Source of the DNA: a virus
Direction: 5' to 3' (one strand)
Length of the DNA: 64,000 bases
Virus record (IMG/VR): IMGVR_UViG_3300030102_006934
Span: 316,344-380,343 of that record
In this document: positions 1 through 64,000 of the stretch, piece by piece
Numbering within the stretch: the first letter of the stretch is position 1
How the letters are laid out: each line of letters starts with the position of its first letter
Made by a program: the position numbers and the translations under genes
The notes under the pieces: model-generated
The model's input: only the letters and a program-made list of their open reading frames with translations
Databases searched by the model: none
What the model was told of the DNA's origin: nothing

Positions 1-339
1 TGGGCTTTTAATTTAAAAAGGAGAAGTAAAGAAATAAAAGAAAAATGGGCTCAAATACCAAAAGACACACAACTACTAATCACACACGGACCACCTTTTG
101 GACGTTTAGATTGGGTCACTAAAAGTTATGAAAACGTTGGTTCTTTAGAATTAGCTAGAAGAATAGAAATAATCAAACCAAAGATACACGTTTTTGGCCA
201 TGTACATGAAGGTTATGGGTATACTCATGATGGTTATACACATTATATAAACGCTTCTATGGTCAGCCATCAAGACATGAACAACAATCCCATAAATATT
301 ATTTGGGATGTAGATAAAAATGAGGTAAAATTTTTGTAA
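1..339 (+). CDS. Metallophosphoesterase, MPPED/UPF0046-like (C-terminal part)
   Basis: The gene enters from the left edge, so only the last 112 codons are visible. The visible part contains LITHGPPFGRLD and HVFGHVHEGYG, the two C-terminal metal-binding motifs (GHxH type) of calcineurin-like phosphoesterases, and the spacing resembles the MPPED1/MPPED2 subgroup. Such enzymes hydrolyse phosphodiesters or phosphomonoesters with a di-metal centre. The substrate cannot be told. A host-type promoter for the next gene begins within its last codons. Confidence 0.8.
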   Translation, partial: WAFNLKRRSKEIKEKWAQIPKDTQLLITHGPPFGRLDWVTKSYENVGSLELARRIEIIKPKIHVFGHVHEGYGYTHDGYTHYINASMVSHQDMNNNPINIIWDVDKNEVKFL

Positions 340-362
340 TAAATAAAAATTTGTTATATTTG
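333..362 (+). promoter_or_regulatory. Host-type promoter (TTTG-N18-TATATTTG)
   Basis: TTTG at 333-336 and TATATTTG at 355-362 match the Bacteroidota housekeeping promoter (-33 TTTG, -7 TAnnTTTG), with a spacer of 18. The ATG of the next gene starts only 4 bases downstream, so the transcript would be nearly leaderless. Confidence 0.55.
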
Positions 363-366
363 AAAT

Positions 367-738
367 ATGAAAAAAATAATAATCTTAATCGTTATAATTT
401 TAAATAGCGTGTTAGTATTATCACAAACCAACACTAACTATTTAATAGAGAATTATACAACTAGTAAAGGACAAACTGTGAAGACCAAGAATTATACCCA
501 ACAGTATAATTTTTATATTGAAAAGTCTGAAAGACAGAGAAATATAGCAACAATAGTTGGTTTAGTTGGTGGTTTAGTTGGTGTGGTTGGGTATAACTAC
601 TTACCACGTAACACACAAGGAAATTATTATTTAATAATAACTTCGATGGCAACCTCATGTATCTCAACAACTTTTTACATAAGGTCATCGGTTAATAGAA
701 GAAAAGCGTATAAACTTAAAAAAAATACTTATTTATGA
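367..738 (+). CDS. Small membrane protein with signal peptide
   Basis: 123 residues, family not recognised. Residues 1-20 form a typical signal peptide (hydrophobic core IIILIVIILNSVLVL, then SQ). Two further hydrophobic stretches lie near residues 62-79 and 87-104, so it is probably an inner-membrane protein with two helices and a basic C-terminus. It overlaps the next gene by 4 bases (ATGA), so the two are translationally coupled. Confidence 0.7.
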   Translation: MKKIIILIVIILNSVLVLSQTNTNYLIENYTTSKGQTVKTKNYTQQYNFYIEKSERQRNIATIVGLVGGLVGVVGYNYLPRNTQGNYYLIITSMATSCISTTFYIRSSVNRRKAYKLKKNTYL

Positions 739-1010
739 TTAACACACTAACATACAGTTTTATGGCATTAGTTTTTTTAATTTTTATTACAGTACTAGTA
801 ATAAAAATTTATAAAATGTACCCCCAATTTGGTATTGCTCTGATGTGGGGTAGTTTGTTTACCAAGATGTTATTTATTATAACCTATACATTGGTAGTAA
901 AAGATTTGATTGATAATCATATAATATATGCCACCTTTATTCTAATGGCTGTCATATATAGTATGGTACACACACTTATATCACTTAAAAACATTTTTAA
1001 AAAAGTATAA
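735..1010 (+). CDS. Small membrane protein, three helices
   Basis: 91 residues, family not recognised. Hydrophobic segments near residues 7-25, 35-55 and 62-82 predict three transmembrane helices. It is coupled by overlap to the genes on both sides (ATGA at 735 and a shared base at 1010), which suggests one transcript with the HD hydrolase that follows. Confidence 0.7.
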   Translation: MINTLTYSFMALVFLIFITVLVIKIYKMYPQFGIALMWGSLFTKMLFIITYTLVVKDLIDNHIIYATFILMAVIYSMVHTLISLKNIFKKV

Positions 1011-1546
1011 TGAAAAAAGATAGGTTTTTATCGGTTAAAAAATTAGCAACAAAACTACATGGAGAACAAAAAAGAAAATACTCTGGTGAACCATATGTTA
1101 CACACACTATTAGGGTTGCTAAAATTGTTGAGGACCATGGTGGTGATGATAATATGATCTATGCTGCATTACTCCATGATGTTCTAGAGGATACAGAAAC
1201 CACTGAATTGGAATTGTTCTCTATGTTGTCTACTATTATAGGTAATACTGACTCTATAGATACTCTTCGTTTAGTTAAGGAACTAACAGATGTTTTTACA
1301 ACAGAAGAATACCCCAAAATAAATAGAAGTGGAAGAAAAGAAATGGAATCTTTTAGACTGGGTAAGGTTTCACCTAGGTCACAAACAATTAAATACGCGG
1401 ACCTATTAGACAATAGTGCTGATATTTTAAGAAATGATCCTAAGTTCGCTAAATTATACCTAAAAGAAAAAGAGATGATTTTAAATCAAATGGACCAAGG
1501 TAACCAAACACTTTATAAAAAATGTTTAAATGTCTTGAACCTTTGA
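1010..1546 (+). CDS. HD-domain (p)ppGpp hydrolase-like protein (MESH1/SpoT type)
   Basis: 178 residues. The order YSGEPYVTHTIRVAKIV (about 24-40) followed by ALLHDVLEDT (53-62) is the RelA/SpoT HD signature: metal ligands H32, H56, D57 and the E60-D61 pair of the hydrolase pocket. The length fits a stand-alone hydrolase of the MESH1 kind, without a synthetase domain. By family it would remove the 3'-diphosphate of (p)ppGpp, and in a phage could dampen the host stringent response. Activity on ppGpp is inferred, not shown. Confidence 0.8.
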   Translation: MKKDRFLSVKKLATKLHGEQKRKYSGEPYVTHTIRVAKIVEDHGGDDNMIYAALLHDVLEDTETTELELFSMLSTIIGNTDSIDTLRLVKELTDVFTTEEYPKINRSGRKEMESFRLGKVSPRSQTIKYADLLDNSADILRNDPKFAKLYLKEKEMILNQMDQGNQTLYKKCLNVLNL

Positions 1547-1568
1547 TTTATTAATACTATATTTAAAT

Positions 1569-1638
1569 AAAGATAAGGGGTTACACAATAACGTTTGGAA
1601 CTCTGTAACCTTAAAAAAGAACCTTATCTTTTTTTTAT
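1569..1638 (+). ncRNA. Nested hairpin ending in poly-T: terminator or small RNA
   Basis: An outer perfect 10-bp stem (AAAGATAAGG at 1569-1578 with CCTTATCTTT at 1622-1631) encloses a second stem (GGTTACA/TGTAACC). A T run follows directly. The T run makes it a plausible terminator for the HD operon, but the inner stem is more than a terminator needs, so a small structured RNA is also possible. Confidence 0.55.
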
Positions 1639-1641
1639 TTT

Positions 1642-1713
1642 GGCCCCTTCGTCTAGTGGTTAGGACGCTAGGTTTTCATCCTAGAAACAGGAGTTCGATT
1701 CTCCTAGGGGCTA
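1642..1713 (+). tRNA. tRNA-Glu (TTC)
   Basis: Cloverleaf with acceptor GGCCCCT/AGGGGCT (terminal G-U), anticodon arm CTAGG-TTTTCAT-CCTAG and T loop TTCGATT. Anticodon TTC. CCA is not encoded; the bases after A73 are CTG. Confidence 0.93.
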
Positions 1714-1790
1714 CTGAGTAGGTTTTCGGTGTAAAACTCTTCGGAGTACCTAATCAAAATCCAGCCATTGTTCAGAATGGGAGATTATGA
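1714..1790 (+). other. Hairpins between tRNA genes
   Basis: The spacer holds a perfect UUCG-tetraloop hairpin (ACTC-TTCG-GAGT) flanked by AGGT/ACCT, and then CCATT...AATGG around a short loop. These may be processing signals in a tRNA precursor or a small RNA. No known family recognised. Confidence 0.4.
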
Positions 1791-1804
1791 ATAAAAACCG
1801 AAAC

Positions 1805-1878
1805 GGTCTGGTAGTTCAGTTGGTTAGAATACCTGCCTGTCACGCAGGGGGTCGCGAGTTCGAGTCTCGTCCAGACCG
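1805..1878 (+). tRNA. tRNA-Asp (GTC)
   Basis: Acceptor GGTCTGG/CCAGACC, anticodon arm CCTGC-CTGTCAC-GCAGG, T arm with TTCGAGT, discriminator G. CCA is not encoded. Confidence 0.95.
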
Positions 1879-1888
1879 CAAATATTTA

Positions 1889-1973
1889 GGAAGATTGGCA
1901 GAGTGGTCGAATGCACTGGTCTTGAAAACCAGCATACCGAGAGGTATCGAAGGTTCGAATCCTTCATCTTCCG
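1889..1973 (+). tRNA. tRNA-Ser (TGA)
   Basis: Class II tRNA with acceptor GGAAGAT/ATCTTCC, anticodon arm CTGGT-CTTGAAA-ACCAG and a long variable arm (ATACCGAGAGGTAT). Discriminator G. CCA is not encoded. Confidence 0.95.
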
Positions 1974-1979
1974 CAAAAT

Positions 1980-2006
1980 AAACCCAAATACTCTTTGGGT
2001 TTTTTT
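1980..2006 (+). terminator. Terminator after the first tRNA cluster
   Basis: AAACCCAAA, a 5-base loop and TTTGGGTTT, then a T run. It ends the tRNA-Glu/Asp/Ser transcript. The next coding start lies just beyond it. Confidence 0.8.
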
Positions 2007-2030
2007 GTTAACCCAAACTATTTATTGTTG

Positions 2031-2789
2031 ATGAAACTTTTTGAAGTGTACGAAGATATAGTTATTGAAAACTCTTGGGGTAAACTAGAGGAAATACTAC
2101 AATCAGGTTTATTTCAAGAAGAAGGTGACTCTAAATTAAATGAATTACTAGAGAAGTCACAATTGTTAATTTTTAAAGCCTTTGACATAAACCCCAAAGA
2201 GGGTGGTAAATATTTTGTTTCTGGTTCCGCTAGACTATTTAAAAATCCTAGATTATTGAATGTGTTAAACAAACACGATAAATCTTTTGAGTTAGTATTA
2301 GGTGATTTAGATGTGGTAATACCTAATCAAGAAAACTGGGAAACATTATACAAAAACTATACAAATACAAATTCTGAATTTATAAAAGAGTTGTCACAAA
2401 AAATAAGTAAATCACCAGAAGATATTAAAAATAAGTTTTTAGAACAAAAGGGTAATTTTACAAAAGGTATTTATAGACCTGGTGTTGGCGGTATGGAACT
2501 TGTTGATGACGATATGGAAGCTTTTAAAGTTTGGGACCCTAGTAAAGCTAAAGACGCAAAAGACATGTCTGTTAGGAGCCAAAGTGACATTCTAAAAGAC
2601 AGTGTTAATATAGGTGGTTATTTTTTTATGAATATAAAAGATGTATTTGATTATAAATCAAAATTGAGTAGGGAAAAAGAAAAAAACATTGTGGCTTTCT
2701 TAAAAGATTATTTAACAGGAGAAGAGTCCCCACAAAGAGCCGAAGAACTTTTCAATAAAATAGGTGAAGAACTTGGAAAGGATAAATAA
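2031..2789 (+). CDS. Nucleotidyltransferase-fold-like protein
   Basis: 252 residues from the ATG at 2031. An in-frame earlier start at 1995 would lie inside the terminator hairpin, while 2031 sits just after a late-type TATTTATTG motif. GKYFVSGSARLF followed about 30 residues later by LVLGDLDVVIP resembles the GSxRL...DxD core of the polymerase-beta nucleotidyltransferase superfamily, but the rest is not recognised. The N-terminus (KLFEVYEDIVIENS) weakly resembles the tag seen on many proteins here. Substrate unknown. Confidence 0.5.
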   Translation: MKLFEVYEDIVIENSWGKLEEILQSGLFQEEGDSKLNELLEKSQLLIFKAFDINPKEGGKYFVSGSARLFKNPRLLNVLNKHDKSFELVLGDLDVVIPNQENWETLYKNYTNTNSEFIKELSQKISKSPEDIKNKFLEQKGNFTKGIYRPGVGGMELVDDDMEAFKVWDPSKAKDAKDMSVRSQSDILKDSVNIGGYFFMNIKDVFDYKSKLSREKEKNIVAFLKDYLTGEESPQRAEELFNKIGEELGKDK

Positions 2790-2807
2790 TTTAACTATCT
2801 TTACACA

Positions 2808-3095
2808 ATGAAAGGTAAAGAATACTTTAATAGGTTCACGGAAGATGAAAAAGTGGTTTGGTTAAAAAATTTCCACAAGTTTGGTTTTAATGATTTTAAG
2901 TCTTCAGAACAAGTAATGAAAACTGAATTTAAAAACTACTTTCAGTTTTTTTTCGGTATATTCCCAATAGAAAAAACTGAAGAAGGTTATAGTTATTGGT
3001 CAAACCTTTTCCACAAATATAGAGAATACGATAAGTTAACTATTAAAATTGGTCATAATTTTAAGAGTTATGTAACTGAACCAAAAATTTTTTAG
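2808..3095 (+). CDS. Hypothetical protein, 95 aa
   Basis: Family not recognised. A soluble, aromatic-rich, charged protein (many F, Y, W, K) with no signal or membrane segment. It follows the nucleotidyltransferase-like gene after 18 bases and is the last gene before the main RNA cluster. Confidence 0.6.
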   Translation: MKGKEYFNRFTEDEKVVWLKNFHKFGFNDFKSSEQVMKTEFKNYFQFFFGIFPIEKTEEGYSYWSNLFHKYREYDKLTIKIGHNFKSYVTEPKIF

Positions 3096-3102
3096 AAATA
3101 GG

Positions 3103-3133
3103 TTGTTATATTAAAAAGTTTTATTTATATTTG
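3103..3133 (+). promoter_or_regulatory. Promoter of the interrupted tRNA-like RNA
   Basis: TTG (3103-3105), 20 bases, TATATTTG (3126-3133). The following leader (to 3153) is almost identical to the leader between the TATATTTG box and the tmRNA 5' end at 11569-11595: both read TATATTTGTRTYAGTT, one variable base, then TTTGAAA and TATG. This supports a dedicated RNA-gene promoter used at both loci. Confidence 0.65.
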
Positions 3134-3153
3134 TATCAGTTCTTTGAAAATAT

Positions 3154-3409
3154 GACCGTGTGGCGGAATTGGTAGACGCTTACAAGAAAAACTAAAACTA
3201 TGGTAAAACTTGGTTTATATGTTTCCCTCTCACCCTTGTGTTGGTGAAAAAACATATAAGTATAATATAATATAATAATAACAACTAAAAGATTACTAAC
3301 GCGTTAGTTGAAACAAATTATAATATGATAAATAATAAAGAAAAATCCAGTTGTTTTAGTTTGATTGTATGAACGAAAGTTCGTGAAGGTTCGAATCCTT
3401 CCATGGTCA
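3154..3409 (+). ncRNA. tRNA-Leu-like gene with a 179-nt insert in the anticodon arm
   Basis: 5' part: acceptor GACCGTG and a Leu-type D arm (TGGCGGAATTGGTAGACGC). 3' part: class II variable arm GAAC-GAAA-GTTC, T arm GAAGG-TTCGAAT-CCTTC, acceptor CATGGTC and A73. The seven acceptor pairs form (one G-U). TACAA (3181-3185) pairs with TTGTA (3365-3369) as an anticodon stem, but the loop is replaced by 179 nt. The insert continues the helix (AAACTAAAAC with GTTTTAGTTT) and holds a 10-bp stem TTATATGTTT/AAACATATAA and CAACTAA/TTAGTTG. No group I core was recognised, and no simple cut leaves a 7-nt loop with U33. CCA is not encoded. Confidence 0.7.
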
Positions 3410-3414
3410 CAATA

Positions 3415-3499
3415 GGGTGGTAGATAAAATAGTAAAAAATCAATAATGCACCGAAAGGGGGAAATTCAATTTAGCATAAAAATCAATTACAACCACCCA
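3415..3499 (+). ncRNA. tRNA-sized element with acceptor-like stem
   Basis: GGGTGGT (3415-3421) pairs perfectly with ACCACCC (3492-3498) followed by A: 7 bp plus one base, the geometry of a tRNA acceptor, spanning 85 nt between two tRNAs. I could not form a T arm or anticodon arm inside. It could be a decayed tRNA or another small RNA. Confidence 0.35.
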
Positions 3500-3507
3500 C
3501 AGTTTTA

Positions 3508-3581
3508 GGACTTTTAGCTCAGTTGGTTAGAGCACTTGACTCATAATCAAGGGGTCGTAGGTTCGAGCCCTACATGGTCCA
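3508..3581 (+). tRNA. tRNA-Met (CAT)
   Basis: Anticodon arm CTTGA-CTCATAA-TCAAG, T arm GTAGG-TTCGAGC-CCTAC, acceptor GGACTTT/ATGGTCC with one T-T mismatch and one G-U. Elongator Met or lysidine-modified Ile cannot be separated by eye. CCA is not encoded. Confidence 0.9.
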
Positions 3582-3590
3582 CGTTAATTA

Positions 3591-3674
3591 GCTCGGGTGG
3601 CGGAATAGGTAGACGCGTCAGACTTAAAATCTGATTCCCAGTTGGGAGTGAGGGTTCGATTCCCTCTCCGAGTA
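3591..3674 (+). tRNA. tRNA-Leu (TAA)
   Basis: Intact class II tRNA: acceptor GCTCGGG/TCCGAGT, Leu-type D arm (GGTGGCGGAATAGGTAGACG), anticodon arm TCAGA-CTTAAAA-TCTGA, long variable arm. It gives an internal comparison for the interrupted Leu-like gene at 3154. CCA is not encoded. Confidence 0.95.
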
Positions 3675-3890
3675 CTAGAGAGAGTGATGGGTACTCTCGG
3701 TGTTAGTAGAGGTCACGAAACTCTACCCCAAAAGCCTACGCGCGGGAAGAGCGAGGTATGTGGATACACGGATGGGTCATCCCCCTACCCCCACATCAAG
3801 GATTGACTTTTTTATGTGGTAAGACACTAATGAGTATTTTGAATAGGAAAAGAACGTTAAAATCTAGTACACTAAACCCTAGTGTACGCA
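3675..3890 (+). ncRNA. Candidate structured non-coding RNA in the tRNA cluster
   Basis: About 215 nt without a gene, much richer in G and C than its surroundings. Clear helices: GAGAGT/ACTCTC (3680-3698), GTAGAG/CTCTAC (3706-3726), ATGTGG/CCACAT (3758-3796) enclosing GGATG-GGT-CATCC, and GTACACTA-AACCC-TAGTGTAC (3867-3887). Large structured RNAs such as GOLLD and ROOL are known to sit in phage tRNA clusters, but this is shorter and I recognise neither. Confidence 0.5.
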
Positions 3891-3893
3891 TTT

Positions 3894-3967
3894 GGATGGG
3901 TAGCTCAGCTGGATAGAGCATCTGCCTTCTAAGCAGACGGTCGCAGGTTCGAATCCTGCCCCGTTCA
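3894..3967 (+). tRNA. tRNA-Arg (TCT)
   Basis: Acceptor GGATGGG/CCCGTTC (two G-U pairs), anticodon arm TCTGC-CTTCTAA-GCAGA, T loop TTCGAAT. It reads AGA, a frequent Arg codon in this AT-rich sequence. CCA is not encoded. Confidence 0.93.
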
Positions 3968-3972
3968 CTATT

Positions 3973-4000
3973 AAAACCTCGACATTAGTTGGGGTTTTTT
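3973..4000 (+). terminator. Terminator after the tRNA/ncRNA cluster
   Basis: AAAACCTCGAC pairs with GTTGGGGTTTT across an ATTA loop (two G-U pairs), then T residues. It separates the RNA cluster from the CCA-adding enzyme gene. Confidence 0.75.
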
Positions 4001-4001
4001 A

Positions 4002-4031
4002 TTGCCAATTAAAATAGGTTACCTACCTTTG
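4002..4031 (+). promoter_or_regulatory. Host-type promoter of the CCA enzyme
   Basis: TTG (4002-4004), 19 bases, TACCTTTG (4024-4031): an exact TAnnTTTG -7 box. The ATG at 4049 follows after 17 bases. Confidence 0.65.
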
Positions 4032-4048
4032 TTCTAAACAAATAAGTT

Positions 4049-4789
4049 ATGTTAAATATATTTGAGGTTGGTGGATGTGTTAGAGATGAAATTCTAGGTG
4101 TAAGTACCAACGACATCGATTTTACTTTTGTTATAGAAGATACCAACCAAACAGTGGATGAGGGTTGGGATCAAATGTTATCTCACCTAAAAGAGGCTGG
4201 GTTTAAAATATTTTTAGAAACAAAAGAATGTTTTACTGTTAGAGCTAAATTCCCCAAAAACCATATTAATGAAGGATTAGTGGCTGACTTTGTTATGGCT
4301 AGGAAAGAAGTTGGTTACATTGATGGTACTAGGAAACCTATTTTAGAACTAGGTACACTGTTAGATGACTTAGTTAGAAGAGATTTTACAATCAATGCTT
4401 TAGCAAAAGATATGGACGGTAATATTATAGACCCCTTCGGTGGTGTAAAACATCTTAAAGAAGGTATCCTAATAACACCTCTAGATTCAAGAAAAACCAT
4501 GATGGACGACCCACTTAGAATATTAAGAGCTTTAAGATTTTCTATCACAAAAGGTTTTGAGGTATCTGAAGACATTATGGAAGCTATGAAGCAACCAAAC
4601 ATTTTAGAGAAATTAAAAACAACAGTTAGCCAAGAAAGAATTAGAGAAGAGTTGACTAAGATGATGAAATTCGATACAATTAAAACAATGAAACTACTAG
4701 TTAATATTGATAACGAGTTTATTCATGGGTTTTTAAATATCATTTTTGAAAAAGACATGTGGTTAAACCCAACTACCAAAAACAAGTAA
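4049..4789 (+). CDS. cca: CCA tRNA nucleotidyltransferase (class II head/neck)
   Basis: 246 residues. VGGCVRDEILG (7-17) and NDIDF (21-25) form the class II motif A with metal-binding DxD. RRDFTINALA (about 112-121) and DDPLRILRALRF are further family motifs. The family adds CCA to tRNA 3' ends from CTP and ATP. The C-terminal body and tail are mostly missing compared with bacterial enzymes of 380-450 residues, so it is a compact form. The nine regular tRNAs here lack encoded CCA, which gives the enzyme an obvious job. A poly(A) polymerase role is less likely. Confidence 0.88.
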   Translation: MLNIFEVGGCVRDEILGVSTNDIDFTFVIEDTNQTVDEGWDQMLSHLKEAGFKIFLETKECFTVRAKFPKNHINEGLVADFVMARKEVGYIDGTRKPILELGTLLDDLVRRDFTINALAKDMDGNIIDPFGGVKHLKEGILITPLDSRKTMMDDPLRILRALRFSITKGFEVSEDIMEAMKQPNILEKLKTTVSQERIREELTKMMKFDTIKTMKLLVNIDNEFIHGFLNIIFEKDMWLNPTTKNK

Positions 4790-4806
4790 ATTAAAAAACA
4801 AAAAAA

Positions 4807-5061
4807 ATGAATTTATTAAATAATATCGTAGATTATTACGAAGAAGAGGAAATATTAAAGGCAGATGGTTTCGATGAGGCGGTTATTGGTATAGAAGAAG
4901 GTACCATGAGATTGATTTATTCAGTTACTAAGTGTATTGAAATACTAATGACTGAAGATGATATGTCTATGGAAGATGCTATGGAACATTTTAGATATAA
5001 TGTTAGTGGTGCTTATGTTGGTAAAAAAACACCTATATGGTCAGAGGATATGTTTTATTAA
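4807..5061 (+). CDS. Hypothetical acidic protein, 84 aa
   Basis: Family not recognised. Strongly acidic and helical looking (NNIVDYYEEEEIL, then DDMSMEDAMEHF). It follows the CCA enzyme after 17 bases and probably shares its transcript. No signal peptide or membrane segment. Confidence 0.65.
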   Translation: MNLLNNIVDYYEEEEILKADGFDEAVIGIEEGTMRLIYSVTKCIEILMTEDDMSMEDAMEHFRYNVSGAYVGKKTPIWSEDMFY

Positions 5062-5198
5062 CATATTTATATAGTAGTAAAATAACTTTTACATAATTTG
5101 TTTTTTTATATAGAAATAATGTACAATATTTTTGAACCAGAGAACATTCATGACGAGGATGACGAGTTAGATATTTTCTAGTATATTTATTAGAAAAT

Positions 5199-5272
5199 GG
5201 GGGATTAGCTCAGCTGGCTAGAGCACCTGCCTTGCACGCAGGGGGTCATCGGTTCGACTCCGATATCCTCCA
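5199..5272 (+). tRNA. tRNA-Ala (TGC)
   Basis: Acceptor GGGGGAT/ATCCTCC, D arm AGCTCAGCTGGCTAGAGC, anticodon arm CCTGC-CTTGCAC-GCAGG, T loop TTCGACT. It stands alone, away from the other tRNAs. CCA is not encoded. Confidence 0.95.
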
Positions 5273-5321
5273 CAATAAAATTGTTTTTACTCACCACTAT
5301 CACTTATTAACTATCTTACTA

Positions 5322-5330
5322 TATTTATAT
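5322..5330 (+). promoter_or_regulatory. Late-type motif TATTTATAT
   Basis: Sits 5 bases before the ATG at 5336. It belongs to the TATTTATTA/TATTTATAT series found just upstream of many starts in this window. Confidence 0.4.
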
Positions 5331-5335
5331 TCGAT

Positions 5336-5788
5336 ATGTTAGATGAATTTATATTGAATACTAAAGAGGCGAGATTAATACAAATCGATTATAAATTGAT
5401 TACTGGCGATTTAAATGAGGAGTTACTATCCAAAATGTCACCTCAAGAACAAATTAACACATATAACTTAGCTTTACTACTACCTAGTAGAAGTTGTGAA
5501 GAAGACGATGAACTTTATTGGGATCAAATACTAGTTGATGAATTTATATTATCTTATTTAGAACAAATACTAAATAAAAGAAAAATAAAATATTTTTTAA
5601 CTGACATAACAAAAGATTATTATAAAAAATCTAGTTACCTTGACCTTGATTTTATAAAAGATATCGATGGGTTTATGGATACCTTATTAACTATTGATGA
5701 TGTTTTGGATAGGATAAATGATGTTGGTTTGGATAAGATAAATTTATTGGAGTTATCTTTTTTAGAAAGGAATTCTAGTAAGTTTTAG
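5336..5788 (+). CDS. Hypothetical protein, 150 aa
   Basis: Family not recognised. Leucine-rich and acidic, probably all-helical, with no signal peptide. It sits alone between tRNA-Ala and the HNH gene and has its own late-type motif upstream. Confidence 0.6.
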   Translation: MLDEFILNTKEARLIQIDYKLITGDLNEELLSKMSPQEQINTYNLALLLPSRSCEEDDELYWDQILVDEFILSYLEQILNKRKIKYFLTDITKDYYKKSSYLDLDFIKDIDGFMDTLLTIDDVLDRINDVGLDKINLLELSFLERNSSKF

Positions 5789-5800
5789 TTTAAACGTTAA

Positions 5801-5809
5801 TATTTATAA
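5801..5809 (+). promoter_or_regulatory. Late-type motif TATTTATAA
   Basis: Lies 11 bases before the HNH start at 5821. Wider spacing than the best examples, so less certain. Confidence 0.35.
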
Positions 5810-5820
5810 TAAAAGGTCGT

Positions 5821-6330
5821 ATGAAGGTCTTAGTATTGAATATGGATTACAGTCCTATAAACGTAACATCCCTACAGAGAGGTTTTAAGTTAGTATTTAA
5901 AGGAAAGGCAGAAATAGTAACACACGAAATAAAAAACCCAATCAAAACGGAAAGAAAAAAATACAGAAGACCAACGGTAATAAGACTTTTAAGATATATT
6001 TCAGTACCATTTAGAAAGGTTAAATTAAATAGACAAAATATTTTTAGGAGAGACGATTATAAGTGTGTGTACTGTTACTCCAAAGATAACCTCACCTTAG
6101 ACCATTTAATACCTAAATGTAAGGGTGGTCAAAATAGTTGGTCTAATTTAGTTACTTCTTGTGGTAGTTGTAATGTTAAAAAGGGTGATAAGGATGTTGA
6201 CTTATTCTTAGAAGAGAATAACATTGAAATGAGTCATCAACCATTTAAACCAACATACTTATATTTTGTAGAAAAAATAAATAATGTAAACCCAGATTGG
6301 AAACAGTTTGTGGGTATAGTAAAAAAATAA
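5821..6330 (+). CDS. HNH endonuclease
   Basis: 169 residues. The C-terminal half is a zinc-finger HNH domain: C82-x2-C85, then LTLDHLIPKCKGG (D94-H95), N109, and C114-x2-C117. The N-terminal part (VLVLNMDYSPINV) is typical of HNH proteins common in bacteria and phages. These nick or cut DNA, either as homing enzymes or in packaging. No intron or terminase gene is next to it, so its role is open. Confidence 0.85.
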   Translation: MKVLVLNMDYSPINVTSLQRGFKLVFKGKAEIVTHEIKNPIKTERKKYRRPTVIRLLRYISVPFRKVKLNRQNIFRRDDYKCVYCYSKDNLTLDHLIPKCKGGQNSWSNLVTSCGSCNVKKGDKDVDLFLEENNIEMSHQPFKPTYLYFVEKINNVNPDWKQFVGIVKK

Positions 6331-6331
6331 A

Positions 6332-6490
6332 ATGGATTTCGAGTTAGGTAAGGATTATTATTTAGAGAATGGTAAAATAGTTTTAACAGAAATATACCAT
6401 AAAAAAAGAGGTACTTGTTGTGGTTCTAATTGTAGACATTGTGCCTATGAGCCACCACATCAAAAAGGTAATAAAAAATTAAAAGAATAA
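6332..6490 (+). CDS. Small Cys-rich protein (DUF5522-like)
   Basis: 52 residues. The core CCGSNCRHCAYEPP resembles the small Cys-rich proteins annotated as DUF5522, common in Bacteroidota. The clustered cysteines suggest metal binding. It starts 1 base after the stop of the HNH gene, so the two are co-transcribed. Function unknown. Confidence 0.6.
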   Translation: MDFELGKDYYLENGKIVLTEIYHKKRGTCCGSNCRHCAYEPPHQKGNKKLKE

Positions 6491-6492
6491 TA

Positions 6493-6501
6493 TATTTATA
6501 A
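6493..6501 (+). promoter_or_regulatory. Late-type motif TATTTATAA
   Basis: Lies 4 bases before the GH16 start at 6506, close to the spacing of the clearest members of this series. Confidence 0.4.
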
Positions 6502-6505
6502 CTAT

Positions 6506-7216
6506 ATGGAATGGGAAGGTTATGATTGGCAAATAGGTGAGAGATGGGGTATTATTCACCCAAATAAACCAATTTGTTATTACGATAAGGACGCGGTTAA
6601 AATAAATAAAAAGGGTGAACTAGAATTATACACACACTATAACCCTAGAAAATTTGATGGTAAAACTGTTAACACAGGCGTTGGTTTGATTAATTGCAAA
6701 GAGAAGTTCGAATATGGTAGGTTCGACATAGATATTAAATTACCTAAAGGACCATCTTTGTGGCCAGCTTTTTGGATGTGGTCTTATAACTTTTGGCCAC
6801 CAGAGATTGATGTGTTTGAGGCGTACTCAAATAAAAAGGGTAGTTATTTTAATTGGAATATAGATGCTCTTTGGGGGAACTTTTGGAATGTTAAGAGTAA
6901 TTTACATTTGGGAATTCAACCAGAAAATTATCAATATGGTGCAAAAAGACATTGGTTGGGCTGGGAATGTCCTAGTAAGGATTTTCATAAGTATAGTGTG
7001 GAGTGGTTCCCAAATGAGGTAAACATTCTATTTGACGATAGATTGGTCAGAAAAATTAATGATGAAAAAACTTTATCACAATTAAGAGATTTCCCAATGA
7101 ATGTTATTATAAATACACACATTAGGCCAGGTTACCCAGCAGAGGATAAAGAATTAATCACAAAAATGGTTTGTAAAAACTTTAGATACTCTAAGTTTTA
7201 CCCTTACAATTTATAG
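6506..7216 (+). CDS. Glycoside hydrolase family 16-like enzyme
   Basis: 236 residues, close to a bare GH16 catalytic domain. LWPAFWMWSYNFWPPEIDVFE (85-105) holds the family signature E-[ILV]-D-x-x-E with nucleophile E100, D102 and acid/base E105. GH16 enzymes cleave beta-1,3/1,4-glucans, agar, carrageenan or porphyran. No signal peptide is present, so it would act in the host cell, leave by lysis, or be part of the virion (for example a depolymerase). Substrate cannot be told from the sequence. Confidence 0.8.
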   Translation: MEWEGYDWQIGERWGIIHPNKPICYYDKDAVKINKKGELELYTHYNPRKFDGKTVNTGVGLINCKEKFEYGRFDIDIKLPKGPSLWPAFWMWSYNFWPPEIDVFEAYSNKKGSYFNWNIDALWGNFWNVKSNLHLGIQPENYQYGAKRHWLGWECPSKDFHKYSVEWFPNEVNILFDDRLVRKINDEKTLSQLRDFPMNVIINTHIRPGYPAEDKELITKMVCKNFRYSKFYPYNL

Positions 7217-7223
7217 AATTGTA

Positions 7224-7253
7224 TTGACAAAAATATTTTTTTGGTTATATTAA
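7224..7253 (+). promoter_or_regulatory. Host-type promoter (TTG-N19-TATATTAA)
   Basis: TTG (7224-7226), 19 bases, TATATTAA (7246-7253), close to TAnnTTTG. It lies 20 bases before the start at 7274. Confidence 0.45.
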
Positions 7254-7273
7254 TAAAAAAAAAGTTATAAATT

Positions 7274-7705
7274 ATGGATAATTTAAATTTCGGAAGTATG
7301 GATGATGATTTATTTAGAAAAGATTTTTTGAATTTTTTAAATCAACACCAAAAAAGGATGAGTGATTTCATGAAAAAAATGTATGGTGATAATAATTTAA
7401 ATTCCGGTCAGTCATTTGACGAAATCATGTCAAGACTAAATATTACCCCCAATAATATAGAAAGGGGTGAGGATGAGTATGGGACTTGGGAGAATAGTGA
7501 ATGGTTCTCAAATGATGGTAATACTCATTACAACTCTTTTTTCAGAGAATTTAACCCATATAAAGACATAAAACCAAGGAGTAAAACTCAAGAGATTAGC
7601 ACCCTTGATTTATTGGAGTCAAAGTTAAACAAGTCTATATTAGAAGAGGATTACGAATCCGCGGCTAAAATTAGAGATTTGATGAAGTCTTTGAGTGAAG
7701 ATTAA
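7274..7705 (+). CDS. UVR-motif protein
   Basis: 143 residues. The C-terminal 35 residues (LLESKLNKSILEEDYESAAKIRDLM region) are a UVR motif, the helical hairpin by which UvrB and UvrC contact each other and which also occurs in McsA/ClpC-type adaptors. The N-terminal 100 residues are unrecognised and rich in D, N and W. It overlaps the next gene by one base. An adaptor role is inferred from the motif only. Confidence 0.65.
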   Translation: MDNLNFGSMDDDLFRKDFLNFLNQHQKRMSDFMKKMYGDNNLNSGQSFDEIMSRLNITPNNIERGEDEYGTWENSEWFSNDGNTHYNSFFREFNPYKDIKPRSKTQEISTLDLLESKLNKSILEEDYESAAKIRDLMKSLSED

Positions 7706-8229
7706 TGGAACCTAGGAAAGTAGTAAAAAAATTTCAAGAATTTACTGATACTAACTATCCCAGAGGTATCTTTAATCACCATATTTATGAACCCACACAA
7801 TCGATTAGAAGAGTAATGGAATTACCCATGGGTAATGTCTTAGGTATTCTTAAAGTTGATTCAGAAGCACCAATAATGTTGACGAAACAGGTGGGTTTAC
7901 CTATAGGGATGTTGGCAGAAGATTTTCCTAGAACGGCGGTCTCTTCCAATTCCCATACCCCACGACCAATAAGAATAAGGTTTAGGGACGGTATTAATGT
8001 CACAGAAATAGAATTACAAGATAGTATATGGGATTGGGCTGATAGTATGAGTAAAAAAAATATTTGTATAAAAACTTTAGACCCTACAGGGGTAGAAACA
8101 GAAAGATGGGATTTAAGAGGTTGTTTCCCTACACAAATCGGTTATGATTTAATTCCAGGGAACGATGAGCATCTATATTTAGAAATAACTTTAAATTGGG
8201 ATTGCTTAACGAAACAAATTTTAGAGTAA
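7705..8229 (+). CDS. Probable phage tail tube-like protein (T4 gp19 type)
   Basis: 174 residues. The C-terminal region (ERWDLRGCFPTQIGYDL, then EHLYLEITLNWD) resembles the end of T4 gp19-like tail tube proteins, where a W-x-L...PxK/Q segment precedes a beta strand of the T-x-[TE]-[LI]-x-[FW]-D kind. If right, it is the only recognised virion morphogenesis gene in the window. A related tube-initiator or baseplate protein is an alternative. Confidence 0.5.
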   Translation: MEPRKVVKKFQEFTDTNYPRGIFNHHIYEPTQSIRRVMELPMGNVLGILKVDSEAPIMLTKQVGLPIGMLAEDFPRTAVSSNSHTPRPIRIRFRDGINVTEIELQDSIWDWADSMSKKNICIKTLDPTGVETERWDLRGCFPTQIGYDLIPGNDEHLYLEITLNWDCLTKQILE

Positions 8230-8323
8230 TTTTTGTTTATACCAGATATTTAATTATTGTCAGTAATGTAATCACATCCCCCGACCAAAACAAACTCAAT
8301 GGGGTTTTTATTGGCAAAAAAAA

Positions 8324-8351
8324 GGGACCTCTAGGGGTCCCAATTTTTTTA
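8324..8351. terminator. Bidirectional terminator between converging genes
   Basis: GGGACC and GGGTCCC pair around a short loop, with an A run on the left and a T run on the right, so it can work on both strands. It separates the plus-strand tail-tube gene from the minus-strand block. Confidence 0.8.
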
Positions 8352-8732
8352 TATATCAATTTGTTTAACATCTTTAAAGTATTTTTCAATACCCTCATAG
8401 TCTACAAAACTACCCAAATTATCTAATAAGCCTTGTAGTGTCATGATCTTCCAATCTAGTAAGTTATGTAAATCGTCTACTTCATTTTGAAGTTTATACC
8501 CCCATGTATCGAAATCTTCATCTGAAAGCTTATTTAATTTTTTTTCTACACTCTTACGCTTTTCATAAGAAGAATCATTTATTTTAGACAAAGACCACCA
8601 TATAGAATTTAAATCCATCTCTCCCTTTATTATTTCATCTAAAGTAGTAAATGTTATGGTACTATATATATTATTGATTTTGTTAATTTCTTTTTCTACA
8701 AAATCCCTATATTTTTTAACTTCTTCTACCAT
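8349..8732 (-). CDS. Hypothetical coiled-coil protein, 127 aa
   Basis: Family not recognised. Charged heptad-like pattern (KEINKINNIY, KKLNKLSDEDFD, LQNEVDDLHNLLDW) predicts long helices or a coiled coil. Last gene of a three-gene minus-strand block; the start ATG at 8732 follows the upstream gene by 26 bases. Confidence 0.6.
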   Translation of the reverse strand: MVEEVKKYRDFVEKEINKINNIYSTITFTTLDEIIKGEMDLNSIWWSLSKINDSSYEKRKSVEKKLNKLSDEDFDTWGYKLQNEVDDLHNLLDWKIMTLQGLLDNLGSFVDYEGIEKYFKDVKQIDI

Positions 8733-8758
8733 AATACAAATATAATAAATTAAGTTGA

Positions 8759-10189
8759 TTAACCTATTTTAGACCTATTATTTTTAATAAAATCTAAGAC
8801 TTCATCCTCCATTTGTTCAGAACTAGAATCTACGGAATTTTCTAGGATATCTAAATCAGTTTTTATACCATAAAACTCCATACCATCATTATTCTCTAAT
8901 TTTAATTTTAACATATTAATTATTCTATATGAGGCGGGGTCTAATGGATCAACCTTAAGTAGGTTTATAACTTCTTTGTCTGGTCTGGATAAGAATACGT
9001 AAAAATTACTTTGGTTATGTTTTTCTAAATCTTCTGGTGTATAACTCCATTTCCTAAGTAATACCTTACTATCTGTATTATTTATCTTTTTAGCATCAAT
9101 CTTACCAGCAATCTCATTTTTCTTTGATTGATCAATTTCATCAGATATGTCTTTCATAACTTCAAACTGGTTTAATATGTGTGGATTGTTTATAACAACC
9201 AATAATCTTTCATCCACAGTTAAATTATCTCTCATCTCTTTATAATCATTAATACTAACCTCACCTTGTGTATATTTGGTTATAAATTCGTTCTTTTGTT
9301 TAGGACTTAAATCTCCTGACAATACTTTGAATGTATTTGAGTCTAACTTAACATCTTTACTATTCAATAATTTATCAACCACGGAACTTCTTTGTTCTGG
9401 TTTTAAGATATCATTAAACTTCTTATAATCCCTTATAGTAGGGTTTTTTAAATAAGTTTGTAGTTGTGCACTTAATTTTTTCTCTTTATGTATAGGATTA
9501 AAAGCCTCAACTTTATCCATCATTTCTTGGGTGACCCAAGTTGGTCTGTTTTGACTAGGGCTATCTTGGGCGTCCCACCAAGTTTGGCCTCCACCATCAG
9601 TAAATTTATATTGTAAAGCGTACTTGTAGTCTCTACCAGTTGCTGGAGCATTTTTCTTAATAAAGAAATAAAAATTAGAATGTCTACTATAATCCTCAAA
9701 GTGACTATTAAAACCATCAGCACCGGCAGTTGCCGCAATACACCACTGTGAACCAGCTCCATACTTACAAGAGGCCTGAACTGTAAAAGGTGCGAAAACA
9801 ACAACCTCATCATCTTCATATACTTTTTTAGCTTGTTTAGCGAATTTTTTTTCTTCTGCTTTCTTTTCAGCTTCATCAACAACCGCTTTAAATTCAAATA
9901 TAGATTCATAAGAATTAATATCTTTGTTTTTAATTCTAGGTAAATTTTTGTGAAACCCCTTAACCAACTTAACAATTGAATCAGCACTAAGAATATCTTC
10001 TTCCGCTTCTAACTTACCTAAAGCTGCTTTAGTCATCCACCCTAAATATTTATTATTTCCAGATGGATCTTCTTGTGATAATTTATTGATTAGGTCTATA
10101 TTTTCTTCCCCATATTTTCTTATCACATCTTCTTTTCTACCCTCTAATAATATGGTAGATTCTAAAATTTGATTTAAATTAAATTCCAT
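8759..10189 (-). CDS. Tagged protein with G-x-W-C domain (paralogue 1)
   Basis: 476 residues. N-terminus ILESTILLEGRKEDV carries the [IL]-x-E tag. It is paralogous over its whole length to the product of 27648-29111 (shared EDPSGNNKYL, KNKDINSY, SCKYGAG). Residues 140-155 (SCKYGAGSQWCIAATAG) hold a Trp-Cys centre followed by FYFFIKK and later WWDAQD. The domain also occurs in the 52774 product. Function unknown; the conserved Cys and Trp suggest an enzyme. The C-terminal 250 residues are helical and repetitive. It is the only clearly tagged gene on the minus strand. Confidence 0.6.
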   Translation of the reverse strand: MEFNLNQILESTILLEGRKEDVIRKYGEENIDLINKLSQEDPSGNNKYLGWMTKAALGKLEAEEDILSADSIVKLVKGFHKNLPRIKNKDINSYESIFEFKAVVDEAEKKAEEKKFAKQAKKVYEDDEVVVFAPFTVQASCKYGAGSQWCIAATAGADGFNSHFEDYSRHSNFYFFIKKNAPATGRDYKYALQYKFTDGGGQTWWDAQDSPSQNRPTWVTQEMMDKVEAFNPIHKEKKLSAQLQTYLKNPTIRDYKKFNDILKPEQRSSVVDKLLNSKDVKLDSNTFKVLSGDLSPKQKNEFITKYTQGEVSINDYKEMRDNLTVDERLLVVINNPHILNQFEVMKDISDEIDQSKKNEIAGKIDAKKINNTDSKVLLRKWSYTPEDLEKHNQSNFYVFLSRPDKEVINLLKVDPLDPASYRIINMLKLKLENNDGMEFYGIKTDLDILENSVDSSSEQMEDEVLDFIKNNRSKIG

Positions 10190-10192
10190 TAC

Positions 10193-10606
10193 TTATTTCT
10201 TTTTTTTATAAATATCTTGGTTTTCTTTAAATTTCCTTAAAATCTTATGAGATTCTTCAGTTAATCTAAAACTTTTATCCCTATTCTCTTTTTTAGGTAT
10301 GAATTTAAGGTTATCCATAGACCCAACTAAGTGAGGTGGTATATTCTCTAAATATGCGTGAGCGATTGGAAGTACGTGGTCTAATTCATAGCAACCAGAC
10401 CTACCCCAACAACGTTTGGTGTAGTTTTTTAATTTTTTTAATGGCTGCATTTCAGTTACCAACCAAACCCTTAAATAATATAATCTTTTTTTCTTATTCT
10501 TTATTTTATCTAAAGATCTTTTTTTAAGTTTAGGCATTATTCGATAGATATCAACCTCAGTGGTGTCATATAGTTTAAACCCCTTTTTATTTTTCTTTAA
10601 ACCCAT
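10193..10606 (-). CDS. HNH-like endonuclease, 137 aa
   Basis: ELDHVLPIAHAY followed by DNLKFIPKKENRDKS matches the H-N-H pattern (DH, N, N-x3-K) of small phage HNH proteins, with only one cysteine pair (CWGRSGC) before it. N-terminus very basic. First gene of the minus-strand block, ending 3 bases before the tagged gene. Its role is unknown; a homing or free-standing nuclease is likely. Confidence 0.65.
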   Translation of the reverse strand: MGLKKNKKGFKLYDTTEVDIYRIMPKLKKRSLDKIKNKKKRLYYLRVWLVTEMQPLKKLKNYTKRCWGRSGCYELDHVLPIAHAYLENIPPHLVGSMDNLKFIPKKENRDKSFRLTEESHKILRKFKENQDIYKKKK

Positions 10607-10651
10607 TTACAATAAACTATTATATGTTATAATTATTATAAAATAAAGATT

Positions 10652-10837
10652 ATGACAAACGAACAAAAAGGTAAATATTACGATCAGTTACTAAAAGAAC
10701 ATGATCAAAAAGCTTCTAGAGTTAGTAACTTAAAGAATAAAATAGACATTACCAAAGAAGAAAAGGAAGAGATTAAAAAATTAAAACAAGAAATGGTGGA
10801 AATTCAAAGAAAAGCCTATTCTTTAGGAACACTTTAA
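10652..10837 (+). CDS. Small coiled-coil protein, 61 aa
   Basis: Highly charged, all-helical (LLKEHDQKASRVSNLKNKI, then EEKEEIKKLKQEM). Family not recognised. It ends 3 bases before the HAD gene, with which it is probably co-transcribed, and is divergent from the HNH gene. Confidence 0.6.
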   Translation: MTNEQKGKYYDQLLKEHDQKASRVSNLKNKIDITKEEKEEIKKLKQEMVEIQRKAYSLGTL

Positions 10838-10840
10838 GTT

Positions 10841-11548
10841 ATGGTAGCTTACGTATTTGATGTAGATGGTACTCTGACACCTAGTAGATTACCCATGAAT
10901 CAAGAATTCAGTCAATTTTTTACTAATTGGTCGAGGGATAAAGAAGTATTTTTTGTTACAGGTTCAAATAGTGATAAAACTATTGAACAAGTTGGTTTAG
11001 ATATATGGAAAAACATTACCGCATCATTACAGTCTTGCGGGAATCAAATATTCATAGATGGTAAAGAAGTTTACAAAAACGAGTGGGAACCTAATGAAAA
11101 ATTAATTAGTTTATTAGAATACTTTTTAATGAGTTCTGACTATAGAAAAAGAACTTCTAACCATATTGAAGAAAGGGTTGGTTTATTAAACTTCTCTGTT
11201 GTTGGTAGGGATTGTACACAACAAGAGAGAGAAAATTATTACGAGTGGGATAAAACGGCTCAAGAGAGGGTCTCCATGGTAAAAGAGATTATGGAGAAGT
11301 TTACAGAGCTAGAAGCTTCTGTTGGTGGTCAAATATCCATAGACATTCACCCTAAAGGTGCTAATAAAGGACAAGCTAAAGATTGGATATTAAATCATTT
11401 AGGTAAAGATACAAGTATTTATTTTTACGGTGATAAAACAGAATTTGGTGGGAATGATTATGACCTAGCAAAAGTACTTACAGAAGATAGACATAAAGTC
11501 TTTCAAGTGAGTGGTTGGGAGGAGACTTATAAACTACTAAAAAAATAG
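10841..11548 (+). CDS. HAD-family phosphomannomutase-like protein
   Basis: 235 residues. FDVDGTLTPSR (6-16) is HAD motif I with nucleophile D7 and acid/base D9. GGQISIDIHPKGANKGQ and YFYGDKTEFGGNDYDLA match the C-terminal motifs of eukaryotic-type phosphomannomutase (PMM2 family, also about 240-250 residues). Those convert mannose-6-phosphate to mannose-1-phosphate. Here the cap-domain substrate region is not clearly conserved, so it may instead be a sugar phosphatase. In a phage it could feed nucleotide-sugar synthesis, as could the RmlC-like gene at 33829. Confidence 0.75.
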   Translation: MVAYVFDVDGTLTPSRLPMNQEFSQFFTNWSRDKEVFFVTGSNSDKTIEQVGLDIWKNITASLQSCGNQIFIDGKEVYKNEWEPNEKLISLLEYFLMSSDYRKRTSNHIEERVGLLNFSVVGRDCTQQERENYYEWDKTAQERVSMVKEIMEKFTELEASVGGQISIDIHPKGANKGQAKDWILNHLGKDTSIYFYGDKTEFGGNDYDLAKVLTEDRHKVFQVSGWEETYKLLKK

Positions 11549-11568
11549 ACATCATAATAATTTTTTAT

Positions 11569-11576
11569 TATATTTG
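11569..11576 (+). promoter_or_regulatory. -7 box of the tmRNA promoter
   Basis: TATATTTG exactly as in Bacteroidota promoters; no clear -33 TTTG. The leader to the tmRNA 5' end is almost identical to that before the interrupted tRNA-like gene at 3154. Confidence 0.5.
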
Positions 11577-11595
11577 TGTTAGTTATTTGAAATAT

Positions 11596-11992
11596 GGGGG
11601 TATTCTGGATTTGACTTGCAGTAATCAAGATTGGTGTAAGCATGTCGTGAAATGATACTATCACGTAAATCTGTGTATTACAACTCTTAAATGGCAACAT
11701 TTTAGAAAACGCAACAGTAGGTCATTTTGTGGCTGAAGATGCAGCTGTAGTAGCCTAATTAGATTAGGACTAACTACCCATCACAACTAAGACTCCGATA
11801 TTAGAGTATGTGATGTCAACGAATCGGAAACAGACTTAGTATGGTATAGTAGCCAAGTCGAACTACTATCAATGTTGTTGAACACTGTAAAAAAATCAAC
11901 TATTTTGGTAAGTTAGAAAACTTAATCCTAAACATGTAGAAGACCGTTAAGATGCGGTAAGGACATGGGTTCGACTCCCATTACCTCCACCA
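11596..11992 (+). ncRNA. ssrA: tmRNA
   Basis: Starts GGGGGTATTCTGGATTTGAC, the typical tmRNA 5' end. It ends with the T arm (ATGGG-TTCGACT-CCCAT) and TACCTCC-A-CCA, the acceptor pairing with GGGGGTA. The resume codon is probably GGC at 11693; the reading frame encodes a 21-residue tag beginning GNILENATVG and ending VAEDAAVVA, then TAA at 11756. It rescues stalled ribosomes and marks products for proteolysis. Unlike the tRNAs here it carries its own CCA. The tag ends in VVA rather than the usual LAA. Confidence 0.92.
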
Positions 11993-11997
11993 TTAAG

Positions 11998-12135
11998 GTT
12001 GGTAGTGTCTCTACGGAGAGCTTGTAGAAATACACTGCAGTCCCTGATTTGATCAATCAAAAACTACCATTTTTCCTTGTTTTTAAAAAACAAGGTGGTG
12101 GAAAACCTAAAAAATGGTTAATCCATTCAAGGCCC
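11998..12135 (+). other. Structured spacer after the tmRNA
   Basis: No gene. Several hairpins: TCTC-TACG-GAGA, CTTGT...ACAAG around an AT loop, and AATGG-TTAAT-CCATT. It may be the 3' trailer of the tmRNA precursor or a separate small RNA. Confidence 0.35.
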
Positions 12136-12137
12136 CA

Positions 12138-12167
12138 AAAACCCTCACAGAGATGTGGGGGTTTTTT
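12138..12167 (+). terminator. Terminator of the tmRNA transcript
   Basis: AACCCTCACA-GAGA-TGTGGGGGTT, one G-T pair, followed by a T run. Strong intrinsic terminator directly before the first tagged gene. Confidence 0.85.
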
Positions 12168-12179
12168 AGTTACAAAGGA

Positions 12180-12190
12180 TATTTATTATT
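12180..12190 (+). promoter_or_regulatory. Late-type promoter motif TATTTATTA + 2 nt
   Basis: TATTTATTA (12180-12188), then two bases and the GTG start at 12191. Four other tagged genes share exactly this arrangement (14383, 52774, 54184, 60219). If it is a -10 element, transcription would start at about the start codon. Confidence 0.6.
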
Positions 12191-12388
12191 GTGAGTATCA
12201 AAAGAATCATAAAAGAAGAGGTGGATGAATTTGATTGGGTTAAAGATGTTAACCCAAGACTACCAATATCTAAAAAAGAAATATCTTTGATTAATGAAGT
12301 TATAAATTTCCTAATTGATAATGAACAGTATGGTGATGATTGGGGTGAACATATCGATACACTTCAAAAAATAATAGACCAAGGTTAA
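12191..12388 (+). CDS. Short tagged protein, 65 aa
   Basis: Begins MSIKRIIKEEVDEFDWVKDV, a full copy of the shared tag, and then only about 45 further residues of helical character. GTG start, chosen because it makes the tag complete and sits two bases after the TATTTATTA motif. It is the first gene of a five-gene tagged operon (to 16759). After cleavage behind I-K-E it would be a small internal head protein (inference). Confidence 0.65.
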   Translation: MSIKRIIKEEVDEFDWVKDVNPRLPISKKEISLINEVINFLIDNEQYGDDWGEHIDTLQKIIDQG

Positions 12389-12390
12389 AA

Positions 12391-13839
12391 ATGAACATAA
12401 AAAGGGTTATACGAGAAGAGTTGAGTGACTTTGACTGGGTTGAAGAGATACCCAGTGTATTACCCAAAGATAGTGATTGGTGGATAATCAATGATGTTGA
12501 TCCCTATAGTTTAGAGGTAAGTGAAGAAATACAAGATTTTGTATTTAAACAAGGTTTTACTTGGATGTCGGGTCGGAAAAATTTCGTACCCAACAAGGTC
12601 GTAGCAATCTCACATCGAGGTGGAACATATGATCAACAATTAGGTAGATTTGGTTTTTACCGTCCATCTGACCATTCACCAAGTGACATAGAAAGATATG
12701 AAACAGGGAAAGATGACCTAGTTTATCGATGGAGTGAAATCGTTAAACCAATTAAAGAATCGGATGATATGGATTGGATTAGAGATATAAAACCAACAGA
12801 CCCAATCGGTGATTTCCTCATGAAAAAATTTCATGAGAAAATGGTTACTTATTTATCGTTGGGTGGTAGAAAAGGTGATGTTATTTCTAGGGAATGGGCT
12901 ACCGTTGAAGCTTTTTTAATTGAATTAAGGGAATTAAAAGAGAATGGCTTTGTTAATTTTTTAAGTAGGGTATTATTACAAAGTCATGTCGATAGACCTT
13001 ACCCACATGTCTTAAAGGCTATAGAAGACTCAGGTTTTGACGTTAATAAGTCAGAAGAAACCAAAAGACTTTATAAAATATTTCAGTCTTATAACTCTTT
13101 GGGTAATAGAATAAAAAGGACTTTAAAAAAAACTTTCATAAGAGAGAATGACCTAGATTGGATTGCTGGTGTTAGTAAAGACTATTGGGATTATTATGAT
13201 GCTGTGGTTTTCAAAAAAACATTGTTTGATGCTGAATTTAAGAAGTTTATTAACCAAGCCCTAAAATCCGTACAACCAACCAACGCTTCAGATTGGGAAG
13301 AAGATGATGAGATGAGTGATTTAGAGTACTTAAATTATAGGATTAGAAGACATGGCCAAGCTTTTATCGGAAAATACAGAGATGAAAAAGGTCGGAATGT
13401 TTTAGTTTTTGGTCAGGACCCAGATTATGAACTATACCCCCAAGTAAAGGATGCTAAAACTATAAATTACGAAGATATAAAAAAGGGGTTGTTCGAATCC
13501 AACGACTTTAGTTGGATCCAAGATATAGAACCACCGGTATTTAAACAACTAGATATTGCCACAAAAGATGATAATGATATAAACGTAAAGTGGGGTGATA
13601 ATGGGGATTTTAGTGAGGTGATAGATTCTAGTGGTCATAGGTATTTTAATCAAAGGGAATTAGGTTTATTTTTAGGTCTTTCTTATAGAAATTGGTCTGA
13701 AACTATTAATAATCTAGGGAAGTCAAATCTACTATTATATATAAAACACTTGATTGATTCTATAGAGTGGAGTTTACCAAGAGAACAGGAAGATTATGAT
13801 GATTTTATTAAATTATATAAAATAGTGGAAAAGTTATGA
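12391..13839 (+). CDS. Tagged multi-module protein (four modules)
   Basis: 482 residues. N-terminal tag KRVIREELSDFDWVEE, then internal junctions KPIKESDDMDWIRD, FIRENDLDWIAG and LFESNDFSWIQD, each [IL]-x-E followed by S or N and an F/M/L-D/S-W. Module 1 (about 27-115, with IINDVDPYSLEVS and ending VYRWSEIVKP) is shared with the products of 47845 and 54572. Other modules unrecognised. It would yield four pieces if cut at every junction. Starts 2 bases after the previous stop. Confidence 0.65.
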   Translation: MNIKRVIREELSDFDWVEEIPSVLPKDSDWWIINDVDPYSLEVSEEIQDFVFKQGFTWMSGRKNFVPNKVVAISHRGGTYDQQLGRFGFYRPSDHSPSDIERYETGKDDLVYRWSEIVKPIKESDDMDWIRDIKPTDPIGDFLMKKFHEKMVTYLSLGGRKGDVISREWATVEAFLIELRELKENGFVNFLSRVLLQSHVDRPYPHVLKAIEDSGFDVNKSEETKRLYKIFQSYNSLGNRIKRTLKKTFIRENDLDWIAGVSKDYWDYYDAVVFKKTLFDAEFKKFINQALKSVQPTNASDWEEDDEMSDLEYLNYRIRRHGQAFIGKYRDEKGRNVLVFGQDPDYELYPQVKDAKTINYEDIKKGLFESNDFSWIQDIEPPVFKQLDIATKDDNDINVKWGDNGDFSEVIDSSGHRYFNQRELGLFLGLSYRNWSETINNLGKSNLLLYIKHLIDSIEWSLPREQEDYDDFIKLYKIVEKL

Positions 13840-14366
13840 ACCTAAAAAAAATTATAAAAGAGGAATTAATTAAAGAATCTGGTGTAGAAAATTATCTACA
13901 ATCAATATCTAGTATAACTTCAGGTAATCAAAAAAAGTATTACCAATGGATTTTAGATAATCTAGAAAAAATTCCTGTTGTTAGTTATCGTTCTAACGAA
14001 GAACTAAAAGATAAAATAGATTCTTTTGTGGGAAAAATGAGACGCCGTGGTAGTTTTTGTGAAAAGAAAGGTTGTTTTGATACTGCCTATAATACAGCAA
14101 TGCATGTTCCTGGAGTTCATTATATAGAAGGTTATGTTCAATCCATGATACCTATTGTTCACGCATGGAATTATCTTCCAGAAGAAGGTATATATTTTGA
14201 TTTAATTAACGATATAGCTTGGGAAGAAGAAGATTCACACTTTAACGAATACTATAAGGTTATAGATTTAGATAAGTCAGGTGTGTTAAAATGGTCCATT
14301 GAAACTGGTTACGGTGGTGGATTCCTAGAAAGCCCAAAGTTTGTTAAACATATTTTAAAACAATAA
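13836..14366 (+). CDS. Tagged transglutaminase-like Cys-His-Asp protein
   Basis: 176 residues. Tag MNLKKIIKEELIKESG with two possible [IL]-x-E sites. KGCFDTAYNTA (C80), HYIEGYV, VHAWNYL (H109) and IYFDLIND (D122) follow the Cys...His-Ala-Trp...Asp order of transglutaminase/papain-like domains found in bacteria and phages. It may be a peptidase, amidase or transferase. It overlaps the previous gene by 4 bases. A packaged thiol enzyme is an attractive but unproven reading. Confidence 0.6.
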   Translation: MNLKKIIKEELIKESGVENYLQSISSITSGNQKKYYQWILDNLEKIPVVSYRSNEELKDKIDSFVGKMRRRGSFCEKKGCFDTAYNTAMHVPGVHYIEGYVQSMIPIVHAWNYLPEEGIYFDLINDIAWEEEDSHFNEYYKVIDLDKSGVLKWSIETGYGGGFLESPKFVKHILKQ

Positions 14367-14371
14367 TTAAA

Positions 14372-14382
14372 TATTTATTATT
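14372..14382 (+). promoter_or_regulatory. Late-type promoter motif TATTTATTA + 2 nt
   Basis: TATTTATTA (14372-14380) and TT directly before the ATG at 14383; same spacing as at 12180. Confidence 0.55.
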
Positions 14383-15408
14383 ATGAACATCAAAAGAATT
14401 ATAAAAGAGGAGATGGATGACTTTGATTGGGTTAGAAATATAGAGGTTGATACTGATTTAACCCCTGCTCAACTTTACAATAGAATTAATGATTTACCAA
14501 ATGGTATAGTTGGCCCTTATGTCGGTGAAAACTTCGCTGATATTAAGTATGAGAATGGTAGGTACTATTTAATGGTTGATGATTTTTGTGATTTTAAAGA
14601 ATGGTTTAGTGATAGAGAAAACGGTTCTCAAGGTTATTATATGAATCAATGGGCTTTTACACAAGCTTTTTGTGGAGAAGATGATTTTTTTGAACCTTAT
14701 GGTGATTTGGTTTATGATTGGATTGACCAAGTATGGGAACTTGTTGCGGGGGATGAAAAATTATATAATTATGTAGTTGATTACATTACTGAAAACTTAG
14801 TTGGGGATGAGATGAGATTAGATAATGAGGAAAAAATATTAACTTTAGAAGATGTTCTTACTTGGTCAGCTGATTCAGATGTTTTAGGAATGGTTATAAA
14901 TGAACTAGATGTTTTTGAGGATTTAAAATGGGAATTAGAGAGATCTTACGAAAATGCTTATAATACATTTGTTGTTGATAATATGTATAAAGCAGGTAGG
15001 GATGCTATCACAGATGTTGTGGGTGATGGTGAAAGAAAAGATGTAGAACTTTATAATTCATACAGTAAATCCAATTACAACGCTAATAAATTAGTTTTTG
15101 ACGTGACGAGTATGTTGTCAGATTATCTTTATGAGGCTATTGAGTATTGTATAGATAATAGATGTAAACCTTATTGGAAACCAGAGAATTATGATTTTGA
15201 ATCGGAGGGTGAGACGGAAGAAGAAGCTTTTGAAGATTTTTGTCATGAGTGTATGAATTACCCCTTTGATGACCATGGGTCTTTCCTTTCTTTTATGAAA
15301 GAAATATTAGAAGAAAATGGGGACTTATTAAATCCTAGAGTCGATGATTACCCTAGTAACGATGAGATAGAAGATTATTTTATAGAAGACGTACATGGAA
15401 GATTCTAA
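14383..15408 (+). CDS. Tagged acidic protein, 341 aa (duplicated with next gene)
   Basis: Tag MNIKRIIKEEMDDFDWVRN, then a long acidic domain with LTPAQLYNRI, VYDWIDQVWELV, ADSDVLG and DLKWELE. The whole domain recurs as the second half of the next protein, so the pair is a tandem duplication. No known fold recognised. Very acidic overall, which suits a protein that must lie beside DNA-free surfaces or mimic DNA; that is speculation. Confidence 0.6.
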   Translation: MNIKRIIKEEMDDFDWVRNIEVDTDLTPAQLYNRINDLPNGIVGPYVGENFADIKYENGRYYLMVDDFCDFKEWFSDRENGSQGYYMNQWAFTQAFCGEDDFFEPYGDLVYDWIDQVWELVAGDEKLYNYVVDYITENLVGDEMRLDNEEKILTLEDVLTWSADSDVLGMVINELDVFEDLKWELERSYENAYNTFVVDNMYKAGRDAITDVVGDGERKDVELYNSYSKSNYNANKLVFDVTSMLSDYLYEAIEYCIDNRCKPYWKPENYDFESEGETEEEAFEDFCHECMNYPFDDHGSFLSFMKEILEENGDLLNPRVDDYPSNDEIEDYFIEDVHGRF

Positions 15409-16759
15409 AAAAACAAATTTAAAATTAATTATACGAGAAGAGTTGGATGACTTTGATTGGGTCAGAGACGTGAATACCAATCAAGATATCGCATTAGACA
15501 TTGTTAATAAAACTAAATTTTTTGTGTTAGACGGTAGTTTAAGGGTAGACCTACCTTTTATGAGTTATTATGAAGGTTATCCAGTGAAACAGTTATTTAA
15601 CTCCTCGTCATTACTTAAAAGTAATAGCCCTACTATTATGTTCCTTAATTACGTTAGCCAAAATCATGGGTTTGAAAGAACCGACTTCATGGCCAAATAT
15701 AACATAAACGCAAATGTACGTGATATATGGTTTAGGTATAAAAATTTAATGACACAAAAAGTTTTAGACAACCTTAAAGATAAACCAATTAACGAATCAG
15801 ATGACTTTGGTTGGGTTAGGGATATAAAGATTGATTATGATTTAACTCCTGCTCAGTTTTACCATAGGTATGAAGGTAATTTACCACTAAAATTTGTAGG
15901 ACCACTAATAGATAATGGATTTATTGATATAGACTATGATGGAGATGAACTTTATTTAAAATTGGAAGACGGTTGGTGTGATTTAAAATCACTTTTTACG
16001 GAACATGATACCAGTTCTTCTCAAGGAGCATACATTAACAAAAGTTTAGTTAATAATTTATATTGTGATGAGGATTACTTTGAACCATTCGATGGGATAG
16101 TTTATGATTGGGAAGATCAAGTTTGGGGCCTTATAACTCAAGATGATGAACTATATAAATACATAATAGACCATATAAACGAAAATATTGTGGGTTACCA
16201 AATGGATTTTGAGGGTGAACAAAGAACTCTAACTAAGGAAGATATTCTTGAATGGTCTGCCGACTCCGATGGGTTGGGTGAAGTCATCAATGACTTGAAT
16301 GTTTTTGAGGATTTAAAATGGGAATTAGAACTTTCTTATGAAAATGCTTATAACAATGTAATTAGAGATAATATTTACGAATCCGTTAGAAAAAGTGTTG
16401 AGGATTATCTTGGTCCGGCTGATTGGTATGGTAATGTTTTAACTTTTAAAGTAACTGAACCTCTTTTAGAACTTATAGGTAATGAAATTGGTGATTGTTG
16501 GGAAAACTGTAAACGACTTTGGGATCCAAAAGAATATGAAGATACTTATATGATGTTCAATAAAACCGAAGAAGAAGCTTTTGAGGAATACTGTGGTTCT
16601 TGTTTTGACCACCCATTTGATTCATATGGTTACTTTTTGGATTTCTTTAGTGAGTACTTATCTGAAGAAGGGGAATTACTAAACCCAAGGCTTGATGAAT
16701 TCGCGTCAGATGCTGAAATGTTACCATATTTTAAAGACGAGGTCTATTCTAGATTTTAA
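15395..16759 (+). CDS. Tagged two-module protein, 454 aa
   Basis: N-terminal tag LKLIIREELDDFDWVRDV, a short first module of about 115 residues, the junction KPINESDDFGWVRDI, and then a module homologous to the whole body of the upstream protein (LTPAQFYHRY, VYDWEDQVWGLI, ADSDGLG, DLKWELE). It overlaps the upstream gene by 14 bases. The junction therefore separates an added module from a duplicated one, good evidence that it is a true domain boundary. Confidence 0.65.
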   Translation: MEDSKKTNLKLIIREELDDFDWVRDVNTNQDIALDIVNKTKFFVLDGSLRVDLPFMSYYEGYPVKQLFNSSSLLKSNSPTIMFLNYVSQNHGFERTDFMAKYNINANVRDIWFRYKNLMTQKVLDNLKDKPINESDDFGWVRDIKIDYDLTPAQFYHRYEGNLPLKFVGPLIDNGFIDIDYDGDELYLKLEDGWCDLKSLFTEHDTSSSQGAYINKSLVNNLYCDEDYFEPFDGIVYDWEDQVWGLITQDDELYKYIIDHINENIVGYQMDFEGEQRTLTKEDILEWSADSDGLGEVINDLNVFEDLKWELELSYENAYNNVIRDNIYESVRKSVEDYLGPADWYGNVLTFKVTEPLLELIGNEIGDCWENCKRLWDPKEYEDTYMMFNKTEEEAFEEYCGSCFDHPFDSYGYFLDFFSEYLSEEGELLNPRLDEFASDAEMLPYFKDEVYSRF

Positions 16760-16783
16760 TTTTAGGTTTACAAACAATTCAGA

Positions 16784-16792
16784 TATTTATAA
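16784..16792 (+). promoter_or_regulatory. Late-type motif TATTTATAA
   Basis: Lies 14 bases before the PrsW-like start at 16807. Spacing is longer than in the tagged genes. Confidence 0.3.
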
Positions 16793-16806
16793 TTAAAACT
16801 AATCAT

Positions 16807-17553
16807 ATGTTATTAGGGTTTAATATCCAATTATTGGTAGCAATATTTTTTATCCCTTTAATCTACGCTGTAATAATTTATTTTACATCACCATATAAAT
16901 CAGTTAGTTTTAGAAGGGGGTTATTATACCTATGGGCTGGTTTACTTTCACCTACTGTAGTTCAAATGTTCTATTTTTTTATACCACACTTAAGGGAAAA
17001 TCATTCGGATTTCTACCAAATGTTCGCCATCGTAGGGCCAGTTGAGGAGATATCTAAATTTATTTTATTTTATACCGTATTAATCGTAACCAAAGAAAAG
17101 AAAATTAGTGACCACCCCTTCAAGTATATGTTCTATTTCGCTATGACTGGATTAGGTTTTGCTATTTTTGAGAATATTCACTATATCATGATGTATGGTG
17201 AATCCGTATTACCTATAAGGACTTTTACCAGTACAGTAGCTCACATGATATTTGGTTTGTTGTTTGGGTATTGGATTGGTTTAGGTACCATTGTTAGGAA
17301 AAATTTTGAAGACCGTTCTGTTTTTGGGGTTTTGGTTAGAAAAAACCACGATTTAAGAAGATTTATTTATTTTATAGTAGGTTTTGTTTTTGCCTTTTTT
17401 TACCACGGAATGTTTAATTATAATTTAGCCACGTCAGAAAGTTCAACTATGGTAATATTGATAATGTTAATATCTTTTGGTTTGGTAACTTCTAAGTTAT
17501 TGGCTGATGATTTAAATAGAAAATGGTCTTCTAGGTCTAAAAATAATTACTGA
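16807..17553 (+). CDS. PrsW-family intramembrane metalloprotease
   Basis: 248 residues with about seven hydrophobic helices. GPVEEISKF (E80-E81), FAIFENIHY (E122-N123), TVAHMIFG (H146) and FYHGMFNY (H200) are the conserved metal-site motifs of PrsW/CAAX-type membrane proteases. PrsW cleaves anti-sigma factors in some Firmicutes. In a phage it could process an envelope protein or exclude other phages. It converges with the minus-strand gene at 17537, overlapping by 17 bases. Confidence 0.8.
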   Translation: MLLGFNIQLLVAIFFIPLIYAVIIYFTSPYKSVSFRRGLLYLWAGLLSPTVVQMFYFFIPHLRENHSDFYQMFAIVGPVEEISKFILFYTVLIVTKEKKISDHPFKYMFYFAMTGLGFAIFENIHYIMMYGESVLPIRTFTSTVAHMIFGLLFGYWIGLGTIVRKNFEDRSVFGVLVRKNHDLRRFIYFIVGFVFAFFYHGMFNYNLATSESSTMVILIMLISFGLVTSKLLADDLNRKWSSRSKNNY

Positions 17554-18997
17554 AATCTATAACCCTCCTATTACCAACAAGCTGATGTTTTATTTTGTAG
17601 GTATTAAATGAAAACCAGTGATTCTTAATTCCGAATTCAAAAGAACTTAGTTTTTTTCGTAATGAAATAGATAATAAATCTTCTTCTACGGATCTCTTAT
17701 TAATTATTCTTTCATAAACTTTATTGAAATATCTTTCTCTAAATAACCCATCCCTTACAAACCTTTTCTTAAAATAGTCTATTAACTTAATTTGATTTTC
17801 AACGTTATCAACAAAAAATATGTCAGGTTGTATTCTATTAATATGTAGGTATTGGATGAAACCGTTAATTCTATTTAAATCTTGTAAATTAAATTCACAA
17901 TTAAAATAATTCTTAGATAACCTAAGACAACGTAATAAACTTAATCTTAAATAAAGATGTTTTGACTTCATCTTATTTTGAAAAATAAATTCGTGTAATT
18001 TATTTTTAATTTCATCACTGTATTTATCCCTAAAAAATAAATCCCATATAACTAATAAACTTTCCTTGTGCCAACTTAACAAATTGGTGATGACTCCCCC
18101 ATACAAGCTCTCTATTGAGGAGATAATTTTTACCGAATTAAAATCTGGTTTAACCTTATAGTAAGTCAAACCATCTTCTTCCATAAAAACCACATCATCA
18201 CCCTCTCTAGGCGTAACCCACACAAAGTTTTCTGAAAATAATTTAGAGTCTTGATTAATTCTAGAAAGCCAAACATTACCAACAGCTAACATACCACCAT
18301 TCTCAAATCTTAATACCTCTCTAAGGAGAGACATCTCAGAATCAAAATTTTTTGTAATAGTCTTTAATTCTGTAGATTTCTTTTTCATTCTGTAAGCTGT
18401 TTGAACGGGGTGTTTTAAAGAAGTAACCTCAATCATATCACGAAGTATAAAATCAACAAACTCATCTGTATAAACTATTTTTTTTGATACTCTGTTTATA
18501 CCTGCCATACAACAATTTAAATCAAAAGTGTTGATTAACCCTAAATAATATTTATCTAAATCTTTAGAATACTCCCCATTGTGATGAAAAACATCTAAAA
18601 ATATTTTGTTTATAATACCATCTACCTCACTAGATTTCATGGTTATTTGTTCGCCAAAAGAAGTTATAAAATACTTAGCGTAATCAGAACCAACTGTATT
18701 ATCTAAATTTATTTGTTGTATTTCCTTTTGTAGACTTAATTGTGAATAGTCGGGAAAGTAATCTTCCGAGTAATTAAAAGAAAACACATCCACATCGTTT
18801 ATCGTTGGGTTATTAAGTTTATCCTTATTAAGGATATAATATATTGTGTTGGCTACAGCACCACCACAAATAAAATGTTCAATAGGAACCTCATCAAATT
18901 GAGTGCCACGGATGTGACACTCATGTTTGATTATGTTGAGGACTTCGTTAAAAGTCTCGTTAGATTCCAGTATTTTAATTACTTCCTCTTTTTTCAT
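17537..18997 (-). CDS. Nucleotidyltransferase-like protein, 486 aa
   Basis: The start MKKEEVIKILES at 18997 directly follows the upstream stop; an in-frame start at 19036 would overlap it. HFICGGAVANTIYYIL followed by INDVDVFSF resembles the GG/GS...D-x-D core of nucleotidyltransferases (compare GG-x-V-R-D...D-I-D-F in the CCA enzyme). The remaining 380 residues are not recognised and hold many basic and aromatic residues. A tRNA or nucleotide modifying role is possible. Confidence 0.5.
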   Translation of the reverse strand: MKKEEVIKILESNETFNEVLNIIKHECHIRGTQFDEVPIEHFICGGAVANTIYYILNKDKLNNPTINDVDVFSFNYSEDYFPDYSQLSLQKEIQQINLDNTVGSDYAKYFITSFGEQITMKSSEVDGIINKIFLDVFHHNGEYSKDLDKYYLGLINTFDLNCCMAGINRVSKKIVYTDEFVDFILRDMIEVTSLKHPVQTAYRMKKKSTELKTITKNFDSEMSLLREVLRFENGGMLAVGNVWLSRINQDSKLFSENFVWVTPREGDDVVFMEEDGLTYYKVKPDFNSVKIISSIESLYGGVITNLLSWHKESLLVIWDLFFRDKYSDEIKNKLHEFIFQNKMKSKHLYLRLSLLRCLRLSKNYFNCEFNLQDLNRINGFIQYLHINRIQPDIFFVDNVENQIKLIDYFKKRFVRDGLFRERYFNKVYERIINKRSVEEDLLSISLRKKLSSFEFGIKNHWFSFNTYKIKHQLVGNRRVIDFSNYF

Positions 18998-18998
18998 T

Positions 18999-19286
18999 TT
19001 AAACCAAATTATACCTTTTAACCAACCTTTTATCAACTAGGTGAGTTAAACTTTCTTTTTTAGCTAAGTCCCAAGCGTGTTTAATCGCTTTTAAACTATC
19101 ATTGAAACCGCCCTCTATAAGTTTGGTTCCTTGGTATATACCAGCACTTGTAGACCCAGGTGCTGTAGAGACATCACCCAATCTGTTTTTACCTATTTTA
19201 GGTTGTGTAATACTGTGTCTAATTTCATAGTAACCAATTTTACAAACTAATTTTCCGTACTTTGTTGCTCTAGATTTTGTTGCCAT
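18999..19286 (-). CDS. Hypothetical protein, 95 aa
   Basis: Family not recognised. Basic N-terminus (ATKSRATKYGKLVCK), then GxSTSAG and a helical C-terminus. Its stop abuts the start of the nucleotidyltransferase-like gene, so the two are co-expressed. Confidence 0.6.
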   Translation of the reverse strand: MATKSRATKYGKLVCKIGYYEIRHSITQPKIGKNRLGDVSTAPGSTSAGIYQGTKLIEGGFNDSLKAIKHAWDLAKKESLTHLVDKRLVKRYNLV

Positions 19287-19339
19287 TTTTTATTTATTTT
19301 TGTTTATATATTACAAGTATAGTAATTATTTTTCAATAA

Positions 19340-19363
19340 AAAAAGGGGTTAACCACTTTTTTA
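19340..19363 (-). terminator. Terminator for the DUF6011-like gene
   Basis: On the minus strand AAGTGGTTAACCCCTT, centred on the palindrome GGTTAACC, flanked by A and T runs. It separates the gene at 19410-19871 from the downstream minus-strand pair. Confidence 0.5.
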
Positions 19364-19409
19364 TTGTGAAATCTAAATTTTCTATAATTTAAAAATTCTA
19401 TAATACATT

Positions 19410-19871
19410 TTATCTTATTCTACCTCCACAAATTGGTCCTATACCAGACTTAATTGATTGTGGGGTTGTTAGTTTTTTGTGACAAGCCCCACATCTTCCA
19501 TGGTGGTATACTTTAACCATTGGGTATTTTTCTTGGCTATTAAAGAATTTATCTAAGAACCACTGAAAAACTACTACTTTTTGATCTTTTTGATAAATTT
19601 TAGAATTTCTACTGTGTTTGTATTTTTTATCTGAAAAACACGTCCCAATAAAATCGTAATTCCCATATTGACCTAAAGTGGAAACAAACCACACATCCTC
19701 TTCTTTGTGTTTTTTAACTTTGAAGGTCACGTAATTGTTTGTTAGGGTATTAGCCACTGTGAACAAAGAGTTTCCAGCGAATACAAATTCTCTGAGTTGA
19801 TTACCTCTTAATTCGTTAGCTGGTATAAAATCGTGTTTCTTTTGTTTTGTGGGTATTTTTACGAAGTCCAT
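19410..19871 (-). CDS. Zinc-ribbon protein, DUF6011-like C-terminus
   Basis: 153 residues. The C-terminal 30 residues (CGACHKKLTTPQSIKSGIGP then ICGG) match the treble-clef-like motif named DUF6011 in phage and bacterial proteins (CxxC...S-x-x-x-G-I-G-P-x-C). The N-terminal 120 residues (with TFKVKKHKEEDVWFVS) are unrecognised. Probably a nucleic-acid-binding protein. Expressed from a canonical promoter at 19895-19926. Confidence 0.65.
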   Translation of the reverse strand: MDFVKIPTKQKKHDFIPANELRGNQLREFVFAGNSLFTVANTLTNNYVTFKVKKHKEEDVWFVSTLGQYGNYDFIGTCFSDKKYKHSRNSKIYQKDQKVVVFQWFLDKFFNSQEKYPMVKVYHHGRCGACHKKLTTPQSIKSGIGPICGGRIR

Positions 19872-19894
19872 GTTTTATTTATTTTATATTTATA

Positions 19895-19926
19895 CAAATA
19901 TAACACACTTATTTTAATTGGCAAAA
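19895..19926 (-). promoter_or_regulatory. Host-type promoter, minus strand (TTTTG-N19-TATATTTG)
   Basis: Reverse complement gives TTTTG (19926-19922), 19 bases, TATATTTG (19902-19895). A textbook Bacteroidota promoter 23 bases before the ATG at 19871. Confidence 0.75.
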
Positions 19927-19967
19927 CTTTAAGTAAAATAAGTCTTTATTTAAAAGTTGTTTATATT

Positions 19968-19975
19968 TATATTTG
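19968..19975 (+). promoter_or_regulatory. -7 box before bS21
   Basis: TATATTTG ends 3 bases before the bS21 ATG at 19979. No -33 TTTG at the right distance, so weaker than the divergent promoter. Confidence 0.35.
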
Positions 19976-19978
19976 AGT

Positions 19979-20167
19979 ATGTTAAAAACCGAAGTCAAAA
20001 AGGGGAATATTGAAAAAGCTTTGAAATCTTACAAAAGTAAGGTTATAAAGACTAGACAAATGAAATTACTAAATAGTAAAAAAGAATTTGAAAAGCCTTC
20101 TGTTAGAAAAAGAAGGGAAAAACAAAAAGGTGCTTATAAGCAAAAAATAAGAAGGGAGAACGATTAG
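19979..20167 (+). CDS. rpsU: Ribosomal protein bS21 homologue
   Basis: 62 residues from the ATG at 19979 (a TTG two codons earlier is less likely). KKGNIEKALKSYKSKVIKTR, LLNSKKEFEKPSVRKRRE and AYKQKIR follow bS21 along its full length. bS21 sits next to the anti-Shine-Dalgarno end of 16S rRNA. Phage-encoded bS21 is known from other marine and large phages and can assemble into host ribosomes. In Bacteroidota, whose ribosomes mask the anti-SD with bS21 and neighbours, a phage copy could shift initiation toward the phage's A-rich or leaderless messages (inference). Confidence 0.9.
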   Translation: MLKTEVKKGNIEKALKSYKSKVIKTRQMKLLNSKKEFEKPSVRKRREKQKGAYKQKIRREND

Positions 20168-20189
20168 TCCTCCCATTACTATTTTAAAC

Positions 20190-21098
20190 CTACTGTATCC
20201 TACTCATCCAAACTAATTTATCATTGTTTGTATTAAATATATCACTAAATAATGCTGAGTTTATTTGACCACTCCCAATAAAGTTACTAGGGACAAAACC
20301 ACTAAAGTCACCACCAATTGTATAGAAACCGTATAACGTCATTTCAGACATGTTGTTACCAATTACATTAGACAATGTGTAGTTTGTTGTTGTACCCCCA
20401 TTTATTGTGTATTGATTGTTTGATACAAAATGTAAAGTGTCATTAGGGTAATTGTTTGAAAACCCATCATAGTATTTAGTTACTACCCATTTTGTACCAA
20501 CGATTTCGTTTTCCTCAGTAGATTGTGTAATTAACCCACCATAAGTATAACCGTACAAAGCATTTGGTTGACAACTAGTACAGGTCTCCCCTTGTTTAAC
20601 AAATGTTAAGGTTGAAAAGTAATTATAGTTAGAACCACTAGAAGAAGCGTAACCTTCTCCTACACGAACTGTTAGTTTTTCTTCTGTGAGTTCTAAAACA
20701 ATTAAAGACCTAGAACTACCATCCTCCAAACCATTAATTGATACTATTTCAGTAGTACCATTCATTTCGTAAGCGTTTTCACCGTTGAGGGTAAAATTAG
20801 AATTACCGAAGTTCCATGTTGTAATATCTTGAACTAAACTATCGAAAAGAACGTCACTACCATTTATTGGTTGTAGGTTACTAATGTTTTGATTATCACC
20901 AAAATGGTCATAGTAAGACTTATCACCATTATCCATGTTCTCCAAATATATCCTACCATCTGATAGGATCCAGTTATAACCGATTAGTTCTGCGTTGTTC
21001 TCAACTATAACCACATTGTTTTCTGGAATTTCTATAACTTCTTTTTCACAAGATGTTGATAAAAATATTAGAGTAATAAGGAAGAATAATTTTTTCAT
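20190..21098 (-). CDS. Secreted lipoprotein, 302 aa
   Basis: MKKLFFLITLIFLSTSCEKE is a lipoprotein signal with lipobox S-T-S-C17, typical of Bacteroidota. The mature part (rich in N, S, G, T and Y) contains two similar segments around YNWILSDGRIYLEN and TKWVVTKYYDGFSN, suggesting a duplicated lipocalin-like beta domain. A phage lipoprotein at the cell surface is a classic way to block superinfection, but no direct evidence here. Alone on the minus strand with its own promoter. Confidence 0.75.
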   Translation of the reverse strand: MKKLFFLITLIFLSTSCEKEVIEIPENNVVIVENNAELIGYNWILSDGRIYLENMDNGDKSYYDHFGDNQNISNLQPINGSDVLFDSLVQDITTWNFGNSNFTLNGENAYEMNGTTEIVSINGLEDGSSRSLIVLELTEEKLTVRVGEGYASSSGSNYNYFSTLTFVKQGETCTSCQPNALYGYTYGGLITQSTEENEIVGTKWVVTKYYDGFSNNYPNDTLHFVSNNQYTINGGTTTNYTLSNVIGNNMSEMTLYGFYTIGGDFSGFVPSNFIGSGQINSALFSDIFNTNNDKLVWMSRIQ

Positions 21099-21125
21099 TT
21101 TTAATTGTTTTAATAATTTATACTA

Positions 21126-21157
21126 CAAATATAAGTATTTTATTATTATAGGCAAAA
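21126..21157 (-). promoter_or_regulatory. Host-type promoter, minus strand (TTTTG-N19-TATATTTG)
   Basis: Reverse complement gives TTTTG (21157-21153), 19 bases, TATATTTG (21133-21126), 27 bases before the lipoprotein ATG at 21098. Confidence 0.75.
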
Positions 21158-21210
21158 TTTATTATTGACAATATTAAAAAAATGTCTATTTTTTGTGTTA
21201 AAATAAAATT

Positions 21211-21426
21211 ATGAATTATAGAAAAGGAGATAAAGTAAGTATAATCACTTATAACCCACCATTAGAGGCGACTGTTGCTGATTACTATGAATTACCTTTT
21301 GAACAGGTACCTATGGATAATGAAACTTTAATAAGAAAATATTACGGTAAAAAAGTACCTATAGTCGAGGTTTTCAATAACGGTAAACTCTTATCTTTTG
21401 TTGCTGATATTGTAAAAAAAAATTAA
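21211..21426 (+). CDS. Hypothetical protein, 71 aa
   Basis: Family not recognised. YRKGDKVSIITYNPPLEATV suggests a small SH3-like beta barrel. It converges with and overlaps by 4 bases the minus-strand gene that follows. A TTG (about 21165) and a TATTTTTTG-like stretch lie upstream. Confidence 0.55.
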   Translation: MNYRKGDKVSIITYNPPLEATVADYYELPFEQVPMDNETLIRKYYGKKVPIVEVFNNGKLLSFVADIVKKN

Positions 21427-22082
21427 CTTAACTTATTTTTTACTTTATCTAGTACAGACTTAACACCAAAAGTGGCTGAAGCCAAAGTTATACCCAATAA
21501 CATCTGTTTAATGTTGTTCACACTCAAGCCATATTCATTAATTATTTGTGTTAGTATGTTAGTTGTTGGTACTAACAAGAAAGTAAAACCTAATATATCA
21601 GATAAACTATAGGTTACTTCTATGGTTTTTTTAGTAACGTTATTGATAATCTTTTTAGTGTTTTTGATGAGTTCTTTAACACCTTTTAAATTAGATTCAA
21701 TACCCTTTTCTTTTATCTTATTCCTCAAAATAGTCTTATCAGAATCGTTAATTAGTATTGATATTGCTGTTATTATCAGTAAAACAATATCTTCCTTTGT
21801 CATAGATAAACCAGAACCAGATATTAATTCACTTACAGGATTTACAAAAGCTCCAATACCAGTCCCAAAGGTAAATAAGAATTTTTTGGATATATTTAAA
21901 TCGTTAATAATATCACTTATTATATTATTAGTATTTTCTTTTTCATCACTTTCTTTTATTAATAAACTTAAATCTTTATTATCACCATATTCTGAAATAT
22001 CGTTATAAAGAGCGTTAACTAACCCCTCTACATAAATTTTTTCTAAAGTTAAATTTAAGTTTATTTTTGATGTTTTTACCAT
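21423..22082 (-). CDS. Predicted membrane-associated protein, 219 aa
   Basis: Family not recognised. Several moderately hydrophobic segments (FLFTFGTGIGAFVNPV, IVLLIITAISILI, LGFTFLLVPTTNIL, QMLLGITLASATFGV) separated by lysine-rich helices. It may be a membrane-inserting protein. N-terminus NLTLEKIYVEGLV vaguely resembles the tag but lacks the E-S/E junction. Confidence 0.5.
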   Translation of the reverse strand: MVKTSKINLNLTLEKIYVEGLVNALYNDISEYGDNKDLSLLIKESDEKENTNNIISDIINDLNISKKFLFTFGTGIGAFVNPVSELISGSGLSMTKEDIVLLIITAISILINDSDKTILRNKIKEKGIESNLKGVKELIKNTKKIINNVTKKTIEVTYSLSDILGFTFLLVPTTNILTQIINEYGLSVNNIKQMLLGITLASATFGVKSVLDKVKNKLS

Positions 22083-22110
22083 ATATTAATAAATATAAAA
22101 AAAATACAAA

Positions 22111-22317
22111 ATGTTAATACTAAAAATATTGTTTTTTTACATACTAACTATCCCAGTATGTAATCTATTATTAAATAGAATAATAAACATAGAATACCTA
22201 ATCACCGAAAAGAAGGTAAGAAGGTTAAAACGTGTATTTTATATACCATTTCTTAATATAAGTACCTATTTCATTTATTTATTGATAGTAATTATAAAAT
22301 TTAAAAGACCTTTGTAA
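22111..22317 (+). CDS. Small membrane protein, 68 aa
   Basis: Two hydrophobic segments (residues 1-20 and about 48-62) with a basic middle (ITEKKVRRLKRVF). Family not recognised. It is followed after 17 bases by a tagged gene. Confidence 0.6.
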   Translation: MLILKILFFYILTIPVCNLLLNRIINIEYLITEKKVRRLKRVFYIPFLNISTYFIYLLIVIIKFKRPL

Positions 22318-22326
22318 TATTTATAT
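22318..22326 (+). promoter_or_regulatory. Late-type motif TATTTATAT
   Basis: Lies 8 bases before the ATG at 22335 and heads the long tagged operon 22335-31473. Confidence 0.45.
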
Positions 22327-22334
22327 AGAAAGAT

Positions 22335-22829
22335 ATGAATATGAAAAAAAGAGTCGTAAAGTTTAATGAGTCGGATCTAGAAAAAATTGTTCAAAAAATA
22401 CTAAAGGAAGAGGGTGAAGAAAGAAGTTCACGTTATATGTTCTTTTCTAACTTAGAACAAATTCATAGACAAGCAGCCATGTTGTTAGAGATGGATGAAG
22501 ATATGTTGGAACAAATCTTAAATAACGGTCATGATTGGGCACAAGATCACATATCAGAAGCTAAAAATAACATGGACCAAGTATTTGATTTCATTATGAA
22601 TAAAATCAAAGAACCCCAAAACGTTTCTGTTGATGAGGGTAGTAATTTAAAAAATAATAACTTAATCTCAGAGAGTGGTAAAAACTGTGCAGACACAGAA
22701 AAGGGTTGTATTAGAAAAAGAAAGTCTGGTTGGGTTATTTTAAATAATAAAAAAGGTGGTGTTTGGAGAAAATGTGACTCCAAAAAACACTGTGAAGAAA
22801 TATTAGATGCGTTTCACGCTAGTAAGTAG
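22335..22829 (+). CDS. Tagged protein, 164 aa
   Basis: N-terminus RVVKFNESDLEKIVQKILKE, followed by EGEERSS: a tag of the K-I-L-K-E kind. An internal junction NNLISESGKN (about residue 110) separates a helical middle from a C-terminal basic module with four cysteines (CADTEKGCIRKRKSGW, CDSKKHC). Function unknown. First gene of the largest tagged operon. Confidence 0.6.
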   Translation: MNMKKRVVKFNESDLEKIVQKILKEEGEERSSRYMFFSNLEQIHRQAAMLLEMDEDMLEQILNNGHDWAQDHISEAKNNMDQVFDFIMNKIKEPQNVSVDEGSNLKNNNLISESGKNCADTEKGCIRKRKSGWVILNNKKGGVWRKCDSKKHCEEILDAFHASK

Positions 22830-22831
22830 TT

Positions 22832-23893
22832 ATGGAAATTAAAGAAATTATATTAGAAGAGTTATTTCTTGAGGCTAAGAAGAAAAAGAAATCTAAAAAA
22901 AAGAAGAAAGCTAAAAGAGATGCTTGTTACCATAAAGTTAAGTCTAGATATGATGTTTGGCCTTCAGCTTATGCTTCAGGAGCCTTAGTAAAATGTAGAA
23001 AAGTTGGTGCAGCTAATTGGGGTAACTCAAAGAAAGAATCTGAAGAAATAGAAAACCACAACTTAATCACTGAAAAAAAGAAAGGTAAAAGAAAGTTAAC
23101 TAAAAAGGCTAGTTCAGAATCAAACTTAGGTGATTGGTTCAAAAGAAAAGGAGCTAAAGGTTCTTCTGGTGGTTGGGTTGATTGTAATGCTCCTGACGGT
23201 AAAGGTGGTTATAAATCATGTGGTAGAAAAGAAGGTGAAAAAAGAGCTAAATACCCAGCTTGTAGACCTACACCTGGAGCATGTAAAGATAAGGGTAAAG
23301 GTAAGTCTTGGGGTAAGAAAGCTAAGAAAGAATCTATATCTGAAAGTTTACAATATCACATAGACCGTAATATACCTTTAGTGGAAAACATTTATAGATA
23401 TGGTTCAGAAGGATTCTTTAACCTTATTAATGAAACTAGAGAATTATATAAAAAAGGTGAGATAGATTTATGTTTAGCTGATAAAGAATTACTCCAAACC
23501 AATATAGGCGAGAAAGCTATGTTTGAAGGTAAAGAGGTTTGGTTAGACATCCCAATGGAAAACACAGAAGTATTATTTGAGGATGATAAGTTTAAAGGTA
23601 AAAAGTCTGGTTCCCCAACTAGAGATACTTCTGGTGGTAAAGCTTATAAAGTTTATGTTGCTGGTTGTTCAAAGAAAACAGATTCAAATCCAAGAGGAAT
23701 TAAATTAGTTAGATTTGGTTCTGGTGGTTTAAAAGCTAAGTTAAGTAACAAAGAAGCTAAAAAGTCTTACAACGCTAGACACGGTTGTTCAGAAGGAAGA
23801 CATAACGATAAGTGTAAGGCTGGTTATTGGTCTTGTAGATTACCACGTTACGCTAAAAAATTAGGTTTGTCTGGTGGTGGAACTTGGTGGTAA
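22832..23893 (+). CDS. Tagged basic multi-module protein, 353 aa (DUF5872-like)
   Basis: Tag EIKEIILEELFLEAKKKK, then a lysine-rich stretch and modules I recall from T4-like marine phages: SRYDVWPSAYASGALVKCRK and GGWVDCNAPDGKGGYKSCGR with YPACRPTPGAC (DUF5872-like). Internal [IL]-x-E sites: NLITEKKK, SISESLQYH. The C-terminal module ends ARHGCSEGRHNDKCKAGYWS. Strong positive charge suggests contact with packaged DNA. It overlaps the next, zinc-ribbon frame by 20 bases. Confidence 0.6.
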   Translation: MEIKEIILEELFLEAKKKKKSKKKKKAKRDACYHKVKSRYDVWPSAYASGALVKCRKVGAANWGNSKKESEEIENHNLITEKKKGKRKLTKKASSESNLGDWFKRKGAKGSSGGWVDCNAPDGKGGYKSCGRKEGEKRAKYPACRPTPGACKDKGKGKSWGKKAKKESISESLQYHIDRNIPLVENIYRYGSEGFFNLINETRELYKKGEIDLCLADKELLQTNIGEKAMFEGKEVWLDIPMENTEVLFEDDKFKGKKSGSPTRDTSGGKAYKVYVAGCSKKTDSNPRGIKLVRFGSGGLKAKLSNKEAKKSYNARHGCSEGRHNDKCKAGYWSCRLPRYAKKLGLSGGGTWW

Positions 23894-24293
23894 AATAGAG
23901 TGCCCAATATGTGATTGGGATTGGGAATTAGAATCTGATGATGATAGACCTACATTATGTCATAAATGTGGATATGATTCGGATATAAAAGAGTTTGATA
24001 TGAAAGCTTTAAAAAAATGGGAAAAAGAAAACCAACTACCATTTCAAGAACAAAAAGAAGAAAGATATATAGTTAGAACTTTTTCCGAATCGACAGAGGA
24101 TACGGAATTGGTTTGGCATAGAGATAAGGAAGATAGGATAGTTAAAAGTTTAGGTAACACTGATTGGTCGATTCAATTGGATAATGAACTTCCTAGACCT
24201 TTAACAGAAATGATTTACATCCCTAAGAATAGTTACCATAGAGTTATTAAGGGTACGGGTGATTTAAAAGTGAGAATTAACAAATTATCATGA
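23874..24293 (+). CDS. Zinc ribbon plus WHRD/cupin-like domain protein
   Basis: 139 residues from a GTG at 23874. IECPICDWDWELES then CHKCGYD is a zinc ribbon. LVWHRDKEDRIVKSL and IYIPKNSYHRVIKG form a domain I know from other phage proteins, with a cupin-like look. From memory the zinc ribbon in related phages continues directly from the GGG-x-WW end of the previous protein, so the +1 frame change at 23874-23893 may be programmed frameshifting, a split, or a sequence error. Confidence 0.55.
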   Translation: MVELGGKIECPICDWDWELESDDDRPTLCHKCGYDSDIKEFDMKALKKWEKENQLPFQEQKEERYIVRTFSESTEDTELVWHRDKEDRIVKSLGNTDWSIQLDNELPRPLTEMIYIPKNSYHRVIKGTGDLKVRINKLS

Positions 24294-25129
24294 AAACAAT
24301 AAATGAGGAAATAAATAGGATTAAACAGATAATGGGACTTCTAAATGAAGAAGGAAAACAGTATGGTACAATACTGATATTTGGACCTCAAGGTGTTGGT
24401 AAATCCACAATCACAAAACCATTAAGTAAAAAACTTGGGATGGAAGTTATTGGTACTGATGATTTTATTAATCAAGGTGACTGGCAAAGTCAAGAAACGA
24501 AAAAGAAAGGCTGGGAAAAAAGAAAAGAAAATGAGTTTACAGGTATGGTCAGTTTTTTAAAAAACAATTTAGGTAAACCAGTTATTTTAGATGTAGGTGG
24601 TAGTCATGGTGTGTGGGAAAAAGACCATTTAATAGAAATTATGAAATTAATATCAGATTATCCTAATAGATTTTTATTGTTACCCTCAAAAGATATGGGA
24701 AAATCAAAAGAATTTTTAAGACGTAATATGTTAAACAGAGAAAAAGGGATGGAAGGTGCTATTAAATACTGGGAAGCGTTATTAAAACAAGACGACAATT
24801 TCTCTAAAAACTTTAATGGTGAAGATAAAGTGGACTGGGACAAAAGAATGGAACGTGTAAAAAGTGGTGATGAAAGTGAAGCCAAATTTTGGATTAATAA
24901 AATGCAAACGAGACTAGATTTAATTAAGTCAGGAAAAGTAACATGGGATGAATTTGATATTAACGATGATAAAACTTTAATCAAAAAATCAGACCCCACC
25001 TATTTTGAAGATTATACTCAGTATTTCATAGAAAACATGAAAAAGTCTGGGATTGGGAATCATGTGATTTATAATTTAGGTAAAGAACAAGAATCATTAG
25101 TTGATGAAATAATAAGCAAATTAAAATAA
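24290..25129 (+). CDS. Tagged P-loop kinase-like protein
   Basis: 279 residues. Tag MKTINEEINRIKQIMGLLNE then EG. Walker A GPQGVGKST (32-40) followed by KPLSKKLGMEVIGTDD, the layout of shikimate/gluconate-type small kinases (DxD after strand 2). FLLLPSKD and KEFLRRNMLNRE fit the lid region. Substrate unknown. A kinase carrying a head-targeting tag would be delivered with the DNA (inference). Overlaps both neighbours by 1-4 bases. Confidence 0.65.
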   Translation: MKTINEEINRIKQIMGLLNEEGKQYGTILIFGPQGVGKSTITKPLSKKLGMEVIGTDDFINQGDWQSQETKKKGWEKRKENEFTGMVSFLKNNLGKPVILDVGGSHGVWEKDHLIEIMKLISDYPNRFLLLPSKDMGKSKEFLRRNMLNREKGMEGAIKYWEALLKQDDNFSKNFNGEDKVDWDKRMERVKSGDESEAKFWINKMQTRLDLIKSGKVTWDEFDINDDKTLIKKSDPTYFEDYTQYFIENMKKSGIGNHVIYNLGKEQESLVDEIISKLK

Positions 25130-25554
25130 TGAAAAATTTAATTAAAAAAGTATTGAAGGAGTCGATTGGTGGTAATTATTTTTATTTAATAACTACTAAA
25201 GATGGTAAGTATTATTTCAACGAAGGTTATGAAACTTTTGATGCTAAACACGAATTAGTCCCACTAGATGGTACACTTGATTATGATGAGTTGGATAGAC
25301 TACATCAACCAAGTCGAGGAGGTGGTTATCTCTATCAATCAAGAGAAAGAGCTGAAAAATCTTTAAAAGCTAAAATAAAATGGTATGAAAAAATTAGAAC
25401 TGAAATGGAAGATGAGAATTATCAGCAGGATGAGTTTTTCGATAAACCAAGAAGAGCTTTGATTAATCAAATGGAGGACTTAGGTTATACATGGGATGAT
25501 TTAGAAGTTAAAGAATATTATTTAGGTTTAATACCAGCAACAACAAGTATATGA
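25129..25554 (+). CDS. Tagged protein, 141 aa
   Basis: Tag MKNLIKKVLKES, then an alpha/beta domain with a Tyr-rich N-terminal half (NYFYLITTKDGKYYFNEGYE) and SRERAEKSLKAKIKWYEKI. Family not recognised. Overlaps the next gene by 4 bases. Confidence 0.6.
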   Translation: MKNLIKKVLKESIGGNYFYLITTKDGKYYFNEGYETFDAKHELVPLDGTLDYDELDRLHQPSRGGGYLYQSRERAEKSLKAKIKWYEKIRTEMEDENYQQDEFFDKPRRALINQMEDLGYTWDDLEVKEYYLGLIPATTSI

Positions 25555-25883
25555 AAAACTTAATTAGACATATATTATTAGAAGAAGCTAGTAAAGTAGA
25601 ATACCAAGTAAGGGATATTGGTGGTCCTACTTACTATAAACGCCATAAAGGAGAAAAATGGACTTTTACAGATGAAGTAGATTTTTTCAAAAACTCTAAT
25701 AGAAACAATCTAGTTAAATGGGTAGAAAAGAAGCCGAAAAAAGGACCATTCGTTAGACAAGTAGAGGTTCCCCAAGAAGATACTGATACTTTGAAATATT
25801 TAAAGGTATACTACCAAAATTTATCCCCTAATGATTATTCGGTGAAAATTCAAGGTGAAGAAATTATTATTAAAGCAAAATGA
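25551..25883 (+). CDS. Tagged protein, 110 aa
   Basis: Tag MKNLIRHILLEEASK, then a small beta-rich basic domain ending in YSVKIQGEEIIIKAK. Family not recognised. Overlaps the next gene by 4 bases. Confidence 0.6.
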   Translation: MKNLIRHILLEEASKVEYQVRDIGGPTYYKRHKGEKWTFTDEVDFFKNSNRNNLVKWVEKKPKKGPFVRQVEVPQEDTDTLKYLKVYYQNLSPNDYSVKIQGEEIIIKAK

Positions 25884-27568
25884 AAAATTTAATTAAAAAT
25901 ATTTTGAGGAGATCAGATATAGATACATCTATTACTGAAGTTTACAATATATTCGAAGAAGAAGAGTTTGACCCATTTGGGTATATCACAGACCAAGGTG
26001 ATGAGGATTTAGAAGCTATGGAATTAGGTGTGGATTTTGAGAAAGATTGTGTTTTAGGTTTTTCAAAAAACAACGCAAAATTAGAGTGGCCTTATTTTTC
26101 TTTACCAGCTGGATATACATGTCCTTTTGCGACTGTTTGTAAAAACTTCCCCGCGAGATGGGAAGGGCCCACTAAGGGTGGTAAATTTAAAAAACCTTCT
26201 TCTTGGGACAAGAATGTTAAAGCAGGACCAAAAGCTGAGATGATGTGTTACGCGGCAAGAGCTCAAGGACAATACCCAGGGGCTAACGTACAAGCTTTTA
26301 AGAATTTGGATTTGATTAAAAAAATGAAAACCAAAGAAAAGATGGCTGATTTGATAGTTAAATCAATGAAGTATCATAATTTAGATAATACTGACGTATT
26401 AAGAATACATGAGGCTGGTGACTTCTTCAACCAAGAATATTTTGACGCTTGGGTTGAAGTAGCTGAAAGATTGCCTAATACATTATTTTATGCGTATACA
26501 GTCTCACTACCATATTATATGTCTAGAAAAAACAGTTTACCTAAGAATTTTAAGGTAATAGCCTCAATGGATAAAAACAATGAGGATTTCATTTTAGATA
26601 ACAATTTAAGATACTCAAGAGTGGTTAATTCAACAGAAGAAGCAAAAGAACTAGGATTACCAATAGATGTGGATGATTCTTTAGCTTTGGGTACTGATGA
26701 TAATTTTGCTCTAATAATACATGGTGGCCAACCTAAAGGCTCTGAAGCTGCTAAAGCTTTAAAAAAGAATAGAGAGTCTGGTTTGTATGATAAAATAAAA
26801 AAAATGAAAAAGATGAATCAAACTAAAAAAAACACTCTAAGAGATAAAATAAGAAAAGAGTTAAGGAATGAAGATTTAGAGTATTGGGGTGTTAAGGGTA
26901 ATAAAATGGGTCCTTTAAAGGAAGATGATTTTTCGTGGACTAATAATAGTAACCTTGATGGTATCATTTTTAGGACAAAAGAAAGACCAGATTTAACCTA
27001 TATTATTAAAGATAATGGTAACCCCACTGTTAGTATATATAAACAAGGTGGTGGGTTTATTAATTCTATTGTAAGAGACTATGTTAAATCACAATTTAAA
27101 ACAAATGGATGGTACGTAATAGAAGATGATAAATTAATTCATGAGGTGGACTCTGATTTTGGTTCAGAAGATGACGAAATCACATCATTAAAAGGTCACC
27201 GTGATTACACTGATTGGGTGTTTATACATAGAAACCTAAATAGACCACCATATTATTCAATTAAGGCTGGTAAGAGTGGTGGACCAGTTATTGGTTACGA
27301 TACTGACATCCATTTGAAAGATGTACAATTTAAAGTACAAAAGGGTGGTATGAATAGAGTAAGGAAAGAAAAAAGAAAAAATGTACACGCTGGTGTTGTG
27401 GGTAAAATAATTAGTTCTGGTGGTGAGTACAACACAGATGGTTGGGTTTTAATAACTTACAACCCATATAAACATGATTCTTTTGTTGAATATGAAACAG
27501 AAGAGCCTATATTTAAGGCAGATGAAGTTATACTAAAAAATGAAAGGGAGGTTTGGGCTAAAAAATGA
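25880..27568 (+). CDS. Tagged GP88-like protein with extra C-terminal module
   Basis: 562 residues. N-terminus MKNLIKNILRRSDID keeps the helix of the tag but has R-R in place of x-E. Residues about 55-310 match the phage GP88 domain: VLGFSKNNAKL, PYFSLPAGYTCPFATVCKNF, CYAARAQGQYPG, VLRIHEAGDFFNQEYFDAW, with four cysteines that may bind a cofactor or metal. At about residue 350, GPLKEDDFSWTNN is a junction, followed by a separate module of 200 residues. GP88 function is unknown. Confidence 0.7.
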   Translation: MKNLIKNILRRSDIDTSITEVYNIFEEEEFDPFGYITDQGDEDLEAMELGVDFEKDCVLGFSKNNAKLEWPYFSLPAGYTCPFATVCKNFPARWEGPTKGGKFKKPSSWDKNVKAGPKAEMMCYAARAQGQYPGANVQAFKNLDLIKKMKTKEKMADLIVKSMKYHNLDNTDVLRIHEAGDFFNQEYFDAWVEVAERLPNTLFYAYTVSLPYYMSRKNSLPKNFKVIASMDKNNEDFILDNNLRYSRVVNSTEEAKELGLPIDVDDSLALGTDDNFALIIHGGQPKGSEAAKALKKNRESGLYDKIKKMKKMNQTKKNTLRDKIRKELRNEDLEYWGVKGNKMGPLKEDDFSWTNNSNLDGIIFRTKERPDLTYIIKDNGNPTVSIYKQGGGFINSIVRDYVKSQFKTNGWYVIEDDKLIHEVDSDFGSEDDEITSLKGHRDYTDWVFIHRNLNRPPYYSIKAGKSGGPVIGYDTDIHLKDVQFKVQKGGMNRVRKEKRKNVHAGVVGKIISSGGEYNTDGWVLITYNPYKHDSFVEYETEEPIFKADEVILKNEREVWAKK

Positions 27569-27651
27569 TTGGAATGGTCTTCTTTCTATTCGTTTTTATT
27601 TTTTTGGTTACCTGTTCTATCATCGATGATAATATTAATAAGAAAAAATGA
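27565..27651 (+). CDS. Tiny membrane or lipoprotein-like peptide, 28 aa
   Basis: MIGMVFFLFVFIFLVTCSII then seven more residues. One hydrophobic helix ending L-V-T-C, which resembles a lipobox. It overlaps both the previous stop and the next start by 4 bases (ATGA junctions), so it is in the translation chain of the tagged operon although it has no tag. Function unknown. Confidence 0.5.
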   Translation: MIGMVFFLFVFIFLVTCSIIDDNINKKK

Positions 27652-29111
27652 AATTAAACTTATCTAAAATACTAAATTCTACATTAATCCTTGAGGGTAG
27701 GTGGGAGGATGTAATTAAAAAGTATAATCCCCAAGGTAGTGATATAGAAGTAATAGATTATCTATCAAGAGAAGATCCTTCTGGAAATAACAAATATTTA
27801 GACTGGATGACTAAAATTTGGATGGGTCACACCAAAGAACTACCCACAGATGAGGAAATATTGAATTTGGTAAAAAACTTTCATCAGAACTTAAGTAGAA
27901 TTAAAAACAAAGATATAAATAGTTATACCTCCTTTAAAGAATTAGGGGTGGTTGTTGATGAGGCTGTGAGAAAAGCCTACACCAAGAAAGCTAAAAAGAA
28001 TGTTATAAAAGTTTTCGAAAATGATGATATTTTAGTCTTAGCCCCTTTGAGTATTGAAGCTTCTTGTAAGTATGGTGCTGGTACTAAGTGGTGTATTGCG
28101 GCAACAAATAATCAAATGGTGGGTAACCCACATTTTGAAAGTTACACCAAACACTCTAGTTTTTATTTTTTGATAAATAAAAAAATGACAAAGGAAGAAA
28201 ACCCAAGAGAATATAAATACGCTTTACAGTGGAAACGAAGCGGTGATGAATTTACATGGTGGGATGCTCAAGATGATTCTCACAGTGTGGCTCCGAATTG
28301 GGTTACTGATGAAGTATTGGAAGCTATAAAACAAAATGGGGAAAAAGTTAATAGGGGTTTACTTAAGACAAAAATTAAAGACTTTTTAAACGCACCTAAT
28401 ATAGATGAGTATATTAAAATGAAAGATGTTCTTAATGAAAAAGAAAAAACCCAAGTCATAGACACCCTCATAAAACAAGGTTTTAGTATTGATTACTTTC
28501 CGATATTTAAAGAAGATATAACAGAATCACAAATGAAAACTTTAATAGCTAAGTTTGTTAAAGTATATACTAAAAGTGAAAGGTTTAAGTTTAAAGATTT
28601 TAACTTGATAAAGGGTTATTTAAGTAAAGAACAACTTTTTAATATTTTAGAATCTCATGTGAGTTTATTGGAAAATGATGAGGTTGTTAATTGGATGGAT
28701 ACTAATTTTTCCCATAAATATAAACACAACTTAGTTAATAAGATAGATGGAATAAATAAAATTTCTAACAATTTAAATAATAAACTTATTTTAAAAAAAT
28801 GGTCTATGACAGAAGAGGAGTTGGAAGAACAATTAGCGATATCTTATTATGCCTTTTTATCTTCTGGTGATTGGGATACTGGTCAAAGAGAAAATTTTAT
28901 AGATTCTTTAGTTAAAATAGATAGGCTGGACCCAAGTTCACATAAGACCTTAAATATGATGAAAATGAGAAAACAATTTCAACCAGCAACTAAATTGTAC
29001 ATGATTAAAACCAGTGAGGGATTACTAGACGATTATGTGGGTATGTCTGACGAAGAAATAGATGACCCCATATTAGACTCTATAAAACAAAGAGCGATAG
29101 AAATTAGGTAA
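27648..29111 (+). CDS. Tagged protein with G-x-W-C domain (paralogue 2)
   Basis: 487 residues, homologous to the minus-strand protein at 8759-10189. N-terminus NLSKILNSTLILEGRWEDV gives I-L-E followed by G. EASCKYGAGTKWCIAATNNQ is the conserved Trp-Cys centre, followed by HFESYTKHSSFYFLINKK and WWDAQDD. The C-terminal half is helical and less conserved. Two scattered copies plus the 52774 protein show this domain has been duplicated for use with the tag. Enzymatic role likely but unknown. Confidence 0.6.
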   Translation: MKLNLSKILNSTLILEGRWEDVIKKYNPQGSDIEVIDYLSREDPSGNNKYLDWMTKIWMGHTKELPTDEEILNLVKNFHQNLSRIKNKDINSYTSFKELGVVVDEAVRKAYTKKAKKNVIKVFENDDILVLAPLSIEASCKYGAGTKWCIAATNNQMVGNPHFESYTKHSSFYFLINKKMTKEENPREYKYALQWKRSGDEFTWWDAQDDSHSVAPNWVTDEVLEAIKQNGEKVNRGLLKTKIKDFLNAPNIDEYIKMKDVLNEKEKTQVIDTLIKQGFSIDYFPIFKEDITESQMKTLIAKFVKVYTKSERFKFKDFNLIKGYLSKEQLFNILESHVSLLENDEVVNWMDTNFSHKYKHNLVNKIDGINKISNNLNNKLILKKWSMTEEELEEQLAISYYAFLSSGDWDTGQRENFIDSLVKIDRLDPSSHKTLNMMKMRKQFQPATKLYMIKTSEGLLDDYVGMSDEEIDDPILDSIKQRAIEIR

Positions 29112-29112
29112 A

Positions 29113-29877
29113 ATGAAAAACTTAATCAAAAAAATATTAAAAGAAGATTTTAATCCTGAAGATTTTGAATGGGTTAGAGAGATAGACCCATTGAACACCT
29201 TCAAGGAGTGGGTAGAATCAACTAGTTTAATAAAAAAAAATAATCCTAGTGGAAAAACTGATAGACAATGGTTGAACCACATAGAAAGGACTAAAAATTG
29301 GGTTGAAGATTTTACAGATGAAACACATACATTATTAGAATATGTAGAAAATTTAAACAGTTCAGCTGGTTTAGAACACACAAAAGATATGCTTGGTGCG
29401 ATACATGATTATATAGGCACTGAAGATGGAAATAGTGAAGGTTATTATGTTGGTACTTATAGAGAAGGGGAAAGATATTTATGGATGTTTTTAAAATATT
29501 TTAGTCCATACGGTGAAAAATATAATCTAACACTAAAAGAGTTATTAGACATATCACATAAGTATTTTGAAAGTCGTGTTGACGCTGATATAGAAAAGTC
29601 AGAGTCATTAAGAGAATATAATGAAATTGAAAAAAGAAGTACCACTGAAATCACAATATCTTTATTAAATGAGGCAGCTGACCATTTCGCTAAAGGTTTA
29701 AGGTTAATTGAATCGGCGACACAATTTGCTTATGACTCAAACAACGAAGATTTAATTAGAGATTTGGAAGAACTAAGGATATCAATTCAAAGTGGGAGTG
29801 ATAAGATGTGGGTTGAAAACCCAAACAGTATGAATATTGTTAATCGTATTAATGATATAATCACTAAATATAGTTAA
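29113..29877 (+). CDS. Tagged helical protein, 254 aa
   Basis: Tag MKNLIKKILKEDFN then EDFEWVREI, so both the helix and the D-F-x-W part are present. The rest is helical (EYVENLNSSAGLEHTKDML, LLNEAADHFAKGLRLIE) and not recognised. Starts 1 base after the previous stop. Confidence 0.6.
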   Translation: MKNLIKKILKEDFNPEDFEWVREIDPLNTFKEWVESTSLIKKNNPSGKTDRQWLNHIERTKNWVEDFTDETHTLLEYVENLNSSAGLEHTKDMLGAIHDYIGTEDGNSEGYYVGTYREGERYLWMFLKYFSPYGEKYNLTLKELLDISHKYFESRVDADIEKSESLREYNEIEKRSTTEITISLLNEAADHFAKGLRLIESATQFAYDSNNEDLIRDLEELRISIQSGSDKMWVENPNSMNIVNRINDIITKYS

Positions 29878-30444
29878 ATGAGAAAGTTAATTAAAAAGAT
29901 ATTGGTGGAATCTGATTGGGATTGGATTGAAAATGTTAAGTACGTAACATTGGAGTGGGGTGAAATACCAAAGAAAGGTGAAAAACTGATTTGTGTAGAT
30001 GGTTATATTAACACCGAAGAATTATCTTATTATATACAAGGTGCGGATGAAGATGTGTGTGATAAACTAAATGGGGGTCACGGATATTATCCAAAAAAAG
30101 AAATAATAGTAGAAAAAACTACTTTAGATGAGTGTACAAATGGTGGTAGTAGAGTCATAGTTTGGCCAAGAGTAACCCGAAGAATGCGTAATGAAAATGG
30201 TATTATGGGTGATGCGTTAGCGAGAATATCGACTCAACATAAAACGATTAATGAGTCTTACTTCGACTCCAATAAACTTTACAATAAAAGTTACATAGAC
30301 AGTGTTACCAAAAACGCTGATAGAAATATAAAACGAATTGTTAATAACCTAGAAGTGGTTAAATGTAAAGATAAAAATAATAACTCAACTGAGTGTGTTA
30401 GAATACCAGAAGTGGTATTTGTTTATATAAATGGTAGATATTAA
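29878..30444 (+). CDS. Tagged protein, 188 aa
   Basis: Tag MRKLIKKILVESDWDWIENV, an excellent copy with site L-V-E followed by S. The body has a beta-rich first half with KYVTLEWGEIPKKGEKLICV and VDGYINTEELSYYI, and a basic second half. Family not recognised. Starts directly after the preceding stop. Confidence 0.62.
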   Translation: MRKLIKKILVESDWDWIENVKYVTLEWGEIPKKGEKLICVDGYINTEELSYYIQGADEDVCDKLNGGHGYYPKKEIIVEKTTLDECTNGGSRVIVWPRVTRRMRNENGIMGDALARISTQHKTINESYFDSNKLYNKSYIDSVTKNADRNIKRIVNNLEVVKCKDKNNNSTECVRIPEVVFVYINGRY

Positions 30445-30446
30445 AA

Positions 30447-30782
30447 ATGAAACATTTAATTAGAAAAATACTAAATGAAGGTGATTTTGATTGGGTAGAA
30501 GATTCAAAAAGTCCTAATATACCCTTAAAAGACATATCTGACTGGGTATATGAAACTAGATATAAAATTGCTCCAGTCATGCAAAGTATAGATGAATTCA
30601 AAAAACAAAACTTTATCAAAGGTGGGTCTAATAATTCGAATACCACTAATTCAGAAGTACTAGAAGACGTTTTATATTCTATCACACAAATAGGTACTGA
30701 AATAAGTAATATATATGATAGTCTTGAACAAATAGACGAAGAACTTCACTCATTAAGTTTTGTAATTGAAGATGATGAATAA
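30447..30782 (+). CDS. Tagged protein, 111 aa
   Basis: Tag MKHLIRKILNEGDFDWVEDS, then a helical acidic domain (LEDVLYSITQIGTEISNIYD). Family not recognised. Its stop overlaps the next start. Confidence 0.62.
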   Translation: MKHLIRKILNEGDFDWVEDSKSPNIPLKDISDWVYETRYKIAPVMQSIDEFKKQNFIKGGSNNSNTTNSEVLEDVLYSITQIGTEISNIYDSLEQIDEELHSLSFVIEDDE

Positions 30783-31473
30783 AAAAGACATATTATTGGA
30801 AATGGGTAGGTACGACTCCTTAACTAGAAGAATAAGTAATGATATTTTTAGTGAGATAAAAAAATCAGAAGGAAAACTAGGTATTACTCGTATAGAACTT
30901 CCTTGGGATACAAAGAAAATTCCGGCATATAATCACGAATCTGGTCTTGTTATAGAAGTAGCTCTAGTAATTAATAGAACTGAGGATACAATACTTTATG
31001 GTAATAGGGAATTACCTTATTATGTGTTTACTTATTTAGCTGATGAGGATTCTATAGTTGTAGAGGTTAGCTTAGACGAATTGTATGGTAAAAGTTTTTA
31101 TGAGGAGATTATCTACAAAATCAATGAAGATGTTAGACACGAAATAGAGCATTTACTACAAGAGATGGGTGTGGGTGACAGAGAGGGTCTAGATTTAAAA
31201 AATTCTTCTAATTATGAAACCACTTTCGACCACCATAAAGATAAAGGTGAAGTAGCGGCCCTAGTACATGGATTTTATCGTAGAGCTAAACTAGAGAAAA
31301 AACCAATAGACGTTATAATGTTAGAGGACTTGAATAAAGATATCTTGGATGGTAGAATAACAGTAGAAGAGGCAGATAAGTTAATACAACTATGGATTAA
31401 GTATTCAATGAATAATCTACCAAAAGCACAGTACACACCAAAAATTAAAAGACGTTTTATTTTCGAAAAGTAA
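30772..31473 (+). CDS. Tagged putative zinc metallopeptidase (HEIEH)
   Basis: 233 residues from ATG 30772 (a TTG at 30766 is less likely). Short tag MMNKKDILLEMGRYDS. EDVRHEIEHLLQEMG holds the HExxH zinc-peptidase motif (H123, E124, H127), and an acidic third ligand may lie further on (for example in DKGEVAALVHG). The C-terminus is basic. A packaged peptidase could act on host proteins or the envelope. Final gene of the operon that starts at 22335. Confidence 0.6.
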   Translation: MMNKKDILLEMGRYDSLTRRISNDIFSEIKKSEGKLGITRIELPWDTKKIPAYNHESGLVIEVALVINRTEDTILYGNRELPYYVFTYLADEDSIVVEVSLDELYGKSFYEEIIYKINEDVRHEIEHLLQEMGVGDREGLDLKNSSNYETTFDHHKDKGEVAALVHGFYRRAKLEKKPIDVIMLEDLNKDILDGRITVEEADKLIQLWIKYSMNNLPKAQYTPKIKRRFIFEK

Positions 31474-31549
31474 TTTTAGGCTTTAATTTATTAAATAAAA
31501 ATACTATTATTTTAACAAATAAATTATTTAGTTTAAAAATAGTGTAATT

Positions 31550-31720
31550 ATGCCAAAATCAAGAAATAGAAAAAATCATAAGAAAAAAGTAGAAGCTAGA
31601 AGAAAAAGAATGGATGCCAAAAAAAGAACTATGGAGAATCAGTTCAGAAAAATGGTTGAGCAAAGAATGAAAGAAATGAATGCTAATAACGATGAAAGTA
31701 AAGAACAAGAAAATGTCTAA
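31550..31720 (+). CDS. Very basic small protein, 56 aa
   Basis: MPKSRNRKNHKKKVEARRKR followed by a charged helix ending in an acidic tail. Nucleic-acid or ribosome binding is likely from composition. Its stop lies inside the start of the Nudix-like gene, so the two are coupled. Family not recognised. Confidence 0.55.
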   Translation: MPKSRNRKNHKKKVEARRKRMDAKKRTMENQFRKMVEQRMKEMNANNDESKEQENV

Positions 31721-32351
31721 TAAAGAAAGTGATGTATTAGTTAGTGATTTAGTTTATGACGGTTATCATAAAATAGAAGAAGTAGTTAGAAACTACGAAG
31801 GTAAAGAAATAAAAACTGAAGTTTTAAAAAAAGGCCAAAATGTATCAGCTGTTGTGTACAATACTGAAAGTAAAGAGTACATTTTTATCGAAAAATACAA
31901 AGTATCTGCTGACGGTGTTACTGTTGAAATAATAAACGGTAACGTTGGTCAAAATGAAAAACCACAACAATCAATAAAAAGGTTGGTTACGGAGTTGACT
32001 GGTTATAAAGTAGAAACAGTAAAAGAAATAACTAACTATTACATGGACACCAATAATTCAGATGAGATTTGTTCTTTATACTATATTGAGGTTAATGAAT
32101 TAGTTGTGGATGATTTGGAGTTTGAGGATTATAAATTAATTAAAGTTGAAAAACTAGGTTTGGGTGGTAAGCTATTTGTAGAAGACCCTATGAACATGAT
32201 GAGTTTTAATACAGAAGAAGATAAAAAAGTAAAACCACCATATCAAACTATTGACGCAAAATCTTTAATAGCTGTTATGTGGGTTGAAAACAACAACATT
32301 TTAAAAGATGTTGCAGAACTTATAACTAACGCTAAAATAAGAAGTTTATGA
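31713..32351 (+). CDS. Nudix-like protein with degenerate active site
   Basis: 212 residues from ATG 31713 (MSNKESDVL), chosen over an earlier ATG because of the tight overlap with the previous gene. The layout follows ADP-ribose pyrophosphatase-type Nudix proteins (VVYNTESKEYIFIEKYK, EIINGNVGQNE). The Nudix box reads KRLVTELTGY where R-E-U-x-E-E-x-G-U is expected: two catalytic glutamates are replaced by Leu. It may bind rather than cut its ligand. Confidence 0.65.
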   Translation: MSNKESDVLVSDLVYDGYHKIEEVVRNYEGKEIKTEVLKKGQNVSAVVYNTESKEYIFIEKYKVSADGVTVEIINGNVGQNEKPQQSIKRLVTELTGYKVETVKEITNYYMDTNNSDEICSLYYIEVNELVVDDLEFEDYKLIKVEKLGLGGKLFVEDPMNMMSFNTEEDKKVKPPYQTIDAKSLIAVMWVENNNILKDVAELITNAKIRSL

Positions 32352-32554
32352 TGAACGAAAAAATAGTGGATGCTTTAAGGACAAAGTATCAATACGACAT
32401 GAAAAAATCAGTATCTTTAATAGATTCTGAATTAAACAACCCAACCACTGAGACTATAATTAATGTAGACCGTTTAATTGGTGAGTTTTATGAAGCTAAA
32501 GAAAAAGCTTCCTACTTGGAGGCTATCATTAAGAATTTAAAGGGGGAAGAGTAA
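32348..32554 (+). CDS. Hypothetical helical protein, 68 aa
   Basis: Family not recognised. Helical and acidic (LIGEFYEAKEKASYLEAIIK). It overlaps both neighbours (4 bases and 1 base), within the run 31713-34314. Confidence 0.6.
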   Translation: MMNEKIVDALRTKYQYDMKKSVSLIDSELNNPTTETIINVDRLIGEFYEAKEKASYLEAIIKNLKGEE

Positions 32555-33219
32555 TGACAAACAATCAAATATTTTTCAATATAGATACACAACAAGACTT
32601 TTTTGATAGGGAGTGTGTAGATATACCAAATGGGGAATCTGTTTTAGAAAATTTAAAATCAATTAGTAATTATTTAAGGGATAACCAAATTAAAACTATC
32701 CATACAATAAGATGGTTCATAGAGGATTCGGAATTCTTTTCTGAGATGCCAGATTATAAAACTAAATTCCCTAAACATTGTATTAAAGATACAAAAGGAT
32801 CTAGATTTATAAGTCAGACAGCACCTATAGGTTATTTTTTGATAAATTGGGAGGGTGGTGACTTAGTATTCCCAGAAATACACAGAAACACAAACATTGT
32901 GGTAACTAAAAAAAATACTGATTTATTTGGTGGTAACTCTTTTTCCGAAGCTTTAATAAATAATCTAGGAATTCCAATGATGCAAAGACCATCTTTTTAT
33001 CTGTACGGTGTTTCAGTTGGTTCCACAGCATTGTCACTATTAAGAAGAGGTTATTCAGTGACGGTCATTAGTGATGCCAATATAAACTTAGATGGACAAG
33101 TATTTAAAAAAGAGGATATAATAAATAGTACTATAAACCCAGAAACTGGTAAACAAGTAAATGAGGTGTTACCATTAAATTTTATAACAACAAAAGAGTT
33201 AATAGATGGAAATAAATAG
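32554..33219 (+). CDS. Isochorismatase/nicotinamidase-like protein lacking the catalytic Cys
   Basis: 221 residues. FFNIDTQQDFF (D11), VVTKKNTDLFGG (Lys) and YGVSVGSTALSLLRRGYSVT are the three parts of the cysteine hydrolase triad, and VISDAN follows. The usual GV-x-T-x-x-C-V segment has no Cys: S or T occupies the site. By family it would hydrolyse nicotinamide or isochorismate, but here it may be inactive or changed in chemistry. Confidence 0.7.
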   Translation: MTNNQIFFNIDTQQDFFDRECVDIPNGESVLENLKSISNYLRDNQIKTIHTIRWFIEDSEFFSEMPDYKTKFPKHCIKDTKGSRFISQTAPIGYFLINWEGGDLVFPEIHRNTNIVVTKKNTDLFGGNSFSEALINNLGIPMMQRPSFYLYGVSVGSTALSLLRRGYSVTVISDANINLDGQVFKKEDIINSTINPETGKQVNEVLPLNFITTKELIDGNK

Positions 33220-33829
33220 TGAATCAATAGAGAGATGGGGTTCGATAGGTTTGTTAGAGGGACTACCTATATGGGAGAAAAATGAGTTAGCCTTAATTTT
33301 AGATAACGCCACAAAAATATTGTTAGACCAAATTAAGAGAAAATCTTTAAGCGATGAATTTTTAGACATTTATGATAATGTGTACATCCCTATTTGTAGA
33401 AGATTATATAGAAGGGTTGGCCCTAGGTTTGACATTATTAAGATGATGGATAGATTGATGGATGATACGATACTTAATTTTGACTTACTTAAAGGGAAAG
33501 TTGAAAACAAAAAAAAGGAAAAACTAAGTCAAAAAGACCCAATAGTAGAGTTCTGTGTTAATTTTTCCGATTCTTACGAGGATGAAGAAACTCTTAAAAG
33601 TTTTTTATCAGAAGAAGATTATGAAAAAAAGGTAGATCTAATTTTAGAAAGAATGCGGTCTGTGTTATTAAATAATAGGAATGTTTTAAGTTTTAAGAAT
33701 ACTGGTACCGATTGGGATATAAAATTATCGGAAGAGAAAAGGTCAGTTAGTCATGTTAGGTTTTGGAATCAAAAAATGTCTAACTCTTTTCTACTACAAT
33801 CTCTATCAGATATAAACAAAGGTATATAA
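33206..33829 (+). CDS. Hypothetical protein, 207 aa
   Basis: Family not recognised. Helical, with IPICRRLYRRVGPRFDIIKM and a long charged middle. It overlaps the isochorismatase-like gene by 14 bases and the epimerase gene by one base, so it is part of the same translated chain. Confidence 0.6.
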   Translation: MEINSESIERWGSIGLLEGLPIWEKNELALILDNATKILLDQIKRKSLSDEFLDIYDNVYIPICRRLYRRVGPRFDIIKMMDRLMDDTILNFDLLKGKVENKKKEKLSQKDPIVEFCVNFSDSYEDEETLKSFLSEEDYEKKVDLILERMRSVLLNNRNVLSFKNTGTDWDIKLSEEKRSVSHVRFWNQKMSNSFLLQSLSDINKGI

Positions 33830-34314
33830 TGGAAAAGGCAGAGAGGTTAAAAAATCAAATTTTCTTTGATGATAGGGGTTCATTTAGTCCTCTATCACTT
33901 AATTTATTAGATAAAGTATGGGTTCAAAGTAATGTTAGTGTCAACCCCCAAAAATGGACTCTAAGAGGACTCCATTTCCAAAAGGGTTGGTACTCACAAG
34001 CTAAACTGATAAAAGTTATAAAAGGTGAGATATTGGACTTTGTGGTGGATTTAAGAGGCGATACCCCATCCAAAGTTGAGTTTTTTCAAATGTCTGAGGG
34101 TGATGAAATAATTGTCCCTAAAGGTTACGCCCATGGGTTTATCACTTTAGAAGATAATACTGTAGTACAATATTTAGTGGATAATGAGTACAACCCAAGT
34201 TCAGAAGGTAATATAGTGTGGACCAATTTCGAATCTATTTTGAATAAAATAAAAGAGGTTTCCCCAGAATTTGATGATTCTAAAGTGATAATTTCAAAAA
34301 AAGATTTAATTTAA
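33829..34314 (+). CDS. dTDP-4-dehydrorhamnose 3,5-epimerase-like protein (RmlC/RfbC)
   Basis: 161 residues. FFDDRGSFSPL, TLRGLHFQKG (catalytic His region), KLIKVIKGEILDFVVDLR, IIVPKGYAHGF and YLVDNEYNP match the cupin fold of RmlC throughout. RmlC acts in dTDP-rhamnose synthesis. No other rml genes are seen here, so it may modify host surface sugar or act on another nucleotide sugar. With the phosphomannomutase-like gene it hints at surface glycan remodelling. Confidence 0.82.
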   Translation: MEKAERLKNQIFFDDRGSFSPLSLNLLDKVWVQSNVSVNPQKWTLRGLHFQKGWYSQAKLIKVIKGEILDFVVDLRGDTPSKVEFFQMSEGDEIIVPKGYAHGFITLEDNTVVQYLVDNEYNPSSEGNIVWTNFESILNKIKEVSPEFDDSKVIISKKDLI

Positions 34315-34319
34315 TCACA

Positions 34320-34499
34320 AAACCTGTTGACCATTTAAAATAAGTTTAGTAGTATTGTATTGTATTTAAACAGAGAAGTCTGAGAAAAAGAAAGAAGAGA
34401 AATTTTTTAAACTTGGTTATCGTGTTAAGTTAAAAAGTTGTAAACTTAATTATTGAAAAGAGACTTAATGTTTAAGGGGGTATAAAATCCCCCATATAA
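34320..34499 (+). other. Gene-free spacer before the Gly-type tRNAs
   Basis: 180 bases without a convincing gene. It contains a perfect hairpin GGGGG-TATAAAAT-CCCCC near 34475-34493 and otherwise AT-rich sequence. It could be leader or processing sequence for the two tRNAs. Confidence 0.4.
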
Positions 34500-34571
34500 G
34501 CGGGTGTAGTTTAAAAGTAAAACATTTAACATCCAGTTAGAAGTTGGCGGTGCGAATCCGACCTACCCGCT
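34500..34571 (+). tRNA. tRNA-Gly-like (TCC), A at position 33
   Basis: Acceptor GCGGGTG/TACCCGC (one G-T pair), D arm TAGTTTAAAAGTAAAAC, anticodon arm TTTAA-CATCCAG-TTAGA, discriminator T as in Gly tRNAs. The anticodon reads TCC, but the base before it is A, not the near-universal U33. CCA is not encoded. Confidence 0.75.
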
Positions 34572-34609
34572 CTAAAATTAAGAAAGACAGTTATACTGTC
34601 AAAATATAA

Positions 34610-34681
34610 GCGGATGTAGTTTAATGGTAAAACGTTTAACATCCAGTTAGAAGTTAGGAGTTCGATTCTCACTCATCCGCT
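34610..34681 (+). tRNA. tRNA-Gly-like (TCC), second copy, A at position 33
   Basis: Acceptor GCGGATG/CATCCGC perfect, same anticodon arm TTTAA-CATCCAG-TTAGA, discriminator T. The acceptor and T arm differ from the first copy by paired changes, so both are under structural constraint while sharing A33. CCA is not encoded. Confidence 0.75.
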
Positions 34682-34710
34682 CAATTTAAAAAAAGATTAA
34701 CTCAATTAAA

Positions 34711-34845
34711 ATGAGGAAAAAACATCTAACCAAAAAATACGCTAAGTTAATATCCTTTAGACTTTTAGCCACTGTAAAACATGTGGACTATGAGTGGTTG
34801 GAAAAAGTCCTTTCGGATTTAATAGACGCTTCAAATAAAAAGTAG
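34711..34845 (+). CDS. Small basic protein, 44 aa
   Basis: MRKKHLTKKYAKLISFRLLA then a helical C-terminus. Family not recognised. The stop is one base before the next start, supporting real coding. Confidence 0.5.
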   Translation: MRKKHLTKKYAKLISFRLLATVKHVDYEWLEKVLSDLIDASNKK

Positions 34846-34846
34846 T

Positions 34847-35071
34847 ATGATTAAAAAAAGAACTTTAAACGAATATAGACAAACAAAAGACTCGGTGTAT
34901 AAAGTTACAAATGGTAAGGACAATAGTCACCCAAAATACAAATCATTAGATAAACCATTACTCACTCAAGAAGATATGTCTGAGTTAATTGATTTAATTA
35001 GTAGTACACCTAATGATTGGGATTTAGGTCAAAGAATTAGAGAATATTTTATTAAAAAAACTCTAGTATAA
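34847..35071 (+). CDS. Hypothetical protein, 74 aa
   Basis: Charged and soluble; basic N-terminus KKRTLNEYRQTKDSVYK. Family not recognised. Follows the 44-residue gene after one base. Confidence 0.55.
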   Translation: MIKKRTLNEYRQTKDSVYKVTNGKDNSHPKYKSLDKPLLTQEDMSELIDLISSTPNDWDLGQRIREYFIKKTLV

Positions 35072-35108
35072 TAAAAAAATAAGGTTCTAACCTTAAAAAA
35101 AAAATAGT

Positions 35109-35264
35109 ATGGATAAGATAAAGAAAATAGTTAACTCTTCTTGGTTTAGGTCAGCTTTAGCTGGTTTAGTTGCCGTAGGTTTGGTCATCAAGGGTGAGTT
35201 ATTTTACGCAGGTATCGCTATAGGTATTGGTGTTAGAGAATTCTTACTAGCATTTAAATCTTAG
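35109..35264 (+). CDS. Small membrane protein, 51 aa
   Basis: MDKIKKIVNSSWFRSALAGL, then GLVAVGLVIKGELFYAGIAI: a short hydrophobic protein with one or two helices rich in G and A, like small holin-type or membrane proteins. Function is not known. A terminator follows 15 bases later. Confidence 0.55.
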   Translation: MDKIKKIVNSSWFRSALAGLVAVGLVIKGELFYAGIAIGIGVREFLLAFKS

Positions 35265-35278
35265 TATGAAAAGTAAAT

Positions 35279-35312
35279 TAAAAAACCTTGTGATTACAAG
35301 GTTTTTTTTTTA
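35279..35312 (+). terminator. Intrinsic terminator
   Basis: AAAAACCTTGT-GATT-ACAAGGTTTTT followed by a long T run; strong and placed after the small membrane protein gene. Confidence 0.88.
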
Positions 35313-35357
35313 TTCCGTAAGGTTGATTTAATGGTTTTAATTTAATATCGTTATTTT

Positions 35358-35828
35358 ATGGACTATAAAAAGGGTGAAATAGTAAAGATTAGTGATGATA
35401 GGTTAGTTAAAATAATTAATTTACCAGGATCTTTTATGTCCAACGGATCTTATGAAGTTGTTGAATGGATAGATAATGGAGTGGGTGAGATAGGGAAACC
35501 TTTTTGGGTTAAACCAGAAAAAATCATGTACCCTATCAAAAAGGAAATGTTAGACGATATTAACCACTACTTTGAGGTTATATGGGATGAAGATGGTTTA
35601 AATTTAATACCCAAAAACTTCTCATTAATAGATATTGAGTCTGATAGAGACGACTTTAATAGAATTAAATTTACTTTTGAAGAAGGGAGAAAACATAAAA
35701 CTGTTAATATTCATGTGGGTGGTGTACCAATTAATGATAAAGACAAAATCACCACCAGACCCAAGAAGAAGAAAAGTAAAGTGAAAAAAATTATAAATGT
35801 TTTAAAAGAAAAAGAAGATGAAGTTTGA
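35358..35828 (+). CDS. Hypothetical protein, 156 aa
   Basis: N-terminal YKKGEIVKISDDRLVKIINL suggests a beta-barrel domain; the C-terminal tail is lysine-rich (RPKKKKSKVKKIINVLKEKE). Family not recognised. Overlaps the next gene by 11 bases. Confidence 0.6.
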   Translation: MDYKKGEIVKISDDRLVKIINLPGSFMSNGSYEVVEWIDNGVGEIGKPFWVKPEKIMYPIKKEMLDDINHYFEVIWDEDGLNLIPKNFSLIDIESDRDDFNRIKFTFEEGRKHKTVNIHVGGVPINDKDKITTRPKKKKSKVKKIINVLKEKEDEV

Positions 35829-36285
35829 AAAACCTTTTCACATTAAAATACAACCTTATTACAATATTAAAGAACCTACCACTGAAAGAGAAAATGCTGA
35901 GACTACTTTAAATGTTAGAGAGTTAGGTGGTATGACAACTACTACGGGTGAAAGACTAGAAGGACAAGAAGTTGAAATGATTAGAAGTGGTGGTAAAATG
36001 GATTGGAACCTTTTTAATGAGTCTAATGGTGGTAAACCCCAAAATAATCTCCATTTGATGCGTATTTGGACTCTACAGATGGTGACACAAATGGTTAATG
36101 AAAAGGCCTATACTAATGAGTTCCATAGTGAACCTAAATTTGGGGTATCTGAAGAAGATAAAAATATAGTTTTAAAAACAATCCGTAAAATGACTAATAT
36201 TTTAAACGATGAATTAGAAAAAACTAGTAATTCATTAATAACAAAAAAGAAAAATAAATTTAATTTTAGTGAAAATGTTGAATAA
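35818..36285 (+). CDS. Hypothetical protein, 155 aa
   Basis: Family not recognised. Contains a Thr/Gly-rich stretch (GGMTTTTGERLEGQEVEMI) followed by a helical half. Overlaps the next gene by 11 bases in a three-gene run. Confidence 0.6.
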   Translation: MKFEKPFHIKIQPYYNIKEPTTERENAETTLNVRELGGMTTTTGERLEGQEVEMIRSGGKMDWNLFNESNGGKPQNNLHLMRIWTLQMVTQMVNEKAYTNEFHSEPKFGVSEEDKNIVLKTIRKMTNILNDELEKTSNSLITKKKNKFNFSENVE

Positions 36286-36541
36286 AGAAAAAAAATTATA
36301 TGAGATAATATCGGACAATGGTTCCTATATCTATTTAGATGAGTTAAATAATGTTATCTATGATGCAGACTTTAAAGTTGTGTTAGGTAAAATAAGTGAT
36401 GAATTTAGGTTCATACCAAAGTCTAATACAGTTTTAGAACAAGGATTAACACCACAAATGTTAACTTTAATCTCTAATTTAATTAAAAAGAAGGCGGGTA
36501 TAGGTGAAAAAAGAGCTGAGTCTATTGAGGTAGAGGATTAA
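36275..36541 (+). CDS. Hypothetical protein, 88 aa
   Basis: Start taken at ATG 36275; a GTG two codons earlier is possible. KLYEIISDNGSYIYLDELNN suggests an alpha/beta fold. Family not recognised. Confidence 0.55.
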   Translation: MLNKEKKLYEIISDNGSYIYLDELNNVIYDADFKVVLGKISDEFRFIPKSNTVLEQGLTPQMLTLISNLIKKKAGIGEKRAESIEVED

Positions 36542-36562
36542 AAACTTATTATAGTAACAACA

Positions 36563-36571
36563 TATTTATAT
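36563..36571 (+). promoter_or_regulatory. Late-type motif TATTTATAT
   Basis: Three bases before the tagged metallopeptidase start at 36575; close to the standard spacing. Confidence 0.45.
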
Positions 36572-36574
36572 GGT

Positions 36575-37804
36575 ATGGGGTTAAGTTCTATAATAAAACA
36601 TTTTTTAACTGAAGTAGGTGGAATATCTATTGAGTCCAGAAAATGGGCTAAAATAATAGAAAAATATGTTTCAGATGTCTTAGAAAAACAAAGGGAAGAA
36701 CAGAAGAAAAATACACCTCAAAAGGGTTATGGGAAAGAAACAGATTACCCAGAAGATTTTGAAAGCTACTACGACTCTTACCCAACTCACTTTATAAATG
36801 ATGAGGGTCAAGAATATAATGTAGGATATGTCTACGGTTTGGAAATTATTGATTACGTAGATGAAGATATAAGAGATATTATAGAAAATGTTTTATTCGA
36901 AGTTGAGTTTGACTCTGATGGTTTGTTTATAGATGTCGTTAATTTTGAAATAGAGGAGTTGGAGCCGTTTTTTGGCCAAATTTATGGAGCCGTTGAAGAT
37001 TACATATTCGATGGTGGTCACTTTATTGATGATGATTACAACCAGTTAGAGGTCGTATACAACAAAAATGATCAATTTGATTATTTCTATGAGAGTAACT
37101 TAGAATTTTTTTCAACACCAAGCATAGAACAAATAGAAATAGAAGGTAAGTATTTTCCAGAAGCTTATAAAGATTTTAGTGTAGATAAATGGATTATAAA
37201 AAATTCTAATAGAATAGAATACGACCATAGGGAATCTGGTTACGATAAAGATGGTAATTATTTAGTTTATCTGAATATGCCATTATACTCTGTTGGTGGG
37301 TCAGCACTAAATCATGAGATAAAACACGCTTTCGATGATTGGAACAGAATTAGTAGAGGGGCTCAACCAATAAGGTCTAGTTGGGAAATTAAAAATATAT
37401 ATACACCAGATTTTGAGAAATTAATTTTAGGGGACTCCCGTAAATTTGGGAGTGTGTTATCTGAAATAATAAAAAAGTATTATATGGGATCTAAATTAGA
37501 AGTACCAGCTTACCTAGAAAGTGAGTTCGATGACCCAACAATGACCAATTATAAAGCCGTTGCTAAGGATATGATTAATTTTAAGGTTTCTAACTACCTA
37601 GATAAAGATGGTAATCCTATGGGACCTTTACAAGAAAATTGGTCTAATTTAATAGGTAATTATGATATCCCATTTTTTAAGAAGTTTCCAGATGTTTTAG
37701 AGTTTTTAAAGTATACTCAGAAACACTTCAATAAAAGAGGTGAATATATTTTAAAGAAAATAAATAAAATGAGTTATTTAAACGATAAAAACAAAAAAAA
37801 ATAA
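36575..37804 (+). CDS. Tagged putative zinc metallopeptidase (HEIKH)
   Basis: 409 residues. Tag MGLSSIIKHFLTEVGG with site L-T-E followed by V, and ISIES soon after. GGSALNHEIKHAFDDW holds HExxH (H247, E248, H251). The N-terminal 200 residues are acidic and include EDYIFDGGHFIDDDY. Unlike most tagged genes it stands alone, with its own late-type motif. By inference a second packaged peptidase, unrelated in sequence to the one at 30772 outside the motif. Confidence 0.6.
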   Translation: MGLSSIIKHFLTEVGGISIESRKWAKIIEKYVSDVLEKQREEQKKNTPQKGYGKETDYPEDFESYYDSYPTHFINDEGQEYNVGYVYGLEIIDYVDEDIRDIIENVLFEVEFDSDGLFIDVVNFEIEELEPFFGQIYGAVEDYIFDGGHFIDDDYNQLEVVYNKNDQFDYFYESNLEFFSTPSIEQIEIEGKYFPEAYKDFSVDKWIIKNSNRIEYDHRESGYDKDGNYLVYLNMPLYSVGGSALNHEIKHAFDDWNRISRGAQPIRSSWEIKNIYTPDFEKLILGDSRKFGSVLSEIIKKYYMGSKLEVPAYLESEFDDPTMTNYKAVAKDMINFKVSNYLDKDGNPMGPLQENWSNLIGNYDIPFFKKFPDVLEFLKYTQKHFNKRGEYILKKINKMSYLNDKNKKK

Positions 37805-37851
37805 TTCACATTTTACTTTTCTTATATAGATTTTTTATCTACAATTAAAAT

Positions 37852-38046
37852 ATGAGAAATAGTTATATAATTAAAAAAATTATGGCGGATGCTAAGGGTG
37901 ATAAAAAACATGTATTACTTTTAGATTCACAGAATGAAGTTTTAGAGATGAAATCAATGAAAGAGGCTAATAAGTTAGTTGACATATTAAATTCAAATTC
38001 TGACAGTGGTTGGGTTTACGAAATAATGGAGATTAAAAATAAATGA
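37852..38046 (+). CDS. Hypothetical protein, 64 aa
   Basis: Small alpha/beta protein (HVLLLDSQNEVLEMKSMKEA, VDILNSNSDSGWVYEI). Family not recognised. Short gap (7 bases) to the HNH gene. Confidence 0.55.
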   Translation: MRNSYIIKKIMADAKGDKKHVLLLDSQNEVLEMKSMKEANKLVDILNSNSDSGWVYEIMEIKNK

Positions 38047-38053
38047 TTTTAAA

Positions 38054-38416
38054 ATGTCTTGTGAAGGGGAGCCTTTTTGGGCTAAAAAGAAGAGAGATCA
38101 ATGGGAACAACTAAAGTTTAATTCAGAATTTCTGAAAGAATCTTTAGAAAAAAATGGAGAGTTACATTGTGAGTATTGTGGGAAGGATAATTTAACTATC
38201 TATGAGTGGTGTGAAAAAGTTAATTTTAATGATGTCGCTACTGTAGATCATTTTTACCCTAAATCAAGATATCAGAACTTAAAAAAGGATAAAAATAACT
38301 TAATTGTATCTTGTTATAACTGTAATAATAAGAAAAAAGATTCTGTTTGGGATATAGAAAATATAAAACACCCAATGGACCTTGATAAAATTAAAAAAAT
38401 TAAAAAAATTGTTTAA
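38054..38416 (+). CDS. HNH endonuclease, 120 aa
   Basis: CEYCGKDNLTIY (CxxC), VATVDHFYPKSRY (D-H), NNLIVSCYNCNNKKKDSVW (N and CxxC-N): a complete Cys-type HNH domain occupying nearly the whole protein. Third HNH gene of the window. Overlaps the next gene by 35 bases. Confidence 0.82.
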   Translation: MSCEGEPFWAKKKRDQWEQLKFNSEFLKESLEKNGELHCEYCGKDNLTIYEWCEKVNFNDVATVDHFYPKSRYQNLKKDKNNLIVSCYNCNNKKKDSVWDIENIKHPMDLDKIKKIKKIV

Positions 38417-38882
38417 AAAAGGGTTAGATTTTGAGAATTTACTACACAAGTTAAAACCAAGTACTGCAATATTTTCATTAATTTTTTTGATAGTAATAGT
38501 ATTAAGCGAACAACCACTAGAGTCAATATCATCCACATGGGGTACACCTTTACAACCCATGTTTATAATAACTAACGCCTTAACTAGTTACTTTTTCTTT
38601 GAACTTAAAAAGTGGAGGTTAGCCGCTTTATTCCTTTTACTACTAACAGCATTCCCACTAGACACTTTCAAAGAAGTTCACGATATTTCAGCAACATTGT
38701 TTTTTTTATTTTGTATGAGAGGATTATTTTTTATTAAAAAATTTAGATTTTACTTAGTAATTTACATGTTTTCCCCAATAATATGGTTAATTTATAATCT
38801 TTTTTGGTTCGAAGTTTACGCTATTTTTGTTTTATGTCTTTACCATTTAAATTTAATTTATTATATTAGGTTTAAAATATAG
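38382..38882 (+). CDS. Polytopic membrane protein, 166 aa
   Basis: About five hydrophobic helices (AIFSLIFLIVIVLS, MFIITNALTSYFFFEL, LAALFLLLLTAFP, ATLFFLFCMRGLFF, MFSPIIWLIYNLFW). Family not recognised, though the pattern is like small YhhN-type proteins. Start uncertain because of the 35-base overlap. Confidence 0.6.
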   Translation: MIKLKKLKKLFKKGLDFENLLHKLKPSTAIFSLIFLIVIVLSEQPLESISSTWGTPLQPMFIITNALTSYFFFELKKWRLAALFLLLLTAFPLDTFKEVHDISATLFFLFCMRGLFFIKKFRFYLVIYMFSPIIWLIYNLFWFEVYAIFVLCLYHLNLIYYIRFKI

Positions 38883-38885
38883 AAA

Positions 38886-39050
38886 ATGGATGAAATTAAT
38901 CAAAAAAGTATTGGAGATTTAACTGTTTCGGAGGCTATGGTTTTATTAACCCCAATAAGTTTATCCTATGGATTAAGATTAAATAGATTAAAAGAATTTA
39001 AATTAGCTAGATTGATACTAGTTAATTTGTATAGTAGAGAGTTGATTTGA
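38886..39050 (+). CDS. Small helical protein, 54 aa
   Basis: MDEINQKSIGDLTVSEAMVL, then LTPISLSYGLRLNRLK. Family not recognised. Starts 3 bases after the membrane gene stop and shares a base with the next start. Confidence 0.5.
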   Translation: MDEINQKSIGDLTVSEAMVLLTPISLSYGLRLNRLKEFKLARLILVNLYSRELI

Positions 39051-39154
39051 TGGGTAGGTTTTTAAATTTTTTGAGGTCTTGGTGGAAAGAACACATTGTA
39101 GACGTTTGCCCACCAGAATTAGAGGACGAAGAGTTTTCTGAAAAATATAGGTAA
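39050..39154 (+). CDS. Tiny protein, 34 aa
   Basis: MGRFLNFLRSWWKEHIVDV then an acidic tail. Looks amphipathic. Start overlaps the previous stop (TGATG). Function unknown. Confidence 0.45.
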   Translation: MGRFLNFLRSWWKEHIVDVCPPELEDEEFSEKYR

Positions 39155-39180
39155 ATAATAAAAATTAAAAATAAAAAAAA

Positions 39181-39555
39181 ATGAGTATTAAAAAACGTTT
39201 TGTTGAAATGATTAAAAATGGTTACCCAGAGTTTAACCAAGAAAGTGACTCTGTTGAAATTGAATTTGAAGGTGGAGGGGATGACTTTGGTTCTTTTCAT
39301 TATATTGACATCTATCCTAATAGAGAGGGTGATGTAGATTTAAATGAAGATGAAAATCGTAATCTTCTTTTGGATATTATTGATGCTGGTAATGTACACT
39401 ATACTTGGATTAACAATGGTACAACTGGTAATATCAAGTATAATGAAGAAGGTGAACAGGAATTATCAGTTTATACTTTAGTTAGTGAAGAACATTACGG
39501 TTATGTTGAAGAGGAGGAAGAAGTTGAAAACACAAATGAAGAAGTAAATGGCTAA
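39181..39555 (+). CDS. Hypothetical acidic protein, 124 aa
   Basis: Very acidic (VEIEFEGGGDDFGS, LNEDENRNLL, YVEEEEEVENTNEE). Family not recognised; composition is that of a nucleic-acid mimic or inhibitor, without direct support. Overlaps the next gene by 8 bases. Confidence 0.6.
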   Translation: MSIKKRFVEMIKNGYPEFNQESDSVEIEFEGGGDDFGSFHYIDIYPNREGDVDLNEDENRNLLLDIIDAGNVHYTWINNGTTGNIKYNEEGEQELSVYTLVSEEHYGYVEEEEEVENTNEEVNG

Positions 39556-39952
39556 CCCTAGAGTACATTCAAAGTCTTCAGTAAGATTATGGGGTGGTGA
39601 GATAGAAGACTATCTACCACTTCATAATAAAATGGATTGTTCTAAGAAGTATTTTTCAGACAATAGACATCGAACATTAACACACAATATGTTTTTTATT
39701 TTTGAGGTTATGTTGCCTTTATTTGGGGAGTATATAACCAATTCATCTGGTAAAGTTGTGTCAGTTAAAGATATATGTGAATACCATATACTAGAGGATT
39801 ACGGTAAGAAATTTATACCCAACGTATCAGACTTTTTATCTGAGATGGATATTAAACCTTGGATGGCTAATGGCGTTGGTGAGAATCCATATTCCATCAA
39901 GAAAAATGTTTCGGAGGAGAAAAAGGTTTTGAAAAGAATATTAATAGATTAA
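39548..39952 (+). CDS. DUF6915-like conserved protein
   Basis: 134 residues. ANPRVHSKSSVRLWGGEIED, LPLHNKMDCSKKYFSDNRHR, SVKDICEYHILEDYGKKFIP and SDFLSEM follow the DUF6915 family found in phages and bacteria. The conserved His and Asp (D-x-RHR, EYH) could bind metal, but no activity is known. Confidence 0.65.
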   Translation: MANPRVHSKSSVRLWGGEIEDYLPLHNKMDCSKKYFSDNRHRTLTHNMFFIFEVMLPLFGEYITNSSGKVVSVKDICEYHILEDYGKKFIPNVSDFLSEMDIKPWMANGVGENPYSIKKNVSEEKKVLKRILID

Positions 39953-40026
39953 TGTGAAAAATATATTAAAAAAAATAATAATATTCTTTTTAATTAGGAA
40001 TATTGGTAAAAAAAATAGAAGTAAAT

Positions 40027-40122
40027 ATGATAGGATTTAAATACGTTTTATTAGTTTTCACACTAACCTTTATATTTATAATTTACTCAGCTAAAAAATG
40101 GTATAAAAAAAGTGGTAAATGA
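40027..40122 (+). CDS. Tiny single-pass membrane protein, 31 aa
   Basis: MIGFKYVLLVFTLTFIFIIY, then a basic tail (SAKKWYKKSGK). Stop overlaps the Smr gene start (ATGA), supporting translation. Confidence 0.5.
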   Translation: MIGFKYVLLVFTLTFIFIIYSAKKWYKKSGK

Positions 40123-40340
40123 AGTCTTTAGATCTCCATGGTATAAAACACGCCGATGTCTTTAGAAAAGTGGACACATTTGTTGGTGAAAATATTATAC
40201 GGGGGGTTAACGAGGTAGAAATAATAACTGGTTACAGTGTGAAAATGAAATCTTTAGTTAACATAGTTTTAGATGATTATGGGTTAGATTCTGAAGAAGA
40301 TTTTTTAAATAAAGGAAGATTAGTGGTTAAACTAATTTAA
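40119..40340 (+). CDS. Small Smr-domain protein
   Basis: 73 residues. MKSLDLHGIKHADVF contains the L-D-L-H-G motif, and VEIITGYSVKMKSLVNIVL with GRLVVKL follow the Smr fold order (the usual G-x-G is altered). Stand-alone Smr domains bind or nick nucleic acids, and in bacteria some rescue stalled ribosomes. Which applies here is unknown. Confidence 0.7.
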   Translation: MKSLDLHGIKHADVFRKVDTFVGENIIRGVNEVEIITGYSVKMKSLVNIVLDDYGLDSEEDFLNKGRLVVKLI

Positions 40341-40367
40341 TATAATAACAAAAAAAACAGAAGCAAA

Positions 40368-40673
40368 ATGAAAAAAATGTTTAAACGATTAATTGACTTG
40401 TTTAGGTCAAAAAAAGAAGAAAAGGTTACGGAAAGACCTAAACCAAAAGCTAAACCAAAAGCTAAATCAAAAGCTAAATCAAAAGCTAAACCAAAAGCTA
40501 AATCAAAAGCTAAACCAAAAGCTAAACCAAAAAAAACAAAAGTTAACATCACATCACAAATGAAAAAAGACTTTGTTAAAGATAGGGAAAAGGGTTTAAG
40601 TTTTAAATCTATTGGTGAAAAGTACGGGATACCAACCAGTACTGTAACCTACCATATAAAAAATAATAAATGA
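40368..40673 (+). CDS. Histone-like Lys/Ala/Pro repeat protein with HTH domain
   Basis: 101 residues. Residues 24-58 are K-P-K-A and K-S-K-A tetrad repeats like histone H1 or Hc1 tails. Residues 68-101 (MKKDFVKDREKGLSFKSIGE, then KYGIPTSTVTYHI) form a helix-turn-helix like resolvase or Trp-repressor-type domains. It should bind DNA with both parts. Could be a regulator or a DNA compaction protein. Confidence 0.7.
   Translation: MKKMFKRLIDLFRSKKEEKVTERPKPKAKPKAKSKAKSKAKPKAKSKAKPKAKPKKTKVNITSQMKKDFVKDREKGLSFKSIGEKYGIPTSTVTYHIKNNK
40440..40535 (+). repeat. 12-bp tandem repeat coding K-P/S-K-A
   Basis: About eight imperfect copies of [C/T]CAAAAGCTAAA inside the histone-like gene. Copy number may vary by slippage. 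It is coding sequence, not a CRISPR array. Confidence 0.85.
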
Positions 40674-40975
40674 GTAAAAAACTCAAAAAGTTAAAACAAG
40701 AATACAGAGATTCTACACCTAAAGAAATTAGAGAAGCTATATTAGAAAATACAGTATATGGTTTTTTAGGTTCGACATTAATAGTTTTTATATCTTCTGG
40801 TGTAGATATTGCTGTATTAATAAGTTACCTAGTTTACTACTTCTTTTTAGGTAAGGTTGTTAATAGACCTAAATATGTAACTTCTTTAGGTAAGTTTATA
40901 TTGTTCCCGGTACCTACATCTTTAGGGGCATTCATAGGATATAAATTCGCTGGTTACATTTCACTAGTAATGTAA
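40670..40975 (+). CDS. Small membrane protein, 101 aa
   Basis: Basic N-terminus (SKKLKKLKQEYRDSTPKEIR), then three hydrophobic helices (FLGSTLIVFISSG, LISYLVYYFFLG, FPVPTSLGAFIGYKFAGYI). Family not recognised. Overlaps the histone-like gene by 4 bases. Confidence 0.6.
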   Translation: MSKKLKKLKQEYRDSTPKEIREAILENTVYGFLGSTLIVFISSGVDIAVLISYLVYYFFLGKVVNRPKYVTSLGKFILFPVPTSLGAFIGYKFAGYISLVM

Positions 40976-40982
40976 GATCAAA

Positions 40983-41002
40983 AAAGGGACCTAAGTCCCT
41001 TT
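40983..41002. terminator. Bidirectional terminator
   Basis: AAAGGGAC-CTAA-GTCCCTTT between the converging genes ending at 40975 and 41007; A run on the left, T residues on the right. Confidence 0.75.
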
Positions 41003-41006
41003 CATC

Positions 41007-41804
41007 TTAAAAGAATGAGTGTCTAAACCTTCGTGGTTGTTCTTCTACAGATTCTTCTACTATAGTGTCAATCTCTTGAATGAGGTTCTCACCTACATTA
41101 GGTATGTAACTCATACCACCATCAGATAGTCTGTAGTATTGTTTAACCTTATTTTCACCTCTTCTATTTTTACTAAACTCTAAGTAACGGTTTCCTATCT
41201 CATCATCAAACTTAACATATAACATACCAGTTGTATCAAATTCTATGGAAGAGTCTCCTTTGAAGGTACCAGATTTAGTTGATTGTTGAATAACTATAAA
41301 AGAACTAAAAATATTTTTTTCATTACCACCCTTTTTATGTTTAAACATCAAATCTAAAACCCACCTACTACTTTGTTTAACATTTAAATCAGTGGTCATG
41401 TTAATACGACCAGCAACAACTTCTAAACTATCTAGTAGAACAACATCCCAACCTTGATTAAGTACATCAACCAAAACTTTTTGTGGTTCGTTACAACCAG
41501 CTAAATATAAAGTATTTAAATCTAATAAACCTGGTATCTTTTGTGAAAGTTCGTAGTTGTCAACTTCATCTTGTTCACCAGAGATATATAGAACCCTTTT
41601 AGTTGGGTTATTTGTTTGTAATTTATGAATAGTGTCAATAGACCAAGAGGTTTTCCCACTACCAGCACCACCGACCACAACATAAACACAAGAAGGTAGT
41701 AAACCACCCCTATCAGATATAAAATCATCTAGAATGGTATTTGTTTTTATTGGTACTAAAACTTCTTGTGGAATTTCTAAATTTCTTAATTTGACTATTT
41801 TCAT
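41007..41804 (-). CDS. RecA/DnaB-superfamily ATPase
   Basis: 265 residues. VVVGGAGSGKTSWS (Walker A, 43-53), RVLYISGEQ (typical RadA/KaiC strand 2 with glutamate), WDVVLLDSLEVV (Walker B), FIVIQQSTKSGTFKGDSSIE (motif like the RadA KxxxxxG-P loop) and EFSKNRRGENK. This is the RadA/Sms-type ATPase core without the zinc finger or Lon-like domain. Likely role: recombination or helicase-like DNA work. Alone on the minus strand. Confidence 0.75.
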   Translation of the reverse strand: MKIVKLRNLEIPQEVLVPIKTNTILDDFISDRGGLLPSCVYVVVGGAGSGKTSWSIDTIHKLQTNNPTKRVLYISGEQDEVDNYELSQKIPGLLDLNTLYLAGCNEPQKVLVDVLNQGWDVVLLDSLEVVAGRINMTTDLNVKQSSRWVLDLMFKHKKGGNEKNIFSSFIVIQQSTKSGTFKGDSSIEFDTTGMLYVKFDDEIGNRYLEFSKNRRGENKVKQYYRLSDGGMSYIPNVGENLIQEIDTIVEESVEEQPRRFRHSFF

Positions 41805-41903
41805 TTTTACCGTTTTAAATGTTAAACAAATATAAGAAAATTATATGGATAAAAAAAATTATAGTTGATTTTTTTTTAATAAATATTTATCTTTAGTTTT
41901 GTT

Positions 41904-42068
41904 ATGAATTTAGAAAAATACCCAGAAATATTTAAATTACCATTAATAATAACGAAATTAGATTTAGAGATGGAAAAAAGTTATTTAGACTATTACGATG
42001 ATGAGTATTGGGATAATTATAAGAAAAGAAAAATAAAAAACAGAATCAATAAAAATAGTCATGAATAA
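41904..42068 (+). CDS. Hypothetical protein, 54 aa
   Basis: MNLEKYPEIFKLPLIITKLD then an acidic and basic stretch. Overlaps the thymidine kinase start by 8 bases. Family not recognised. Confidence 0.5.
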   Translation: MNLEKYPEIFKLPLIITKLDLEMEKSYLDYYDDEYWDNYKKRKIKNRINKNSHE

Positions 42069-42690
42069 ACTTTATTTTAGGTACGCAACAATGGGAGCAG
42101 GAAAATCATTAGACTTATTAAAGACAGCTCATAATTATGAGGAGAGAAATAAGAGAGTATTTTTACTAACATCAAGTTTAGATGATAGGTTCGGTAAAAA
42201 GAAAATAGCCTCAAGGTTAGGTATTAGTAAGAAGGCAGACACTTTTAATAAAGATACGGACATATACGAATTAATATATCACAAGAACCAAGTCATTAAC
42301 TCCCTGAATCAAAAATCAGTTAATGATAAAAAATTATCTTGTGTACTAATCGATGAATCACAATTTTTAACAAAAGCACAAGTTTGGCAACTAACAGATG
42401 TAGTAGATTATTTAAATATAGATGTTATTTGTTATGGTTTAAGGTCCGATTATCAAGGAGAACCTTTCGAGGGTTCTACATATTTAATGACTTTATCTGA
42501 TGAAATAGAGGAATTAAAGACCATATGTGAGTATGGTGATAAAACTTCAATGAATATGAGGATGTTAGATGGTAAACCAATATTCAGAGGCAGTCAAATA
42601 CACATAGCAGCCGATGACTCATACACCCCAGTTTGTAGGAAACATTTTAAAAAAGAAAGACACAAAAAAACTTTTATCGAAAATGAGTGA
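42061..42690 (+). CDS. tdk: Thymidine kinase (type II)
   Basis: 209 residues. YFRYATMGAGKSLDLLKTAH (P-loop), SCVLIDESQFLT (Walker B with DESQ), DVICYGLRSDYQGEPFEGS (lasso region) are those of type II thymidine kinases. The usual four-Cys zinc site is reduced: CEYGD lacks the second Cys, while YTPVCRKHF keeps one. It would supply dTMP for phage replication. Confidence 0.9.
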   Translation: MNKLYFRYATMGAGKSLDLLKTAHNYEERNKRVFLLTSSLDDRFGKKKIASRLGISKKADTFNKDTDIYELIYHKNQVINSLNQKSVNDKKLSCVLIDESQFLTKAQVWQLTDVVDYLNIDVICYGLRSDYQGEPFEGSTYLMTLSDEIEELKTICEYGDKTSMNMRMLDGKPIFRGSQIHIAADDSYTPVCRKHFKKERHKKTFIENE

Positions 42691-42847
42691 AAAGGAAATA
42701 CATAACAAATGGAAAAAAATTCTTAGAGGAATTTCTATTGAAGATGCTATTAGGTGTGAAGGTTACCATGAGGATTTAGAAAATGGATTTTTATCCTATG
42801 AGGAAGTAAGAGAACTTATCTACCAAATATCATTAAAATATAGTTAA
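42683..42847 (+). CDS. Small hypothetical protein, 54 aa
   Basis: Start at ATG 42683 (MSEKEIHNKW), overlapping the kinase stop by 8 bases; a longer in-frame reading from 42614 would overlap kinase by 77 bases and is less likely. IEDAIRCEGYHEDLEN suggests a short helical protein. Family not recognised. Confidence 0.5.
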   Translation: MSEKEIHNKWKKILRGISIEDAIRCEGYHEDLENGFLSYEEVRELIYQISLKYS

Positions 42848-42878
42848 AATGGTTATAGTACATTACCACATTGGCTAA

Positions 42879-42887
42879 TATTTATTA
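42879..42887 (+). promoter_or_regulatory. Late-type promoter motif TATTTATTA
   Basis: TATTTATTA, then three bases to GTG 42891 or six to ATG 42894. Heads the largest tagged gene. Confidence 0.5.
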
Positions 42888-42890
42888 AGT

Positions 42891-45800
42891 GTGATGTCAA
42901 TTAAAAAAATTTTAAAAGAGTATAATAATTTCGATTGGATTAATGATATAAATCCTATTTCCCCACATATAGAAAATATTGTGGGTAAAAAACTACGTCA
43001 TCGAGACAATAACTTAGCACATATACCCAACCACAACGATTTAAGTAAAATAAAAGACGGTGGTGTTCTTTTATTAAAACCCAAGATGGATTATTATTTT
43101 GTTGTGGACCGTATAGACCGTATAACAAATGAGGTTATTATTAAAATATTCCCTAAAAGAAAATCTCGCTACAAACAAGAAGAAGTAAGATATTCAATTA
43201 GTGATATGGAGAATTTAATTCGGTTGGGTATATGGGTTCTTGATGATAGTATAGAAGAATCTGATAATACCATAGTAGAAGAAGAGGAAATAGGGCTAGA
43301 CAATGATGAAAATATATCACAAGAAGAAATAGATTATATTAATAAAGAGTATGGTTCTTTAAGGGATAGGGAAAATATAAAAAACACATTGAAGAACCCA
43401 CCTTTTAACTTCAATCCGTCCCAAATAAGAAATGGAAGTATCAACACTTATGTTGTGAGATATATAGTTTCTAAAGAAGGAAATAAAGGTAATAAAGATG
43501 TTTTTGTAAAAGAAAAATTTGAAAATTTTTTGGATAAAGTAAATAGTGTATTGGGCACTAATTACAAAAACTCTAGTGGATATAGGGAATTGACATCATC
43601 AGCAAAACCCAAAAAACAAGGGGCTTTGACTCAACGACAAATATTGGTACACAACTTTAATATGAGTAAGGAAGCAATTGAAAGTTGGTTACAAGTAAAA
43701 CAAAATAACCAAAGAGTTGTTGGACAAAAGAACCTAAGACAGCCAAAAACACAGGAAGAGATAGATACTAACCTTACTAAACTCATAGATTATTTAGCTA
43801 AAACTAAACTTAGTGAAATTATTTTATCATTAGATGGTTTACTAGAAAAGTTTGGGTTAAGTCGTGATGATAAAAGTAAAAATGACGCAATCCCCAAAAA
43901 AGATGAGATTGTTAAACAATTAATTGATGAATTTGAACAGAACTTAAGGGTGAAGTTTTATTTAAATTACATTGGTGGTAATGTTGTAGATCAAAGGTCT
44001 AACTGGGCAACATTTGTGAGGTATTCTAAAGCAATTAAAAAAATTATAGAAAACAGTGAACTACCAAAAGACCTCGGAATAGACTTTAAAAATAGTAAGA
44101 ACTATAAAAGGTTAAAGGATTTATTTGAAAAAATAAAAGAAAAAGAATACTGTTACATTTTTAGTGAAAACTGTGAATTATCCAGTTCTGATATAGAAAA
44201 AGTTATGGACTTTTTCGGTAAAAAATATGAAAATAGTTTTTTAACTAAAGGATTTAAAAAAGATACTAATAGGGGTCTTGAGTCTAGGATTCATAATTTA
44301 GATATGGTGGGGTATAACTTTTCTGAAAAAATAAAATCAAAAGATTTTAATGCGGACGAAATTTATAATTATATAACTAAAAACATTAAAAATTATTTAG
44401 ATAATACAGAAACTATTGTTAAGTATGATTTATTGGCTAAAGGGGAAAGAAAAGACAATAAGGGTAATATTATAATACCCAACGAAGGTAAAGTTGAGGT
44501 AAAGGATATAAACTATTTAGATAGTTACTTATCAGAATTTTTAGCATCTCCAGTCAAAAGAGCGGAATATGGGGTGAAAGATGACCCTAAATATTTAAAA
44601 AGGTATAATGAAGTGGTTGATAGGGTTTATACCTATTTAACAGAAAATTATAAAGAAATCATTATTAGTAAAATTCAAGAAGGTTTAGAAGGTATAATAA
44701 TATCTAATAATATCTATGTCCCTAATAAAAAAAATAACATTAAATTTTATTTATCCGATATTGGTCGAAGTAACCCCAAAAAACAAAGAAGAATTACTGT
44801 TAGATACGAGATTAATGAAAGTAACTGGGAAAATTTTTATATAATAGATGATAATGGTGTGTTACAACCACTAGATGAAGACACCAAAAAAGTGTTAAGA
44901 TATAAAGGTGAAAAAATTTCTGAATCTAACGACATTGATTGGATAAAAGATGCTTATAAAACAGAATGGACTTTTGATGATATCGCACAATTATATTATG
45001 CTGGTGACGTTGAAGCTGTTAAAATTGTTAGGTTTAAAGATTTAAAACACTTAAGGGGAGCTATTGAGTGGTGTCTTGGTGAGGATGCGGAGTTAGATTT
45101 TTTCAATGAATTCAAGGTCGGTAATATACGCCAGATACTTTCTACCAATTTAGACATTGACGGCCAAATATCACACAATAATTTTACAGTGAGTGATTTA
45201 GATTGTGGTTGGTGTCTAGATGACCCAGATTCCATTGGTTATAATTGTAATGAAAGACCTAAAACCATGTCTCTACGGGTTGATGGTCAAATATTCGAAG
45301 ACTCTTTTGCCTTCAGTGAGGATTGGGTTGAGTTAGAACCTATTATGAAATCAGATGAAATAAATGAATCTTCTGAGGGGTTAGAATGGATTAGGGATGT
45401 GGTACCTGACGACAGTGTAAGATTTGATAAAGATAAATTATATTACTTTAACCCACCACTAAACCATGATGAGATAATAAATTTAATGAATAGAATACCC
45501 AATGAAAGTAAGTATACACAAACCAAAAAATGGTTTGATAGGGTTTTTGGGGGTAGAGCACCACAGAGGTATATGACTTATTTTAATGTAGATGGTGGTG
45601 ATCGAAATGATGGTAAATTTTATGTTAGTGGTTGGTGTAGTGAAACTCGTTGGTCTCAGGTTAATGATGAGTATTATCCACACTCTGAACCAGTAAATGG
45701 TAGGGATGAATTTTTTGGACACTATAAAATTTCAGAAGAAAAGGTAAGTGAATCTAAAGACGATTTTGATTGGGCGAGGGACGTTAATCCAAATCCTTTT

Positions 45801-47627
45801 CACGGTACAAACATTAAATTCTATATAAACGCTACACCAACTCAAGAACAAGCTGAAAAGATTTGGGATTTATTAATTGATGCGGGTGTAACTGATTCGG
45901 CTAAAGTTAAAGAATACAACAGGGTGTATAAGTTGATGAGGGGTAGAGGTACATTTATGATGATTGACCACGATGGTGACTTTATGTATAATATTGATAA
46001 CTTATCTGAGTACGTTAGAAATGGAAGAATTAGTTCTGGTAATATTATTAATTTTACAGACATTTTTTCAGATGATGAACCTGATGATTATATAAAAGAA
46101 TCTAAAGATTTTGAATGGTTAGATGATGTACCACTAACTCTTAACCATATTTTTAATGAGTTAAGTATTGGTGATGAGTTAACCCTAAAGGGCAATACTT
46201 ATGGTGCTCATCTAAATATGCAACATTTTAAATACACAGAACCTTTTACAATTACGATACAATCAATCGGACCTAGATTAGAAGATTCTGATTTTAAAAT
46301 ATCAGTTAGAGAAAAGGAAGCTATAGTTAACTTAGGTATAAAACATAAGGGTGAACTACTTAAAAAGTACCCAAAATTTCATGTGTTTTCAAATAATTCG
46401 TTTTTTCCAGAGGATGGCGATTTAGAAGTTGTTTCTTGGGTTAAATCTGAAGATAAATTAGAAGAGTCCTCACAAGATTGGGATTGGGCCGAAACTCCAG
46501 AAGTAATCATAGGGGGTAAAAACGGTTTACCAAAAGAAAGTGTTCCTTTAGGTACTAAAGTGGTGAATTATGATGGTGACATATTCACCATAGAGGATAT
46601 TACTGGAGGGTATATGGATTTCCAACATGTATGGGGTAGTGACCAAAAGACAGCTTGGTTGGGTCCTAAAGATGATGAGGATAATAAAAATTGGCATAAT
46701 ACCTTATGGTTAAGAAAAGCAACTTCTGAAGATTTAAATGAATCTGAAAATGAGTGGGACTGGGCAAAGAATATAGTTACTGATGGTTTAGATCTTAAGT
46801 TTAGTGAAGGGATGTGTTTACTTAGGAAAGACGGTACTCGATGGTTGGTAGTGGATACACCGAAACACGCTTCAAAATCCACAACATTAGTTTGGCTTCA
46901 ACGAACTCACACAAATGGGATAGATATAACTGAAAAAAAGAGGCCAATCTCACCCTTTAGAGAATCAACTCTTTCTAGGCAAATACAAAGTGGTGATATA
47001 ACAATCTGTAATAAACCTTTAAAGGAATCCGATGACTTTGATTGGGTTGATGATATTGATGCTGTAGACCCTAAAAAACCTAAGCCTGGTTATGTTTATA
47101 ATTGGAGTGGTTATAGTGATATAATTGATGATGATGAGGTGCTAACCGATACCATAATTATTACAAAAATAAAGGGTGATGACGAATGGGTTAGTGGGGG
47201 TTTTGAAATTATGTTTGTTCCAGAAGGTACTTCTCCCAATTCCGAAGATGCGGTTCATAAACAAGTTTTTGATAAATTAGTTGATAAGGGTGAAATTCAA
47301 TTTCTTCACAAATTAGATACTGATATGGTTAATGAATCTAAAGATGATTTTGATTGGGTTAGAGATACAATACCTGTTGAACTAGAAGACCCTCAATCTT
47401 GGGTCGGTAGGTCCTTTGGTTATGGTCCTGAAATAGTAGATAACATGGATGGAGCGGAACTAGCAATGGGTGATGATAAGGAATATTATACTATAGATAG
47501 TATTGATGGAAATGGTAATTTAGCTTTAACGAGGCACCACCCCAATAGAAGAAGCATGAGTGATAGTAGTACTTCAGTTATTTCTTTAAGAGATTATATT
47601 AGTAATGGTAGATGGGTATGGGTTTAA
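42891..47627 (+). CDS. Tagged polyprotein-like protein, 1578 aa
   Basis: Starts GTG 42891 or ATG 42894: SIKKILKEYNNFDWINDI. Nine internal junctions of the form [ILV]-x-E-S lie near residues 123, 678, 826, 954, 1070, 1192, 1284, 1379 and 1482; eight are followed by D/E-x-[FWL]-[DE]-W or close variants, for example LKESDDFDWVDD and INESSEGLEWIRD. The last eight modules are about 90-150 residues. Several end in an h-x-x-G-x-[IW] pattern such as LIRLGIWVL and RDYISNGRW. Residues 135-660 match the 54572 protein (LEGIIISNNIYVPNK). Inference: a head polyprotein cut by the prohead protease. Confidence 0.7.
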   Translation: MMSIKKILKEYNNFDWINDINPISPHIENIVGKKLRHRDNNLAHIPNHNDLSKIKDGGVLLLKPKMDYYFVVDRIDRITNEVIIKIFPKRKSRYKQEEVRYSISDMENLIRLGIWVLDDSIEESDNTIVEEEEIGLDNDENISQEEIDYINKEYGSLRDRENIKNTLKNPPFNFNPSQIRNGSINTYVVRYIVSKEGNKGNKDVFVKEKFENFLDKVNSVLGTNYKNSSGYRELTSSAKPKKQGALTQRQILVHNFNMSKEAIESWLQVKQNNQRVVGQKNLRQPKTQEEIDTNLTKLIDYLAKTKLSEIILSLDGLLEKFGLSRDDKSKNDAIPKKDEIVKQLIDEFEQNLRVKFYLNYIGGNVVDQRSNWATFVRYSKAIKKIIENSELPKDLGIDFKNSKNYKRLKDLFEKIKEKEYCYIFSENCELSSSDIEKVMDFFGKKYENSFLTKGFKKDTNRGLESRIHNLDMVGYNFSEKIKSKDFNADEIYNYITKNIKNYLDNTETIVKYDLLAKGERKDNKGNIIIPNEGKVEVKDINYLDSYLSEFLASPVKRAEYGVKDDPKYLKRYNEVVDRVYTYLTENYKEIIISKIQEGLEGIIISNNIYVPNKKNNIKFYLSDIGRSNPKKQRRITVRYEINESNWENFYIIDDNGVLQPLDEDTKKVLRYKGEKISESNDIDWIKDAYKTEWTFDDIAQLYYAGDVEAVKIVRFKDLKHLRGAIEWCLGEDAELDFFNEFKVGNIRQILSTNLDIDGQISHNNFTVSDLDCGWCLDDPDSIGYNCNERPKTMSLRVDGQIFEDSFAFSEDWVELEPIMKSDEINESSEGLEWIRDVVPDDSVRFDKDKLYYFNPPLNHDEIINLMNRIPNESKYTQTKKWFDRVFGGRAPQRYMTYFNVDGGDRNDGKFYVSGWCSETRWSQVNDEYYPHSEPVNGRDEFFGHYKISEEKVSESKDDFDWARDVNPNPFHGTNIKFYINATPTQEQAEKIWDLLIDAGVTDSAKVKEYNRVYKLMRGRGTFMMIDHDGDFMYNIDNLSEYVRNGRISSGNIINFTDIFSDDEPDDYIKESKDFEWLDDVPLTLNHIFNELSIGDELTLKGNTYGAHLNMQHFKYTEPFTITIQSIGPRLEDSDFKISVREKEAIVNLGIKHKGELLKKYPKFHVFSNNSFFPEDGDLEVVSWVKSEDKLEESSQDWDWAETPEVIIGGKNGLPKESVPLGTKVVNYDGDIFTIEDITGGYMDFQHVWGSDQKTAWLGPKDDEDNKNWHNTLWLRKATSEDLNESENEWDWAKNIVTDGLDLKFSEGMCLLRKDGTRWLVVDTPKHASKSTTLVWLQRTHTNGIDITEKKRPISPFRESTLSRQIQSGDITICNKPLKESDDFDWVDDIDAVDPKKPKPGYVYNWSGYSDIIDDDEVLTDTIIITKIKGDDEWVSGGFEIMFVPEGTSPNSEDAVHKQVFDKLVDKGEIQFLHKLDTDMVNESKDDFDWVRDTIPVELEDPQSWVGRSFGYGPEIVDNMDGAELAMGDDKEYYTIDSIDGNGNLALTRHHPNRRSMSDSSTSVISLRDYISNGRWVWV

Positions 47628-47633
47628 AATAAT

Positions 47634-47843
47634 ATGATGATATTAACAAAAGAAGAGAAATTATTATTAATGGAGACCACACTAGATAATCTTAAATCTG
47701 GTGGTGAAGGTATTTTAATAACAGAAGAAGAATACCAATGGATACTTAATTACTTGGTATCGGATAATGAAAGATATGAAGATTGTGTTATTTTTAGAGA
47801 TAATAAAGATAACATTGTGGGTGACATAGGTAATACTTATTGA
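47634..47843 (+). CDS. Hypothetical protein, 69 aa
   Basis: Acidic, helical start (ILTKEEKLLLMETTLDNLKS). Starts ATGATG; lies between two multi-module genes with gaps of 6 and 1 bases, so it is in their operon although it lacks the tag. Family not recognised. Confidence 0.55.
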   Translation: MMILTKEEKLLLMETTLDNLKSGGEGILITEEEYQWILNYLVSDNERYEDCVIFRDNKDNIVGDIGNTY

Positions 47844-47844
47844 T

Positions 47845-48888
47845 ATGGATTCAGAAAAAAAAGAAGGTAAAGTTTCAAACGATTTTGATTGGGTAAAAGA
47901 TGTTAAAGCAAGACTACCTTTAAGAGTTGGTACTTGTTTAACTTTTAAACACTCAAAAGAGGAAGAAGAATGGGTAGAAGATGAATACGGTAACATGATT
48001 GACCACGGTAAAATGAACTGGCATATCACAAGTAAGTTTATAGATGTGTATAATGACGATAAACCAACCTTTTCAATGGTAGCCACAGATAGAATGGGTG
48101 AAAGTCGTCAAATTTTTATGGAAGTGGAAAAGGTTAAAGAATTGTATGAGGAAGGTGTTTATGAGCCTTGTAAAAAACAGCCATACCTAAAAAGAGTAAT
48201 GAAAGAAGAATCCGATGATTTTGATTGGGTTGAGGATGTTTCCAACACTTTACCCAGAAATGATAATTGGATGTTAATTAACGATGTAGACCCTGATTCT
48301 TTGGAAGTGTCTAAAGATATACAAAATTACCTATTCAGTAAGGGTTTGTTTTGGAATACAGGTAGAAAAACCCCATTGTATCAACGTATATTAGCGATAC
48401 ACTATGTCTTACCACACCGAATACATAGTGGTAGCTTTACCTACGTACCTAATAGTATACCTCATGAAAAAGCAAGATTAGAAGTTGAGTATGATAGGGA
48501 AGAACTTCTCAAAAAAGGAAAACATGTTTACTATTGGAGTCAATTAAAACCAGAAAAAGATAATATCAAAGAATCAAAAGATTTAAAATGGATCGAAGAT
48601 ATTGATTTTACAGACCCTAAAAAACCCAAACGTGGTTATGTTTATGATTGGAAGGGTTATAGTGATAGTGTTGCTAATTTAGGATATCAGTTAGGTGAAA
48701 TTGGGGATATTATAATTATTAAAGAACCATTTAGCAACCCAAGTCATAGGTACCCCAAGTGGAAGATGCATTACTTCGATACTTTAAATTTTGATTGGGG
48801 TGAAGAATTAGATGGTATTTCTGAAATTGAATTCAATAGAAAAATAGATGACGGTACCATAACCTACCTATACAAGTTAGGTCAATAA
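47845..48888 (+). CDS. Multi-module tagged-family protein, 347 aa
   Basis: Starts MDSEKKEGKVSNDFDWVKDV: the D-F-D-W part of the tag without the helix. Junctions RVMKEESDDFDWVEDV (about residue 117) and DNIKESKDLKWIEDI (about 247) split it into three modules. Module 2 (MLINDVDPDSLEVS, ending YYWSQLKP) is shared with the 12391 and 54572 proteins. Module 3 (DPKKPKRGYVYDWKGYSD) is shared with the 42891 protein. It may be a continuation of the polyprotein. Confidence 0.65.
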   Translation: MDSEKKEGKVSNDFDWVKDVKARLPLRVGTCLTFKHSKEEEEWVEDEYGNMIDHGKMNWHITSKFIDVYNDDKPTFSMVATDRMGESRQIFMEVEKVKELYEEGVYEPCKKQPYLKRVMKEESDDFDWVEDVSNTLPRNDNWMLINDVDPDSLEVSKDIQNYLFSKGLFWNTGRKTPLYQRILAIHYVLPHRIHSGSFTYVPNSIPHEKARLEVEYDREELLKKGKHVYYWSQLKPEKDNIKESKDLKWIEDIDFTDPKKPKRGYVYDWKGYSDSVANLGYQLGEIGDIIIIKEPFSNPSHRYPKWKMHYFDTLNFDWGEELDGISEIEFNRKIDDGTITYLYKLGQ

Positions 48889-48966
48889 ACATTTACCACA
48901 TTATATAACAATTTTTCTTGATTATTTTAAATTTATTTTCTATCATTAACTAAACATAGTTAAGAA

Positions 48967-49626
48967 ATGGGAAAAAATAATAATAAAGCAAACGATGCTT
49001 GGCAAGTATTAAGAATTCAAGGAGAATTTGTAAAAGGTTTCGACCAATTATCAGAGTTAGGTCCTTGTATATCCATATTTGGTTCAGCTAGAACTAAGAA
49101 AGATAACAAATATTATAATAATGCAAAAGAACTTGCTGACTTATGTACTAAAAATGGTTTTGGTGTGATAACTGGTGGTGGTCCTGGAATTATGGAAGCG
49201 GCAAATAAAGGAGCTTATAAGTCAGACAAACCAAGTGTTGGTTTATCAATACAACTACCTTTTGAGGCCAAAGAAAACGATTATATAGATAATTTAGTGG
49301 AATGTAGGTATTTTTTTACTAGAAAAGTTTTCTTCTTAAAATACGCACAAGCATTTGTTGGATATCCGGGTGGGTTTGGGACTTTAGATGAGTTATTTGA
49401 AACCCTAACACTTATTCAATGTGGTCACATGAGAAAAGTACCAGTAGTTCTTGTCGGTGTAAGTTATTGGAGACCACTTATATATTGGTTAAGAGATACA
49501 ATGTATAAGGAGGAGGGTAATATTTCTGAAAAGGACTTCGATTTATTTACAATAGTAGATACCCCACAAGAAGCTATGGAATACATTTTACAAAAACGAA
49601 AACATCAAACAGATATTAATTTTTAA
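48967..49626 (+). CDS. LOG-family protein (nucleoside 5'-monophosphate phosphoribohydrolase-like)
   Basis: 219 residues. CISIFGSARTKKDN, GVITGGGPGIMEAANKGA and FVGYPGGFGTLDELFE are the Rossmann-type motifs of LOG/YgdH proteins, with the catalytic P-G-G-x-G-T-x-x-E. The family removes ribose-5-phosphate from cytokinin riboside monophosphate or purine nucleotides. In a phage it may serve in nucleotide salvage. TTG-N20-TATCATTA upstream may be its promoter. Confidence 0.85.
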   Translation: MGKNNNKANDAWQVLRIQGEFVKGFDQLSELGPCISIFGSARTKKDNKYYNNAKELADLCTKNGFGVITGGGPGIMEAANKGAYKSDKPSVGLSIQLPFEAKENDYIDNLVECRYFFTRKVFFLKYAQAFVGYPGGFGTLDELFETLTLIQCGHMRKVPVVLVGVSYWRPLIYWLRDTMYKEEGNISEKDFDLFTIVDTPQEAMEYILQKRKHQTDINF

Positions 49627-49643
49627 ACAAAAACAAAACAAAT

Positions 49644-50096
49644 ATGAAAAAATTTATCAAAACCCCAATAATTATACTAATTATGATTCCATTCTTAATG
49701 TTTGGACAATCGAAACAACAATTTATAGAAACTAACATAGGATTAGCCGCCATAGGAAGTTACAAAGTATCTGATATGTACTATCCAGGTTGTAGTGTTC
49801 TATATGGTCAAACAAGACATATGTCAGAGAATAGTGTCTTTGAGTGGGAAGTAGGTCTAGCTGTTCCATGTGTTGTAACGGGTAAAGCTGGAGTTGGATT
49901 TGGTACTATTAAAAATAACTTTATGATATCAATTAGACCTTGGCCTTTAACAGTTGGTCCACAACTAAGAATAGGTGGTCTTGTTGCATCATTTGAATTC
50001 GGTACAGAGAGTGAAATAAGCTTTGGTGCGGGATTAATTGGTACAGTTGGGTATAGATTCAACCTAAAAAGTAAAAAGAAAAATAATCTTAAATAA
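49644..50096 (+). CDS. Secreted or outer-membrane protein, 150 aa
   Basis: Signal peptide TPIIILIMIPFLMFG then QSK. The mature part has alternating strands (GVGFGTIKNNFMISIRP, PQLRIGGLVASFEFGT, GAGLIGTVGYRFNL) ending in an aromatic F-N-L region, the look of a small outer-membrane beta barrel. Could change phage adsorption or exclusion; not proven. Confidence 0.65.
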   Translation: MKKFIKTPIIILIMIPFLMFGQSKQQFIETNIGLAAIGSYKVSDMYYPGCSVLYGQTRHMSENSVFEWEVGLAVPCVVTGKAGVGFGTIKNNFMISIRPWPLTVGPQLRIGGLVASFEFGTESEISFGAGLIGTVGYRFNLKSKKKNNLK

Positions 50097-50102
50097 AAAA
50101 AA

Positions 50103-50384
50103 ATGATTAAAAATAAGTATAAAAAGGAGAAAAAAGAACTAATAGATTCCCTAAATAAAATGGGTAGACACGTTGCGGTATTAGAAATCAAACTTGTTAG
50201 TACATCTAAGGTTGAGGATAATTTAATTTATGAGTGTACATACACGGAGAGTGGTAAAATAAATGTTGTACCAGTAATAGCAAAAGACGTTACACAAGCT
50301 CTAGCAAAATTAGAACAATTCACACAACTAGGTATACCAGAAGATGTTTTAAAATATATGTTAGGTAGTGAGAGGTATTCTTAG
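50103..50384 (+). CDS. Hypothetical protein, 93 aa
   Basis: Basic helical N-terminus, then a beta-rich domain (LIYECTYTESGKINVVPVIA). Family not recognised. Overlaps the next gene by 17 bases. Confidence 0.55.
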   Translation: MIKNKYKKEKKELIDSLNKMGRHVAVLEIKLVSTSKVEDNLIYECTYTESGKINVVPVIAKDVTQALAKLEQFTQLGIPEDVLKYMLGSERYS

Positions 50385-50619
50385 TTTAGTCATACTGTTA
50401 AGTAGTTGTAGTGTTGTTGAATATTATAGTGTAGATGGTGAATCTACTTTCGTTGGAATTACGAAAAGTGAAAACCATTTTCATGAACATTTTGTAGATA
50501 GTACAAATAACTCACACCATTGTTTTTATTATCACGACACAACAACATATAGGTGGAAAATAGTGGTTGATAATATAGTGAAAAGAAAAAAATTAGTTAG
50601 ATATAAATTAAAAAAATGA
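50368..50619 (+). CDS. Small lipoprotein, 83 aa
   Basis: GTG start at 50368. MRGILSLVILLSSCSVVEYY is a lipoprotein signal with lipobox L-S-S-C14. The mature part is His-rich (ENHFHEHFVDSTNNSHHCFY), which may bind metal. Overlaps the metallopeptidase start by 4 bases, so the two envelope-directed proteins are coupled. Confidence 0.65.
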   Translation: MRGILSLVILLSSCSVVEYYSVDGESTFVGITKSENHFHEHFVDSTNNSHHCFYYHDTTTYRWKIVVDNIVKRKKLVRYKLKK

Positions 50620-51842
50620 GGGTATTTAAATTTGTAATAATTTTATTAGTGAGTTTAACAAGTTATTCACAAAATTTTTGTAAAACTGACGAACACAATA
50701 GGTTATTTTTTGAAAAAAATATAAACCACTATAAAGGGGTTGAGGAAAAAATAAAAAAATATATTAAGAATAATCAAAATAAAGATGGTGACGAAGATAT
50801 AATAACCATACCAGTGGTCTTTCATATAATATGGCAAGAAGATAAACAAAATTTAGATGAAGAAGTTGTAATAGACCAGTTACTATTATTAAATGAGTGT
50901 TTTAACGCTGAAAATTCAGACACATCTATTTTGACTGACACTTTAAAAGACTGGGTTGGTAACTTCGGTATTCGTTTTGAGTTGGCTCACGAAGACCCTA
51001 ATGGTTTTATGACTAATGGTATAACTAGAACTAAAACAATTAATCCACATTTCTCATCATATAATAATCTAGTTAAAAAATCAAACTATGGTAAAGAACC
51101 GTGGCCGACTGATAGGTATTTAAATATATGGGTTTGTAACTTATTAGATGACTTATATGGTTACGCTCAATTTCCAGGTGGACCAATTGAAACTGATGGT
51201 GTTGTGGTCGATTGGCAAACTGTAGGTAATGGTATATACCCTTGGACTTACCCTAGTTTGGAAAATTTAGCTTGTGGTAAAGTCTTGGTACATGAAATTG
51301 GCCATTGGTTAAATTTATATCACCCATGGGGGAACGAACCTTTTGGTTGTGGTGACGACTACATACCAGAAACTGGCTTACAAGATGGACCTATTTATTC
51401 AAGTGACCAATGTTTTGATACTTTGATTAGTACATGTAATTCTATAGATAGAGTTTTTGTTAAAACTTATATGGACTATTCAGGTTGTGACTGTATGGTA
51501 ACATTTACTACAAACCAAGTTGTACGGGGTTTGGCCTCACTACATACCTATAGAGAAAGTATGATAAATAATTACAAACCAAAACCTAATATTAATTATC
51601 TAGAAGAAACAAGGATAAACCCAACCCTAACTAAGGGTTTATTCTACATACATCTACCAAATTATAGTGGAATAATTGAAGTATTTATTTTTGATATTGG
51701 TGGTAAATTGATAGAATATAGGTCTTTACACGGAAAAACAATTAATATTTTCGATATTAGTAATAATGGTAATGGTATGTATTTTATAAAATTAACCCAT
51801 AACAATTTTATATCAACAAAAAAAATATTAAAATATGACTAA
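50616..51842 (+). CDS. Secreted M43-type metallopeptidase with type IX sorting domain
   Basis: 408 residues. Signal peptide about 1-19 (VIILLVSLTSYSQ). ITIPVVFHIIW is the typical start of M43 (pappalysin/ulilysin) domains. VHEIGHWLNLYHPWG gives H226, E227, H230, H236, with Asn where most members have Gly. MDYSG (286-290) is the Met-turn. The C-terminal 75 residues (GLFYIHLPNYSGIIEVFIFD, then GMYFIKL and TKKILKYD) are a Por secretion/type A sorting domain. By family it is exported through the host type IX secretion system, so it would act outside the cell or at its surface. Confidence 0.88.
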   Translation: MRVFKFVIILLVSLTSYSQNFCKTDEHNRLFFEKNINHYKGVEEKIKKYIKNNQNKDGDEDIITIPVVFHIIWQEDKQNLDEEVVIDQLLLLNECFNAENSDTSILTDTLKDWVGNFGIRFELAHEDPNGFMTNGITRTKTINPHFSSYNNLVKKSNYGKEPWPTDRYLNIWVCNLLDDLYGYAQFPGGPIETDGVVVDWQTVGNGIYPWTYPSLENLACGKVLVHEIGHWLNLYHPWGNEPFGCGDDYIPETGLQDGPIYSSDQCFDTLISTCNSIDRVFVKTYMDYSGCDCMVTFTTNQVVRGLASLHTYRESMINNYKPKPNINYLEETRINPTLTKGLFYIHLPNYSGIIEVFIFDIGGKLIEYRSLHGKTINIFDISNNGNGMYFIKLTHNNFISTKKILKYD

Positions 51843-52041
51843 TATGGATAATAATATTGATAAAAAATTACTATCTAAAAAAGATGTTATGAACTTACTA
51901 GATACTGTCTTTAAAGATAAAATTTTTAATTTTAGGGGGTCCAACAAATTTAAAGTTTCAGCTAGTAAAGAATATGAGAAGTTGTGTCTCACTTTAGATG
52001 ATTTAGTTAGACAAAAAGTAGAAGAAAATAAACAAAAATAA
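51835..52041 (+). CDS. Hypothetical protein, 68 aa
   Basis: Charged, helical; overlaps the peptidase gene end by 8 bases. Start could also be the ATG three codons in. Family not recognised. Confidence 0.5.
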   Translation: MTNMDNNIDKKLLSKKDVMNLLDTVFKDKIFNFRGSNKFKVSASKEYEKLCLTLDDLVRQKVEENKQK

Positions 52042-52068
52042 CTAAATAGATTTTTTGTTTATAAAAGA

Positions 52069-52077
52069 TATTTATTA
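52069..52077 (+). promoter_or_regulatory. Late-type promoter motif TATTTATTA
   Basis: TATTTATTA, five bases before the ATG at 52083. Confidence 0.5.
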
Positions 52078-52082
52078 ACGTA

Positions 52083-52715
52083 ATGAGTATTAAAAAAATT
52101 ATAAGGGAAGAGTTAGAGTCAATGGTTTATTCGGATAAGATTAAGCCCAAACACAAAAAAAAGATGAGTCGTGAACTTAAGTTTTTTAAAGACTTCCCTA
52201 TTCGAAAATTTGCTAATATACCACCACCTAAAAACGAATCCATAGAAACTGAAGAAGAAATAGATTATTTAGAGAGTATACCAGTTAGTAAAAAATTTGT
52301 GGACGTGGCAGATGAATTCGAAGATTACTTTGGTGAATTTCTTAAAATTAGAGGATTAAAATACCCAAAGAAAGAATTATCAGAATTAATAGAAGAGACT
52401 AAAACAATAATTCTAAAATTAAAATACCACTATAACAGACCAAGACCATACCAAATAGCTAATGAAAAAAATATGTCTTTGAATTCTGAAGATTTAGCAT
52501 CAGCTAAAACACCCTCTTACCCATCTGGACACGCAACACAAGGTACTTTTATTAGTCGTTATTTAGCCGATTTATACCCAAAATACGAGAAAGAACTTTT
52601 AGACATGGGTGAGGATATCGCTTTTAGTAGAAATATGGCAAAAGTACATTACCCAAGTGACACTGAGTTAGGTAAAATACTTGGTAATGATTTGTATGAT
52701 TATCTAGGAAAATAG
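52083..52715 (+). CDS. Tagged PAP2-type phosphatase
   Basis: 210 residues. Tag MSIKKIIREELES. The three PAP2/acid phosphatase motifs are present: K114-x6-R-P (KYHYNRPRP), YPSGH (146-150) and SR-x5-H-x3-D (S182, R183, H189, D193). Such enzymes hydrolyse phosphomonoesters through a phospho-His intermediate. No membrane helices, so it resembles soluble class A phosphatases. A packaged phosphatase could act on lipids or nucleotides on entry (inference). Confidence 0.75.
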   Translation: MSIKKIIREELESMVYSDKIKPKHKKKMSRELKFFKDFPIRKFANIPPPKNESIETEEEIDYLESIPVSKKFVDVADEFEDYFGEFLKIRGLKYPKKELSELIEETKTIILKLKYHYNRPRPYQIANEKNMSLNSEDLASAKTPSYPSGHATQGTFISRYLADLYPKYEKELLDMGEDIAFSRNMAKVHYPSDTELGKILGNDLYDYLGK

Positions 52716-52762
52716 TAAAGATAAATCAATCATAATAAAATAGAGTTTTTACACCACCATAA

Positions 52763-52773
52763 TATTTATTAGT
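52763..52773 (+). promoter_or_regulatory. Late-type promoter motif TATTTATTA + 2 nt
   Basis: TATTTATTA (52763-52771), GT, then ATG at 52774; identical arrangement to 54173. Confidence 0.6.
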
Positions 52774-54060
52774 ATGAACTTAAAAACCATCATTAAGTCA
52801 GAACTATTATTTGAATCTTTGGAAGATAGGTTAAAATCTGCCTATCGAAAATGGTGTAAAAAAATGAAATTAAAAGACCAAGACACCCTTGATGATATTA
52901 AGAATGCTGATGGTTATGTAGAAGAACTTGATGTATATGCAGAAGAATTTGAGGACCCTCACAGTAAAATGTACCAAAAAGTTGAAGAACTATACGCCAA
53001 GGAAGATTATGAAGGTATACATAATTTGATAGCTGACCACCAATGTAGGGATTTGTATATTGGTGCAGTATTTAAAGATTGGCTTTCTTATAGGAACCTA
53101 ACAAAAAGTTCAGATATATTCCAATATAAAAGTGAGAGAGAACTTGCGGGGGAGTTAGAGGACGCAAAAGAGAAATCATTTACCAAAAAGTTAAAGAAAG
53201 CTTCAGAGGGTGAAGATTTTGATAAAATTTGGGAGAATGATGATATGTTGATTGTTGTCCCTAAGTCACACGTTGGAGCTTGTAAATTTGGTCAGGGTAC
53301 TAAATGGTGTACCGCTAGTAAAACTGGTAATTACTTTGATCCTTATTATAAAAAAGGTATCTTATATAGGGTACTACAAAAAAATGATAATTATAAAGAA
53401 TTGTTCTCTAATTTTCAGATGAATAATAAGTTAGTCTCTGACATTGAAAACCTAAGTAAAGTCTCCATAAATCTAAGAAGAAAACAAGACTCTATGTCTA
53501 TGGTGGATAAAGTAGATTATGCTTTTGGAAATAAATCAACTTTAGAGTTTTTAAACTCCTTACCTAGTGAAGGTTATAAAGCCATTAAAAATTACCATAG
53601 TTTAAACGAACAAAGTATAAAAAATATTATAAGAGAAGAGTTGGATGACTTTGATTGGGTTAAAAATACTAACCCAATTCCAAATGAAATTTTAGACATA
53701 AGTAAGTACCGAGATGGGAATTATAAATTTTGGTTGGGAGATATATCAAAAGAAACTCAACTACAAATATTGGATTATATAAGTGAGGTGATTAGGGGTG
53801 ACGATAATTTACATACCAATGGTACATTGTATGAAGTTCGTAAAAGGGTGGATAAAAATTTAGTCTCTATTAATTCACTTTTTTTTGAGATTAAACAGGT
53901 TGGCTTAAAAAAAGGAATAAATTTATCAATAATGGGTTGGTACCCAAATGACCCACATTTTGAAAGAGAAGAAAGATTAGAATATTGTAGAAATTATTTT
54001 TATCAAACGGATGATATAAATTTGTCTGATGTAGATTTGGGGGAACAAAATAAAATTTGA
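52774..54060 (+). CDS. Tagged protein with G-x-W-C domain and an internal full tag
   Basis: 428 residues. N-terminus NLKTIIKSELLFES has site L-F-E followed by S. HVGACKFGQGTKWCTASKTG (about 168-187) is the Trp-Cys domain shared with the 8759 and 27648 proteins. At about residue 280, SIKNIIREELDDFDWVKNTN is a complete N-terminal tag, basic helix included, inside the protein. The last module (about 140 residues) therefore looks like a once-separate tagged gene fused in frame. Confidence 0.65.
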   Translation: MNLKTIIKSELLFESLEDRLKSAYRKWCKKMKLKDQDTLDDIKNADGYVEELDVYAEEFEDPHSKMYQKVEELYAKEDYEGIHNLIADHQCRDLYIGAVFKDWLSYRNLTKSSDIFQYKSERELAGELEDAKEKSFTKKLKKASEGEDFDKIWENDDMLIVVPKSHVGACKFGQGTKWCTASKTGNYFDPYYKKGILYRVLQKNDNYKELFSNFQMNNKLVSDIENLSKVSINLRRKQDSMSMVDKVDYAFGNKSTLEFLNSLPSEGYKAIKNYHSLNEQSIKNIIREELDDFDWVKNTNPIPNEILDISKYRDGNYKFWLGDISKETQLQILDYISEVIRGDDNLHTNGTLYEVRKRVDKNLVSINSLFFEIKQVGLKKGINLSIMGWYPNDPHFEREERLEYCRNYFYQTDDINLSDVDLGEQNKI

Positions 54061-54133
54061 CGTTCCTTTCAATCGGTATTGAGTGAAATATTGAGTAAAT
54101 ACCCATCTACTAAATAAAGATAAATATAAAAAA

Positions 54134-54162
54134 ACCCCCTATCTTATTTAGGGGGTTTTTAT
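54134..54162 (+). terminator. Intrinsic terminator
   Basis: AACCCCCTA, a short loop and TTAGGGGGTT followed by T residues, between two tagged transcription units. Confidence 0.88.
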
Positions 54163-54172
54163 GCCTATTAGA

Positions 54173-54183
54173 TATTTATTAGT
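54173..54183 (+). promoter_or_regulatory. Late-type promoter motif TATTTATTA + 2 nt
   Basis: TATTTATTA (54173-54181), GT, ATG 54184, placed right after a terminator, which supports a promoter role rather than only a translation signal. Confidence 0.65.
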
Positions 54184-54564
54184 ATGAAGAAAATAATAAA
54201 AAGAATTTTAAGAGAAGAATTCAATGATTTTGATTGGATTAAGGACACTGGTGGTGATAAATATGTCCCTATAAGAGTTATTCTCAATAAGCTTGATGAG
54301 ACTTATTATGGGGAAAATCCTAATGAAATTCTAGAATACGAAAATGTTTTCAAAGTACCATTAGAAGATTTTGTGAGAATTACAAATAGTACGAATTATA
54401 CAGACGAGGAATATGAGATTATTACCCCAATAGGTCATAATTTACTTAATTATGCTTATGATTGTGAACTTAATCCATTTGTTTGTAAAGAAATTGATGA
54501 TTTTTTCGATACGGAGGTTGACGAATATATTGAGGGTATAGTATTATTGGATGATAATTTTTAA
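54184..54564 (+). CDS. Tagged acidic protein, 126 aa
   Basis: Tag MKKIIKRILREEFNDFDWIK. The body is acidic (YYGENPNEILEYENV, KEIDDFFDTEVDEYI), about the size of one module of the polyproteins. Its tag DNA is closely similar to the internal tag near 56225 in the next gene. Family not recognised. Confidence 0.62.
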   Translation: MKKIIKRILREEFNDFDWIKDTGGDKYVPIRVILNKLDETYYGENPNEILEYENVFKVPLEDFVRITNSTNYTDEEYEIITPIGHNLLNYAYDCELNPFVCKEIDDFFDTEVDEYIEGIVLLDDNF

Positions 54565-54571
54565 TTTATAA

Positions 54572-57157
54572 ATGAGAGTTTTAATAAATAAAATATTAAA
54601 AGAGTTACATAGTAAAAGTATTATTAAAAAAGTACTTAATGAAAATTACCAGGACGAAAATATATCACAAGAAGAAAAAAATAGTATCATTGATGAGTAT
54701 GGGTGGTTAAAAAATGAAGAAAAAATTGAAAGTATTTTAAAAAACCCGCCTTTTTCAAAGAAAACTAGGACCTATAGAATAGTTAATAGCTATAGGGTTA
54801 GGTATATTATATCTAAGGAAATAAAAAAAAATGTATATTTTAATAACGCGGGTTGGGCTAACTTTGTAAAGAAGGTGGGTCAAGTAATAGGCTTAAAAAT
54901 AAAAGCAACAGATGATACCGTTTCAAAATTCTTTAAAAATATCGATGAGACCAAAAAATATGGTTTAGAGGGGAAACATTTAGAAGATAGAAAAAATACT
55001 TCCACGGAGTTAAAAAAGAATTGGAATAAAATAGACCCTGAAGTATACGAAGAAAGAATAGAACATACTATTAATTATTTAAAAAATACCAATATTACAG
55101 AATTGGAAAATTCAAAGACAAGCTTATTGACACGGTTTTCTTTAATACTAAGATACCAAGAAGAAATAATGAACTATCTTATTGATTATTTTAAAGATGA
55201 CCCAAAAATAAGGTTTTATCTTAGTTATCTTAATAAAGGTGGAAAATATTGGGGTACACTTGTAAAATACCAAAAAAAACTAAGTAATGTGCTAGACAAC
55301 CCTAATATTAGTGAAAAATATGATGACATTGTAGAAATGAAAAAATCATATAAGGCTATTATTGAAGAAGAAGCACCTTATTTGTTTAACGAAAAGGGTA
55401 ATTTTACTAAAAAAGAAAAGGAAATATTAGTAAATTGGTTTAATTTAACAAGTTATGAACATTCTTTCACAGAATTAGGGTTTTATAAACCAGAAGGAAA
55501 AGGTGCGGAGTCTTTAATACATAATCTACACAGTGCAGGTATTAGATACAATGTTAGTAATGAAATAAAAAATAATACTGATACTGATGACGTTGTAAAA
55601 TTTGTGATAAACAATATTATTAATTATTTAAAAAACACAAAAGATATAATTAAATACGATATTGTTAGTAAAGATACTATAAAAGATATTAATGGAAATG
55701 AAGTGATTCCAAAGGGTAGTAAAATAGAGGTTAAAGACATTAAGAATAGTGATAGTTATTTTGCTGAATTTTTATCATCACCTGTTAAAAGCGGTTCAGA
55801 AATATTGAATAATGAAGTTTATAGAGGAAGGTATAATAAAATAATAGAAGGAATTTATAATTGGTTATCTAACGATAGTGTGGGTATGGGTATTAAAAAT
55901 ACTATTAAGTGGTTAATGACTAACGATTTAGAAGGTATAATAATATCTAATAATATCTATGTCCCTAATAAAGATGGTAACATTGAATTTTATTTATCTA
56001 ATATTGGTCAAAACAACCCAAAAAATCATATAAGAATTACAATAAGATATAATATTAATTTAGATAAATCGAAAAATTTCTATAAAATAGGAGATGGTAA
56101 GTGGAAATTAAACGGTAAAGCATCCAAAAAAGGTATTCTTTACCCACTACCAGAAACAGAAAGTAATTTAATAAGACCCATAGAGAAACAAATTTATAAA
56201 ACAATAGAAGAATCTAAGACTAAATCTACAATAAATAAAATATTAAAAGAAGAATTCGATGATTTCGATTGGATTAAGGACACTTTTACCGAACTAAACA
56301 AAAGTGAAAAATGGATGTTGGTTAATGATATAGACCGTGAGAGTATATCGGAAGGTCATGAAATACAAAAATATCTATTTGACTTGGGTTATAGTTGGGG
56401 TACTGGTGATTTAAAAAATTCACTAAAAGATTTTTGTATCTATACAATATATCATTTCGGAAATATTAGAAATGATGAACACTTATATTACGGAGATGGT
56501 TGTAGAAGTGCTGATATAAGAATTTCAGATAAAGATATTAAAAGTGGTGAACATATAGTTTATTATTGGAGTGAGTTAAAACCTAAAACAATAAAGGAAG
56601 AAAACGATTTTAAATGGATTGATGAACCAAGAAACAACCCATTAGATGGTTTAAGATTAACAACACCTATGGGTAGAGCTGGTAGTGGTGGTAGTGGTTT
56701 AACAATAAAAGACGATGGTGGTACATATGTTACTGTTACCTCTTCTAACGGTTCTAGTGAATATCATAGGGGTACTGTTAAAAACTTTATAAGAATGGGT
56801 ATTTGGTTACCAATAGATTCTATGAATGAATCAGATGATTTTGATTGGGCGAAAGAAATAAAACCAACGTTGAATGTTGCCTTTGAAGAAGGTCTGATTA
56901 AAGCGGGTGATATTTTGACACTTTCTGGGGAACTAATGGATGATGAAGGAAGACACACAATACAAGTTTCAGATTTTAAAATAAAAATAGATCAAATATA
57001 TGGGCCTAATAGTGTATATAGAGACATCACCAGTTCTCTTTTCATACCACTACAAGAAAAATATTTCAAACACTTAGGTTATTATGAAAATGAATTTAAT
57101 GATTCTATCAGATTTGCTAAGAAAGATGGTGAGTTAGAAATATTAGATATATCTTAA
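54572..57157 (+). CDS. Tagged polyprotein-like protein, 861 aa
   Basis: The N-terminus has two tags in a row (MRVLINKILKEL and SIIKKVLNENYQ). Residues about 25-540 match residues 135-660 of the 42891 protein (ENISQEE, LKNPPF, SEFLSSPVK, LEGIIISNNIYVPNK), with some identical DNA. A complete internal tag, INKILKEEFDDFDWIKDT, lies near residue 560. Then come a MLVNDIDRESISE module, the junction KTIKEENDFKWIDEP, a Gly-rich module, and SMNESDDFDWAKEI before the last. Like the large gene, it reads as a protease-processed polyprotein. Confidence 0.68.
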   Translation: MRVLINKILKELHSKSIIKKVLNENYQDENISQEEKNSIIDEYGWLKNEEKIESILKNPPFSKKTRTYRIVNSYRVRYIISKEIKKNVYFNNAGWANFVKKVGQVIGLKIKATDDTVSKFFKNIDETKKYGLEGKHLEDRKNTSTELKKNWNKIDPEVYEERIEHTINYLKNTNITELENSKTSLLTRFSLILRYQEEIMNYLIDYFKDDPKIRFYLSYLNKGGKYWGTLVKYQKKLSNVLDNPNISEKYDDIVEMKKSYKAIIEEEAPYLFNEKGNFTKKEKEILVNWFNLTSYEHSFTELGFYKPEGKGAESLIHNLHSAGIRYNVSNEIKNNTDTDDVVKFVINNIINYLKNTKDIIKYDIVSKDTIKDINGNEVIPKGSKIEVKDIKNSDSYFAEFLSSPVKSGSEILNNEVYRGRYNKIIEGIYNWLSNDSVGMGIKNTIKWLMTNDLEGIIISNNIYVPNKDGNIEFYLSNIGQNNPKNHIRITIRYNINLDKSKNFYKIGDGKWKLNGKASKKGILYPLPETESNLIRPIEKQIYKTIEESKTKSTINKILKEEFDDFDWIKDTFTELNKSEKWMLVNDIDRESISEGHEIQKYLFDLGYSWGTGDLKNSLKDFCIYTIYHFGNIRNDEHLYYGDGCRSADIRISDKDIKSGEHIVYYWSELKPKTIKEENDFKWIDEPRNNPLDGLRLTTPMGRAGSGGSGLTIKDDGGTYVTVTSSNGSSEYHRGTVKNFIRMGIWLPIDSMNESDDFDWAKEIKPTLNVAFEEGLIKAGDILTLSGELMDDEGRHTIQVSDFKIKIDQIYGPNSVYRDITSSLFIPLQEKYFKHLGYYENEFNDSIRFAKKDGELEILDIS

Positions 57158-57175
57158 ATAACAATTAGTATTTAC

Positions 57176-57203
57176 GTACCTCATATTATATGAGGTTTTT
57201 TTA
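57176..57203 (+). terminator. Intrinsic terminator
   Basis: ACCTCATAT-TATATGAGGT followed by seven Ts, ending the late tagged unit and directly preceding an early-type promoter. Confidence 0.88.
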
Positions 57204-57212
57204 TGCCTAAAA

Positions 57213-57244
57213 TTTGACCGTTTAAAATATTATTAATACATTAG
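57213..57244 (+). promoter_or_regulatory. Early-type promoter repeat (TTTG-N20-TACATTAG)
   Basis: TTTG 57213-57216, 20 bases, TACATTAG 57237-57244. The whole block from AAAATTTGAC to ATTAAAAAAAG is repeated at 58923 and 61349. Near-match to the Bacteroidota promoter. Confidence 0.7.
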
Positions 57245-57263
57245 TAATAATTAAAAAAAGAAA

Positions 57264-57566
57264 ATGAAAAAATATATTGTAATAGAAAGAAGTAGAACAA
57301 GAAAATCCTTTGATTTTATCAATGGTGACACTAAAAACTTGGTTGATATATGGCATACGAGTTGCCCTTATGAACTATCTGACACTAAAAAAGGTGAGTT
57401 GAATCCTTTGTTGTTTGAAAGTAAACAAGATGCTGCCAAGTATAAAAATATACTACAGTCTGTGGCGAATGAAGATTGGGCGGAGAATAAACACTACCAC
57501 AAAATGTACGGTGACTCCAAACCAAAATGGAAAGTAGAAGAGTATAATGGTAATTTATTTATATAA
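57264..57566 (+). CDS. Hypothetical protein, 100 aa
   Basis: Family not recognised. Aromatic and charged (KKYIVIERSRTRKSFDFING, ending GNLFI), no signal. First gene under the early-type promoter at 57213. Confidence 0.6.
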   Translation: MKKYIVIERSRTRKSFDFINGDTKNLVDIWHTSCPYELSDTKKGELNPLLFESKQDAAKYKNILQSVANEDWAENKHYHKMYGDSKPKWKVEEYNGNLFI

Positions 57567-57578
57567 ACTAGGATAAAA

Positions 57579-57959
57579 ATGGTTCAGAAAAAAATAAACG
57601 GAGACTTAATAGAAAAAATAGAAGTATTTGAAGACCCAACTCAGGAGAAAGATTTTAAATTGGTTAGACAATCAATGTTTAAGAGAATTAAAAACTTTCT
57701 TACAGGTACCGAACCGAAAAAAAGGATGAGGATTGGTGATAGGAGTATCTTCACTTGTTATATATACGATTTAGATAAGTTTTTTATCAAAAATAAAGAT
57801 GTTTATTTTCTAAGAAATGGTTTGGTGTATAGAAACCCTAATGTAGAAATAAAAATGGTTTCTGATGATGATGTTTATATTAAACATTTTAAGTCAAAAA
57901 AAGATTTACATAACTGGTTAGATGAAAACGTGAAAGTTTTAAGATTAATAACAATTTAA
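57579..57959 (+). CDS. Hypothetical protein, 126 aa
   Basis: Family not recognised. Beta-rich with KKRMRIGDRSIFTCYIYDLD and a basic surface. Same operon as the 100-residue protein. Confidence 0.6.
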   Translation: MVQKKINGDLIEKIEVFEDPTQEKDFKLVRQSMFKRIKNFLTGTEPKKRMRIGDRSIFTCYIYDLDKFFIKNKDVYFLRNGLVYRNPNVEIKMVSDDDVYIKHFKSKKDLHNWLDENVKVLRLITI

Positions 57960-57972
57960 AATAGAGAAGCAA

Positions 57973-58356
57973 ATGGAGTTTAGAACTAGAAAATTAGTAA
58001 GACCTGTAGATCTTAATTCTGGTGGAAGTCTGTTTGGTGGTCAGTTACTAAAATGGATTGATGAGGAAGCGGCTATTTTTGCCATGTGTCAATTAGATAG
58101 TCAACGAGTGACTACCAAGTTCATATCGGAAATAGACTTTGTTTCTCCCGCTATGAATGGTGATGTAATTGAAATAGGTTTGGGTGTAGTTAAGTTTGGG
58201 AATACTTCGATAACTATTAAATGTGAAGTTAGAGTTAAAAAAACAGAGAAGACAATTTTAACCATTGAGAGGATGGTATTCGTAAATCTATCTGAAAGTT
58301 TTAAACCAGTAAAACACCATAAAACCGATATTAAAAAACAAAACAAAAATGATTAA
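57973..58356 (+). CDS. Acyl-CoA thioesterase, hotdog fold (YciA-like)
   Basis: 127 residues. LVRPVDLNSGGSLFGGQLLK, WIDEEAA, FVSPAMNGDVIEIG and TILTIERMVFVNL match the YciA/BACH thioesterase layout: N-x-x-G-x-L-F-G-G then D-E. The family hydrolyses acyl-CoA. A phage copy could alter host lipid or CoA metabolism. Ends in a lysine-rich tail. Confidence 0.82.
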   Translation: MEFRTRKLVRPVDLNSGGSLFGGQLLKWIDEEAAIFAMCQLDSQRVTTKFISEIDFVSPAMNGDVIEIGLGVVKFGNTSITIKCEVRVKKTEKTILTIERMVFVNLSESFKPVKHHKTDIKKQNKND

Positions 58357-58585
58357 AGAAAAAAAACATACAATAGATTTAGAATATTTTAAAAAATATG
58401 TTGAAACTTATGATTATACCGATTTTGAATATAATGAAACATTTATAAAAGATATGATTTATGGTATTGGTTTAGCTGTTAACGGTGATAATTTCAAAAT
58501 GGCTGATGGTTATAAAAGATTTGAAGAGTTCTTATTAAATGAAATTATAAAACAAAAAGAAGATGAGACACGAAGATTACGTTAG
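58349..58585 (+). CDS. Hypothetical protein, 78 aa
   Basis: Acidic, aromatic, helical (EYFKKYVETYDYTDFEYNET). Overlaps the thioesterase by 8 bases and the next gene by 23. Family not recognised. Confidence 0.58.
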   Translation: MIKEKKHTIDLEYFKKYVETYDYTDFEYNETFIKDMIYGIGLAVNGDNFKMADGYKRFEEFLLNEIIKQKEDETRRLR

Positions 58586-58679
58586 AGATATGGACTGGGC
58601 TTTATCAAAAGGAATTACTATTGGTATTTTTATAGGAATTGTCATAAGTATTTTATTATATTCAATAACTAAATTATAA
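58563..58679 (+). CDS. Tiny single-pass membrane protein, 38 aa
   Basis: MRHEDYVRDMDWALSKGITI then a hydrophobic helix (GIFIGIVISILLYSI). Ends just before a leader repeat. Confidence 0.5.
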   Translation: MRHEDYVRDMDWALSKGITIGIFIGIVISILLYSITKL

Positions 58680-58696
58680 ACCAAAACAAAGATGAG
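58680..58696 (+). repeat. Leader repeat AAACCAAAACAAAGATGAG
   Basis: One clear copy of an A-rich element that precedes or includes the ATG of about 14 small genes from here to the window end (59500, 59617, 59804, 60078, 61601, 61892, 62130, 62370, 62711, 62922, 63331, 63580, 63889). It has no Shine-Dalgarno sequence and fits the A-rich initiation context of Bacteroidota. Confidence 0.7.
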
Positions 58697-58943
58697 AAGT
58701 AAAATTGGGGTGGTTTGGACCCTTTTAATAATTTTTTTCCCAAAATGGTCATACCCACAAGGATGTTCTCAGTGTAAACTTCTGGTTGAGCAGGGTAGTG
58801 AACTTGGTGAAAGTTCATTTGGGAGTAACATCAATCTAGGTATATTATTTTTAATGGTAATACCATATTTGATTATAATTATTATTTTTAGAGAACAAAT
58901 AAAAAATTTTTTACGTTTAAAATTTGGCCGTTCAAAATATTAA
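58692..58943 (+). CDS. Membrane protein with signal peptide and CxxC, 83 aa
   Basis: Signal-like VVWTLLIIFFPKWSYPQ, a CSQCKLL motif, then a transmembrane helix (INLGILFLMVIPYLIIIIIF) and basic tail. Family not recognised. Its end overlaps the promoter repeat at 58923. Confidence 0.58.
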   Translation: MRSKIGVVWTLLIIFFPKWSYPQGCSQCKLLVEQGSELGESSFGSNINLGILFLMVIPYLIIIIIFREQIKNFLRLKFGRSKY

Positions 58944-58954
58944 AACTATATTAG
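58923..58954 (+). promoter_or_regulatory. Early-type promoter repeat (TTTG-N20-TATATTAG)
   Basis: TTTG 58923-58926, 20 bases, TATATTAG 58947-58954; second copy of the block at 57213, placed inside the end of the upstream gene. Confidence 0.65.
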
Positions 58955-58971
58955 TAGTAATTAAAAAAAAG

Positions 58972-59178
58972 ATGGTTGATTATATTTTAATAGGATTAGT
59001 TCTAACATTTATTTTAGAGATAACGACAATTTATTATGCTGACAAGATTATGGTTATGAGGGATGATGAACCTTTCATTCGGTTCTCTATGTTGGAGAGG
59101 TTATTTGTAGTAGTAATATGGCCAGCTGTGGTGGGAATTTTTTTATATGTATTATTTAAAAAGGAAAATCATGAGTAG
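58972..59178 (+). CDS. Membrane protein, 68 aa
   Basis: Start at ATG 58972, just after the repeated leader; an earlier in-frame start would lie in the promoter. Two hydrophobic helices (YILIGLVLTFILEITTIYY and LFVVVIWPAVVGIFLYVLF). Family not recognised. Confidence 0.58.
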   Translation: MVDYILIGLVLTFILEITTIYYADKIMVMRDDEPFIRFSMLERLFVVVIWPAVVGIFLYVLFKKENHE

Positions 59179-59248
59179 AGAATTATTTGTATTGATTTAT
59201 TTTTCCATAGCTATATTAGCGTTTATAATTGTAAAACAGAAAAAATGA
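59171..59248 (+). CDS. Tiny membrane peptide, 25 aa
   Basis: SRELFVLIYFSIAILAFIIV then KQKK. Overlaps both neighbours (8 and 4 bases), which supports translation. Confidence 0.45.
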   Translation: MSRELFVLIYFSIAILAFIIVKQKK

Positions 59249-59481
59249 AAGCAAAAGATAAGGCAAATGAGTTAGGTAACAAATTTTACCAAGGAAGTGT
59301 CTTCGATTATGATAAAGAAGAACACGTAGAAGAAAAGAAAAAGGCAAAAAAACGTGCTCATGTTTGTATAGATGTATTTATAGACTTTCTTCACAGACAA
59401 ACAGATAAACAAACAAAACTAAAAGGCGTTACACCAGTAGAGTATTGGGAAAAAGTCAAAGAAGAAGTGTATAATTTATAA
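59245..59481 (+). CDS. Hypothetical basic protein, 78 aa
   Basis: Charged, helical (EEHVEEKKKAKKRAHVCIDV, FIDFLHRQTDKQTKLKG). Family not recognised. Followed by a leader repeat. Confidence 0.55.
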   Translation: MKAKDKANELGNKFYQGSVFDYDKEEHVEEKKKAKKRAHVCIDVFIDFLHRQTDKQTKLKGVTPVEYWEKVKEEVYNL

Positions 59482-59499
59482 ACCAAAACAAAGAAGATA

Positions 59500-59598
59500 A
59501 TGAAAGATAAACACAAAGCATTTGTATATGGATTTATACTTGCTAGTATAATGTATTTTATAGCAGGTTGTATGATAATAGGTGTATATTTTAAATAA
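59500..59598 (+). CDS. Tiny membrane peptide, 32 aa
   Basis: MKDKHKAFVYGFILASIMYF then IAGCMIIGVYFK; one helix. Preceded by AAACCAAAACAAAG. Confidence 0.48.
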   Translation: MKDKHKAFVYGFILASIMYFIAGCMIIGVYFK

Positions 59599-59616
59599 CT
59601 AAAAACATAAACAAAG

Positions 59617-59811
59617 ATGAGTAGTGCGGTGTGGATAGTTGAATATGAAAACCATATCTACAATTTACAAGATAGAGATGGTAGTTTCAAGAAAGGAGAT
59701 TTGTTTTTTGAAAGAGCGGGTAGACTGGGTCCTATTGAGTGGGATGGTAAGGAAAAGCTTAATTACCATTGTAAAAAAATAGTGAGTATTAAACAAAAAA
59801 AAGATGAGTGA
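59617..59811 (+). CDS. Hypothetical protein, 64 aa
   Basis: Small beta-rich protein (AVWIVEYENHIYNLQDRDGS). Its C-terminus QKKDE is coded by the leader repeat of the next gene. Family not recognised. Confidence 0.55.
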   Translation: MSSAVWIVEYENHIYNLQDRDGSFKKGDLFFERAGRLGPIEWDGKEKLNYHCKKIVSIKQKKDE

Positions 59812-60004
59812 ATTAAAAGGAGAGTGGTTGGTAAAATTAAGTGTTGATTTGGGTTCGGACAAAGATAATTTACTAGAAGTGTTGTCTGATGTGGTGGATA
59901 TAGTCGCTGATGGGGATGAAGATACTAAATACAAAATAATGTTTCTTGAAAAATTTGAGGACCGAAGTTCAGTAGATAATAATAAAAATAAAGAAAATGA
60001 GTAA
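59804..60004 (+). CDS. Hypothetical protein, 66 aa
   Basis: Acidic (VDLGSDKDNLLEVLSDVVDI). Looks like a small ferredoxin-like alpha/beta protein. Family not recognised. Overlaps both neighbours by 8 bases. Confidence 0.55.
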   Translation: MSELKGEWLVKLSVDLGSDKDNLLEVLSDVVDIVADGDEDTKYKIMFLEKFEDRSSVDNNKNKENE

Positions 60005-60176
60005 AGACTTTGATAAGTGGGAAGAAAGAGCAAAGAAAAACACAGAAATCATTGAGCAACAACAAACCAAAACAAAGATGGGTAAAGAAGAAAATACGGG
60101 TTGTTTTGAAACATGGTTAGGAATCGTAGTCTTTTCCATAATAATGATATTAATAATGATGATAAACGAATATTAG
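59997..60176 (+). CDS. Small protein with C-terminal membrane helix; contains internal start at 60078
   Basis: 59 residues if read from 59997 (MSKDFDKWEERAKKNTEIIE). A leader repeat lies in frame at 60064-60080, so a 32-residue protein (GKEENTGCFETWLGIVVFSI...) can start at 60078. That shorter form is nearly the same as the 30-residue product at 62922. So this frame is a soluble prefix fused through a read-through leader to a duplicated membrane peptide. Confidence 0.5.
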   Translation: MSKDFDKWEERAKKNTEIIEQQQTKTKMGKEENTGCFETWLGIVVFSIIMILIMMINEY

Positions 60177-60207
60177 TGAATACAAGGTATTTTTTATACT
60201 TAGATAA

Positions 60208-60218
60208 TATTTATTAAT
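60208..60218 (+). promoter_or_regulatory. Late-type promoter motif TATTTATTA + 2 nt
   Basis: TATTTATTA (60208-60216) and two bases before the ATG at 60219; it marks a late unit inserted among the small early-type genes. Confidence 0.58.
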
Positions 60219-60974
60219 ATGAGAAAGATGGGTAGAATAACCGAAAAAGATATCAGTAGACTTATTAGTATTATAAGAGAAAATAATGAATTAAAGTCTG
60301 ATAATCAAGATTGGGGTTGGTTTGATCGATTTGGTTTTGGTAAAGGGGATTATACAGAAGAAAAAACTCAAAAAGAACTAGAGTCTCTTAGATGGAAAAA
60401 TGTTAAAAGTGGTGATGTATTAATAATACACCCAGATGATAGAACAACCGATTTTCTTAAACCGACTTATTCTGACTTGGATGCTACTATTCTAACACAA
60501 TCTAATGAATTCTTTAATCTAGCGGAAACCATGAAAAGACATAATAGAATTATTATGATGGGCCATGGTTCACCAAGTGGTTTATTTATGCCAAAAGTAG
60601 AGGGTATAGAAGAAGATGAAAATGGTGAGTTATTCGAGTACACTGATTACGCAATCAACAACTCATACGCTGATATTTTAAGAGAAAAACGTACTGTATG
60701 TGTTTGGTGTAATGCTGATAGATATGTTGTACCTAATGATTTACATGGTTTTTACACAGGGATGGCTATTTCAGAACTTTGTGAAGCCGATTATTGTGAT
60801 GTTAAAGGGTGTAACCCAAAACAACTAGAAGAATCAAATACTAAGTTTACAATGGGTTTAAAAGAATCGTTAAAAGTAGATGGACCAGGTTCTGTAAATA
60901 TCTTCAAAGAAATTTATAATAACCCAGAAAACCCTATCATGGTCTATAATAGAAAAAGACTTTATTATAGATAA
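60219..60974 (+). CDS. Tagged protein, possible caspase-like cysteine peptidase fold
   Basis: 251 residues. N-terminus ITEKDISRLISIIREN then DNQDWGWFDR: a basic helix, I-R-E followed by N, and a D-W-x-W segment, a variant tag. RIIMMGHGSPSGLF (H116) followed by RTVCVWCNADRY (C161/C164) recalls the H-G...C order of caspase/CHAT-type peptidases, where His ends one strand and Cys the next. The match is only motif-level. Starts at 60219 by motif spacing; ATG 60228 is possible. Confidence 0.5.
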   Translation: MRKMGRITEKDISRLISIIRENNELKSDNQDWGWFDRFGFGKGDYTEEKTQKELESLRWKNVKSGDVLIIHPDDRTTDFLKPTYSDLDATILTQSNEFFNLAETMKRHNRIIMMGHGSPSGLFMPKVEGIEEDENGELFEYTDYAINNSYADILREKRTVCVWCNADRYVVPNDLHGFYTGMAISELCEADYCDVKGCNPKQLEESNTKFTMGLKESLKVDGPGSVNIFKEIYNNPENPIMVYNRKRLYYR

Positions 60975-60986
60975 TAAAAAGAAATT

Positions 60987-61295
60987 ATGGGAAGAATAGA
61001 AAGACAAAAAGTACAGTTAATAAAAGAAGCTAATAAAAGGATATTAAAAGAGGGTGAGGGATTAGATTTTCACTTGGAGGAACTTTCCGAGTTTGTGATT
61101 CATTTGAAAAATAAGGCGTATGACAAACATGACGAAATTAGTCATGATGAACTCACTGAATACGATATACAGAAAATAAAAGAGATACTACAAAACGCCA
61201 AAGAAGATAAAACATTGAGTGCTGATGAGATGATCATTGTTAGTAAATATGGAGAAGGTATAATTGATAGAATCAATCAAAAATCAGATAAATAA
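60987..61295 (+). CDS. Tagged helical protein, 102 aa
   Basis: MGRIERQKVQLIKEANKRIL then KEGEGLDFH: two [IL]-K-E sites. Otherwise charged and helical. It shares MGRI with the upstream protein and is in the same late unit. Family not recognised. Confidence 0.55.
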   Translation: MGRIERQKVQLIKEANKRILKEGEGLDFHLEELSEFVIHLKNKAYDKHDEISHDELTEYDIQKIKEILQNAKEDKTLSADEMIIVSKYGEGIIDRINQKSDK

Positions 61296-61308
61296 TAAAA
61301 ATATGAAA

Positions 61309-61338
61309 TAACCCCTTATAGAAATATAAGGGTTTTTT
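61309..61338 (+). terminator. Intrinsic terminator
   Basis: AACCCCTTATA-GAAA-TATAAGGGTT followed by Ts; ends the late unit and is followed by an early-type promoter repeat, as at 57176. Confidence 0.85.
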
Positions 61339-61348
61339 ATGCCTAAAA

Positions 61349-61380
61349 TTTGACTCTTTGAAATATTGTTAATACATTAG
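61349..61380 (+). promoter_or_regulatory. Early-type promoter repeat (TTTG-N20-TACATTAG)
   Basis: TTTG 61349-61352, 20 bases, TACATTAG 61373-61380; third copy. ATG 61397 follows 16 bases later. Confidence 0.7.
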
Positions 61381-61396
61381 TGGTAATTAAAAAAAG

Positions 61397-61588
61397 ATGA
61401 GTAGTAAAAGAGAAAGACAACTAGAAGAAAGACTCAGACATTTAGAGATAGAAATAAAAGCGGAACGTCAATGGAACAATATACCAGACCCACTAAAACC
61501 TACATCTAAAGGAAGATGGGACCAAATGACAGAAGAATTAAAAACTCAGGAGAGTAGACGATTAAGTTGGCCAAACAATCATTATTAA
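61397..61588 (+). CDS. Hypothetical charged protein, 63 aa
   Basis: Basic coiled-coil-like N-terminus (SSKRERQLEERLRHLEIEIK), then KAERQWNNIPDPLKPTSKGR. Family not recognised. First gene after the third early-type promoter. Confidence 0.55.
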   Translation: MSSKRERQLEERLRHLEIEIKAERQWNNIPDPLKPTSKGRWDQMTEELKTQESRRLSWPNNHY

Positions 61589-61600
61589 AACAAAACAAAG

Positions 61601-61693
61601 ATGAGTGATAAAGAATATAAATTATGGTTATTTGTTATTATAGGAACCGTATTATGGGGAATTATTTTAATGATATTAAACTTTATAAATTAA
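61601..61693 (+). CDS. Tiny membrane peptide, 30 aa
   Basis: MSDKEYKLWLFVIIGTVLWG then IILMILNFIN. One helix. Preceded by an AAACAAAACAAAG leader. Confidence 0.48.
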   Translation: MSDKEYKLWLFVIIGTVLWGIILMILNFIN

Positions 61694-61696
61694 ACT

Positions 61697-61879
61697 ATGA
61701 TAGAATATACTAAAATTGATGCTTTAAAATATTTGGCTAATACTAAACTAGATAATATAAACGAATGGACAGAAGCTGCTATGGGTAATTTTCTCTCTAA
61801 GGTTATATTAGAAGATGACAACAAAATATATACCAAAGAAGAACTGGATAGATTTATAAAAACAGCATCTAATGCTTAA
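61697..61879 (+). CDS. Hypothetical protein, 60 aa
   Basis: IEYTKIDALKYLANTKLDNI; acidic, helical, Family not recognised. Starts 3 bases after the tiny membrane gene and lacks the leader repeat. Confidence 0.52.
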   Translation: MIEYTKIDALKYLANTKLDNINEWTEAAMGNFLSKVILEDDNKIYTKEELDRFIKTASNA

Positions 61880-61891
61880 ACCAAAACGAAG

Positions 61892-62140
61892 ATGAGCAGT
61901 AAAAGAATAGAAATAAATGAAAAAATGTTAGTTGATTTCTCATTAGAAATTGACATCAAAGAATTAACGATTTGGGGAAATACAAATCAAATAGAAAAGG
62001 TTATTGAAAATTCAGTTAGCCAATTTAAGGAAGAGATTAAAAGTGACTTAATCCATAAATTAGAACAAGAGACAGAGTTTGAAACATTAGGGTTAGACAG
62101 AATAGCTTTTGAAATAAACCAAAACAAAGATGAGTTATGA
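61892..62140 (+). CDS. Hypothetical protein, 82 aa
   Basis: Alpha/beta, acidic (VDFSLEIDIKELTIWGNTNQ, QFKEEIKSDLIHKLEQETEF). Its C-terminus NQNKDEL is encoded by the leader repeat of the next gene. Family not recognised. Confidence 0.55.
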   Translation: MSSKRIEINEKMLVDFSLEIDIKELTIWGNTNQIEKVIENSVSQFKEEIKSDLIHKLEQETEFETLGLDRIAFEINQNKDEL

Positions 62141-62349
62141 AACAAGAAAATAGAATAATTAGAATGATAATGGATTCCGATACTGTTTATGTTGATGGTA
62201 TGACAATAAAGGATAGAGAAAATTTAGAAACACATCCTAATGTTAATGAAGTGATGAAGAATATCGATAACTACTTTATTACATCTTTTAATAGAGACAG
62301 TAAGAAAGGTAAACGATATTTGGAACTACGTAGTGAATATGTTTTATAA
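62137..62349 (+). CDS. Hypothetical protein, 70 aa
   Basis: KQENRIIRMIMDSDTVYVDG; alpha/beta. The ATG of the leader repeat (62130) opens a frame of only seven codons, so the gene instead starts at 62137, overlapping the previous stop by 4 bases. Family not recognised. Confidence 0.55.
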   Translation: MKQENRIIRMIMDSDTVYVDGMTIKDRENLETHPNVNEVMKNIDNYFITSFNRDSKKGKRYLELRSEYVL

Positions 62350-62369
62350 ACACAATCTAAACCAAAACA

Positions 62370-62690
62370 ATGATGAATAGATTACAAGATAAACATGAAA
62401 TATCATCTTATGAAGAAAAGGCAAAAGTTCTTAGAGAGAATGGGTGGGAAACTTGGTATAACGATGATAACTGGATAAAAACAGAGTGGATTGACCAAGG
62501 TAAAAAGGTTGATATGATGGGGAGAACAACTGACTCCGCTTATACACTAGAAAAAGATTTACAAATCATTGATGACTTGGTTCAGGTTAAATCTTTAAAT
62601 GAAGAAGATTTTAGATATAAAAATTGGACCACTGTTACAAGGTACCTAGCAACTGGATTACAAGGTGTTGAAATAAGAGAAATAAATTAA
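62370..62690 (+). CDS. Hypothetical protein, 106 aa
   Basis: Start ATGATG after AAACCAAAACAATG. Trp-rich and charged (ENGWETWYNDDNWIKTEWID). Family not recognised. Confidence 0.58.
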   Translation: MMNRLQDKHEISSYEEKAKVLRENGWETWYNDDNWIKTEWIDQGKKVDMMGRTTDSAYTLEKDLQIIDDLVQVKSLNEEDFRYKNWTTVTRYLATGLQGVEIREIN

Positions 62691-62710
62691 ACCAAAACAA
62701 GACAAAGAAG

Positions 62711-62929
62711 ATGAGTAAAGAAGAATATAATAAAAAATGGGTTGAGTTAAATCAGGAAATACAGAAACTTAATAGAGATAGGTTTAATTTATACATACAG
62801 TATCAAAAAGAATTTGGGCCATTAAACCTAACTATTGACAGAAACGTATCTCTTTATTATGATTTTAACGGTAATGATATTGACTTAAACAAAGAAAGAA
62901 AATTAGTAAACCAAAACAAAGATGAGTGA
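62711..62929 (+). CDS. Hypothetical protein, 72 aa
   Basis: Helical N-terminus (EEYNKKWVELNQEIQKLNRD) and C-terminus NQNKDE encoded by the next leader repeat. Family not recognised. Confidence 0.55.
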   Translation: MSKEEYNKKWVELNQEIQKLNRDRFNLYIQYQKEFGPLNLTIDRNVSLYYDFNGNDIDLNKERKLVNQNKDE

Positions 62930-63014
62930 AGAAGAAAATACAGGTTGTTTTGAAACATGGTTAGGAATCGTAATCTTTTCCATAGTAATGATATTATTAA
63001 TGATGATAAAATAA
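62922..63014 (+). CDS. Tiny membrane peptide, 30 aa (duplicate of 60078 peptide)
   Basis: MSEEENTGCFETWLGIVIFS then IVMILLMMIK; nearly identical in protein and DNA to the peptide starting at 60078. Leader repeat directly upstream. Overlaps the previous gene by 8 bases. Confidence 0.55.
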   Translation: MSEEENTGCFETWLGIVIFSIVMILLMMIK

Positions 63015-63026
63015 AAATGGTAAATT

Positions 63027-63341
63027 ATGGATAAAAAAAACGTAATAGAACAATACAAAGAAATAGCAAAAACATATTCATCTTTTGAAGATTGTTATAA
63101 ACTTATGACTGAAACTAATAATATTGAAGTCTGTAAATTTTGTTTAGATTATGATGGTGTTTGGAAAAGACTTGAATTACAATGGATGTTAGAGTTTTTT
63201 CAAAACAACGAAGAATATGAAAAATGTGAAGTTTTGAAAAAATTGATAGGTGAACATTTTATTGCCGATGAAATTAAACAAAATGAGTTGAATAGCAAAT
63301 TAGATGAATATGTTTCTAATATAAACAAAGATGATGAGTGA
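63027..63341 (+). CDS. Hypothetical protein, 104 aa
   Basis: Helical, charged, with CYKLMTETNNIEVCKFCLDY; the three Cys might bind metal. C-terminus NINKDDE comes from the next leader repeat. Family not recognised. Confidence 0.55.
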   Translation: MDKKNVIEQYKEIAKTYSSFEDCYKLMTETNNIEVCKFCLDYDGVWKRLELQWMLEFFQNNEEYEKCEVLKKLIGEHFIADEIKQNELNSKLDEYVSNINKDDE

Positions 63342-63567
63342 AAACATAGAAATAACACAAGGTGAATGGGACCACTTACATGATGTGATATTAGACGCAA
63401 CATGGGAATCTGGTAAACTAAAACTATCCCAAAAAGAGTTAGAGAGTTTATTTGATGAACTTCCATCTCACATAAAAGATGATGCGTATCACTGGGGTAT
63501 TAATGATACGGTTGTTAGAGACAACATCTATGTGTGGTATCAAAAAAATAAATTAAAAAAAAAATAA
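63331..63567 (+). CDS. Hypothetical protein, 78 aa
   Basis: Start ATGATG at 63331 or 63334, in a leader repeat. ITQGEWDHLHDVILDATWES and LPSHIKDDAYHWGINDTVVR; alpha-helical. Family not recognised. Confidence 0.55.
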   Translation: MMSENIEITQGEWDHLHDVILDATWESGKLKLSQKELESLFDELPSHIKDDAYHWGINDTVVRDNIYVWYQKNKLKKK

Positions 63568-63579
63568 ATTAAAACAAAG

Positions 63580-63876
63580 ATGAGTAAACAATATAATGTA
63601 AAGTATGAAGTAGGACAGGATGTCTATGTATTAAGAGATAAAAAAATAAGTAAAAATAGGATAGACAAGATTAGAGTTACCGAACAACAACCTTATACTA
63701 AGGGTAATTCAGATGGAACTCTTACTGAAATGTTGGGTATTGAAATAGATTATCTTATAGAAACAAAAAGAGATTTCATACATCCACATACAAAAAGTAC
63801 CCAAAGTTCATACGATTGGTATAGTCAAGAAGATGTCTTTACTAATAAGGATGAATTGATTGCACAAATTGTATAA
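63580..63876 (+). CDS. Hypothetical protein, 98 aa
   Basis: Beta-rich start (YNVKYEVGQDVYVLRDKKIS), like a small SH3-type domain with KNRIDKIRVTEQ. Family not recognised. Preceded by AAAACAAAGATGAG. Confidence 0.55.
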   Translation: MSKQYNVKYEVGQDVYVLRDKKISKNRIDKIRVTEQQPYTKGNSDGTLTEMLGIEIDYLIETKRDFIHPHTKSTQSSYDWYSQEDVFTNKDELIAQIV

Positions 63877-63888
63877 ACCAAAACAAAG

Positions 63889-64000
63889 ATGAGTAAAAAG
63901 AAATTTATAGAAAGAAGACCAAATTATTTTTCAGGGTTTGAAGATAGTGAGTATGAGGTAGACAACTTCAATCAAGTTTTAGAAATACCCTTCGTAAAAA
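63889..64000 (+). CDS. Start of a hypothetical protein (cut by the window end)
   Basis: 37 codons visible, MSKKKFIERRPNYFSGFEDS onward. Starts in a perfect leader repeat (AAACCAAAACAAAGATGAG). Family not recognised. Confidence 0.5.
   Translation, partial: MSKKKFIERRPNYFSGFEDSEYEVDNFNQVLEIPFVK

Follow-up and report, generated by a model that had tools for sequence, protein, structure and literature searches.

Why should dozens of proteins of one giant phage, most of them otherwise unrelated, begin with the same short basic peptide ending in a glutamate? The question is raised by a window of 64,000 nucleotides (the whole stretch of DNA first described) from a viral genome of 380 kb, where a first-pass annotation had described an N-terminal tag in a family of about 25 proteins. 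In total, about 188 kb of the genome was covered, window included. It seems that the phage labels dozens of different proteins with a short address and a cut site for entry into its head, and that many of these proteins are strung together as chains in which almost every joint bears that cut site.

A shared N-terminal tag

All 25 ORFs assigned to the family exist at their coordinates, and each has [ILVMF]xE inside its first 36 residues. This motif alone is a weak test, because 53 of the 74 other ORFs in the window also carry it near the start, and it was rejected as the sole criterion. The strict test used here asks that residues 1-24 hold [ILVM][ILVMF]xE at the end of a stretch that is basic (three or more K/R and no more than one D/E); expected counts come from windows inside the same proteins. 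The test is passed by 14/102 ORFs of the window (0.7 expected), 13/141 other ORFs of the same genome (0.56), 17/67 ORFs of the head region of LR756508 (0.28) and 25/102 ORFs of a related record, G028 (0.83). Since the counts exceed expectation in all four sets, the tag family is far above chance and not accidental.

The family is real, but it is uneven. About 15 of the 25 genes are strong individually. Weak when taken singly are those at 8759 (minus strand), 22832, 24290, 27648, 30772, 36575, 52774 and 60219; the tag of 25880 is degenerate, as had been noted. DFDW had been said to follow the tag often. It does so, in strict or relaxed form, in 9/25 genes, but many tags lack it.

The window genes given below by coordinate range lie on the plus strand, and a slash marks the predicted cut. 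A 65-aa ORF begins with SIKRIIKE/ (12191..12217), continues with E-V-D-E-FDWV, and has a promoter-like element, ATATTTAT, just upstream. The tag MNLKKIIKE/E (13836..13862) opens a 176-aa protein without DFDW. Stand-alone tagged proteins include one of 341 aa at 14383..15408 (MNIKRIIKE/EMDDFDWV) and one at 30447..30782 (MKHLIRKILNE/GDFDWV), which has a homologue in G028. Three more are at 29113..29877 (MKNLIKKILKE/DFNPEDFEWV), 29878..30444 (MRKLIKKILVE/SDWDWI) and 54184..54564 (MKKIIKRILRE/EFNDFDWI); the tag MKNLIKKVLKE/S lies at 25129..25161. The tag SIKKIIRE/E belongs to a protein assigned by domain match to the PAP2 superfamily (52083..52715). A weaker tag, ...ISIIRE/N, is found at 60219..60974, again with ATATTTAT upstream. 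Tagged genes are also scattered far from the head module.

Predicted cut sites within long ORFs

The motif had been described at N-termini, where tags are indeed present, but it is also internal. In long ORFs, [ILVMF]xE followed by D-F-x-W repeats every ~90-130 aa and forms the junctions of multi-unit ORFs. Across the 188 kb there are 39 strict DFDW motifs against 0.25 expected, and 38 of them are preceded by [ILVMF]xE. Internal positions account for 25/39, all 25 after [ILVMF]xE (background 16%), and in relatives 9/10 internal strict DFDW motifs are preceded in the same way. A relaxed regex finds about 60 sites, compared with a mean of 3.3 in shuffled and none in reversed proteins; tuning of the regexes for junctions and for the W motif was done on this genome, and they held in other genomes. 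The N-terminal-only picture is incomplete, and the finding is a targeting tag together with predicted processed polyproteins.

The internal junctions have the consensus P3 L/I, P2 N/K, P1 E, with P1' S in 49/76, so that the cut motif [IL]-[NK]-E/S is kept without the rest of the tag. The basic helix is present at 40/50 N-terminal sites versus 4/76 internal sites, and the mean net charge upstream of the site is +2.5 versus -0.14. Three multi-unit ORFs (47845, L007:36 and L110:4725) start without a helix, which a simple one-address model leaves unexplained. As features of the sequence, the cut site before almost every DFDW, the helix that is N-terminal and not internal, and the exchange of units described below are all established.

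Seven multi-unit ORFs illustrate the arrangement. The four-unit polyprotein at 12391..13839 (482 aa, tag MNIKRVIRE/) has predicted cuts after residues 9, 123, 252 and 369, which would give units of 114, 129, 117 and 113 aa; its unit 1 has homologues among the internal units of both 47845 and 54572. The two-unit polyprotein at 15395..16759 combines the tag ...LKLIIRE/ (cut 15) with a predicted internal cut at 134, PINE/SDDFGWV. At 25880..27568, Pfam domains GP88 (69-290) and L5_gp82 (446-556) lie on either side of a junction LKE/DDFSW at residue 348. The largest predicted polyprotein, of 1578 aa (42891..47627, tag SIKKILKE/), has predicted cuts after 678, (826), 954, 1070, 1192, 1284, 1379 and 1482. 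The polyprotein at 47845..48888, with predicted cuts at 121 and 243, is an exception in that it starts with DFDW but lacks the targeting helix. In the two-unit ORF at 52774..54060, the internal junction SIKNIIRE/ELDDFDWV at residue 288 resembles a complete tag. Finally, the polyprotein at 54572..57157 (861 aa) carries an N-terminal tag and predicted cuts after 560, 676 and 753.

Prohead protease, capsid protein and gene neighbourhood

A search of the genome for a gp21-like prohead protease and scaffold, as the first-pass annotation had suggested, was positive. The gene at 151810 of the genome, at 6747-7478 of stretch L004, matches the Peptidase_S77 (gp21 family) profile with E 4.5e-29 and 99 bits against a curated cut-off of 27, and its GEL[ND]HP and SSRGxGS motifs are invariant with T4 gp21. 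Its neighbours are a gp23-like capsid protein, a series of tagged genes and an acidic protein that resembles a scaffold; this scaffold is a candidate, recognised solely by its N-terminus, its position and its acidic composition.

In the capsid protein, the propeptide has a conserved [IL]xE at its end, with P3 I/L/M, P2 mostly N, P1 E and P1' A/S/T/N in 75/75 relatives where it is readable. The N-terminal tag sites have P3 L/I and P1 E, the latter demanded by the regex itself. This is the motif of the capsid propeptide and of the T4 proteins, where IPII and IPIII start with MKTYQEFIAE/A, gp24 with MAKINELLRE/S, and gp23 has SFLTE/A. At the level of sequence, the protease gene with its conserved motifs and the matching propeptide site are as well established as the enrichment of the tag.

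Tagged genes follow immediately upon the protease gene and the capsid gene and crowd round both, and this concentration is seen in two lineages. A second type of tag, MNMKKRVVKFNESDLEKIVQKILKE/EGEE (22335..22829), is that of the gene immediately after the prohead protease, and a third, MGRIERQKVQLIKEANKRILKE/GE (60987..61295), resembles those of genes downstream of the capsid gene. In two other genome stretches (L005 and L008), 0/36 genes have tags. The ATATTTAT element occurs upstream of terminase, portal and protease, and at 15/21 leaders of tagged operons against 30/111 (p = 2e-4; one gene was counted twice, which makes the former 14/20). The T4 late promoter, TATAAATA, was found upstream of 0/27 tagged genes. 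The promoter-like element common to both groups is counted in support of tagged genes being co-expressed with head genes.

These observations bear on another role for the helix. A basic amphipathic N-terminus might direct proteins to a membrane or compartment of the host during infection and have nothing to do with the head, with the glutamate incidental; the composition of the helix and the distant position of some tagged genes would suit such a role. It is very improbable, given that in two lineages the tags cluster at the genes for protease and capsid protein, that tagged and head genes have the promoter-like element in common, and that the glutamate site recurs within ORFs free of any helix. 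Moreover, the window's recognisable cytosolic enzymes, a thymidine kinase, a thioesterase and an epimerase, are untagged.

Bodies and exchange of units

The tag precedes unrelated bodies, in the window and likewise in other genome parts and relatives. With the first 16 residues removed, the bodies after the motif sort into numerous unrelated families, of which 47 are singletons. The earlier claim that the bodies are otherwise unrelated holds for most, but not for all. The body of 14383 matches the C-terminal internal unit of 15395 with 45% identity across 335 aa (E 7e-105), 42891 and 54572 have about 600 aa in common (E 4e-74), and 8759 and 27648 look alike by eye.

The same unit bodies turn up in separate tagged genes and inside longer ORFs, and their homology starts at the cut; for example, the C-terminal unit of 52774 is 47% identical to the stand-alone L006:6503. 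Internal homology starts within 12 aa of the cut in 48/76 cases, against 12% at random, and a phrog_36119 match is confined to the segment preceding a junction. Besides such exchanged units, several distinct domains share one polypeptide in 25880. Mycobacterium phage AN3 encodes its two domains, GP88 and L5_gp82, separately as genes 92 and 88, and the counterpart of 25880 in G028 differs in the middle segment. Relatives were gathered through a capsid protein search and a DFDW DNA pattern; viral contigs searched with 12391 and 14383 as single queries gave none.

Could the tags be alike simply as recent copies of one ancestor, with no selection on the signal? Some bodies are paralogous, notably eight copies in G029, and yet this is the least probable of the explanations weighed here. 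Bodies are mostly unrelated, and four homologues of L004:7917, with 38-41% identity overall, keep residues 1-20 nearly invariant. Internal joints lose the helix and keep the cut site, which points to selection on the site.

It is also conceivable that the long ORFs are ordinary tandem-domain proteins, in which [ILV]xE-S-DFDW is an uncut linker or a first strand, even if the N-terminal form is a head tag. The site is always coupled to DFDW in this phage, and the units look like repeated small domains. Against this, the unrelated bodies after the motif mean that no single domain fold accounts for the common glutamate, the joint consensus equals the capsid propeptide site, and the same bodies, when stand-alone, sit behind a tag of the removable type. 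AlphaFold gave a pLDDT of 37.6 for the four-unit 12391 (single sequence) and 71.5 for the last unit of 54572 (5 sequences). The latter, the single usable unit model, shows a compact beta domain in which residues 1-8 are predicted to be disordered, which likewise speaks against this explanation; in fold searches even its best matches were not significant (E 0.13 in PDB, 0.03 among viral models). On balance, the tandem-domain explanation appears unlikely.

A model for head cargo

The reading that we prefer, and hold to be quite probable, is that the N-terminal element acts as a peptide for capsid targeting and processing and that the polyproteins are cut by the prohead protease into internal head proteins. 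The short basic amphipathic helix would dock its protein at the prohead core; the gp21-type S77 protease would then cut after the glutamate of [ILV]-x-E, freeing the body inside the head. By analogy with T4 internal proteins, the freed body would be packaged with the DNA and then injected. Many cargo proteins would be made as polyproteins with a single targeting helix at the start, each joint consisting of the cut site alone and, behind it, an acidic, flexible linker that contains D-F-D-W, and the protease would separate the units in the prohead. Targeting, actual cleavage, presence in the virion and injection are what we infer; the kit of released units probably consists of injected internal head proteins.

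It is likely, too, that this internal-protein arsenal is one of modular polyproteins of up to ~9 units, with one N-terminal address and cuts made by the capsid-maturation protease. Units could move freely between stand-alone and polyprotein form, since cut site and DFDW linker together would serve as a standard joint.

The weakest step concerns DFDW, which probably represents either the site's exposed P' side or a place where protease or core can dock. It accompanies cut sites generally, and most relatives with the protease lack it. The idea that it belongs to the head tag in general was rejected, since most capsid-protein relatives do without it.

Comparison with known systems

The T4 capsid-targeting sequence (CTS) is carried by IPI, IPII, IPIII and Alt (Mullaney and Black 1996, as cited in PMC9958956). 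As there, a peptide of about 10 residues ending in [IL]xE is all that diverse bodies share, an S77 protease is encoded in the head operon, and a gp23-type capsid protein has the same cut motif. Unlike T4, which has few cargo genes, this phage would have dozens, some as multi-unit polyproteins, with a basic IKKI[IL]KE helix in place of MKTYQEFIAE. DFDW was rightly placed outside the T4 signal. By eye, there is no homology to that signal; as read here, the tag works like a CTS, but it is not placed in the T4 CTS family, because only length and terminal IxE are in common.

Polyvalent proteins of phages and conjugative elements carry many effector-like domains per polypeptide, and are expected to enter the host with the DNA and then be separated by proteolysis (Iyer et al. 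2017, PMC5512222). They resemble the present proteins in having several distinct domains in one chain. Their processing is ascribed to a built-in zincin-like metallopeptidase, whereas the joints here match the prohead protease site, and no peptidase domain (Pfam) was found in 12391, 25880, 42891, 54572, L007:36, L003:13353 or L006:14340. The units here are also mostly uncharacterised, unlike those of polyvalent proteins.

phiKZ and SPN3US are likewise giant phages; their heads contain many internal proteins, some of which a prohead protease cuts after glutamate. Their proteases cut at S/A-x-E and are only distantly related to gp21, and the cuts described in the relevant passages remove propeptides (PMC5694885, PMC10052503, PMC9026906). 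Literature searches on phage polyproteins and the prohead protease yielded no report of cuts between cargo units; the jug-phage paper (PMC12363816) holds no N-terminal or proteomic data on such tags. The nearest isolate encountered, Flavobacterium phage immuto (NC_055915), has the protease and related tags, and no paper on its virion proteomics was found in the library searched; no cultured phage is known to carry DFDW polyproteins. The principle of the T4 internal proteins is already known; a polyprotein format of head cargo was not found described before.

Polyprotein processing is known from animal and plant RNA viruses. If the preferred reading is true, a capsid-maturation protease can double as a polyprotein-processing enzyme, a standard joint would account for the shuffling of the arsenal, and there is a testable route for loading multi-protein cargo into a phage head. 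Such cargo would probably be delivered in the earliest moments of infection. It would also provide a sequence rule for spotting head cargo among the many unknown genes of a giant phage; in the half of the genome covered, the rule marks about 40 ORFs and about 60 cut sites with their units.

Tags and predicted internal cut sites

ORFs were called mechanically in the 380,343-bp source record, of which ~188 kb was read as separate stretches; the window spans positions 316344–380343. All 25 window ORFs (named here by their starts) listed in the first-pass annotation as bearing an N-terminal tag that resembles a head-targeting and processing signal are present. An [ILVMF]xE close to an ORF start is uninformative taken alone. 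A basic segment that terminates in [ILVM][ILVMF]xE, however, is found in 14 of the 102 window ORFs (0.7 expected), and the excess recurs in other parts of the genome and in related records; the enrichment is upheld, although several listed tags are weak.

The D-F-D-W (DFDW) motif, described as part of these N-termini, does occur there, but is not restricted to them: 25 of the 39 strict motifs are internal. These 39 match D[FW][DESG]W[VIAT] in called genes totalling 57,903 aa, where composition predicts 0.25. An [ILVMF]xE lies a few residues before 38 of the 39, including all 25 internal ones. A relaxed search gave ~60 sites in 27 ORFs, compared with 3.3 in shuffled and none in reversed proteins.

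In long ORFs, the units between sites measure about 90–130 aa. Cuts are predicted in polyprotein 12391 after residues 9, 123, 252 and 369; in 42891 after 10, 678, 954, 1070, 1192, 1284, 1379 and 1482, and perhaps 826; and in L007:36 (stretch L007, position 36) after 41, 150, 338, 448, 576, 707, 817 and 1069. The independent record G028 has the protease and the same multi-unit layout, with predicted cuts in L109:9058 after 9, 114, 210, 325 and 445. Three of the multi-unit ORFs do not begin with a helix. Two multi-unit ORFs, 47845 in the window and L110:4725, start with DFDW, lack the targeting helix, and each lie close behind a tagged polyprotein gene. No isolate carrying DFDW polyproteins was found among the collections searched.

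The prohead protease and its neighbourhood

The gp21-like protease and scaffold anticipated elsewhere in the genome have counterparts: a single Peptidase_S77 gene, whose product has GEL[ND]HP and SSRGxGS motifs as in T4 gp21, and an acidic scaffold-like protein nearby. The surrounding stretch (L004, 145001–165000) also encodes a gp23-like capsid protein, and a terminase and portal assigned by eye from position and resemblance. Two tagged genes directly follow the protease gene (MKMKKRIVKLNESDLELLVKKIIRE/EE and MNIRKIIKE/ELLKEVGG; slash, predicted cut), five follow the capsid gene, and a SprT-like gene on the opposite strand is tagged. In stretches L005 and L008, none of 36 genes is tagged.

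In 75 relatives, the capsid propeptide ends in [LI][ILM]xE, followed by A, S, T or N; the search pattern demanded [ILVM]xE and fitted at 75 of 80 loci, making the invariance of the cut Glu (P1) conditional. The capsid site was matched directly in Flavobacterium phage immuto (QIVSE/A), Microcystis phage Mel-JY01 (QLISE/A) and T4 gp23 (SFLTE/A). In the uncultured phage LR756508, two S77 profile matches lie inside a single 576-aa open frame (L015:6481–8205), possibly an enlarged or interrupted protease.

Proposed address and cut site

Fifty N-terminal and 76 internal sites were compared. At the former, an amphipathic basic helix is fixed (I at P7, K/R at P6 and P5, I at P4) and the charge averages +2.5, versus −0.14 for internal sites, which retain only L/I at P3, N/K at P2, E at P1 and S at P1' (the residue after the cut). 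The helix is recognisable in 40/50 N-terminal sites versus 4/76 internal ones. If polyproteins arose by fusion of tagged genes, some joints should still resemble whole tags, as a few do (52774 at 288, 54572 at 560, 47845 at 121). We infer this direction of change, in which tagged genes fuse, after which the helix decays and the cut site is kept.

By analogy with T4, the helix would carry precursors into the prohead core, and the S77 protease would cut after [ILV]xE, both N-terminally and at each joint; the mature units would remain with the DNA and probably be injected. A passage of PMC9958956, citing Mullaney and Black 1996, states that about ten residues suffice in T4 for targeting and processing of foreign proteins, and passages of PMC3012670 and PMC9026906 describe T4 internal proteins as anti-defence or takeover factors.

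Within this mechanism, the function of DFDW is the least certain element. The motif stays on the unit after the predicted cut, and is predicted to be disordered in the single unit modelled. In LR756508 (484 kb), 17 of 67 head-region genes carry tags that share this architecture but not DFDW; since other phages' tags lack it, DFDW is not required for targeting in general. In phage immuto, two N-termini recur on differing bodies and are probably further tag types: MENFDLKKFLVENKLTxNSKILKE-like (L011:7632, L011:8633, L012:1803) and MKKQILSEQFxRMQxLAGIITE (L011:1676, L012:25061).

Exchange of units

Compared after removal of the first 16 residues, the bodies, initially described as unrelated, form about 20 families and 47 singletons, and many families mix stand-alone and internal members. 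ORF 14383 matches an internal unit of 15395 (45% over 335 aa), the C-terminal unit of 52774 matches stand-alone L006:6503 (47%), and unit 1 of 12391 is related to internal units of 47845 and 54572. In 48 of 76 cases, an internal alignment starts no more than 12 aa from a predicted cut, versus 12% of random positions. In 25880, GP88 and L5_gp82 domains lie on opposite sides of a junction; Mycobacterium phage AN3 encodes them in separate genes, cyanophage S-SRM01 has GP88 as an untagged protein of 244 aa, and the segment between the two domains differs in G028. Likewise, phrog_36119 matches only residues 25–243 of L003:13353, ahead of its junction. Judged by these alignments, units are exchanged as whole units.

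Eight paralogous ~120-aa units in another record, G029 (L115, L116, L117), tagged or internal, have one common body and are a recent amplification. ORFs 42891–47627 and 54572–57157 have in common a ~600-aa module (E 4e-74), ahead of the first internal joint in both, with no match in Pfam or PHROG. Fold searches with the unit model gave no significant match.

Upstream element and possible host

A ATATTTAT element, likely a promoter, lies mostly 12–27 nt upstream of the start of the terminase, portal, protease and most tagged operon leaders. It precedes 15/21 tagged leaders versus 30/111 others (p = 2e-4, one gene counted twice), and is near the reverse complement of the T4 late box, TATAAATA. 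This distribution is compatible with, though no proof of, late expression of tagged genes with head genes. The element is found upstream of L004:279, 2459, 4373, 6747 and 16427 and of many tagged genes, all late-type genes.

At 50616–51842, the window encodes a secreted-type M43 metallopeptidase whose C-terminal Por_Secre_tail sorting domain, a Bacteroidota type IX secretion signal, suggests a Bacteroidota host.

Follow-up and report, generated by a model that had tools for sequence, protein, structure and literature searches.

The 1578-residue protein encoded at 42891-47627 (+) reads as a chain of about ten head-cargo proteins, and we put the probability of this reading at roughly 0.7. One basic N-terminal leader, acting like the capsid-targeting sequence (CTS) of T4, would take the whole chain into the prohead core. 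A gp21-type protease of the S77 family would cleave after Glu at every [ILV]-x-E|S junction and release the domains within the closed shell, leaving an acidic S-x-D-F-D-W tail at the N-terminus of each. Once free, the proteins would be packaged and probably ejected along with the DNA.

Positions refer to the window, the whole 64-kb stretch of DNA analysed here, unless they are marked G000, our label for the complete 380,343-bp IMG/VR virus record of which the window is the final part. The phage is a T4-like jumbo phage with a 380-kb genome. The ORF is uninterrupted across its 1578 codons and opens with GTG at 42891; the next codon, ATG at 42894, is probably the true start, since it fits the leader start M-S-I-K-K of sister genes. 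The genomic neighbourhood of the ORF is accessory and includes thymidine kinase and further metabolic genes, and the capsid gene cluster is ~200 kb distant. Thus, the association of the ORF with the head rests on the leader and on the module genes that adjoin the capsid gene in relatives. Elsewhere in the window, 50616-51842 encodes a phage-borne M43-type metallopeptidase with a Por_Secre_tail (type IX secretion) domain, a tail that suggests a Bacteroidota host. Eight tRNA genes lie at 1642-5273 and 34610-34682.

The chain divides into these parts:
42894-42920 (+): basic leader at the N-terminus, MSIKKILKE (residues 2-10), closing with a cleavage-like L-K-E and then YNNFDW.
42921-43259 (+): module 1, residues 11-123; a predicted small beta domain (AlphaFold) with homologues in related phages.
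43260-44924 (+): module 2, residues 124-678; a large domain with paralogues at 54572-57157 (blast E 5e-74) and G000 124223-125344.
44925-45368 (+): module 3, residues 679-826; starts ISE|SNDIDW; no relative found.
45369-45752 (+): module 4, residues 827-954; starts INE|SSEGLEW; weak homology to standalone small ORFs of the related contig L117 (E 3e-4).
45753-46100 (+): module 5, residues 955-1070; starts VSE|SKDDFDW; delimited from sequence.
46101-46466 (+): module 6, residues 1071-1192; starts IKE|SKDFEW; homologous to a module of contig L123 (E 7e-10), the homology starting <=5 aa from the junction in both.
46467-46742 (+): module 7, residues 1193-1284; starts LEE|SSQDWDW; ~70% identity to the leader-borne first module of a polyprotein of the related phage G038.
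46743-47027 (+): module 8, residues 1285-1379; starts LNE|SENEWDW; delimited from sequence.
47028-47336 (+): module 9, residues 1380-1482; starts LKE|SDDFDW; its paralogue is the last module of 47845-48888 (E 1e-10).
47337-47624 (+): module 10, residues 1483-1578; starts VNE|SKDDFDW; homologues in G001 (standalone) and G038 (last module).

These modules show no sequence relation to one another. Modules 1 and 10 end alike, but profile comparison matches little beyond the FDW start and we do not claim common ancestry for them.

The full motif, an [ILV]-x-E-S that runs into an acidic [FILW]-[DE]-W, occurs eight times in the protein (sites at residues 676, 824, 952, 1068, 1190, 1282, 1377, and 1480). 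When the protein was shuffled 20,000 times, the copies averaged 0.008 and never exceeded 2; the full motif in reverse gave 0 copies. The bare [ILV]xES was observed 10 times vs. 1.87 in the shuffles. The original prediction had named nine [ILV]-x-E-S junctions, eight of them running into an acidic W stretch, and this is what we found. The exception is IEES at residue 121, which has no acidic [FILW][DE]W after it; the AlphaFold model still puts a domain boundary there. The tenth site, INES at residues 641-644, was omitted from that prediction and is probably no junction: it lies within a confidently folded AlphaFold domain and is replaced in homologues. The last eight modules measure 92-148 residues, close to the 90-150 foreseen, and the h-x-x-G-x-[IW] endings expected in several modules were present in modules 1, 5, 8, 9, and 10. 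What had been missed is that the N-terminus of the polyprotein itself bears the motif behind its basic leader (SIKKILKE-YNNFDW), and that the motif is found in many other phage genes. We also considered the junction DNA as a mere recombination linker; its codons and residues vary in a conservative way (FDW, LEW, WDW), suggesting that selection acts on the protein.

At the structural level, AlphaFold of residues 2-690 (12 sequences; model numbering is protein numbering minus one) gave a pLDDT of ~33 for model residues 1-22, covering the leader and FDW, and mostly 70-92 over residues ~24-120 of module 1. Model residues 120-141 (protein 121-142) were at ~30, the C-terminal core of module 2 was confident, and model residues 672-689 (protein 673-690) were at ~40. 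The low values at both junctions indicate predicted flexible linkers between confident domains. The structure-prediction check proposed earlier, that no domain should span a junction, thus held for the two junctions of the well-modelled part. For modules 3-10 it was uninformative (residues 670-1578, four sequences, mean pLDDT 38), so their compactness rests on homology boundaries where relatives exist. Foldseek gave nothing convincing for modules 1-2 (best E about 0.01, probability 0.09); its weak fold matches are suggestive of an SH3-like module 1 and, without significance, of a module 2 like the restriction nuclease MvaI. A KxD...(V/I)E(V/I)K pattern in module 2 weakly suggests a PD-(D/E)xK nuclease.

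Whole-protein searches against Pfam, PHROGs, PDB sequences, INPHARED phages, and viral_contigs gave no match for the 1578-residue protein. The exact KESDDFDW pattern had 0 matches in viral_contigs; a looser motif pattern retrieved 28 stretches there, and on reading, about 21 of these stood in the context of a leader or junction. In 85,000 prokaryote genomes, the motif pattern gave 73 matches, none in clear leader context.

The leader is not confined to this chain: M-x(1-3)-[LI]-[KR]-[KR]-[IV]-[IL]-[KR]-E opens ~30 other G000 proteins. An FDW-type triplet follows it in ~15 and is absent in about as many, and several of the leader genes without FDW adjoin the protease and capsid genes. The chain is one among several polyproteins in its genome, which encodes at least five other multi-junction ones. 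Examples of leader-borne and multi-junction proteins are:
12391-13839 (+), G000 328734-330182: 482-aa leader-borne polyprotein with junctions at 123, 252, and 369.
14383-15408 (+): 341-aa leader-borne protein with the same domain as residues 134-454 of 15395-16759 (45% identity, junction to junction).
15395-16759 (+): 454-aa leader-borne two-module protein with an internal junction, INE|SDDFGW, at residue 134.
30447-30782 (+): single-domain leader gene, MKHLIRKILNE|GDFDW.
47845-48888 (+): 347-aa three-module protein downstream of the ORF, with MKE|ESDDFDW and IKE|SKDLKW and without basic leader.
52774-54060 (+): 428-aa protein with a full leader-type junction internally (IIRE|ELDDFDW); its last module is also a standalone gene, G000 100503-100946, with 47% identity from exactly the junction.
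54572-57157 (+), G000 370915-373500: 861-aa leader-borne polyprotein with the module-2 paralogue and three further modules.
G000 109811-113575: 1254-aa multi-junction protein with ten internal sites by a wider pattern; it has an FDW start and no basic leader.
G000 113578-114792: leader protein with a C-terminal phage lysozyme domain (PF00959, E 3.5e-20).
G000 116643-119348 and G000 313561-315915: further multi-junction proteins.

Leader genes also stand in tandem, at G000 328534-333102 and in L117. In the latter, 2165-5956 holds five tandem or near-tandem paralogous small genes, each starting MNIKKIIKEEIDNFDW; this set is likely an intermediate between single cargo genes and polyproteins. A lysozyme domain closes leader-borne chains in three phages (G000 113578-114792, L123 2381-4927, and L173 16011-17276) and may be a packaged cell-wall enzyme. 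Besides, a domain family of GTKWC(T/V)(A/S)S type was seen at 8759-10189 (-), 27648-29111, 52774-54060, G000 125380-126924, and G000 157685-158452. Its paralogues are scattered over the genome, and several open with a LILEGR-type sequence.

Among relatives, the modules are shuffled, and the junctions are where the shuffling occurs. We compared 100 motif proteins of this genome and its relatives all against all and obtained 120 internal starts of non-colinear homologies. Sixty-seven of the 120 fell <=5 residues from a predicted cut vs. 7 for random points, and 78 fell <=10 residues from one vs. 17, a sharpness that is partly due to the common motif itself. The homologies run on through the module and generally end near the next junction. 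The module-1 domain comes first in one two-module protein of related phages and second in another, and is also found in 3-module proteins. Module 10 is a standalone leader gene immediately after the capsid gene in G001. At the same place, G038 encodes a 419-aa four-module polyprotein with the module 7 homologue first, the module 10 homologue (56%) last, and two different modules between them. G002 also has a module gene immediately after the capsid gene, and proteins with >=3 sites were found in G031, G033, G035, G038, G040, G043, and G048. Thus, the parts of the chain behave as several independent domains bounded by sites of protease type: homology starts at the junctions, and the same domains stand alone elsewhere.

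The residues around the cut differ between the start of a chain and its interior. Over the 11 residues before the Glu, net charge averages +3.1 at N-terminal sites (n = 67) vs. -0.2 at internal ones (n = 99). Basic charge only at N-terminal sites means that most internal junctions keep the protease rule and FDW but lack the targeting helix, as would be expected were the whole chain loaded by one leader. At internal junctions, where Glu at P1 is fixed by the pattern definition, P3 is I/L/V in 90 of 99 and P1' is Ser in 63 of 99. After the leader, the residue following the presumed cut is Glu in 46 of 70, which does not fit well with a simple cargo-cleavage model. Neither does the single-leader model explain the multi-module proteins that start with FDW and have no leader (G000 109811-113575 and 47845-48888). 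FDW is mostly limited to closer relatives, and in farther ones, at about 60-69% capsid identity, the leader comes without FDW. Hence, FDW is not required for leader function.

A protease of the appropriate type is encoded in the same genome. G000 151747-152478 is a T4 gp21-family (S77) prohead protease (Pfam PF03420, E 4.5e-29; PHROG head maturation protease, E 1e-41; T4 gp21, PDB 5jbl, E 1.8e-19), and a T4-type portal and a gp23-type capsid protein are encoded near it. Ten of the 18 motif-bearing contigs, many of them short fragments, carry S77 proteases. In the capsid protein, all 72 of 72 relatives keep the Glu of L-[IL]-[NST]-E|[AST], and MAFFT aligns this site with SFLTE|A of T4 gp23, the cleavage point of the T4 capsid protein. 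We infer that the aligned site is the maturation site here. The capsid relatives share a second invariant motif, L-[YF]-E-N, and FLEG near capsid residue 36 was rejected as the maturation site because its Glu is not conserved. The junction rule ([ILV] at P3, Glu at P1, mostly Ser at P1') fits the same S77 protease as the putative capsid maturation site. The prohead proteases of T4, phiKZ, and SPN3US cleave after Glu (PMC5694885), and that of SPN3US favours Ser at P1' (PMC10052503). In the window, a 207-aa protein at 33206-33829 has an N-terminus (ERWGSIGLLEGLPIWEKNELALILDNATKIL...YIPICRRLYRR) like the first ~80 residues of the capsid protein (KWNDLGFLEGLNGHTRENIALLYENTASSL...VVFPIVRRVF). It is possibly a partial capsid paralogue, and a PHROG search with it gave no match.

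The original prediction of a bead-string precursor is therefore well supported by the gp21-type protease of the same genome, the single-domain leader genes, the shuffling at junctions, and the AlphaFold linkers. From these we infer the cleavage itself. One amendment is that residues 124-678 form one large module.

Other readings account for part of these observations. The protein could stay uncut and be packaged or injected whole, like a polyvalent protein, with the ES-FDW stretches as flexible linkers inherited from fused leader genes. Polyvalent proteins with 2-15 domains occur commonly among phages, and transfer without processing is known for some (PMC5512222); fusion of neighbouring leader genes is plausible given the tandem ones. 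Against an uncut protein, the internal junctions retain the hydrophobic P3, the Glu at P1, and the Ser at P1' yet lose the rest of the leader. Neutral linkers would not preserve a protease rule in this way. Nor did we find a self-processing peptidase domain in the chain, the one weak match (M91-like) being in another polyprotein. We consider this reading improbable. It is more doubtful still that a host protease or another phage protease cuts the chain outside the head and frees the modules as cytoplasmic effectors. Glu at P1 does not single out a protease by itself, and the ORF is in an accessory region rather than the head cluster; against this, the same leader is on head-gene neighbours, relatives have module genes directly after the capsid gene, and the putative capsid maturation site is of the same specificity.

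What functions could instead be FDW, as a peptide by which each module docks to the scaffold or shell for loading, and Glu-Ser would be only a common spacer. FDW sits in a predicted flexible tail and is retained at N-terminal and internal sites as well as in leaderless proteins. We find this very hard to favour, since I-x-E is equally constant as FDW and the head cluster includes leader proteins without FDW. The large size of the protein would suit a repetitive protein of a tail, fibre, or surface in which the motif arose by accident. Against this, the modules are mutually unrelated, there are no fibre family matches, and the motif is far over chance, so we give this idea almost no credence.

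The proposed head-cargo chain may belong to something more general. We suggest tentatively, and at somewhat less than even odds, that interchangeable bead-string chains are a general cargo system of an uncultured jumbo-phage lineage. One leader would load up to ten unrelated proteins in equimolar amounts, the protease would free them, and the FDW tail would act as a second address (e.g., to dock with shell or portal for ejection), with recombination at junctions swapping the cargo. If true, ten cargo domains under one leader would account for the loading of many small proteins in a fixed ratio by a giant phage. The motif would then be a readable tag for capsid cargo in genomes of unknown function, with about 100 motif proteins gathered here, and the cargo sets of uncultured jumbo phages would become predictable and testable. 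Such a chain is also a natural scaffold on which protein loading into phage heads could be programmed.

To our knowledge, polyproteins are rare in tailed phages, and the prohead proteases known so far remove propeptides from single proteins. In the literature searched, which lay mostly outside subscription papers, we found no description of a cargo polyprotein cut by a prohead protease. Mosaic injected proteins are already known (PMC5512222), as are CTS-bearing internal proteins and prohead proteases. The T4 proteins IPI, IPII, IPIII, and Alt are non-essential packaged cargo with a ~10-residue N-terminal targeting peptide (CTS) that is cut after Glu by the S77 protease gp21 in the prohead (PMC5694885, PMC9958956). 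The chain and its ~30 genome-mates resemble them in the short N-terminal peptide ending I/L-x-E, a likeness of kind and not of sequence homology to the CTS, and this phage encodes a homologous S77 protease and capsid protein. T4 takes a single short peptide off each protein; in this phage, as many as ten unrelated domains follow one leader, with sites between them and an acidic FDW tag after each site.

phiKZ and SPN3US, with an S80 protease and inner-body ejection proteins, are likewise giant phages with many head proteins cleaved after Glu. However, the cleavages found there all yield N-terminal propeptides (plus autocleavage), not several mature products per chain. Polyvalent proteins, such as P1 DarA/DdrB and the N4 virion RNAP, are mosaic multidomain proteins thought to be delivered with the DNA (Iyer et al. 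2017, PMC5512222). The chain shares with them the mosaic multidomain build and the domain shuffling, and lysozyme is among the domains. Their processing is ascribed to an in-chain zincin-like peptidase (PMC5512222), whereas here there are repeated sites of prohead-protease type; a metallopeptidase domain, a likely but not universal polyvalent theme, had no Pfam match in our ORF. Finally, the polyproteins of animal and plant viruses also hold several proteins per chain with sites under one protease rule, but they are not homologous to this one, in which only cargo is concatenated and not the core replication or structural set.
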